A stretch of 29,000 nt of DNA from IMG/VR virus record IMGVR_UViG_3300030102_004342, positions 1 to 29,000 of that record; one strand, 5' to 3'. Under the pieces are notes generated by a model. The model had not been told where the DNA came from, did not search any database, and worked only from the letters and a program-made list of their open reading frames with translations. Source of the stretch: a virus. How positions within the stretch are numbered: the stretch's first letter is position 1; the number at the start of each line of letters is the position of its first letter. This document shows positions 1-29,000 of this stretch, piece after piece. A program made the position numbers and the translations under genes.

Positions 1-3000
1 ACTGGATTACCACATGAAACACAAGCAACACATTTTGTCCTAAAATCAACGGATGCAACTATTAGGCAGACTATGGATAATTTTCCTTATAAAATACTTC
101 ATTGTGGTTATGGTTATGGTGCTGATTCAAGCAGTTATTATATTTATACCGATGCACCTTGGAATACATTTACTGGTTATCCTAACACCCTAGTAAGTAT
201 GCAAAATGTTCCGGGTTGCACAAGTACGGGCGGTGTCGGTAAGATATATTGGTCTGATGCCTATATTGATTTACACACCCCCGATGCAAGTTTATCAACT
301 ACAACCATTTTTAACAACACAACACCATTCAATATACCTAGTGTAAAAAATAGAGCAGCACATGCCGTTTGGATGCGGGATTTGACACAATCTCTTTGGT
401 TCAAAAAGATGTTTGGTAGGATAGCCGAGCAACCTGCTGTATCGGGAACACTACAAACACCATTACCTGTTAACACATATAGCGGAACATTCCATAGCCA
501 AGGTGTATTGACTGCAATAACACACACATCGGCAATAGCAACAACTTTTGCTAATGGAGGTGTTGCGGAATTAGTGCATCCTAGTGGTGAAGTTGACTCT
601 TTTTGTTTTGGCAGTATTAGTAATAACTCGGGTAAAATACAACTAAACAACTGCAAATTTATTACTCATAATTATGCAACTATTTTTGGCTTTAGCGGAG
701 GTGTGCCAACAATAAATCTTAGGACAATTAGTGATGACTTTAACCATATTTGGGTTTTGTGGGCGGATATGCGAAACGATGGTGAAGCCAATGCTGATGG
801 TAAAGAAAGAGTAAATAAATTTGGCGCACTTTATCCCACACCTGATAATTATAGCGTATCTCTACAATTTACTGACCAGGTAAATATAGACGGCTCGCCT
901 ATGGACTTTGTTGATTTAAAGGTAGGGTATGACTTAGACATTTGGGAAATGGATGCGGAAAAAGAACCATACACCGAGAACGCATGGAGCACTTTAGGCT
1001 CTAATAGTCACCACGAGCCCGATATGCATGAATGGGAAAGAAAGGCTGGGTCATTTCTAATATTTGATTTTTCTAAATTTTTCAATCTAAACACCGAGGC
1101 AAACGGTGGCAAATGTAACCAAATCACCGGTAGAAGAAAAACTTTAGGCGACTTAGTTATTGATACCGAGGGTCATCCGGCACTAATTGATGATTATTGG
1201 CAAGAAGTTGTTGCATCACCTAAAAACTTAGGATTAGGGCGAACAGATATTAGTAATCACCCCAATTGGTATAATTTCTTCAGTTCGGGTAGCAATTTAG
1301 CGGCAAACACAGGTGTAGCACCGAATATAACAAACACTCCGCAAGGTTCTACCGACTTGAAACTAGAGGACACTAGCGAATTCCCATCATCAGGGTTTGG
1401 GATGATTGAATTAGAAAGAGATTCGGCACAAGGTGGCACAAAAGAAAGAAATTTGTTATTTTTCACATGGTTTGCTAAAGATGACTCGACAAATACTCTA
1501 CAAAGGGTTACTACTTATGACTTAGATGAAACAACATTAACTCAAGAACAAATACTAAGTACAATGTTTTTGTATTATAGGGCTGTTACGGCAACCGGAA
1601 ATGCTTCTTTAGTGCTAGGCACTAACCAAGAATTGATTTATAATGACACAATAAATAACATTACTCGTGGTTATGAAAAAATTATAGTATATTCGGGACT
1701 AAGTGCGCCATTTGCACTACGATTTATGATGAAACTAAACGGCTACATTGAATCTAAGGACAAAGGAACATGGTATATTCACGATGCTATGCGAAGCATG
1801 ATAACTTTAGCAAACACAATTCATCCGTTATCTCTATTTAGATTACCAATAACATTTAGTAAAGTAAATATACCGATTACACGGAGGATGACCACTACAC
1901 AACAAGCCGTTAGTGTAGCCTCTAGATTATACAAAAATACCTCCGGAAATGTGTTAGATTGGGATAATTTTGGTGGTGTTGTTGATGTTAGAGGTAAATC
2001 GCTACTGCAGGGAATAGTCGAGATTGCCGAAAAAACTCGTGTAGGAACGGAAGGTTCTACAACTATTTTTACTTATACTACGGGTAGAGATGGTAAATTG
2101 GATTTACGGCCTGCGTATTCATCCGGTTTTGTATTTACACGCGATAATCTTAGCGTTTCAAACATAAGTGGGACACCTACTGCTAACATATCAAATGTTA
2201 GAGTTTTCTATAATAATGGTTCATCATTTGTAGATTTCCCTGCCGGAACGGCTGGAACCGAATCAAAGTGGAAGTTTGTAGATGTTCCTACGGTTAGGTC
2301 GGATAAAGAAGCATCACAAATAGCGAAAAGAACCTACGAACAATCAAGGCAAACAAATGTTGTCATTGATGCACAATTTATTACTCAAGCAACCGAAACG
2401 GATAAAATGCTTTTCGGTGCTCGCTATGGCTACATAGCCGACCCCGCATTTAGAACATCTTCACCCGTTTTACAAGGCGCACAAACATGGACTTCCTGGT
2501 ATAATGGTGTTCATTATAGTGGAATACAAAATAGGTTAGATGGTAATGTAACTTGGGCGGGTTTTGGCACTGTAAATGCATATAATAAAAGGGTATATGG
2601 CGAGGAGGTAACTAACTATACCAACGACCCACAAAGTAATTTTGGCGGTGCTTGTTCATTCCCTACCGGTGATGTTGACGCAGCGCAAAACTATGGGTGG
2701 ATAGGTGATAAATCTGTTACAAATGCCGTCGAGATAGTCCATATACCAAAGGGAATGCCAAAGTTTAGTGATGCACACGGACATGAGCTTCGTGTTAGCA
2801 TACAATTAGCCGATACCTACGAAGTTGCTGATGGAAAAGACATAGAGGATATGGAATTCTTCATTACACTTGCCGATATTGACCCATCATTTACACCCGG
2901 TACTACAACGGTAGGCTCTAATCACGATTTCCAACCTTTGACTATTAGCGAGGCTTATCCTGATACAACGGATTTGAAGTTTAAACACAGCGGGTTTTAC

Positions 3001-4449
3001 GAGTTAGAAATACCATCTGGCTATTGGTCAACCGCAACAGGTAATGAAAGGATTGTAGTTTCTATTGATGCCGAATACCTACGGGCTTGTTTACGACATA
3101 GAATGGGTAGTAAAGTAGGTTCACCGGTATGGGGTAACGCTGTGCAAATACCGGGTGCTCCATTGATAGGGGGAACGGCTGATGCTGGGTCATCTTTCCC
3201 TATGGGCGCAAGAATACAACCAAATATACCAACAGGGCGCGATGCACCTTGGTATCATGCACCGAGAATAGTAGTAGTAGATGACTTAAATTTTTACCCG
3301 TCAACAAAAGTTACCTATACGGATTCCGGTATAGGTATCAATACACCAACTGCATTTTCGATAAAGCAGGTAAAGTGGGATGCTACCGAGCGGGCGCATG
3401 ACAAAGTTACTTTGGTTTTAGAAAGGGATGAATCAAAGGCTTTAGAGGGTCTTGCATCATATATATTGCCCGAAATAAATAAGGGTAGAACACCCGGAAC
3501 AATACCTAGTAGACCCACACAACCTCCAAGAACAGGTAATGGCGGAGGGTCAGGTGATACCGGATATAGACCTGAAGTTCCACCACAAGTAGGGCCAATA
3601 GGAACACCTCATAGCGCACCATACGATTTGGGCTCACAACCTAATAAAACTATACAAAATAATCCTGACGGCGTTAGAAACCAGCCCGGTGCTGGCGTTG
3701 ATGCTGGAAGTACTACAATCAGCGGACAATTGTTTTCACAGGCAAATGTAGGAATAAACAATACAACTGTGGATTTGGTTAAAAGGGCTACGGGCAACAT
3801 GGACTTCCATAGTCAATTCGGTAACAAAGACGGTGAATTTAACTTTTTGGGGCAAAAGAAAAAAGGTGCTCCGGCACAAACAACCCGCGAATTAGATGGT
3901 ATTGACTGCATTTGGGATAAAAACAGGGGTGCGGTATTTTCTAGCGAAGGCGCAGTTTTTCCAGGCATTACTGACGCCGATTCAATAACTAACCCATCAC
4001 AAATACACTCCCATTCACTACGAGCCACCGTTCCTAGCGATGTGATAGGACAAAAAGTAGTTTTAAGTGGTCGTGTGTTTACGGAAGCCGATTTACAGGG
4101 GGCGGATAAAAGCGGAATTAGTCTTCTAGTAAAATTAGAGTGTATAGAAACCGGGAGTAGCATACAAAAGTTAGTGGCTATTTACGGTGGTGATACCGCT
4201 CTATCTACCCAAGAATCACAAAGTATTGATATTACACTTATAAGTGGCGAATTAGACGGTGCTAATGTAGAGGGTAATACTATCAAAGCGACTTTAAAGC
4301 GTCAAGCAAACTTTGCTACCGATACATCACAGTTCCATTCTTTGATACTAAACAATCTAAAAATGAAGTTTGTGCGTAGTGCGGTCTCGGGCAGGTCAGA
4401 TTCATATAGATTCTTAGGACTAAAGAGTGGTGGGGTGAGGGGTAATTGA
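1..4449 (+). CDS. Giant virion protein, probable tail hub/baseplate-like (5' end outside window)
   Basis: The frame is open from base 1, so the gene begins before the window; the first ATG at 73 is not a convincing start. At least 1482 residues are encoded. The protein is rich in Thr, Ser, Asn, Gly and aromatic residues, with no signal peptide or membrane segment seen, as expected of a virion protein. A central part (about residues 560-860 counted from the ATG) has the alternating beta pattern and an NVRVFY segment followed by a helical ASQIAKRTYEQSR stretch, which reminds me of tail hub (gp27/gp44-type) proteins. A Pro/Gly-rich linker around residues 1145-1215 separates a C-terminal beta-rich domain that could be a carbohydrate-binding or fibre-attachment unit. 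It is the only large + strand gene and ends in a 4-base overlap with the next gene. The structural role is likely; the exact tail component is inference. Confidence 0.6.
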   Translation, partial: TGLPHETQATHFVLKSTDATIRQTMDNFPYKILHCGYGYGADSSSYYIYTDAPWNTFTGYPNTLVSMQNVPGCTSTGGVGKIYWSDAYIDLHTPDASLSTTTIFNNTTPFNIPSVKNRAAHAVWMRDLTQSLWFKKMFGRIAEQPAVSGTLQTPLPVNTYSGTFHSQGVLTAITHTSAIATTFANGGVAELVHPSGEVDSFCFGSISNNSGKIQLNNCKFITHNYATIFGFSGGVPTINLRTISDDFNHIWVLWADMRNDGEANADGKERVNKFGALYPTPDNYSVSLQFTDQVNIDGSPMDFVDLKVGYDLDIWEMDAEKEPYTENAWSTLGSNSHHEPDMHEWERKAGSFLIFDFSKFFNLNTEANGGKCNQITGRRKTLGDLVIDTEGHPALIDDYWQEVVASPKNLGLGRTDISNHPNWYNFFSSGSNLAANTGVAPNITNTPQGSTDLKLEDTSEFPSSGFGMIELERDSAQGGTKERNLLFFTWFAKDDSTNTLQRVTTYDLDETTLTQEQILSTMFLYYRAVTATGNASLVLGTNQELIYNDTINNITRGYEKIIVYSGLSAPFALRFMMKLNGYIESKDKGTWYIHDAMRSMITLANTIHPLSLFRLPITFSKVNIPITRRMTTTQQAVSVASRLYKNTSGNVLDWDNFGGVVDVRGKSLLQGIVEIAEKTRVGTEGSTTIFTYTTGRDGKLDLRPAYSSGFVFTRDNLSVSNISGTPTANISNVRVFYNNGSSFVDFPAGTAGTESKWKFVDVPTVRSDKEASQIAKRTYEQSRQTNVVIDAQFITQATETDKMLFGARYGYIADPAFRTSSPVLQGAQTWTSWYNGVHYSGIQNRLDGNVTWAGFGTVNAYNKRVYGEEVTNYTNDPQSNFGGACSFPTGDVDAAQNYGWIGDKSVTNAVEIVHIPKGMPKFSDAHGHELRVSIQLADTYEVADGKDIEDMEFFITLADIDPSFTPGTTTVGSNHDFQPLTISEAYPDTTDLKFKHSGFYELEIPSGYWSTATGNERIVVSIDAEYLRACLRHRMGSKVGSPVWGNAVQIPGAPLIGGTADAGSSFPMGARIQPNIPTGRDAPWYHAPRIVVVDDLNFYPSTKVTYTDSGIGINTPTAFSIKQVKWDATERAHDKVTLVLERDESKALEGLASYILPEINKGRTPGTIPSRPTQPPRTGNGGGSGDTGYRPEVPPQVGPIGTPHSAPYDLGSQPNKTIQNNPDGVRNQPGAGVDAGSTTISGQLFSQANVGINNTTVDLVKRATGNMDFHSQFGNKDGEFNFLGQKKKGAPAQTTRELDGIDCIWDKNRGAVFSSEGAVFPGITDADSITNPSQIHSHSLRATVPSDVIGQKVVLSGRVFTEADLQGADKSGISLLVKLECIETGSSIQKLVAIYGGDTALSTQESQSIDITLISGELDGANVEGNTIKATLKRQANFATDTSQFHSLILNNLKMKFVRSAVSGRSDSYRFLGLKSGGVRGN

Positions 4450-4631
4450 GTGATTGGTGTCTTAGTGTAGGTAGTGGAGATATAGCGCACGAAACCTGTT
4501 TACCACCACATGCTTTTTTTATAGCGATTGCAGCGGAATGCTTTTTCTACATACTATGTGGTATGGGATTGTGGAAAGCCTTTAAACTACGACAACGAAA
4601 AAAACTCGAGATTTACCGGTCAAAGCCATGA
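4446..4631 (+). CDS. Small single-span membrane protein coupled to the structural gene
   Basis: The TTG start lies inside the stop of the giant virion gene (TTGA overlap), which suggests translational coupling. The 61-residue product has one hydrophobic span at about residues 23-43 (AFFIAIAAECFFYILCGMGL), preceded by a short Cys-containing segment and followed by a strongly basic tail (KLRQRKK). By the positive-inside rule the tail should be cytoplasmic. The last 12 bases overlap the end of the convergent ERCC4 nuclease gene. Size and topology would suit a holin-like, envelope-associated or virion-anchoring peptide, but no family is recognised. The non-ATG start and short length leave some doubt that it is expressed. 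Confidence 0.5.
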   Translation: MSDWCLSVGSGDIAHETCLPPHAFFIAIAAECFFYILCGMGLWKAFKLRQRKKLEIYRSKP

Positions 4632-5336
4632 ATCCCCCGCCTGTTTAATTAATCGAGCCCTTTGGCGCGTTATACCGCGTGTTTTCATTAACTCTTTCTG
4701 TGTCATTTTTTTATCAAGTATTTTCGAGATACTACCGTATTTAGTTAGTAATTCTTTTGCGATTTGAGGTGTAACGCCTTGAATACCACACAGCATCCTT
4801 ATCCGAGGGTCGGTTTCGCTAGCAACTCCGCTAACCAAAAATGGGTTGTTGTTGCGTTTACCTTGCATAGTCATTTGTGTGTGATTAGTCTTGACCCACT
4901 CTACGAAGTCGTTCATAGTTTCTACCTGCATGAATTTAATTTTAGGGTGACGAATATGAAGTGTTTCTTTAAATTTCTTGATTGTGGCGTGCATTCTAGC
5001 AATCTGCATAGCCATATCTTTTCTTGTAGGTCTACGACCTGGGATATAGGGCTTTAGAGTAGTGCCATATACAACGAGAAATGCTACATCAAAGTTGTCG
5101 GCTAAATCGGTAAGTTGTGCATGCACGGTTCTTGTACGACCATGACCCATGATTGAATGGTATAAGTCATTGATTTCTTTTGCCTCCATACCCCAACCTA
5201 AATCAGGTATAGTATAATCTCCAACCGGTAGTCTATCTACCTTCGCTAATCCCTTTTCATCTAAACTACTATCTCCCAGTGCCATCAACAATTTGTTGAT
5301 GACTTTCGGGTTTTCTCTATCATCAATGTGTAGCAT
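4620..5336 (-). CDS. XPF/ERCC4-type structure-specific endonuclease with C-terminal HhH
   Basis: The 238-residue protein opens with a beta strand and DDRE (residues 5-8), then LPVGDY (about 37-41) and EAKEINDL (about 51-58), which occupy the place of the GDxnERKx3D active-site signature; the Arg of ERK is Ala here. Residues 180-235 form a tandem helix-hairpin-helix with the pattern GIQGVTPQIAKELL and TRGITRQRARLI. This is the nuclease plus (HhH)2 layout of XPF/Mus81/Hef, without the helicase part. Such enzymes cut branched DNA at flaps, forks or recombination intermediates. The last residues are DSWL, one of four Trp-Leu ends in this virus that may bind the clamp. A TTG at 5339 directly precedes the chosen ATG. 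It follows the zinc-ribbon gene by 27 bases and probably shares its promoter. Confidence 0.88.
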   Translation of the reverse strand: MLHIDDRENPKVINKLLMALGDSSLDEKGLAKVDRLPVGDYTIPDLGWGMEAKEINDLYHSIMGHGRTRTVHAQLTDLADNFDVAFLVVYGTTLKPYIPGRRPTRKDMAMQIARMHATIKKFKETLHIRHPKIKFMQVETMNDFVEWVKTNHTQMTMQGKRNNNPFLVSGVASETDPRIRMLCGIQGVTPQIAKELLTKYGSISKILDKKMTQKELMKTRGITRQRARLIKQAGDSWL

Positions 5337-5363
5337 CAAAAAGCGTTATAAGAAATTGCGTCT

Positions 5364-5540
5364 TTAACATTTTGCTTCCGGGTGTCTAAGTAAGTGTATT
5401 TGGTCTGCAGTACTGCATACAAATTCCACATCAATACTATCACAGAAAGGACACATATAATGTCTTGATTTATCTGCCCATTGTTCAGAACACTTTAAAC
5501 ATTCCCAAATCTTCGAATATTCTACCGTCTTATTATCCAT
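5364..5540 (-). CDS. Small zinc-ribbon protein (58 aa)
   Basis: The product carries two CxxC knuckles, CLKC at about residues 14-17 and CPFC at about 30-33, plus two later cysteines, as in rubredoxin-like zinc ribbons. The frame extends upstream to an ATG at 5573, but the ATG at 5540 has GGAGG eight bases ahead of it and sits exactly 40 nt from a TATA box, so the shorter form is preferred. It heads the unit that continues into the ERCC4 nuclease. Proteins of this sort commonly bind DNA, RNA or a protein partner; no specific role can be assigned. Confidence 0.75.
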   Translation of the reverse strand: MDNKTVEYSKIWECLKCSEQWADKSRHYMCPFCDSIDVEFVCSTADQIHLLRHPEAKC

Positions 5541-5580
5541 TAGGATTACCTCCTCGCCACTACTATACCACATTAGGGTG

Positions 5581-5589
5581 TATAAATTC
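5581..5589 (-). promoter_or_regulatory. TATA box for the zinc-ribbon/ERCC4 unit
   Basis: On the + strand this reads TATAAATTC, giving GAATTTATA on the coding strand. It lies exactly 40 nt before the ATG at 5540. A start of transcription about 25 nt downstream would leave a leader of some 15 nt that holds the GGAGG ribosome-binding site. Confidence 0.65.
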
Positions 5590-5593
5590 TTAC

Positions 5594-6616
5594 TTATATT
5601 GTTCCGTCATACCGCCAACATTTACCAGCACACATATTACGGGCTTCAAACGCTCGGCATGTAGGTGATTGTTTATACTTCATGTTTGTTCTAATGCCGT
5701 GTCTAGTCTTATATGGGTTGAAATCACGCCACCCAAGACCTTTGATAAATTCATAGATAGTATCACCGATGGTCTCCCATTGTTCATCAGATACACTATC
5801 GGGGTGTGCAAACCACCGCATTTCCTCGGATAAGTGTTGCACTAAAGCCATGCGTGAAAAGTGATTAGGATTCTCCGAATTGATATGATTAGATATGCAG
5901 GGGGGTAGTGGTATATCTCCCGCATCGGTAGAGGCATCTACACCCATAACAAGTTTTGCGTTCTGATGCGATTCTGCGCCATTTGTGGGCGTTGGGTTAT
6001 CATGAACCCACCGGACAAAATCAAACGATTCTGACACGGTTCTGACGCCCAGAAACGGGCATAGTGAAAATGACCGCCCATCGGGTTTTTTGGGGATAGT
6101 AAATGAATCAGGATTAGTCATAAATTCATCTGCATTGATACAAACAGACCAACGACCTCGCTTTGCGTTGTATGTATTAGGAACACGGACTAACTTCTCC
6201 GGTAGCCCGACACCATCTAGAGTAGGTAAGTCTTTTGCCATCAAACGCTGGTATCGGTTCAAATGACCACGCCACTCATGACCGCATACCGGTCTGTTGA
6301 AAAATTGGAATACATGAAAGCCACGACCTGTAGCAACAACACGGACTTCACCGTTCAATCGGCGCAATAGTTTGGTAACATCTTGTTTTACTAATTCTAT
6401 GCCACCATCTTTGCCGGAGTCAAAGTCCCACCATGCTTTGTCAATCACGGCGGTCTTGTAGTCAAACTTCCAGTGTTTATCCTCCCGCTTTGCACGGAAA
6501 TGATATAGGGAAACATAGAGTGATGATTTGCCTAACAACCTACGAACATAGGACTTGAATTCATCGACGGAGTGACAATGCTTTCTCTTTAGACCTATTT
6601 CACGAGGAAATGACAT
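5594..6616 (-). CDS. Archaeo-eukaryotic primase, apparent PriS-PriL(C-terminal) fusion
   Basis: The N-terminal half has the catalytic marks of the archaeo-eukaryotic primase superfamily: WWDFDSG (D64 and D66, metal binding), ATGRGFH (H101, nucleotide binding) and LDG followed by VRVPNTYNAKRGR around residues 133-155. The C-terminal half resembles the iron-sulfur domain of the large subunit PriL: PPC at 238-240, a helical region, then SPTC (C320), NMC (C329) and GKC (C333), giving four cysteines able to hold a 4Fe-4S cluster. One 340-residue chain may therefore combine both heterodimer functions in RNA/DNA primer synthesis. The reading frame extends to a TTG at 6658, but that would run deep into the zinc-ribbon gene; the ATG at 6616 overlaps it by only 17 bases. 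It lies close to the PolB, clamp and helicase genes. Confidence 0.85.
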   Translation of the reverse strand: MSFPREIGLKRKHCHSVDEFKSYVRRLLGKSSLYVSLYHFRAKREDKHWKFDYKTAVIDKAWWDFDSGKDGGIELVKQDVTKLLRRLNGEVRVVATGRGFHVFQFFNRPVCGHEWRGHLNRYQRLMAKDLPTLDGVGLPEKLVRVPNTYNAKRGRWSVCINADEFMTNPDSFTIPKKPDGRSFSLCPFLGVRTVSESFDFVRWVHDNPTPTNGAESHQNAKLVMGVDASTDAGDIPLPPCISNHINSENPNHFSRMALVQHLSEEMRWFAHPDSVSDEQWETIGDTIYEFIKGLGWRDFNPYKTRHGIRTNMKYKQSPTCRAFEARNMCAGKCWRYDGTI

Positions 6617-6761
6617 TATGGAATTCGCTGCCACAATCAACACACCTACACACTTCAATTTCCTTTGGGGCGTCGCCTTCTTGTCCTGTTGCTAAAACCA
6701 TTCTATCAAATTCAAAATTTACTGAATCACAATCTGCACATACTATCTGTTTATCGGTCAT
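6600..6761 (-). CDS. Small zinc-ribbon protein (53 aa) ahead of the primase
   Basis: Translation from the ATG at 6761 gives 53 residues with CADC at positions 8-11 and CRCVDC at about 38-43, a compact zinc ribbon. The ATG is 24 nt from a TATTAACAT box, the leaderless spacing seen throughout this window, so the start is well supported. The stop overlaps the first codons of the primase by 17 bases, suggesting co-expression. It may be a primase accessory or regulator, which is inference from position only. Confidence 0.72.
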   Translation of the reverse strand: MTDKQIVCADCDSVNFEFDRMVLATGQEGDAPKEIEVCRCVDCGSEFHNVISS

Positions 6762-6785
6762 AATTTGCTGTCATTGGTGAAACTA

Positions 6786-6794
6786 TATTAACAT
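6786..6794 (-). promoter_or_regulatory. TATA box for the zinc-ribbon/primase unit
   Basis: TATTAACAT on the + strand differs by one base from the window's recurrent TATAAACAT box and is 24 nt from the ATG at 6761, predicting a leaderless transcript. Its first bases touch the 3' end of the Cas4-like gene. Confidence 0.55.
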
Positions 6795-7636
6795 ATTTGT
6801 GTAGGGTCTTCGGCTAACCCCATAGTCTCCGGTTCACATTGAATCACATAATCACAATATTGAGTGCAAAAGTAATCATTCCACTTTATAGGAAAGTCCT
6901 TGTTTTTTAGGTCGGCTACCGTCTTTTCATAGGCCTTCATAAAAGCATTGACGGTTCGTAGCGATAGTGGCTCCATAACAAACATGCCCTGTGTTAACCC
7001 CGTTCCAACTACTTTCTTCTTTTGTCCTTCTAATGTGGCTAGTAACTTTTCATCGGTAGCGTCAGGTGCTATGTATAAAAAGTGCGTAGGGCGTGGGAAC
7101 TCCGTAAATTCTAACATATAGGTATAGAACGCTAACTCCCTACGGGTGCGGGACATTTTACCGCTATTGAAGTTACCGGTTTTCAATTCTACCAATACTA
7201 TTTTGCCATCTTCGGTTTCTAATAGACCATCCATCGCACCTACCAAGTAAACATCTAACCGTTCATCATACACGGTAATCTTTTGCTCGGCCATTAGCAA
7301 TTTGTATTTACCAATTTTTTCTTCTAACATTGACAACAAATCGCCCATGACTAAGTAGCCATCATCTTCGTTGACCTTTTCTTCAACAGCCACTTTGATA
7401 GTTTCCTCCCGAACCACCGGGTCATTAGGCGCAACAATTAGAGGCTCCATGACTTTGTGTATCTTTGTGCCTCGTATCATAGATTCTGTGCGTGGTGGTC
7501 TGATGTCCGGTAGGCCAACGAATCTCCACCAATACTTACGGGGACATTGGTTGTATAACATGAATGAAGATTTGCTAATCTTTAGCGATACATCTTCGTT
7601 TACCTCGTGCGGGTTATAGGTGGTGGGTTGGGTCAT
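6788..7636 (-). CDS. Cas4/RecB-like PD-(D/E)XK nuclease with Fe-S cysteines
   Basis: The 282-residue protein follows the RecB/Cas4 order: SKSSFMLYNQCPRKYWW (residues 22-38, first Fe-S cysteine C31), RGTKIHKVMEP (RecB-family GxxxH-like motif), VGAMDGLLE and VLVELKTG (the catalytic D and ExK), RRELAFYTYML (QxxxY-like helix with Arg/Glu at the usual Gln), and a C-terminal cluster CTQYCDYVIQC supplying the remaining cysteines. Cas4-like enzymes are Fe-S exonucleases that resect DNA ends; archaeal viruses carry them outside CRISPR loci. No cas1, cas2 or repeat array is present here, so a role in viral replication, recombination or end processing is more likely than spacer acquisition. It is a single-gene unit with its own leaderless promoter, directly downstream of PolB. 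Confidence 0.87.
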   Translation of the reverse strand: MTQPTTYNPHEVNEDVSLKISKSSFMLYNQCPRKYWWRFVGLPDIRPPRTESMIRGTKIHKVMEPLIVAPNDPVVREETIKVAVEEKVNEDDGYLVMGDLLSMLEEKIGKYKLLMAEQKITVYDERLDVYLVGAMDGLLETEDGKIVLVELKTGNFNSGKMSRTRRELAFYTYMLEFTEFPRPTHFLYIAPDATDEKLLATLEGQKKKVVGTGLTQGMFVMEPLSLRTVNAFMKAYEKTVADLKNKDFPIKWNDYFCTQYCDYVIQCEPETMGLAEDPTQIC

Positions 7637-7657
7637 ATATCTATATCATAGTGATAG

Positions 7658-7668
7658 TATATATACAT
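7658..7668 (-). promoter_or_regulatory. TATA box for the Cas4-like gene
   Basis: TATATATACAT on the + strand; the part that aligns with TATAAACAT begins 23 nt before the ATG at 7636. Just downstream of the box is a 13-base stretch (7651-7663) that is repeated in the promoter at 18693-18705. Confidence 0.65.
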
Positions 7669-7681
7669 ATCTATCATCGGT

Positions 7682-9940
7682 TTAAAGCCAATCTACTGCT
7701 CCAACACCGTTTAGAGCATTGATTATTGGTTGTATATTGAACCCCGCAACCTCATAATATGGGTTTACTTTAGCAACGATAAACTTCTCCGCTATGTTGC
7801 GGTAGCCTATTTCACATATTCCCTCGATGTCCGATGGGTCGTCAAATGCGATATAATCTCCATTGGATGCAATAGTTGACAAAAAGTTATCGCCCTTACG
7901 ATAGCCTTTGCCTAGCACTTTGTTAGCCCACGCTGCGCCAGCCCTAACCTCACCTAGCACTTTGTATTCATCTAAGTTTTGTTGTAGCCGTGCTTGTATG
8001 CACAATTCCGTAGGGTCAACCGTTTTCTTAACTACGCCATCAATCATTTCAACCAATGTATCAGTTATTTGCGATTCGGGAACATCATACAATAACGAAG
8101 TCAACATATACTCCATGACCTTTTTCATCATAGAAGGCAATCGGGTTTGTTTCATCTCTATACCTTTGACATATAGTTTTGGTTCATGGTGCTCACCATC
8201 AGTCCATGATGTTAGACCAGCATAACGGTTTTTAGCCATGATAACAACTGATTGACACCACTTTTCAAACTCGGTTTCTATGGGGTGCATATCTTGGTTA
8301 ATGTTGTTGATATGCATAGAGCCATATTCGGGACTTTCACATCTAACGAAAACGGAATCCGTATGACCATATATGACCTCCATACCACGCTTTTCACATT
8401 CTTCACGCAACCGATATAGTGTTTGACGGGAGGTAAAGGTGATTGCTGCGGCAACATCGGGGTGATACAATCCATACTTAGAATCACCGGCTGCACCATA
8501 CATAGATGCAACGAGCGATTTAGTGGCGTATTGCATGGCGTCATACATAGACCTTTCATCATCGGTCTTGGCCGCTTTCATTAGTGCTTTGTATTCATTT
8601 CTAAGTTCTGTCATCCTATCCATCTGTCTAACCAAATGACCCCTTTCACCTAGTTTGAAGCGTGAACCGTTACCACAATCGACACCGTTAGGGTCAAGTG
8701 TTTCCCACGATATGTTGTGTAGTGCGGCATTAGAGTGATACATCGCCTTTATATCCATGATGGCTACATTTCTGTAAACACCTTTCTTTGGCTCCATAAT
8801 ATCTGCACCAGCATAGTCCACCTTTGCGAATCGTGGTTTAGAAGGTATTTGCCAATCTACATCTGGGTCATTGATAGTTAGGCATGTGAATAACCGAGTA
8901 ACAAACGGTGTAGTCTGAATATCACATTGAACAATGTGTTGTATAGCGAGGTGATGATTGATAGCATTGACCATTTTATCTAATCGTGGCAATAATTCTA
9001 CATCTTGGATATTGTAATCAATGTATGTGTGAAAATCAGTATAGTATGTATCATGGCCGTCATCGAGTGGTAGTTTTTTATCATCCAACAATACTTCGGC
9101 AACGGTATCTAACTTTTTGTTAGGCAATGCTCCGTTTTTGATTTGCCACAAACGGGACACGGCGAGCATCAAATCTATAACCAATCGACCACCAATAGGC
9201 TGAGCCCAATCGCTATAATCATATCTAATGATGCGTGATGAGCCACCGCATAACTTTTTGGGGTCAATGTTGTTTTTCTTACATCGTTCAATCAATACTC
9301 TACAATCAGCATTGACTACATTCCAGCCGGTTAGTATATCGGGGTCGCATTTCCTCATGTGTTCGATAAAGTGTAGTAGCATATCTTTCTCGTTTGCGAA
9401 TATCAGTATAGGTGCGCCAGAAATTTTTTTGGTAGAAATTTTGTATGGGTGGTTTATAAACTCAAGCGTATCTATGGAGGCTAGACTGTTAAAGTAGTTT
9501 TGGTCTGGGTCTAAAGCCCAAGTCCACATAGCATTTTTGAAATTGTCATACACACTTATAACCGTAATCATTTCACTATCGGCTGTCCACTCCATATCCC
9601 AATACCAGATACGGTGTTCGTAATTAGGTATTTGTCCGTTGTCCTTAACATAAAGGGATAATGCACGGTTAGTCCAAGGGATATTGCATTCCCATGTTTC
9701 GGAAAATTTATCTTTTAGTTTGCCGACCTCGGCTGGGTCGCCCATAATAACTTTAGTTAGCGATTCGCCATACACACCACGAAAACCTGGTTCTTTAGAA
9801 TAAGCGGGAATCCGGCGTGCGTCATCATCTCGTAGGAAGCCAAATGGGTGATAGTCTTTGATTTTAGTTTCAACTCTATTGCCGTCATTATCACGATGTC
9901 TTACTAAGACGCCACGCAAACCATTCCGCTCTACTATCAT
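7682..9940 (-). CDS. polB: Family B DNA polymerase with 3'-5' exonuclease
   Basis: The 752-residue chain has a normal PolB length. Exonuclease motifs are YWDMEW (Exo I), TGWNVVNAD (Exo II region) and YNIQD (Exo III). Polymerase motifs are MDIKAMYHSNA (motif A, DxxxxY), KSLVASMYGAAG (motif B) and YGHTDSVF (motif C). In motif C the first Asp of the usual YGDTDS is His, while the second, metal-binding Asp remains, so activity is expected. The C-terminus GVGAVDWL resembles the PCNA-binding end of archaeal PolB (type QVGLxxWL), though the Gln is absent. The frame starts one codon earlier with TTG at 9943; the ATG at 9940 has a TATA box 23 nt away, indicating a leaderless message. This is the replicative polymerase of the element. 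Confidence 0.96.
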   Translation of the reverse strand: MIVERNGLRGVLVRHRDNDGNRVETKIKDYHPFGFLRDDDARRIPAYSKEPGFRGVYGESLTKVIMGDPAEVGKLKDKFSETWECNIPWTNRALSLYVKDNGQIPNYEHRIWYWDMEWTADSEMITVISVYDNFKNAMWTWALDPDQNYFNSLASIDTLEFINHPYKISTKKISGAPILIFANEKDMLLHFIEHMRKCDPDILTGWNVVNADCRVLIERCKKNNIDPKKLCGGSSRIIRYDYSDWAQPIGGRLVIDLMLAVSRLWQIKNGALPNKKLDTVAEVLLDDKKLPLDDGHDTYYTDFHTYIDYNIQDVELLPRLDKMVNAINHHLAIQHIVQCDIQTTPFVTRLFTCLTINDPDVDWQIPSKPRFAKVDYAGADIMEPKKGVYRNVAIMDIKAMYHSNAALHNISWETLDPNGVDCGNGSRFKLGERGHLVRQMDRMTELRNEYKALMKAAKTDDERSMYDAMQYATKSLVASMYGAAGDSKYGLYHPDVAAAITFTSRQTLYRLREECEKRGMEVIYGHTDSVFVRCESPEYGSMHINNINQDMHPIETEFEKWCQSVVIMAKNRYAGLTSWTDGEHHEPKLYVKGIEMKQTRLPSMMKKVMEYMLTSLLYDVPESQITDTLVEMIDGVVKKTVDPTELCIQARLQQNLDEYKVLGEVRAGAAWANKVLGKGYRKGDNFLSTIASNGDYIAFDDPSDIEGICEIGYRNIAEKFIVAKVNPYYEVAGFNIQPIINALNGVGAVDWL

Positions 9941-9963
9941 CAATAATAGTATATCCGTTACGG

Positions 9964-9972
9964 TATATAAAA
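9964..9972 (-). promoter_or_regulatory. TATA box for polB
   Basis: TATATAAAA on the + strand (TTTTATATA on the coding strand) lies 23 nt from the ATG at 9940. There is no Shine-Dalgarno sequence, so a leaderless polB transcript is predicted. Confidence 0.7.
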
Positions 9973-9988
9973 GTGACGAACACTAATC

Positions 9989-10291
9989 TTATGACCTACG
10001 GCCAACGCTTCGTGTTTCAATATCATACTTTTCTAGCCATGTGCAGACGGTCATAGGCGAAACATTAAACATTCTACCTATCTCCGCCATAGTCATGCCT
10101 TTATTAACATAGTTTTCTTGCAACCATTCATAACTGCGGTATAGTTTATCTTGATTTATCAAATTTGCTTCAATCTTTACTTGTATGTTGCCTGTTTCAC
10201 TTATTAGTGATACGGTATCACCAATATTCAATTCCTTAGGTAAGTCTAGGGAAACTTTGTCCCCGTCATTAAGCACTGCTATCTTTGCCAT
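9989..10291 (-). CDS. HTH protein with N-terminal beta domain (100 aa)
   Basis: Residues 1-45 form a short-strand beta domain (SLDLPKELNIGDTVSLI), somewhat like swapped-hairpin or AbrB-type modules. Residues 52-100 hold a clear helix-turn-helix, MTMAEIGRMFNVSPMTVCTWLEKYDIETRS, of the type found in resolvase-like and phage homing-associated DNA-binding domains. It is the only gene of its unit, between polB and the methyltransferase, with its own leaderless promoter. It is a candidate transcription regulator of the early genes. The target is unknown. Confidence 0.75.
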   Translation of the reverse strand: MAKIAVLNDGDKVSLDLPKELNIGDTVSLISETGNIQVKIEANLINQDKLYRSYEWLQENYVNKGMTMAEIGRMFNVSPMTVCTWLEKYDIETRSVGRRS

Positions 10292-10316
10292 GTGATATGC
10301 TATATATGGTTAGCCT

Positions 10317-10325
10317 TATAAACAT
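10317..10325 (-). promoter_or_regulatory. TATA box for the HTH gene
   Basis: TATAAACAT on the + strand, 25 nt from the ATG at 10291; no Shine-Dalgarno site intervenes. It is an exact copy of the window's promoter consensus. Confidence 0.7.
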
Positions 10326-10329
10326 TTGC

Positions 10330-11274
10330 TCATAACCATTCGGCTAATGTTCTTTGTTGAACGAGATTCAAAGCATGCCAATGCTCTTTCATTTGCTTTG
10401 GGTCGCCGTTGTAAAATATCAAAACATTCTGGTGCATTTTTCCAATCTTACGATTGTATTCCCACTGCTTCGCTACCCTAAGTGCTAATGTTCCTACCAC
10501 ATTTTGTAGTATAATCTCGTTGAACAATCTAAACCCATGTACTTCACATGCCTCGATTGTCTTTGAAACAAAATTACATAGATAACCTGTTTTATCTCTA
10601 TAATCACCCACGACTACGGCCACAAAGGTATTCTCGTTCATACTAGCCATAGCCTTGTTCATAATAGAGGCATACATCTCATCGAATTTGTTTGGCGACA
10701 TATTAGATATGTCATCTGGATGGTCGGAATATACTTCTAAATCACCATAGGGAGGGCATGTTAGCATAAAGTCAAAATCATCACCCAACTTAGGCAATTG
10801 TTTGTTAGAATCTCCTTGAATCCAATGACAGGTTGCACCGTCTTTTCCTCCTATATCAGCAAATTGCATACGGTTTGCATCTACTTGTTCCTGCCGTAAT
10901 TCTATACCTACATAGTCTAAGCCCATTTGGGATGCTACTATACCACGAACAGAACCTCCTGCAAAGGGGTCGAGAACCATTGGCCGTGTCACCCCATCGG
11001 TGCGTGATTTCTTAGGAACAAACCATGTGTAAAGCAATTCGCAAAGTGCTGGGTCAAAGATTGAAGTGTCGCTTTGTGTAGCAACCTGAACATCTCCGGT
11101 TTCATCCATCCACTCTTTGATATTGAAAGCCCGTGCCGACCTACCTACTTCGGATTCTATACCCAACGCTTTCCATTTGCGCTTACGATTTTGCCACCTG
11201 TCGGTTGATGTATTGATAATCGAGAAGGGGTTATCCATGAATCGTTGTTGTAGTCCGTGAGGGTTTTTAGCCAT
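10330..11274 (-). CDS. Site-specific DNA methyltransferase (N4-cytosine or N6-adenine type)
   Basis: The 314-residue protein has the SAM-binding motif LDPFAGGSVRG (about residues 96-106), GIELRQEQVDANR after it, and the catalytic LTCPPY (about 178-183), which is the (D/N/S/T)PPY signature of amino-methyltransferases. The order motif I then motif IV is seen. No restriction endonuclease is adjacent, so it is an orphan enzyme, probably protecting viral DNA or marking it for replication. Its extreme C-terminus QRTLAEWL fits the PCNA-binding consensus QxxLxxWL very well, suggesting that it travels with the clamp and methylates nascent DNA. The target sequence cannot be read from the protein. A leaderless promoter precedes it. 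Confidence 0.9.
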   Translation of the reverse strand: MAKNPHGLQQRFMDNPFSIINTSTDRWQNRKRKWKALGIESEVGRSARAFNIKEWMDETGDVQVATQSDTSIFDPALCELLYTWFVPKKSRTDGVTRPMVLDPFAGGSVRGIVASQMGLDYVGIELRQEQVDANRMQFADIGGKDGATCHWIQGDSNKQLPKLGDDFDFMLTCPPYGDLEVYSDHPDDISNMSPNKFDEMYASIMNKAMASMNENTFVAVVVGDYRDKTGYLCNFVSKTIEACEVHGFRLFNEIILQNVVGTLALRVAKQWEYNRKIGKMHQNVLIFYNGDPKQMKEHWHALNLVQQRTLAEWL

Positions 11275-11297
11275 AATATCACATATCCGTCTTTGTA

Positions 11298-11306
11298 TAT
11301 AAACAT
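11298..11306 (-). promoter_or_regulatory. TATA box for the methyltransferase gene
   Basis: TATAAACAT on the + strand, 23 nt from the ATG at 11274. The 70-base gap to the PLP-enzyme gene holds this box and a G-run (C-run on the coding strand) at about 11312-11318. Confidence 0.7.
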
Positions 11307-11344
11307 GCTGTGGGGGGGTCTTGTCTATGGGAAAATAAATATAT

Positions 11345-12232
11345 TTAGTAAAATGGAGTGCTGGTAGCCATTAATTCTTTTGCATCCTCCCAAAATAATT
11401 CCTGCCATTCACTAGGACATGACTTTATTGGCCGCATACCAGATAACCATAATACATCATTTGGTTGAATATAGGGCTTCAACTTTGCTGAATAAAACGG
11501 GTCTAAAACATCACCAGAATGCGTTGTTTCGTATTGCCAGTGGTGATAGTCCCCCGTTGCCCTAATCATCGACAGAACCGGCTTTTCTGCTAACAGAAAC
11601 GGGTCGGTATATTGTTGGGTCATGTATTGAATCATAAAGTCAGTATTGTGTTGTATATTATCATAGTCGGCCAGGTCGGAAACGCACACAGCAACAACCT
11701 CTACATCGGTTCTTTTTAGAACGGTAAGACCTGTCATAACACCGGCTGCGGTTATACCCGAGCCCGTTGGCACTAATACTCTTTTACAATCCATCGGTAG
11801 GTTCATGCATTGGAGTGCGGTGTCATGTATTGCTCTTTTAGAATCCCATTTAACACAACCACCTAATTCCTTAGCCTTTGCCCTAGCCCTAGCACGATAT
11901 ACGGAGGCATAGCCCGGAAACACTTCATGTATAGTAGCACCCATAGCCGCAGCATAGTTTGTTGCTTCAGTGCGCTTTTTTCTACGGGGAACAAAGATGT
12001 GTGCAGGAACACCTGCCCTTTGTGCCGCCCATGCAACATATATCTGCATTGCCGAATATGAAGCACAACCCACTATCATAGGTTCGCCCGGCTGTTCGCT
12101 GGCCATATCTAAAAACTGTCTAACCTTTGCGCCAGATGGATTATCCAAATTCGTATAGCACGCCAAATCCTCACGCTTTAACCAATAGTTAGAGCACCGT
12201 TCAACGGGAGTTATACGGGTATGATTCCACAT
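11345..12232 (-). CDS. PLP-dependent enzyme, ACC deaminase/cysteine-desulfhydrase/threonine-synthase fold
   Basis: The 295-residue protein belongs to fold-type II PLP enzymes: LKREDL (about 19-24), SGAKVRQF with the likely Schiff-base Lys (about 34-41), the asparagine-loop region GCASYSAMQ, and the phosphate-binding loop PTGSGITAAG. The KREDL plus GAKxR arrangement is closest to ACC deaminase and D-cysteine desulfhydrase. The start codon overlaps the clamp gene's stop (TGATG), so it is tied to the replication unit of the OB-fold, Sak4 and clamp genes. That placement is odd for a metabolic enzyme. It may act on free amino acids as an auxiliary metabolic gene or in base hypermodification, where phages use PLP enzymes. 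The substrate is unknown. A GTG at 12235 is an alternative start. Confidence 0.78.
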   Translation of the reverse strand: MWNHTRITPVERCSNYWLKREDLACYTNLDNPSGAKVRQFLDMASEQPGEPMIVGCASYSAMQIYVAWAAQRAGVPAHIFVPRRKKRTEATNYAAAMGATIHEVFPGYASVYRARARAKAKELGGCVKWDSKRAIHDTALQCMNLPMDCKRVLVPTGSGITAAGVMTGLTVLKRTDVEVVAVCVSDLADYDNIQHNTDFMIQYMTQQYTDPFLLAEKPVLSMIRATGDYHHWQYETTHSGDVLDPFYSAKLKPYIQPNDVLWLSGMRPIKSCPSEWQELFWEDAKELMATSTPFY

Positions 12233-13062
12233 CACAACACTCCGGCCTGATAAACAAATCCACAGTCACCAAAATCTAACACCATTCTGATGCCCTGCCT
12301 TTCTTCTCTAAAGTCTAAGAAATGTATGATACAATTTCCGCCCATGCCAGCAAAGACATTCTCCAATCCACCCTCGAAAGCCCATTCAAACGGCTTTTGG
12401 TCTGGTTGAGTAATATCTATTCTATCTGTGGTATGACCCTTTAATTCATCACCAACGCTAACAGTTATTCCTTTATCATCGACTGAAATAATGTATCGGT
12501 TTAGTTTCTGACCATTCATGTTATCACATCTAAGAATCTCATACATACGGTTGCTGTCAACACACCATTCATACATAGGCTTCCTAACCGTGCCGTCTGC
12601 CATTTGATAACCAACAAAGTTTTTATTGGTCTCGTCAAACACAAACCGTTCCGATAACGATTGCGACTTCGAGCCCCAATCAAATATGGTTTCCTGTGAA
12701 TGTGGAAATGCCAAACCGTCTGGTGATGCAGTTAGAGTAGTAGTTTTGCTACCCGATTTGAATATTATTTTACCATGTTGCGTGTCAATAGTTAGTGGAG
12801 ATGAATGCGAGCCTAATACGCCCAACACTCTCGGTATGTCCGGTATAGGTATAGAATAGTCATCTTCCTTACTTTCTAATATTGGTGCAATAAACTTTGA
12901 TAGACTTGTTTTACCGTCACGCACTAAAGATGTGGTGCTAACTGTATTATCGCTTACTCGCAATAAACACGATGTTACCTGTGATTGCGGTTTGCCTCCA
13001 ACGCATTGTTGTCTTTGTGTTCGCCTAAGTAAGTTTGCTAATGTCGATGTATCAATTTTCAT
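12232..13062 (-). CDS. pcn: Sliding clamp, PCNA-like
   Basis: The 276-residue protein has the length and pattern of a two-domain clamp. The N-terminus MKIDTSTLANLLRRTQ is a helix as in PCNA; PIPDIPRVLGVLG is followed by short strands (LTIDTQHGKIIFKSG, TTTLTAS), and the second half repeats the layout with FAGMGGNCIIHFLD near the end. Identity to cellular PCNA looks low. It should encircle DNA as a ring and bind PIP peptides; four viral proteins here end in possible ones. GGAGGG lies about 9 bases before the ATG. It overlaps both neighbours (ATGA upstream, TGATG downstream) within the OB-fold/Sak4/PLP unit. The adjacent RFC unit supports the assignment. Confidence 0.75.
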   Translation of the reverse strand: MKIDTSTLANLLRRTQRQQCVGGKPQSQVTSCLLRVSDNTVSTTSLVRDGKTSLSKFIAPILESKEDDYSIPIPDIPRVLGVLGSHSSPLTIDTQHGKIIFKSGSKTTTLTASPDGLAFPHSQETIFDWGSKSQSLSERFVFDETNKNFVGYQMADGTVRKPMYEWCVDSNRMYEILRCDNMNGQKLNRYIISVDDKGITVSVGDELKGHTTDRIDITQPDQKPFEWAFEGGLENVFAGMGGNCIIHFLDFREERQGIRMVLDFGDCGFVYQAGVL

Positions 13063-13277
13063 ATTCTTTCCCTCCGCATGTAATTCTTTACGGGATAATC
13101 ACAAAACAATGTAATAGGGGCTACCTTTTGTGCGGAGGCTATTGCCTCCATCATGTCGTTGATTACACGAGTGTTATATTTTAACTGCTTAATCATAGAC
13201 TCTACTTTAGAATAGATTTCATCCAGGTCACCATTTATTACCTCTATTTGGTGCTGTGTAACCGAACCGGTAGTCAT
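13059..13277 (-). CDS. Small helical protein between Sak4 and clamp (72 aa)
   Basis: The product is mostly helical with a coiled-coil-like central part (ViNGDLDEIYSKVESMIKQL and onward) and a basic end, YMRRERI. No domain is recognised. Its stop overlaps the clamp's start (ATGA), and it begins 4 bases after the Sak4 stop, so it is embedded in the replication unit. It could be a small replisome adaptor; that is position-based inference. Confidence 0.7.
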   Translation of the reverse strand: MTTGSVTQHQIEVINGDLDEIYSKVESMIKQLKYNTRVINDMMEAIASAQKVAPITLFCDYPVKNYMRRERI

Positions 13278-13281
13278 GCTA

Positions 13282-14208
13282 TCACCACTTTAGGTCAGGT
13301 AATCCTTTCCATACCACCTTTTTGCCCTTGATAGATAGAATATCATAGGTAGTGCCAACTAACTCCATGCCTCTACCTTTCATTTCTTCGATAGTGCCTC
13401 TAACAACCCATTCATTGTCATCGAGTGTATCATCACCCTTTACACCGGCTGCATCATCGGCTGTCTTTTTGTATCGGGCTAAGAATATCTGCTGTGAAAC
13501 GATACGCTGTGTGCCATCTACCCAATCAACCTTTTCACCAATCTTCATTAGTCCTTTAGAACCTCCACCCACATCTACATAGGTTTTGTGGTCTTTCAGA
13601 TGAAAAGTAAAGAACACCTTAGCAATTGGTAGCGAATGAACCCTATTGATAATATCTCTAAACAATTGGTTGCGTGTGCGCCACTCTTTTTGGTTGAATG
13701 AATCGCCTTCTTCTTTGATTGTTCCACGCTCTAATAACTTTGCAGTCATAGCGAATTCGCACCACTTCATAAAGGTAGAGCCGCCATCAAAGATAAATGC
13801 TTCATGGTCATCAGGATTAGCCGTAATATCTTCGGATATTAGATTAACAAACCAACCCACTTTGTCAATCAAAGCAGACCAGTTAGTGGTGTTGTCATCG
13901 TTGAAGATAGATTCATCGCCCTCATCATATAGGGATATGACCTGGATATTCTTTGCTTTGGGATAAATATGTGCAACAGTTTCTCGTGCGGAGTTATCAA
14001 AGTCAAAGATAGTGATAGTTTTCTTAGAGTCAACATTTGCCAAATCCAAAGCCAATCCGGTTTTGCAGGTATTTTCTTTACCCACTAAAGCCATACGGAC
14101 AGGTGTTCTATTAGCACGCTGCTTTTGCCTTTCGAGCATAGCCCTCATGTGTTCCCTACCGTATTTAGGAGCCTCCGGTTCTTTGGTTGCAGTCTTTCCC
14201 CAACTCAT
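13282..14208 (-). CDS. Sak4/RadA-like RecA-fold ATPase with atypical Walker A
   Basis: This 308-residue protein has a P-loop VGKENTCKTG (residues 42-51), in which Cys replaces the usual Gly before Lys-Thr, followed by strand IFDFDNS and a Walker B strand EAFIFDGGS near residue 135. A later FFTFHLKDH strand and GLMKIGEKVDWVDG complete the RecA-like core. The architecture matches the compact Sak4-type single-strand annealing/recombination ATPases of phages and archaeal viruses. It probably works with the OB-fold protein encoded directly upstream (ATGA overlap) in strand annealing and repair. The Cys substitution is worth testing but need not abolish nucleotide binding, since Lys and Thr are kept. 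Confidence 0.8.
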   Translation of the reverse strand: MSWGKTATKEPEAPKYGREHMRAMLERQKQRANRTPVRMALVGKENTCKTGLALDLANVDSKKTITIFDFDNSARETVAHIYPKAKNIQVISLYDEGDESIFNDDNTTNWSALIDKVGWFVNLISEDITANPDDHEAFIFDGGSTFMKWCEFAMTAKLLERGTIKEEGDSFNQKEWRTRNQLFRDIINRVHSLPIAKVFFTFHLKDHKTYVDVGGGSKGLMKIGEKVDWVDGTQRIVSQQIFLARYKKTADDAAGVKGDDTLDDNEWVVRGTIEEMKGRGMELVGTTYDILSIKGKKVVWKGLPDLKW

Positions 14209-15425
14209 TCAGCATCCCACCCGGAAACATCTGTTATTGCAGGTGCAACGGAATCTACAATGTGCCAGCCATATACGGACATGCGAGGTTCACCGTCATT
14301 GGTTTTCCATACCGCACCGGTCAGTAGAATAGTAGAACCAACTGCAAAGTCAATAGTATTGGCATGAATCGCCGGAACTCTAACCTCGATAGCCGGTGCT
14401 GTAAAGTCTTCTAAGTCACCAACAACGATAGTGGTTGCCCCATTGTCAAGTGTGTCGATGTGTGATACTTCACCCATAAGTCCAACCCATTGTTCCCACC
14501 AATCCTCGTCGTCTCGGTGTGCATCATAGTATGGTAGTAAGTCATTGAATGATGAAAGCAATTTGTCCTCACCTAATATATCAACAATGAATCCTTCGGG
14601 TTTGCCATCGGCTATAACAAATGGTGCAGATGGTAGTAACGATGCTGCATCAGGGTCTTCGGAAAACACCGAAACACCTTTGCGAGTCCATGCTCTACCG
14701 TTGCCAGTCTTTGCATTGTCTTTACCTGCTTTGACCGGAATGCTACCGGGTATGTAGGTAAGTTGCTGTGTCAATGCCGCATCGCCGGAAAACTTTACTT
14801 CGTATAGTTTAACTTCGCCACCGTCTAAAGAACCAAGGAACAAGCATGTGCGCTCCGGTTCGCTTTGTGGTCGTGGTTTACCATAGCGGAAGTTTGCATC
14901 ACCTGATGGGTAGTTAGGCATTGTTGAATCTGCTACAATGTAATAGTGAATACCAAGTGATTCATGCTCTACTGTGCCTTTAGGTAGTGATGGTACTTCG
15001 GTTTCACCAATACCGGGCGTGAATGCTTCTTTCTTCATCAATGATGGATTTGCTTTCCTTAGATAGCCCATATCTGATGGATTGTAGGTAACGATAGCAC
15101 CGCTGGTAATTAGTGCATCAATGCCTGCAGAATCTAAATCACTAAGTGTAGTGTTCATTTTCTTGTAGGCCATCTTTGCCCAGTCTTTGTATGGTGGTGA
15201 TGTAACGAAACAACCACTTAGTAATACACAACCCGACGACGCAATCTTTCTTTTCTCGGTCATCAATTGTCTAGCCGCAATCCTAACGGCTCTATTGTGT
15301 TGTTCGACATCGTTGAAGTCAACCCATGTCGCTTTGTTCTCATCTAAAACCACACCGACCCTGCGCTCTATGGCTGCCGCCGTTGTTCCTACTTGCTTTG
15401 CTACTTTATCATAATCGTTGGTCAT
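14205..15425 (-). CDS. OB-fold, RPA-like single-stranded DNA-binding protein (putative)
   Basis: The 406-residue protein has a helical N-terminus (KVAKQVGTTAAAIERRVG, HTH-like) and a beta-rich body. Residues about 315-395 have the order of an OB fold: GEVSHIDTLDNGATTIVVGDL, IEVRVPA, GSTILLTGAVWKT and MSVYGWHIV. The acidic C-terminus VSGWDAE is reminiscent of the acidic tails of SSB proteins. It heads the unit followed by Sak4, a small protein, the clamp and the PLP enzyme, which fits a viral RPA role in protecting single strands and loading recombinase. The start has GGAGG at 9-10 bases and a TATA box exactly 40 nt upstream. Family assignment is inferred from pattern and context. Confidence 0.55.
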   Translation of the reverse strand: MTNDYDKVAKQVGTTAAAIERRVGVVLDENKATWVDFNDVEQHNRAVRIAARQLMTEKRKIASSGCVLLSGCFVTSPPYKDWAKMAYKKMNTTLSDLDSAGIDALITSGAIVTYNPSDMGYLRKANPSLMKKEAFTPGIGETEVPSLPKGTVEHESLGIHYYIVADSTMPNYPSGDANFRYGKPRPQSEPERTCLFLGSLDGGEVKLYEVKFSGDAALTQQLTYIPGSIPVKAGKDNAKTGNGRAWTRKGVSVFSEDPDAASLLPSAPFVIADGKPEGFIVDILGEDKLLSSFNDLLPYYDAHRDDEDWWEQWVGLMGEVSHIDTLDNGATTIVVGDLEDFTAPAIEVRVPAIHANTIDFAVGSTILLTGAVWKTNDGEPRMSVYGWHIVDSVAPAITDVSGWDAE

Positions 15426-15465
15426 AATATATTTGCCTCCTAATTTGTCTGTGGTTGTTATAGGT

Positions 15466-15474
15466 TATAAACAT
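15466..15474 (-). promoter_or_regulatory. TATA box for the OB-fold/Sak4/clamp/PLP unit
   Basis: TATAAACAT on the + strand, exactly 40 nt from the ATG at 15425. The predicted 15-nt leader carries AGGAGG. It touches the end of the RFC gene at 15477, so the two replication units are head-to-tail. Confidence 0.7.
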
Positions 15475-15476
15475 GC

Positions 15477-16397
15477 CTATCGCCCCACTGGACTACATAA
15501 TGTTCTTACAAACTCCATCAATGCTATGTGTTCATTTACTCCCGCTATCAAATCCCTTTCGGCCTGTATTGAAGCGTTAATAACTTTTATTTTGGATTCT
15601 ACATTCGAGGGATTATCCATAGCAAATTCAAACACGCTACGAACCATTGAACGAGGGTCGGTAGCATAACGGGTTAATTCTTCGTATGCAGACTCCATGT
15701 TCTTTTCTTTAAAACAAAGTCTAAGCACCTTTGCGCTATCCGTGCGGTTTGTAGTTAGAGATAGAATAAATGATTCTCTTTCATCACCCATCGTTGATAA
15801 TGTCTGCAAAGCACCCAAACAGTTACGCAGGTCTCCCAAATGGCTATGTGCAATTACACTCAGTTCGTGGTCGGTGACTGGCATCGACTCTTTGGCCGCA
15901 ACACTAGCCATACGCTTCAAACAATCATTTATTGATATAGGCTCGAATGTTCTAACCTGACACCGTGACTGCAACCAAGGACTAACTAGATTTAAGTCGT
16001 TGCATGTTAGTATAAAGTAACACGATGCTTCTTCTATGACGCCCTTTAGAGCATCCTGTGCCTGCCGAGTAATTCTATCGGCCTCGTCTAAAAAGATGAT
16101 AACCTCATTTACACCGGAACGAGAAAGTGGTATCACATATTCTTCGATAAATTCTATGCCCCGTGTTTTCTTTGATGAGGCATTGAATTGATGTATCTGG
16201 AATCCTAAAGTCTTTGCTATTATTTTTGCGAGCGTTGTTTTGCCTGTTCCTGGTTCACGAGAATGGAAGATATAATTTTGCATAGGGGATTCGCCCTTTA
16301 GTATAGGTAAAAACTCCGCAACCAAATGTTGTTGGCCTACAAAATCATCGAGTGTAGTAGGTCTATATGTCTGCCACCAGATATTTTTACTAATCAT
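15477..16397 (-). CDS. rfcS: Replication factor C small subunit (clamp loader)
   Basis: The 306-residue AAA+ protein starts with WWQTYRPTTLDDFVGQ, the classic RFC box (YRPxxLxDxVGQ). It has Walker A REPGTGKT (47-54), Walker B IIFLDEAD (100-107), sensor 1 FILTCND (128-134), and the SRC motif (144-146) with the arginine finger. It is shorter at the C-terminus than cellular RFCS (about 320-330). It should load the viral clamp encoded in the next unit; no RFC large subunit is seen, so it may form a homo-oligomer or use the host large subunit. Its ATG overlaps the stop of the 38-residue zinc protein (ATGA), with GAGGAG as ribosome site inside that gene. Confidence 0.94.
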   Translation of the reverse strand: MISKNIWWQTYRPTTLDDFVGQQHLVAEFLPILKGESPMQNYIFHSREPGTGKTTLAKIIAKTLGFQIHQFNASSKKTRGIEFIEEYVIPLSRSGVNEVIIFLDEADRITRQAQDALKGVIEEASCYFILTCNDLNLVSPWLQSRCQVRTFEPISINDCLKRMASVAAKESMPVTDHELSVIAHSHLGDLRNCLGALQTLSTMGDERESFILSLTTNRTDSAKVLRLCFKEKNMESAYEELTRYATDPRSMVRSVFEFAMDNPSNVESKIKVINASIQAERDLIAGVNEHIALMEFVRTLCSPVGR

Positions 16398-16510
16398 CTA
16401 ACCATCTCCTCATACTTGTAAAACATTTCATGCTCACAACCATAGCACATACACTTGTCACCAACCATAGTGAGATGCTCCGTTGTATCACAAAGAAAAC
16501 ATTGCTTCAT
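16394..16510 (-). CDS. Micro zinc-knuckle protein (38 aa)
   Basis: Read directly from the sequence: the ATG at 16510 gives 38 residues with CFLC at 4-7 and CMCYGC at about 20-25, then a helical charged end. It overlaps the preceding 48-residue gene and the RFC gene by ATGA on both sides, which is strong evidence for a real coupled gene. Cysteine spacing indicates one zinc ion. It is a candidate clamp-loader accessory or DNA-binding peptide. Confidence 0.7.
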   Translation of the reverse strand: MKQCFLCDTTEHLTMVGDKCMCYGCEHEMFYKYEEMVR

Positions 16511-16653
16511 GGTTGAATACCCTCCCAACATTCGCCACATAGATAACCAAGTGGTAATAGAAAACAAAATTCGTTTAGGTCAATAAACTCACCACAACCA
16601 ATACAACGATTAGTTTTAGGGTGACTGATTCTTTTCTTTCCTTTGTATATCAT
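16507..16653 (-). CDS. Micro zinc-ribbon protein (48 aa)
   Basis: Read directly from the sequence: the ATG at 16653 gives a basic N-terminus (MIYKGKKRISHPKTNR), then CIGC at 17-20 and CGEC at about 39-42. GAGGAA lies about 6 bases before the start, and the stop overlaps the next gene by ATGA. It sits between an acidic zinc protein and another micro zinc protein, all leading into RFC. The function is unknown; nucleic-acid binding is plausible. Confidence 0.72.
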   Translation of the reverse strand: MIYKGKKRISHPKTNRCIGCGEFIDLNEFCFLLPLGYLCGECWEGIQP

Positions 16654-16655
16654 TT

Positions 16656-16955
16656 TTATTCCTCTACATCTGGTGCATCAATTTCAATGTCATCATATTC
16701 TATATCTTCTATTTCACCATCAGAATTATAGTAATTTAAATCGGCATCAACATAGTCAGTCCAATCAACGGTTTCCTCGACGATGGCGTTGTAATCTCGT
16801 ATATTTTGTGGATTAACCCTTGCTTCAAATGTGATAGTGATTTTACCTTTGACGGTTATCTCTAAACCACAACAAGTAATTGCATCATCAATATCCTCGT
16901 GGGTCTCGTTGCATTTTAGACACTTATATGCTTCTGTTTTTTCTATTCCCGCCAT
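16656..16955 (-). CDS. Acidic zinc-finger protein (99 aa), head of RFC unit
   Basis: CLKC at residues 12-15 and CC at about 28-29 form a zinc-binding N-terminus. The second half is very acidic, with long Asp/Glu/Tyr runs (DADLNYYNSDGEIEDIEYDD and on), possibly a DNA-mimic or partner-binding tail. The ATG at 16955 is 23 nt from a TATAAACAT box with no Shine-Dalgarno site, so the mRNA is probably leaderless. Downstream genes are two micro zinc proteins and RFC. No family is recognised. Confidence 0.72.
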   Translation of the reverse strand: MAGIEKTEAYKCLKCNETHEDIDDAITCCGLEITVKGKITITFEARVNPQNIRDYNAIVEETVDWTDYVDADLNYYNSDGEIEDIEYDDIEIDAPDVEE

Positions 16956-16978
16956 AATTAACCTATATATTGAAAGCC

Positions 16979-16987
16979 TATAAACAT
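16979..16987 (-). promoter_or_regulatory. TATA box for the zinc-protein/RFC unit
   Basis: TATAAACAT on the + strand, 23 nt from the ATG at 16955. It is an exact match to the consensus shared by six promoters in this window. Confidence 0.7.
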
Positions 16988-17000
16988 GCCGTTGCCCGTT

Positions 17001-17255
17001 TTAGACACCCTCTATGACCCTACACAGTTCAATGATTTGTGATTCTAAATCCCTGACTATTTGTTCAGCAGTTGTTGGGTGTATCTTTGCGAATCGACGC
17101 TCGCAATTAACACAAATAATATGCTCGTCAGTTTCGGTATAGGTAGAATTGGGAGTATGTTTGCATACTTCTAATAACGGTTGACCATTATCCTCGGCAA
17201 TACTATCCACGCCACTAACCATCCATACTCTACCTTTAGAGTCGGTGTATGGCAT
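17001..17255 (-). CDS. Small zinc-binding protein (84 aa)
   Basis: The N-terminus begins with short strands (TDSKGRVWMVSGVDSI); CKH at about 32-34 and CVNC at about 48-51 could bind one zinc ion; the C-terminal third is an amphipathic helix. The ATG at 17255 overlaps the previous gene's stop as TGATG and is preferred over the TTG at 17258. It is the last gene of the unit that starts at 18677. Function unknown. Confidence 0.68.
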   Translation of the reverse strand: MPYTDSKGRVWMVSGVDSIAEDNGQPLLEVCKHTPNSTYTETDEHIICVNCERRFAKIHPTTAEQIVRDLESQIIELCRVIEGV

Positions 17256-17491
17256 CAAGCATACCTCTCGATGTCCTCGAAGTTCATATCTTCCTGCTCT
17301 ATCACATGCTCGGCTAATAACTCTATTAGGTCTTTAGTGTGCATGTCTTTTAGAATCTGTATCATCCAATCTAAGGCCATACCGTGCGGAGTCGTGCCGT
17401 TTGTTTGCCGATGACAAACTCGCCACACCCAATCGTGAACACTATCATAACCTGCGTTTTCTAAAGTTTCTAACTCATAATTAGTTGCCAT
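17255..17491 (-). CDS. Unknown small helical protein (78 aa)
   Basis: The product is helical and acidic at the end (EDMNFEDIERYA), with a Trp-rich core NAGYDSVHDWVWRVCHR and a helix DLIELLAEHVIEQ. A GTG at 17500 would give three more residues, but AAAGGAG is well spaced only for the ATG at 17491. The gene overlaps the upstream gene by 11 bases and the downstream gene by TGATG. No known domain. Confidence 0.65.
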   Translation of the reverse strand: MATNYELETLENAGYDSVHDWVWRVCHRQTNGTTPHGMALDWMIQILKDMHTKDLIELLAEHVIEQEDMNFEDIERYA

Positions 17492-17723
17492 TGCTTTCAC
17501 TCCTTTGCGCTTCTATTTTGTCAAAGTGTGCTTCGAGTATAGACCACAAATCATAGTATTCACCATTCCAGATAATATGACCTTCTTCAAATTCTAATCT
17601 AAAGTTCTGCGTCACACCAGTATATTCACAATATTCCGGTGGTCGGTTTTTCTTCAGGTTTGCTATTTCCTCATCACGCACCAATATTTGTGCTTTGTAT
17701 ATTTCTTCCATTTTTGCATTCAT
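17481..17723 (-). CDS. Unknown small protein (80 aa)
   Basis: An N-terminal helix (MEEIYKAQILVRDEEIANLKKN) with coiled-coil character is followed by a short beta part rich in aromatic residues (GHIIWNGEYYDLWSIL) and a charged end. AAGGAG precedes the ATG, which overlaps the previous stop as ATGA. No family recognised; position within a chain of coupled small early genes is the main support. Confidence 0.65.
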   Translation of the reverse strand: MNAKMEEIYKAQILVRDEEIANLKKNRPPEYCEYTGVTQNFRLEFEEGHIIWNGEYYDLWSILEAHFDKIEAQRSESNGN

Positions 17724-18085
17724 TCTTCTTCACTCCTTCGTGCTCGTACTTCTAATATCACATCGGGGTCGTTACTACCATAACATAGGAAATTAAGACT
17801 TTCTGTGAATCTTTCATCGTTGATATTTAGGTTCTCGACAGCCACAAAATATTGCTCGTAGTTATTTAGCAAAGCCATTTTCATATCCCACTCGCTTTCT
17901 GTTTCAATCGCATGGCATAGCCACCACCCTTGCACTATTGATTCAGGGTCTTCTTCATCGTTCAATGTTCTAAACCTACCAGCGCTTACCCAACCGGTAT
18001 CAATACGCATTGATAAGTCTATTTCACGGACTAACATAAAGTCGGCCTGGGCTGCTTGTGCTATGTGATGTGCTTCGGGTATCAT
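17720..18085 (-). CDS. Unknown acidic protein (121 aa)
   Basis: A soluble, acidic protein with mixed helices and strands; EDPESIVQGWWLCHAIETESEW and the end VILEVRARRSEEE are notable. It is coupled by ATGA overlaps to both neighbours. No catalytic motif, cysteine pair or membrane segment is visible, so no function is proposed. Confidence 0.65.
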   Translation of the reverse strand: MIPEAHHIAQAAQADFMLVREIDLSMRIDTGWVSAGRFRTLNDEEDPESIVQGWWLCHAIETESEWDMKMALLNNYEQYFVAVENLNINDERFTESLNFLCYGSNDPDVILEVRARRSEEE

Positions 18086-18351
18086 TGTATCACTTTCCTA
18101 ATTTCTACTGGTTTTATATCCATGCCTGTGCCATTGCACCTAAGACATACTATTGACTGCACTTTGCCCGAACCGTTACATGCCGAGCATTTGACTTGGA
18201 TTGCTCCACCATCAAACATACAGTATCTATCACCGGTCACACGATTTATTATAGTGTGCTCAGCGGTTCGCCATGTTTTACACCGAACACACTTACCCAC
18301 CCAATCGGAAGGCTTTGAATTGTTAGATGCCCTAACCCATTTACTCGTCAT
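18082..18351 (-). CDS. Zinc protein with DnaJ-type cysteine repeats (89 aa)
   Basis: Two CxxCxGxG units, CSACNGSG at about 55-62 and CLRCNGTG at about 69-76, are the hallmark of the DnaJ zinc-finger domain. CVRC at about 21-24 adds another pair. The J domain itself is missing, so this is a free-standing zinc module for protein or nucleic-acid binding, like those of some phage and tail-assembly factors. ATGA overlaps couple it to both neighbours. Confidence 0.75.
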   Translation of the reverse strand: MTSKWVRASNNSKPSDWVGKCVRCKTWRTAEHTIINRVTGDRYCMFDGGAIQVKCSACNGSGKVQSIVCLRCNGTGMDIKPVEIRKVIQ

Positions 18352-18677
18352 TCAAAATCACTCCATACATCGGGTTTGTGAACGGTATTGAAAGCACGGA
18401 GATTGATTAGATAACCTATCAAATCGTCAATCAATTCTCTTTCTTCATCCTCCGAACGACATTGTGATAGTTTTCTAAGTCTATCATCTATGCGTAGTCG
18501 GATAGCATCCTCCGCACTTACCGAGGATAGTATAGTAACTGGTTGGAATATAGATGAACCCCACTTTGCATGGTGTCTTAACATGCCGGTTCTAATAGAT
18601 TCGAGTGTGGTTTCAATTGCCATCTTCCATGATATATGGGGGGTGACATTATTAGATGGTTCGCTCATATCCTCCAT
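18348..18677 (-). CDS. Possible DUF1599/Nmad1-like protein (109 aa)
   Basis: The central pattern HHAKWGSS, then AIRLRIDDRLRKLSQ and ELIDDLIGYLINLRAF (about residues 35-95) matches what I know of DUF1599, the nucleotide-modification-associated domain 1, a compact all-helical fold related in style to MazG pyrophosphatases: a (D/H)xxYG element, RxxDKxxR, and a DLxxYxxL helix. If correct it could act on modified or non-canonical nucleotides. The ATG at 18677 is 22-24 nt from a TATA box, so the first ATG is preferred over that at 18668. It heads a six-gene unit. Confidence 0.5.
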   Translation of the reverse strand: MEDMSEPSNNVTPHISWKMAIETTLESIRTGMLRHHAKWGSSIFQPVTILSSVSAEDAIRLRIDDRLRKLSQCRSEDEERELIDDLIGYLINLRAFNTVHKPDVWSDFE

Positions 18678-18699
18678 ATTATATCAATATCGGTGATAG

Positions 18700-18708
18700 T
18701 ATATAATA
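18700..18708 (-). promoter_or_regulatory. TATA box for the 18677 small-gene unit
   Basis: TATATAATA on the + strand, 22 nt from the ATG at 18677. It overlaps the sequence GTGATAGTATATA (18693-18705), which recurs at the Cas4-like promoter. Confidence 0.6.
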
Positions 18709-18712
18709 GTGT

Positions 18713-19114
18713 CTATGACCCATTCTCTTTGTGACATTCCAGACATAGACCGCTATCCATTAGTATTCTTGTACGAGCACATTGATGGCATCTAGCCACA
18801 CCGTCGCTTTCTTTCTTAGTAAGAATACCAACAGGCATAGACATGATTAATTCCTCTTTAGTAGTAATTAGGTCTCGATTTATGTCAAACAAAGTATGGA
18901 GTGTTTTGTTGCCGGTTTCTGTTATAGTTACTTCAGTTCCTACGGGTATTACCTGGCAATTTTTATTCATGATAGATGATAGTGAATGCTCGGTTGGTTC
19001 TTTTAGGAGTTTGTAGTTTTTATGGATATGTTCATACATTTGTCCCTTAGTCATTGCCCCCTTCTCCCATAGCGTAAATAAAATAATTCTTCTAACCCGC
19101 TTATTTCTAACCAT
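18713..19114 (-). CDS. Winged-helix protein with C-terminal zinc ribbon (133 aa)
   Basis: Residues 1-75 form a winged helix (RRIILFTLWEKGAMTKGQMYEHI, then a strand pair VIPVGTEVTITETGNK). The end has CHQC at about 109-112 and CLECH at about 123-127, a zinc ribbon. The frame can begin at ATG 19132, but the TATA box is only 8 nt from it and 26 nt from the ATG at 19114, so the shorter start fits this window's leaderless rule. Winged helix plus zinc ribbon is a common archaeal transcription-regulator layout. It is a single-gene unit. Confidence 0.75.
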   Translation of the reverse strand: MVRNKRVRRIILFTLWEKGAMTKGQMYEHIHKNYKLLKEPTEHSLSSIMNKNCQVIPVGTEVTITETGNKTLHTLFDINRDLITTKEELIMSMPVGILTKKESDGVARCHQCARTRILMDSGLCLECHKENGS

Positions 19115-19140
19115 GTTAATATATGGTAGCATGTGAGGTG

Positions 19141-19146
19141 TATAAA
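19141..19146 (-). promoter_or_regulatory. TATA box deciding the start of the winged-helix gene
   Basis: TATAAA on the + strand, 26 nt from the ATG at 19114 and only 8 nt from the ATG at 19132. It therefore argues for the 133-residue product. Confidence 0.6.
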
Positions 19147-19147
19147 G

Positions 19148-19354
19148 TTAATCTTCCATACTTAAAAACATAGCACTTTTAAGTGCAGTTTCGGATTCGT
19201 TTTCTATTTCTTTACCGCCTAACATTAATAATCTCGTTTGAACATAGTAGCCCTCTTTCCTATGAAAGTAATCATTTATCAGACCAACAATATATGCTAT
19301 GCCAATCCAACCCATGCAGAAAAGACCAACAAACTGCTCATTGGTCAAAGCCAT
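19148..19354 (-). CDS. Small membrane protein (68 aa)
   Basis: One strong hydrophobic span, FVGLFCMGWIGIAYIVGLI, lies at about residues 8-26 after a short polar N-terminus; the remainder is soluble and ends in acidic residues. It could be a membrane-anchored early protein. The ATG at 19354 overlaps the upstream gene by 10 bases and no good Shine-Dalgarno site is seen, so expression probably depends on coupling. It is the last gene of the MCM unit. No family recognised. Confidence 0.62.
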   Translation of the reverse strand: MALTNEQFVGLFCMGWIGIAYIVGLINDYFHRKEGYYVQTRLLMLGGKEIENESETALKSAMFLSMED

Positions 19355-20013
19355 GAAACGGTTGGCTCTAATCTTTTGGTTATAAGATTTTGCTCCGGTT
19401 GTTCGATTCTTAGGTCGTTACGAATGTCTGCTAGTTTGTTAAGAAGCATCATACCGTATTTATCCGAATCTCTAAACGGATAGTCTGGTGGAAGAATTAT
19501 CCGTGTATCTTTCTTCTTTGGGTATATTGGATTTTTACCCGTTCCTTTGATACAGAACGCCATAATTGCATACGCATAGGTATCGGGTAGAGTGAACATT
19601 ACTTCGGCCATTCTGCGCCATTTCTGTATGTCAGAATCATAGTTTGCTTTCATCCATGCTAATGCTAGCGGTATGGGAGTGTTAGTTGCCTTTAGTGTTT
19701 GATAAACAAACTGCCTATCTCCATATTTGAACATGGAGTTTATTGCACGGTTTACGCCACCATCGTTTGTGTTAAGTGATTTATCTATAATGATTCGTTC
19801 TTTGATTTCCTTAGATAGTTTAGGTAATTTATCAATGACAAACACCAGACGAAATGCTACAACATCTATCCACTCTTTGATTGTCTTTTCTGTTATTTTA
19901 GATTCAAATACAATATATGTAGTCGAGGGTGCGGTAGGTAAATACTTTACACCATGACTAAGAATAAAGTTACCTTTTTTGTATGGCCTTTCATCGGCTG
20001 TTAAAAATATCAT
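19345..20013 (-). CDS. Unknown 222-aa protein with Trp-Leu C-terminus; possible clamp-associated factor
   Basis: The longest frame starts at 20049, but the ATG at 20013 overlaps the preceding stop as ATGA and is preferred. The protein begins MIFLTADERPYKKG, has an alternating strand/helix half (TYIVFESK, RLVFVIDKLPKLSKE) and then a helical half (ALAWMKANYDSDIQKWRRMAEVM). That layout recalls the collar and lid parts of clamp-loader delta-type subunits, but no P-loop or motif proves this. It ends in EPTVSWL, one of four viral Trp-Leu tails. It is in the MCM unit. It could be a clamp-loader partner or another clamp-bound replication factor; this is speculation. Confidence 0.6.
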   Translation of the reverse strand: MIFLTADERPYKKGNFILSHGVKYLPTAPSTTYIVFESKITEKTIKEWIDVVAFRLVFVIDKLPKLSKEIKERIIIDKSLNTNDGGVNRAINSMFKYGDRQFVYQTLKATNTPIPLALAWMKANYDSDIQKWRRMAEVMFTLPDTYAYAIMAFCIKGTGKNPIYPKKKDTRIILPPDYPFRDSDKYGMMLLNKLADIRNDLRIEQPEQNLITKRLEPTVSWL

Positions 20014-20270
20014 TGCCAATCCTCCATATCGTCTTGCTCGGATAACCATTGTGCCAATCGTCTAACGGCTGATATAGAACAATTCCATGCCTCCGCAATA
20101 GACTTATTAGTGATTTTGTAGTTACCACAATAGAACGAGTAACCGGTAGCATGCCATTTAATCCACACGCCTTCTTCCATTAGTGCTTTCCAGAATTTGT
20201 GCATGTCTTTTGTTGGAACCTGCCTAACTGCTAGATACCGCTTTCTTCTTTGCCATTCTACCGCCATCAT
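20010..20270 (-). CDS. Small HTH protein (86 aa)
   Basis: The C-terminal half has a helix-turn-helix pattern, ITNKSIAEAWNCSISAVRRL, followed by AQWLSEQDDMEDWQ; the N-terminal part is basic (QRRKRYLAVRQ). Three ATGs lie at 20276, 20270 and 20267. GAGGAGG is 7 bases from the middle one, which also overlaps the previous stop as ATGA, so 20270 is chosen. A DNA-binding role is likely; the target is unknown. Confidence 0.68.
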   Translation of the reverse strand: MMAVEWQRRKRYLAVRQVPTKDMHKFWKALMEEGVWIKWHATGYSFYCGNYKITNKSIAEAWNCSISAVRRLAQWLSEQDDMEDWQ

Positions 20271-20899
20271 TCCCATTCCTCCTCGTTGTGGTCAATCACA
20301 TAGGTAGGTTCTTTAAGTGCTGCCATCCGTAATTCTACTTCATCTAATAGGTCGGGTTTGTCGGATAATACGCTGACTAAAATACCCATGACACTATCGA
20401 CTCGGTTTTGTGCTAACAATAATTGTGAATCTACTCCTATTTCTTTTTTCAATTGACCTATCAATCTAAGACTTTGGTTTGCTTGGTTTGTCAGCCTTGC
20501 TGCATCGGCAACCCAATCCGATGTGATACCCTCGTCATCTTTACGGACTTCTAATTCTTCTATCCATGTAATTAGTTTTTGTGCAATGTCCTCGGCTACG
20601 GTAATCGTGCTAATAGTATCGGTACGAGCCTTTTCCATGAATGCCGCTTCAACATGGTCATAGTGTCTATGATTATCCATGTGGTCTTGTACTGTGCCGG
20701 TAGGCCAATTTTGTGATGTTTCGAGATGCATAGATGTTATTTGCCCGGTCATTATTTTTACCTCCCATACTTTGTGGTGAGGGTTAGCACACATAGGACA
20801 CGGGGAATCGTTAGAAGTTAATACCCATGCTAATGTTCTTTCAACAATAGGGTCTTCGGTTTCATCTAAATGTTGTCGTATTTCCTTTTCAGTTCTCAT
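20267..20899 (-). CDS. Zinc/HTH DNA-binding protein, small-terminase-like in pattern (210 aa)
   Basis: The frame opens at 20977, but the ATG at 20899 overlaps the MCM stop as ATGA, giving MRTEKEIRQHL. The order CPMCANPHH, a short helix, NWPTGTVQDHMDNHRHYDH (an HTH ending in HxxxH) and a long helical C-terminal half (NQANQSLRLIGQLKKEIGV and onward) resembles phage proteins with an N-terminal CxxC, a recognition helix before HxxNH, and a coiled C-terminus, some of which are small-terminase-like. It is placed directly after the helicase, not next to packaging genes, so a replication or regulatory role is as likely. Confidence 0.6.
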   Translation of the reverse strand: MRTEKEIRQHLDETEDPIVERTLAWVLTSNDSPCPMCANPHHKVWEVKIMTGQITSMHLETSQNWPTGTVQDHMDNHRHYDHVEAAFMEKARTDTISTITVAEDIAQKLITWIEELEVRKDDEGITSDWVADAARLTNQANQSLRLIGQLKKEIGVDSQLLLAQNRVDSVMGILVSVLSDKPDLLDEVELRMAALKEPTYVIDHNEEEWE

Positions 20900-22209
20900 T
20901 GTGGTATGCCTCCCCATACGACCTTTTTGGCGATTGTTTCTTGAACCTCCGGTGTTGGTGGTGCTCCTATACGGCATGTGATACCTTTGCGACCCCTACC
21001 TTCTTTGCGTGGCACATACTCGTGATACCATGTTTGACCCATTAGCGATTCCTCCATCCATCGCTTTGCAGCCTGATAATCATTAGTAATCATTCTTTCT
21101 ACCTCCTTTAGTAGCGTGGACTTTGGTATGTCCTGTTGCCAGAATGTATCTTTGATAAGCATTAGGTCTGCATCCATAACATTTCTTCTTTGTGATAGTG
21201 ACGATTCTAATAGCATAACGAGTTCCGGTGTCAAATCAACATACAATACTTCGCCACCCACATAATCTTCACGCATCATAGTATAACCGATGCAAAGTCT
21301 GCGGAATAGGTCTGATTCAAAGGAACGAACCTCCGGTCTTTCTAACCACTCCTCTACCCGTTCATCGAATATAATACCGGTGGGAGGGCTTTGCATAATA
21401 TCATGTTGTCGCTTCAAAAACCATCGGCGTATATCCATGTTTAGTGAAGCCAATTCGACCCGTTCACTATTTGACATTTGGGCTTGCTTGCGTTGCGCCC
21501 TTTTGTATTCTAACTCTTTGGCCGGTGTCATTTCAATGTCAATGATGAAGAACCTACGGTCTAAACCGGATTCCAATTCAAATCTACCTGGTTGTGTGCC
21601 AGCCCATAGACTGTAAAGTGTAGTGTATCTAACCCAACCGGACTTCAATGCTTTCATAACACGGCCATTGTCGGTAGAAGTTAACAATTGGTTTTTCATG
21701 TCAACCGAATGGTCTTTCTTACCGGCATCGGATATAGATGAAAACTCCTCGAAACCTAAGAAACCACAACACAATTCCTGTGCTAATGGTCGGCCTGTGA
21801 TATTGCCATCTTCATCAACCGAACCAAACATACCAGATTCGGTAATCGAGTTTGGCCCTAGCATAGTCTTGAATCCTTCGCCATTGAATGCTTCTTTGTT
21901 GTATAACAAACCATTGTGTTCTGCTAAGAACAATTGGATTAGTATAGATTTACCCGACCCTTTGTCTCCACGCATTAGGATATGTAATCGGGTGTCGGCC
22001 AATCTCGACATAGGGGTATATACTGGTTGTAGGTCATGCCGCATAGATGATGGTAAATCCTTCTCGCAACATAAACAGAACATACCTTTGTTAACAACAT
22101 TGAATAAATGTGCTCCGATACTACAAATGAATATCGGAATCTTATCATCAACATCGACATAGAAATTTCTTCGGGCATAGTCTTGGACTTTGGTAAATAT
22201 ATTTGTCAT
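20896..22209 (-). CDS. mcm: MCM-like AAA+ helicase (short form)
   Basis: The 437-residue protein keeps the MCM-type AAA+ core: Walker A MRGDKGSGKS (79-88), Walker B CGFLGFEEF (148-156), a presensor hairpin region LLTSTDNGRVMKALKSGW, sensor 1 WAGTQPGRF (202-210), and the arginine-finger segment GLDRRF (215-220). A short cysteine cluster CLCC at 45-48 replaces the large N-terminal MCM domain, so the protein is far shorter than cellular MCM (about 600-700). The last quarter could be a winged helix. It should unwind DNA ahead of PolB. It starts 5 bases after the winged-helix gene and lies just downstream of the AT-rich inverted-repeat block. Confidence 0.85.
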   Translation of the reverse strand: MTNIFTKVQDYARRNFYVDVDDKIPIFICSIGAHLFNVVNKGMFCLCCEKDLPSSMRHDLQPVYTPMSRLADTRLHILMRGDKGSGKSILIQLFLAEHNGLLYNKEAFNGEGFKTMLGPNSITESGMFGSVDEDGNITGRPLAQELCCGFLGFEEFSSISDAGKKDHSVDMKNQLLTSTDNGRVMKALKSGWVRYTTLYSLWAGTQPGRFELESGLDRRFFIIDIEMTPAKELEYKRAQRKQAQMSNSERVELASLNMDIRRWFLKRQHDIMQSPPTGIIFDERVEEWLERPEVRSFESDLFRRLCIGYTMMREDYVGGEVLYVDLTPELVMLLESSLSQRRNVMDADLMLIKDTFWQQDIPKSTLLKEVERMITNDYQAAKRWMEESLMGQTWYHEYVPRKEGRGRKGITCRIGAPPTPEVQETIAKKVVWGGIPQ

Positions 22210-22214
22210 AGTGA

Positions 22215-22580
22215 TTACTCCATTTTGGATTCTACCTGCTTTGTTATGAAGGCAGGATACTTCTTTAGTGAATACCGTAGTGATACTCCTTTGGTTAGTT
22301 TCATAACTAAATCATCAATAACTTCATTCTCGTCAACAGCGTCGTATAGTGCTACTTTGTATCTATGTGAATTTCCTCGTATGCTAGTATATCCTGTAAT
22401 TTTAAACATCGGGTGTATTGAAAACAACGATGCAGCCTTAGTCTTCTTTATTTGTAGGTTTCTTTTTTTGTCATTAATTAAGTAATCAAATATCTGGTCT
22501 AATGTAGATTCTCCGTTAATTTGTAAGTATCTGTATGCCGCCGTAACAAACCGTTTAGAACCTGAATGATTAGCACCCAT
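22215..22580 (-). CDS. Winged-helix protein heading the MCM unit (121 aa)
   Basis: The N-terminal half reads as a winged helix (FVTAAYRYLQINGESTLDQIFDYLIND, later strand pair FKITGYTSIRGNSHRYKVALYD). The frame extends to 22607, but the TATA box lies 26 nt from the ATG at 22580 and inside the longer version, so 22580 is chosen. Being the first gene next to the AT-rich inverted-repeat region and before the helicase, it is a candidate origin-binding or autoregulatory protein; this is inference from position. Confidence 0.7.
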   Translation of the reverse strand: MGANHSGSKRFVTAAYRYLQINGESTLDQIFDYLINDKKRNLQIKKTKAASLFSIHPMFKITGYTSIRGNSHRYKVALYDAVDENEVIDDLVMKLTKGVSLRYSLKKYPAFITKQVESKME

Positions 22581-22606
22581 ACAAATATTGATGGTTAGTG
22601 AAAGCA

Positions 22607-22615
22607 TATAAACAT
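22607..22615 (-). promoter_or_regulatory. TATA box for the MCM unit
   Basis: TATAAACAT on the + strand, 26 nt from the ATG at 22580, an exact consensus copy. It lies at the left border of the non-coding block. Confidence 0.7.
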
Positions 22616-22632
22616 ACCTATCCTATTTATTT

Positions 22633-22852
22633 TTTTGATTCTTTTTTATTTTGTCAAAAGAAATAAACGCCTGACTGCGCAGATACTTCGGGAATTGTTT
22701 TATTTGTTCAATAGGTATAATAAGAGTATTACAGATACCTGTAAACTATCTCCGGGATTTGTCTATTATATGTATAAGCAATAATAAAGAATTAGCGAAA
22801 CCGTTATACTGCGTAGCATTTTTTCTTTTTATAATTTTCAAAAGAATCAAAA
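22633..22852. repeat. 13-bp inverted repeat flanking the AT-rich block
   Basis: Arms at 22633-22645 and 22840-22852 are perfect reverse complements separated by 194 bases. The pairing stops at both ends of the 13 bases. The loop is too long for an ordinary terminator hairpin. Confidence 0.6.
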
Positions 22853-22881
22853 CAATTAAATATCTTACACATCTCCTCCAG

Positions 22882-22896
22882 CAAAAAAATTAAAAA
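22882..22896 (-). terminator. T-rich terminator after the 278-aa gene
   Basis: Immediately after the stop at 22897 the coding strand reads TTTTTAATTTTTTT. Archaeal transcription ends at such T-runs without needing a hairpin. It closes the unit that begins at 25832. Confidence 0.55.
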
Positions 22897-23733
22897 TCAA
22901 AGTGCCGCCTTCAACAGGTCGGCATTGTATTTGAAGTGTTTTAGTGTAGAACCAACAGTTCTTTCTTGAACCCACTTTGGAATCTCTATGTTTTCACAAA
23001 CACGAGTATATACTTGGTGTGAACGATAGAATAGGAATCGTATGTATCTTATCATAGCCTCTACTTCATCTTTGTCAAATAAGTGTGGCGTTATCCCAGC
23101 GTATTTTTCGTTGTCGCTGATAATGTTGGTTAGGAAGCCTAACTTGCCAGACGGCATTTGCACTACTCTAATAATGTGCTTATGATTGTTACTAACAGTA
23201 AATATTGCTACGATAGAGGGAACGGTTATTGATGTCCTTTTGAAATTAATAGTCTTATCCCTTTTGATAAACTCATAGTTACCAAAAACTATGTGCTCGG
23301 AGCCTTCACCCATCAATAGTGATGCTACATCGTGGAGTGCTGGTTGTATTTCGTCAGTAAAATTTTGATATGAGAAGTCAACGACAAACCAACCATCTTT
23401 AGTAACTTCCCCCTGAACCATAATCTTTTTCGTATCACCCTCGGATATAACGCCCCTGATAATATCTAACGAGGTTTCGTCAAAGCCGTCGAGTCTGTGC
23501 TTTAAAACAGGATTAAAATTTCTTCTACCTAAGGGTTGCTCGTAACATACTGTGTCTAGCAATTGCCAAACTCTTTCATATCCCTCGAATACAATCTTTT
23601 CGTGTTCTTGTGTTGATACCACTAAGGTAGGACAAAAACGCCTCTCTAAATCCCAACCAGAATAATCTATAATAGAAGTCGACTTGTTATCAAAGTCAAT
23701 AACGACTAAGGAATCTGTATTATTAATTAACAA
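22897..23733 (-). CDS. Unknown 278-aa protein with TTG start
   Basis: The only suitable start is a TTG at 23733, with GGAGGAG eight bases before it. The protein is soluble and mixed alpha/beta: an N-terminal strand-rich part (SLVVIDFDNKSTSIIDYSGW), a middle with GWFVVDFSYQNF and HIVFGNYEF, and a helical end with many aromatic residues (AMIRYIRFLFYRSHQVY). No nucleotide-binding or catalytic motif is recognised. It is the last gene of the DUF1281-containing unit, 3 bases after the winged-helix gene, and is followed by a T-rich terminator. Confidence 0.7.
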   Translation of the reverse strand: MLINNTDSLVVIDFDNKSTSIIDYSGWDLERRFCPTLVVSTQEHEKIVFEGYERVWQLLDTVCYEQPLGRRNFNPVLKHRLDGFDETSLDIIRGVISEGDTKKIMVQGEVTKDGWFVVDFSYQNFTDEIQPALHDVASLLMGEGSEHIVFGNYEFIKRDKTINFKRTSITVPSIVAIFTVSNNHKHIIRVVQMPSGKLGFLTNIISDNEKYAGITPHLFDKDEVEAMIRYIRFLFYRSHQVYTRVCENIEIPKWVQERTVGSTLKHFKYNADLLKAAL

Positions 23734-23736
23734 GGA

Positions 23737-24042
23737 TTACTCCTCCAACCACTCTAGGTATTCTTCAGGATATTGTAAACGCCAGACTGCGCCGTTGTAT
23801 GAGTTTGTTGAACTGTAAACTGTTTGATTTACTGAAGTTACACCTGACATTCGTAGTAATATTTGACCTAACTGCGATGACCCGTTTAGCCACTTCTTTG
23901 CGTTGGACTCCATAACACGGGCGTATATCTGCTTGGTAGTCAAACCAATATCCCAGTTTGCACCTTTGGTTTCTTCATAAAGTATTTCATAGATTGCTTT
24001 TTTAAGTCTAAAGTTTTTTCTTTTTCCCTTCGTTTTAGGCAT
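23737..24042 (-). CDS. Basic winged-helix protein (101 aa)
   Basis: A Lys/Arg-rich N-terminus (PKTKGKRKNFRLKK) precedes a winged-helix pattern: AIYEILYEETKG, LTTKQIYARVME, QLGQILLRMSGVTSV and an aromatic wing (VWRLQYPEEYLEWLEE). The ATG at 24048 is too close to its GGAGG; the ATG at 24042 is 7 bases away and is preferred. It overlaps the upstream zinc-ribbon gene by 8 bases. It is probably a DNA-binding regulator. Confidence 0.7.
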   Translation of the reverse strand: MPKTKGKRKNFRLKKAIYEILYEETKGANWDIGLTTKQIYARVMESNAKKWLNGSSQLGQILLRMSGVTSVNQTVYSSTNSYNGAVWRLQYPEEYLEWLEE

Positions 24043-24364
24043 TGCCATTCCTCCGTTGCTCCTTCTTTTTTGCTAAGTAACATTTGCCACAAAGTTTCTT
24101 ACCTTTAGGCACTGCTACCTCGCAGCGCTGACACACCGGCTGGTCGTCTGGTGTTGCGCTTTCATCGGGAGATTCAATTATGTTTAGGCTAAGAAGTGAT
24201 TGTATAATAACTTTTTGCTTCGTGATTTCTTCCTTTGTCATACCATAATGCCTGCTATATTCCCAGTTAATAGGGGGGTGCATGTCTACTATATACTTAA
24301 GACACATGCGTAATTCGGCATTCTCTAATTTAAGGTGGCGAATCTGTTTGTTCTTAAAAGACAT
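24035..24364 (-). CDS. Coiled-coil plus zinc-ribbon protein (109 aa)
   Basis: The N-terminus is helical with heptad-like spacing (KQIRHLKLENAELRMCLKYI). The C-terminus has CQRC at about 78-81 and CGKC at about 92-95, a zinc ribbon, followed by a basic tail (KKKEQRRNGNA). This layout suits a dimeric nucleic-acid-binding factor. It begins 2 bases after the previous stop in the DUF1281 unit. No specific family. Confidence 0.72.
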   Translation of the reverse strand: MSFKNKQIRHLKLENAELRMCLKYIVDMHPPINWEYSRHYGMTKEEITKQKVIIQSLLSLNIIESPDESATPDDQPVCQRCEVAVPKGKKLCGKCYLAKKKEQRRNGNA

Positions 24365-24366
24365 AA

Positions 24367-25086
24367 TTATTCCTCTTTGTAGTCCTTGTCAGCAAGGCGT
24401 CGCAAATCATCTTCAGCCCAATATCTAGTCATATCATGTAATTCATAACCGGACTGACGGGATGCCTCGTGGAGGCGATTACCGCCTATGAAAACCAATT
24501 CTCCTTCCATGCCACCTTCTTCACGCCATTTGGTGCATATAAGCAATCGTGGGTTTTGACAAGAAAGAACCCGGAGCACATTTTCTGGTGTTGACCAAGC
24601 CGTAGTAAATGACATTTCAAGCATGTAGAATGGTGCTTTCCCCTCCATACCGTAGGTTGTAGCATCATTGTAAGGAACAAATACCGGTTGTTGGAATAAC
24701 ATAATATTAAGTGGCGTGTGTAACTCGTAGTCATAGGCATCCCACTTAGTGTCCCAGTTAGCGATACACCAATCATATAAGTTAGTGTGACCGTAATCGC
24801 TGATTAGTTGATATTGTTCTTCTGCAGATATTGCTACTGCATCATCGAAACCTCCACGCCAAACTTTGTGACGCACTCCGTCAATCATAGTCGAGCCGGT
24901 GCTAATGCCTTCAAGTTCTGCTGGTCTTGGTAAGACCGAATTGAAAGAAAAGTCAATGAAATCATTTTTGCTTAGGTCGTCGGTGTCTAAGGGTTTCTTC
25001 ATATCGGTAAGATGAAAATGAATAAAGTCCTCTAAATAACCCTTTTCGCCTGTAATAGTAATAGTATTCTTACAATGGTTAGGCAT
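24367..25086 (-). CDS. YubB/DUF1281 (Api92-like ferredoxin-fold) protein
   Basis: The opening MPNHCKNTITITG with later NWDTKWDAYD and a YxFxTAWSxPxxVL-like element (SFTTAWSTPENVL) is the pattern of the DUF1281/Api92-like family found in plasmids and phages: N-terminal CxN strand, a conserved NWGTKW segment, and the TAWSPP element. All are present in order over 239 residues, so the assignment is good. The biochemical role is unknown; the family travels with mobile elements. It overlaps the upstream 248-residue gene's stop as TAATG. Confidence 0.82.
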   Translation of the reverse strand: MPNHCKNTITITGEKGYLEDFIHFHLTDMKKPLDTDDLSKNDFIDFSFNSVLPRPAELEGISTGSTMIDGVRHKVWRGGFDDAVAISAEEQYQLISDYGHTNLYDWCIANWDTKWDAYDYELHTPLNIMLFQQPVFVPYNDATTYGMEGKAPFYMLEMSFTTAWSTPENVLRVLSCQNPRLLICTKWREEGGMEGELVFIGGNRLHEASRQSGYELHDMTRYWAEDDLRRLADKDYKEE

Positions 25087-25832
25087 TACTCTTCCTCCTC
25101 ATCAACAAACTTTGTGCATGCAATATCCCTTTCAATCTCTACCTCGCCGGCACATGAAATGGATGACCTACAATCGAATACTTGAGTAATACTTCTTCGT
25201 AGCCAACCGACAAACCTCTGTAATTTATCATCGGCATCAACAAAGGTGCTGGCCTTATCGGCAGCACAAGTAATAGTGATTTGTAGATAGGTAAGCTTAC
25301 TATCGCATGATACAGAAAAGCCGTAAATATTTAAGTCGGTGGAATCACGGCTAGATATATCTTTCCTTAGATGAAAGTCAGATTGCCAATCGGAATTTTT
25401 ATCTTCGTCATCCCACTGATAGATATAGTAAAGACCAAACTCCTCAACAACATCGGTATGCAAGTATAGTTTATGCGGCCTCCATCGGTCATCGTCTGGT
25501 CGTGGTTGTTCTTCGGATTTGTCTTTCCAAGATAATACAAAGCCAAAGTCGGTTAGTGCTTTCTCAGCCATAGGTGTTAGTGCATACTTGGTATCGGCAT
25601 TATAGTATCTGCACTCGGCGGTTTGTGAATTCATGACCTCTAACTGATATGATTCTACCAATATGGTGTTCTTTACCTCACCAATGGTAGGTTTGTTAGT
25701 GTAGGAGTCGGTGAAACCTATGCCATTTTCTTGTAGTGGCGCACCGTAGGTCTCACGGATATTGTCTCCCAGGTCTTCATCAAATTCAAATCGTAGTTTG
25801 ATATATTGCTTATATTTTCTTTTGCTCGTCAT
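25086..25832 (-). CDS. Unknown acidic 248-aa protein heading the DUF1281 unit
   Basis: A soluble acidic protein (tail FVDEEEE) with many strands and aromatic residues (LYYIYQWDDEDKNSDWQSD, KLTYLQITITC). No known motif. GGAGG stands 9 bases before the ATG at 25832. Candidate TATA boxes further upstream are less well spaced than in other units. It is the first gene of a five-gene unit ending at the T-rich terminator. Confidence 0.7.
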   Translation of the reverse strand: MTSKRKYKQYIKLRFEFDEDLGDNIRETYGAPLQENGIGFTDSYTNKPTIGEVKNTILVESYQLEVMNSQTAECRYYNADTKYALTPMAEKALTDFGFVLSWKDKSEEQPRPDDDRWRPHKLYLHTDVVEEFGLYYIYQWDDEDKNSDWQSDFHLRKDISSRDSTDLNIYGFSVSCDSKLTYLQITITCAADKASTFVDADDKLQRFVGWLRRSITQVFDCRSSISCAGEVEIERDIACTKFVDEEEE

Positions 25833-25882
25833 AGTTTTTGTCCTCCTATAATTTTGTGTCCGCTTATAGCCGCCACAGTCAG

Positions 25883-25889
25883 TATATAG
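25883..25889 (-). promoter_or_regulatory. Candidate TATA box for the 25832 unit
   Basis: TATATAG on the + strand, 50 nt from the ATG at 25832, would give a leader of about 25 nt with GGAGG. A second candidate, the palindrome GTTTATAAAC at 25897-25906, is 67 nt or more away. Neither spacing matches the two usual classes. Confidence 0.35.
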
Positions 25890-25917
25890 CGTGCCGGTTT
25901 ATAAACTTTTTGATGGG

Positions 25918-26151
25918 TCACTGCTTAGCCCCCCATAGACTAGTATCGCCTCGTTTACAATGCGTCTCCGTAAATCGTTCATCCCTACGCATTATTCGAG
26001 TTAGTTGGCTTGGCATCGGAAGTTTAGCATTAGAACGATATCTTACTCGTGATTGGTTTCTCAACCTATTTAGCAACTCCCGGCTGCTCAGCCGTAACAT
26101 TTCACCGTCAGGTTCAGGTGTAGATAGTATGTCATGCACTCGATTGCACAC
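25918..26151 (-). CDS. Basic winged-helix-like protein, start uncertain (77 aa or longer)
   Basis: From a GTG at 26151 (GGGAG 4 bases before it) the product has a winged-helix-like pattern, NRVHDILSTPEPD, LSSRELLNRLRN, PSQLTRIMRRDERF, and ends GDTSLWGAKQ. The frame stays open upstream and reads as plausible protein (FRPLPRKRWEIYV) back into the end of the 98-residue gene, yet no ATG, GTG or TTG exists there. Either the GTG is used, the gene begins at a rare codon, or a frame change joins it to the gene upstream. It is the last gene of the ArdC unit. Confidence 0.5.
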   Translation of the reverse strand: MCNRVHDILSTPEPDGEMLRLSSRELLNRLRNQSRVRYRSNAKLPMPSQLTRIMRRDERFTETHCKRGDTSLWGAKQ

Positions 26152-26189
26152 ATATATCTCCCACCGCTTTCGGGGAAGTGGTCTAAACT

Positions 26190-26486
26190 TTACTCCTCTT
26201 CTAGTGATTTCAACCCCGCCTTTACTCTTTTCTTGTATGCAAATGCATGCTCTAATTTTGTGAATTGTATGTAGATTCCACCTTGCTTCAAAGCGTAAGT
26301 ATTTCTTGGCATCAATGAACCAAGTATAACATCTTTTTCGTAGTGACTCCAGTTACGCCATCTGATATTCATGTAGTAAGAATCATCCACAAAAGAAGAA
26401 CGAATTATCATATCATGATACCGAGAGGTATTCCCCCAGTTTGCTGATAGTCCGACATCGTAAGGTTCATTCGCCAATGAACTCAC
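26190..26486 (-). CDS. Unknown small protein (about 98 aa)
   Basis: The frame starts at a GTG (26486) with a TTG at 26477 as alternative; no ATG is well placed, and the start overlaps the end of the 30-residue gene by 11-20 bases. The product has aromatic strands (YYMNIRWRNWSHYEKD, GGIYIQFTK) and a basic helical end. No family recognised. It sits near the end of the micro-gene chain. Confidence 0.58.
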   Translation of the reverse strand: MSSLANEPYDVGLSANWGNTSRYHDMIIRSSFVDDSYYMNIRWRNWSHYEKDVILGSLMPRNTYALKQGGIYIQFTKLEHAFAYKKRVKAGLKSLEEE

Positions 26487-26559
26487 CTACCTTTGGCATC
26501 TTGGGTGCTTCGTCAGCCCATATCGTTCCCTGCATATAGTAAATAATAAAGTACTTCAT
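26467..26559 (-). CDS. Micro-gene, 30 aa
   Basis: Read directly from the sequence: starts MKYFIIYYMQGTIWADEA and ends VGEFIGE. AAGGAG lies about 9 bases before the ATG, which overlaps the stop of the 20-residue gene as ATGA. The N-terminal half is hydrophobic and aromatic, possibly membrane-seeking. The coupling and ribosome site support expression. Confidence 0.5.
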   Translation of the reverse strand: MKYFIIYYMQGTIWADEAPKMPKVGEFIGE

Positions 26560-26618
26560 TCTTCTTCACTCCTTTCATCAGGCCGAGGCCAATAAGGTTC
26601 TGTCCAATCGGGAATCAT
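26556..26618 (-). CDS. Micro-gene, 20 aa
   Basis: Read directly from the sequence: 20 codons beginning MIPDWTEPYWPRP and ending in acidic residues. GGGGAGG is 7 bases before its ATG, and ATGA overlaps join it to the genes on both sides. It is unusually short; it may be a real peptide or a translational relay that carries ribosomes to the next start. Confidence 0.42.
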   Translation of the reverse strand: MIPDWTEPYWPRPDERSEEE

Positions 26619-26719
26619 TCTTCTTCCTCCCCAAACATCTCTATGATTGCACTGTGTGCTTCTTTAGGACTTAGGCGTGGGAAGTATTTCTTCCACAATG
26701 CGTTCCAATCACGAGCCAT
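26615..26719 (-). CDS. Micro-gene, 34 aa
   Basis: Read directly from the sequence: begins MARDWNALWKKYFPRLSP and ends in four Glu residues after a short helix. It overlaps the upstream 99-residue gene by 11 bases and the next gene by ATGA. A weak GGTGA lies 5 bases ahead of the ATG. Like its neighbours it ends in an acidic tail whose codons form the ribosome site of the next gene. Confidence 0.5.
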   Translation of the reverse strand: MARDWNALWKKYFPRLSPKEAHSAIIEMFGEEEE

Positions 26720-27008
26720 TTTGTTCACCCAAAATATCTTCGTAAAGCGACATGAAGTTCTTTAGCAGGTTTTGGCCTGTGCCTTTGATGCCAAAGTATT
26801 TCTTTACTGGAGTTACTTTCCACATGCGGGTCGGTTTGATACCGGCCTTACACCATAGCGTCAAATCACGCTTAGTAACTATAAGATTCCAAATGGCTAA
26901 TCCCATTGACTTACCATTGACATTCATTACGGCTTCGCCGTTAGCACGAGCTTCGTTGTCGGCCATAAGTTGTTCAAAGAACGGGGAGTTGGTATCGTAG
27001 GCCATCAT
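26709..27008 (-). CDS. Conserved-looking small protein (99 aa)
   Basis: A soluble protein with an N-terminal helix (NSPFFEQLMADNEARANGEA) and a compact central part, AIWNLIVTKRDLTLWCKAGIKPTRMWKVTPVKKYFGIKGTGQNLL. I recall similar small phage proteins with a KKYFGIKG element, of unknown function. The ATG at 27008 overlaps the preceding stop as ATGA and has GGAGG 4 bases away. It is in the ArdC unit. Confidence 0.68.
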   Translation of the reverse strand: MMAYDTNSPFFEQLMADNEARANGEAVMNVNGKSMGLAIWNLIVTKRDLTLWCKAGIKPTRMWKVTPVKKYFGIKGTGQNLLKNFMSLYEDILGEQNGS

Positions 27009-27136
27009 TCTTCCTCCTCTACTTTAATTAGGGAGATGGTGCGAGCCCTTTCCTTAATCATTTGTCTTTGTCTTCGTAGTTTACCTGATGGATGCTTTAC
27101 ATGCCAACTCTTTGCATTTTTCTTTCTTGTGTTCAT
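27005..27136 (-). CDS. Small basic protein (43 aa)
   Basis: Read directly from the sequence: MNTRKKNAKSWHVKHPSGK followed by an Arg/Lys-rich helix (LRRQRQMIKERARTISL) and a Glu tail. The strong positive charge suggests nucleic-acid binding. It is joined by ATGA overlaps to both neighbours, and AGGAGG precedes its start. No family recognised. Confidence 0.6.
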   Translation of the reverse strand: MNTRKKNAKSWHVKHPSGKLRRQRQMIKERARTISLIKVEEEE

Positions 27137-27360
27137 TGTTTGTTCCTCCTTTCTATCTCTTTCTGGACTATTTGTTCATCCTGTAATTTTGAATAAACTT
27201 GCATCCAGTGGAGTAATATTTCCCTTGCTTCGCTTCGGGCTATAAAAAATTCATCGGCTAAATACGGAGCTGCGCCGAACATATTGACGACACCCGACTC
27301 CTTTAGGTTGTGCAGATAAATATAGTGGTTCATGTATTCTTCTTTGATTTCATCAGTCAT
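27133..27360 (-). CDS. Small phage-type conserved protein (75 aa)
   Basis: The segment YLHNLKESGVVNMFGAAPYL plus EAREILLHWM resembles a widespread family of short proteins in tailed phages (ESGxxNMFGAAPYL ... A..LL.WM); its role is unknown to me. The frame reaches 27381, but GGAGG fits the ATG at 27360, which overlaps the ArdC gene by 8 bases. The rest is a charged helix. Confidence 0.72.
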   Translation of the reverse strand: MTDEIKEEYMNHYIYLHNLKESGVVNMFGAAPYLADEFFIARSEAREILLHWMQVYSKLQDEQIVQKEIERRNKQ

Positions 27361-28348
27361 CTTTCTTTTCCTCCTCGTCAAACTTTGTGTCGAGAATGTA
27401 ATCCATAGCCCGCTGTGCTTTTGAACCGGCTCTAATAATCATCTTTGGGTCGGAGTCTAAACGCTTTAGCCAATGACCTAAATATGATACTTGGTTTTCT
27501 AGTCCCTCCTCTAATGCTTCGCTGGGTAGTATGTTGAAATGCTTACAAAGCAAAGACGCACCTAACTCCGCAACTAATTCTTCAAAGGCATACCTTTCAT
27601 CACCACGCATACCAAACTCTCTATCACATCTTTTCTTGTGTCCGGTGGCATGGGTGCATTCGTGGAATAAGGTTGGCATATATGCAAAGCCACTTGGAAA
27701 TGCTTCCTTGACCGGCATATTTACCCTGTCATCACCATAGGTATAGTATGCCCTATGGCCGACTTCGCTAAATTTGATACCCTCTTTCTTCATCCATTCG
27801 TGCATCAATTTTTCGGCGTTTATTTCTTCCTCCGTAAACTCCGGTGTTTCGATTTCGTCTCCATCGGGTCTTGGTGGTAGGGGTATGTTAGTCTGGCTTC
27901 GGCCAAAGACCTTGTGCCACTTTAGAATAGGAATGCGCTTTTCTTGCTCGGGGTCGTCTTTGTCCTTCACTTTTATCATGGTAAAGAACACGACTGTATG
28001 AGCCGATTCGCCCTTTTGAACGCCGTAGTATTGATTAGCCTTCTTGTATGGTTTGCCGTCATTGGACTCTACTAAGTCATACTCGCCTTTTTCGATAGCA
28101 TGTTTTCGGCCAATCTCCGACCATTGTTTGAAGGATGCAAATTCAATGTCACCCGATGTATAGCCCAAGATAAACTGATTGATACCACGATATGCTTTGC
28201 CAGAAACAATATTGTGTGCAAGACCAGTCTTACATTTCGATGTGTCCCAGGGCATTAGCCAAGGTTTGTTTCCTTCTTTTAGTGCCTTCGTTACGATGTC
28301 AGCCATCTCTTTTACTATTTGGTCTCGCTTTAGTGATTGTTTACTCAT
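27353..28348 (-). CDS. ardC: ArdC-like anti-restriction protein (ssDNA-binding plus zincin metalloprotease)
   Basis: The 331-residue protein has the ArdC N-terminal domain (KPWLMPWD, SGKAYRGINQFIL, YYGVQKGESAHTVVFF), which binds single-stranded DNA in characterised members, and a C-terminal zincin domain with HECTHATGH (H229, E230, H233) and the downstream helix YAFEELVAELGA supplying the third ligand. ArdC proteins protect incoming plasmid or phage DNA from restriction. Here it is the first gene of its unit, so it is probably made early, which fits the apparent lack of GATC and ACGT sites and the orphan methyltransferase. A TATA box lies exactly 40 nt from the ATG. Confidence 0.88.
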   Translation of the reverse strand: MSKQSLKRDQIVKEMADIVTKALKEGNKPWLMPWDTSKCKTGLAHNIVSGKAYRGINQFILGYTSGDIEFASFKQWSEIGRKHAIEKGEYDLVESNDGKPYKKANQYYGVQKGESAHTVVFFTMIKVKDKDDPEQEKRIPILKWHKVFGRSQTNIPLPPRPDGDEIETPEFTEEEINAEKLMHEWMKKEGIKFSEVGHRAYYTYGDDRVNMPVKEAFPSGFAYMPTLFHECTHATGHKKRCDREFGMRGDERYAFEELVAELGASLLCKHFNILPSEALEEGLENQVSYLGHWLKRLDSDPKMIIRAGSKAQRAMDYILDTKFDEEEKKDD

Positions 28349-28586
28349 GGTTGGGTTGCCCCCTATGTTTGCTTATTATGTTTCGGTTTATAAACATATC
28401 TATTGGTCTACTTACTGCGTTAGAATTTTCTGCAACAATTTTCGCCAAGAATATTTTAGGCGATATATCTGCATAGAATTGTGGGTTGTTGGAGGTAAGA
28501 AAATAGTAAAAAATAATCTTATCACCTCCTTTTGAGAAAGTGATGCGTATGCACCTGAATTCTGTATTAGGCCTCATCCGTGTCAT
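28341..28586 (-). CDS. Doubtful 81-codon frame over the ArdC promoter
   Basis: The ATG at 28586 is 5 bases after the preceding stop, with GGTGAG 4 bases ahead, which favours coupling. Against it, the frame spans the well-formed ArdC promoter and its composition is not distinctive (GGDKIIFYYFLTSNNP and so on). It contains at 28521-28534 a strong ribosome-binding sequence without a normal start codon behind it. It may be non-coding leader or intergenic sequence. Confidence 0.28.
   Translation of the reverse strand: MTRMRPNTEFRCIRITFSKGGDKIIFYYFLTSNNPQFYADISPKIFLAKIVAENSNAVSRPIDMFINRNIISKHRGQPNHE
28389..28397 (-). promoter_or_regulatory. TATA box for the ArdC unit
   Basis: TATAAACAT on the + strand, exactly 40 nt from the ATG at 28348, with a GGGGG ribosome-site-like run 10 bases before the start. 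It lies within the doubtful 81-codon frame. Confidence 0.65.
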
Positions 28587-28591
28587 TTAGC

Positions 28592-29000
28592 TCACCAAAA
28601 AGAAACCGAGCCATCTTCATTGGTGGCAAAACTGCTAAATCCGTTTTCTCCCATGTAGGTAGCAATCTCGTTGCGCCGTTCTATTTCTTCTTGTCGGTCA
28701 ATCTCATACTGCTCACTATTGTAATAAGCTTCATACTCCCGTGCGGCTCTTTCTCCGGAATGCTCGTCAAGGACAACGCCAGGCGCATGTAGAAAATCAG
28801 TTGCTAAATTAATAACCTTCAAGGTGTGTTCCGTATATGAAGGGTAACTATCAATCCTTATGGTGAAACCGTGAGATGGAAGCATTGAAAATATTTTACC
28901 TTCTAACTTTTCAAGCCAACCTTCGAACAACTTCTGATACTTTTTTGTTCTCGCTTGACCCTCGCCATGCCAGTCCTCCCAATTAAGTCTATCTTTAATA
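28592..29000 (-). CDS. Unknown acidic protein, 5' end beyond the window
   Basis: A TTG at 28930 gives 112 residues, but the frame stays open to the right edge and reads as normal protein (RLNWEDWHGEGQARTKK), so the gene very probably starts outside the window. The visible part has a short beta segment (GFTIRIDSYPSYTEHTLKVI) and a long, highly charged helix (REYEAYYNSEQYEIDRQEE), ending GSVSFW. No family recognised. Confidence 0.65.
   Translation of the reverse strand, partial: IKDRLNWEDWHGEGQARTKKYQKLFEGWLEKLEGKIFSMLPSHGFTIRIDSYPSYTEHTLKVINLATDFLHAPGVVLDEHSGERAAREYEAYYNSEQYEIDRQEEIERRNEIATYMGENGFSSFATNEDGSVSFW

Follow-up and report, generated by a model that had tools for sequence, protein, structure and literature searches.

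The window analysed here is the first 29,000 bases (bases 1-29000; GC content 40.8%) of the 61,305-base viral record IMGVR_UViG_3300030102_004342, which is labelled G000 in our analysis. Its replication genes lie on the minus strand and include a family B DNA polymerase (PolB; 7682..9943), which served as the query for finding and placing relatives, and an adjoining PD-(D/E)XK (Cas4-like) nuclease (6788..7636). A clamp-loader small subunit (15477..16397, minus strand) has the archaeal RFC small subunits 2chq and 1iqp as its best solved relatives, and an ERCC4-domain nuclease with HhH (4620..5339, minus strand) resembles those of archaeal tailed viruses. The region at 12232-13062 was considered as a sliding clamp and rejected for want of Pfam support. 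A pyridoxal-phosphate-dependent enzyme of the PALP type (PF00291; 11345-12235, minus strand), a metabolic function unexpected in a virus of this kind, is located between the replication genes and the methyltransferase. The structural gene set of G000 includes terminase, portal and tape measure proteins, and a calcineurin-like phosphoesterase is also encoded; its candidate major capsid protein (MCP) gave no match at all.

Two kinds of gene in the record bear on restriction. A DNA N6-adenine/N4-cytosine methyltransferase is encoded at 10330..11274 (minus strand; PF01555 motif region, phrog_12517/phrog_498) and has a shorter paralogue at 33829-34269 of the record (plus strand); the window enzyme is not tied to GATC or ACGT. 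At 27353..28348 (minus strand) lies an ArdC-like anti-restriction protein combining ArdcN and zincin-like metallopeptidase domains (PF08401, 1.4e-21; PF18818, 4.5e-33; phrog_7245), which by its domain matches may provide a possible second anti-restriction layer.

Neither GATC nor ACGT occurs on either strand of the window by direct count. These are the only absent words, the other 254 of the 256 tetranucleotides all being present. Base composition predicts 104.5 copies of each, dinucleotides predict 90.5 GATC and 94.8 ACGT, and trinucleotides predict 96.9 GATC and 57.6 ACGT; these expectations are Markov estimators, not Burge's. The remaining 32.3 kb of the record (29001-61305) also contains neither word, which gives observed/expected counts of 0/181 for GATC and 0/196 for ACGT over the whole 61-kb record (about 180-196 expected each). 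The first-pass annotation had reported both words as wholly missing, and the Markov count of palindromic 4-mers bears this out for window and full record alike, with zero and zero observed against window expectations of 57.6-104.5, far above zero. When a palindromic site is called avoided at an observed/expected ratio < 0.1 with an expectation > 15, both GATC and ACGT are avoided sites in G000.

A synonymous-codon shuffle of the 58 predicted genes, which keeps the proteins and the codon usage, predicts 150±10 GATC and 143±9 ACGT where the real genome has 0 of each. Both words are at zero in all three codon phases, and their one-mismatch neighbours GATA, GATG, CATC, GCGT, TCGT and CCGT occur at normal or raised counts. 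Since the words are missing from every codon phase, the shuffle predicts many and the neighbours are normal, it is the DNA word as such that has been lost, independently of codon and protein content.

Other words are depleted in the same record. AGCT and GTAC, which had been noted as scarce, are indeed so in the window (6 observed vs 66-79 expected, and 13 vs 88-97, respectively), as is CGCG, which had been overlooked (5 vs 34-43); all three stand at 9-15% of the trinucleotide expectation. CTAG had been listed as common and is actually depleted in the window, with 42 observed vs 73-123 expected, or about a third of the trinucleotide expectation. Among longer sites in the 61-kb record, GGNCC is found at 10/125 observed/expected and GGYRCC, a site of the BanI class, at 0/49; the related sequences GGAACC/GGTTCC and GGAGCC/GGCTCC are present. 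The 6-bp palindromes of the window amount to 193/495 observed/expected, with 31 of 64 absent. In the record, 18 absent 6-bp palindromes have no embedded GATC or ACGT, and these include CATATG (30 expected), CTATAG (25) and ATCGAT (19).

We compared G000 with 59 IMG/VR contigs carrying a related PolB (42-91% identical), taking as testable any 4-bp palindrome expected at least 8 times. In these relatives 247 of 929 testable palindromes are absent, and 49 of the 59 contigs lack three or more. Two control sets give much lower figures: 16 of 1044 palindromes are absent from 72 random IMG/VR contigs picked with an arbitrary pattern of 15 bases, and 17 of 980 from 79 contigs around the PolB of T4-like marine cyanophages. 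Control contigs lack at most two words each, and none of full length lacks three. Trimming all contigs to 6 kb leaves the contrast in place. The loss is confined to palindromes almost entirely, with four cases of a missing non-palindromic tetranucleotide in the 59 relatives vs 247 palindromic ones. Depletion of 6-bp palindromes is common to every relative, regardless of which 4-bp words it lacks, with a median of 0.32 of expectation vs 0.66 and 0.70 in the controls. Two side observations concern individual contigs. AGTA/TACT is wholly absent from L010 and L011 (17.5 and 15.1 kb; 31 and 27 expected), is the only well-supported non-palindromic loss, and may point to a recognition site that is asymmetric. 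In contigs without CGCG and AGCT (L016, L018, L020, L025 and others), GCGC exceeds its expectation two- to three-fold, for instance 185 vs 54 in L018.

Across the family, in records spanning 21-68 kb, the set of missing words is specific to the lineage. GATC and ACGT are lost in both G000 and G001, its nearest relative. G005 and G007 lack CCGG and CGCG and carry ACGT at expectation; G012, G014, G017 and G025 lack six words each; and G032 and G023 lack nine of the 16 palindromes (eight with no copy and one present once). Per-lineage loss spans two to nine words, with G016 losing none. On the PolB tree the minimum number of state changes is 4 for GATC, 6 for ACGT, 8 for CGCG, 11 for GTAC and 12 for CTAG. 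Gapped and degenerate sites (CCWGG, CCSGG, GGWCC, GCWGC and GTSAC) also vary by lineage. AATT, ATAT, TATA, TTAA, CATG and TGCA are never eliminated among the PolB relatives. The words that are eliminated, in the PolB family or in a magrovirus-like group described below, all correspond to known Type II specificities: ACGT (MaeII), AGCT (AluI), CCGG (HpaII), CGCG (ThaI), CTAG (MaeI), GATC (MboI), GCGC (HhaI), GGCC (HaeIII), GTAC (RsaI) and TCGA (TaqI). A comparison of PolB genes site by site for the mode of site removal gave no result, the genes being too diverged or the sites too few.

Methylase genes go with kept sites. G016 carries three methylases and has zero eliminated 4-bp palindromes; its cassette (N6/N4 - C5 - N6/N4) lies between PolB and the Cas4-like nuclease gene (L213:13108-17395). 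The same three-methylase cassette adjoins PolB in G018 (L220:289-4784), where a further C5 match makes four methylases; G018 retains GATC, AGCT, ACGT and GTAC and lacks two words, CCGG and CTAG. G035 encodes a C5 methylase and the sole phage Dam-type match (PF05869, E = 1.3e-27, under the TIGR01712 equivalog cut-off), retains GATC and ACGT at 1.18 and 0.87 of expectation, and has lost a single word. In the same clade, G032 and G023 carry neither methylase and are without GATC, ACGT and seven further words. The mean number of eliminated words is 1.0 where a record has at least two typical methylases and 4.46 otherwise (uncorrected permutation p = 0.0014, with the two-methylase cut-off picked after the data were seen). 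The rank correlation between the number of typical methylases and of eliminated words is rho = -0.19 (p = 0.32), and the association comprises only two independent contrasts, both in the same direction (sign test p = 0.5). Given the post hoc cut-off, the non-significant correlation and the two contrasts, we treat the association as directional support. Some records depart from the pattern: no methylase was detected in G024, which retains ACGT, or in the 32.6-kb fragment G030, which retains both GATC and ACGT, and several one-methylase records still lack five or six words. A search of the relatives for D12-class Dam found none. Deazaguanine modification was considered as the reason some relatives retain sites and set aside, as no QueC was found. 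The methyltransferase of the window was likewise rejected as an explanation of the loss. Its orthologues (70-87% identity) occur in relatives without ACGT and also in L007 and L009, where ACGT is present in the expected number. The earlier suggestion that the viral methyltransferase leaves these words unprotected is consistent with our data, but the presence of orthologues on both sides of the ACGT loss makes it uninformative.

The G000 PolB is 27% identical to that of a magrovirus-like contig group, whose members reach 96 kb and in several cases carry a chaperonin, as fits magroviruses. In these contigs 174 of 670 palindromes are absent, and GATC and AGCT are missing in nearly all. A comparison with INPHARED found no close known relatives of G000, and two scans of GTDB genomes for close relatives linked no host and yielded only L264 (NZTP01000016.1, 43 kb), a distant contig of viral origin within a MAG assigned to Altibacter (Bacteroidota). 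L264 has a magrovirus-like PolB, lacks AGCT, GATC and TCGA, and probably comes from an archaeal virus and was binned wrongly. In published work, viruses that carry PolB and chaperonins have been assigned to Poseidoniales (PMC5332604). No Cpn60 chaperonin was found in G000; a GroEL-type (group I) chaperonin occurs in G018 (63274-64719, minus strand), the only such case in the PolB family. Single tRNA genes in two scanned relatives (tRNA-Ala, L218:3777-3852; tRNA-Pro, L248:8011-8083) are a possible host clue. The clamp loader, as judged from its similarity to archaeal RFC small subunits, supports an archaeal host. We infer that the host of G000 is probably a marine archaeon and perhaps a member of Poseidoniales.

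We consider it very probable that this pattern arose as the viruses lost orthodox Type II restriction sites step by step or, alternatively, methylated them with enzymes of their own. Host endonucleases would be the agent. Unmethylated sites in a presumably lytic virus would be cut on entry, variants with fewer sites would be favoured, and some sites would eventually reach zero. Different lineages would encounter different enzymes and lose different palindromes. Where protective methyltransferases were acquired, with specificities presumably covering the sites in question, the pressure would lift and sites could be kept or regained ('erase or mark'). Type II restriction is the best supported reading on four grounds: only palindromes are lost, the sets vary by lineage, codon usage provides no explanation, and relatives with several methylases keep their sites. 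The first-pass annotation had proposed two host restriction activities; selection by Type II restriction stands, and the number two is too few, since G000 shows elimination or strong depletion of at least five 4-bp words, of GGNCC and GGYRCC, and of many 6-bp words. That 6-bp palindromes are depleted across the board counts against the restriction reading, as it would take many more enzymes.

That same depletion, present in all relatives at a median observed/expected of 0.32, is what would be expected of some other palindrome-directed process, such as a structure-specific nuclease or a phosphorothioation-type or other modification-dependent defence, that strips short palindromes generally. We regard such a process as highly improbable, as the PolB family always retains CATG, TGCA and the AT-only palindromes, and its 4-bp sets switch by lineage; a structural process would not pick GATC over CATG. 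It is very improbable that the cutting is done by the viruses themselves, with the virus or co-infecting relatives encoding endonucleases against host or competitor DNA and sparing their own genomes by lacking the sites. Some large DNA viruses, the chloroviruses, do cut competitor or host DNA in this way. Restriction-like nucleases have also been reported in magroviruses (PMC12999244). Genomes without five to nine words would nevertheless need as many specificities within ~60 kb, and among the window genes the nucleases (Cas4-like PD-(D/E)XK and ERCC4) look replicative and have halovirus counterparts.

The losses might also be a by-product of composition, through a host or polymerase bias in codons, dinucleotides or mutation, as haloarchaeal reviewers have raised for GATC (PMC4284463). 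To this account we give next to no probability. Under the Markov and synonymous-shuffle nulls each word should occur some 100-150 times, one-mismatch neighbours are normal while only palindromes vanish, and relatives of similar GC carry different missing sets; composition as the sole cause is refuted by the synonymous-codon shuffle.

A loss of as many as nine of the 16 possible 4-bp palindromes lies far outside the range of both control sets. It implies that Type II restriction is strong and diverse among the abundant uncultured archaea of the sea. On this reading the missing words could serve as a record of which DNA-cutting enzymes the hosts possess; they predict host enzymes and methylation marks and could help assign viruses to hosts. 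The idea that they form a host fingerprint is plausible for G000. We are evenly divided on a stronger claim, namely that the missing set is a heritable lineage barcode of the restriction enzymes of uncultured marine archaeal hosts (ten or more 4-bp specificities of Type II between them) and that family members switch between erasing and methylating by gain of the PolB-adjacent cassette. The methylase-bearing relatives offer natural experiments on two ways of meeting the same defence.

Among known viruses, G000 shares features with two archaeal groups. The magrovirus-like contigs have a PolB homologue (27%) and the same palindrome erasure. Magrovirales genomes measure 90-110 kb, whereas the G000 record has 61,305 bases and its near-full relatives 55-68 kb (completeness not certified). 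G000 differs from Magrovirales in size and in chaperonin and PolB lineage, its PolB belonging to a separate family; on size and chaperonin we therefore do not place it there. Haloarchaeal viruses including HF1, HF2, BJ1 and His1 are GATC/CTAG-deficient (PMC4284463), and haloarchaeal tailed viruses, like G000, lack GATC and have a Cas4-like nuclease beside PolB. In the Hafunaviridae loci that we checked, HCTV-6 lacks AGCT, CTAG and GATC, and HRTV-25 lacks GATC and TGCA. TGCA, which is never lost in the marine family, is absent from L311 and L312 (Halorubrum tailed viruses 27 and 25; 66 and 85 expected). The marine family adds ACGT, CGCG, CCGG, GTAC, GCGC and GGCC to the words lost and is only distant kin by PolB; with 22-23% identity to haloarchaeal virus PolB and a matchless MCP candidate, G000 falls outside Hafunaviridae.

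Restriction-site avoidance by phages is already known, and the present case is an unusually extreme, combinatorial form of it. Within the limits of the searchable literature, we met no previous description of viruses of marine archaea that lack several palindromes. Rusinov et al. 2018 described avoidance as a feature of orthodox Type II sites in non-temperate dsDNA phages that is relieved by DNA modification (PMC6286503). As in their phages, palindromic Type II sites are completely eliminated here; relief comes with a hydroxymethylase in some coliphages (PMC6286503) and would come with methylases in the present family, as the direction of its two independent contrasts suggests. What is unusual is the number of words lost, the differing sets within one family, and the sister viruses that mark sites instead of erasing them: eliminated sites made up ~7% of Type II site-genome pairs in that study, whereas here they make up 27% of testable 4-bp palindromes, with up to nine per genome.
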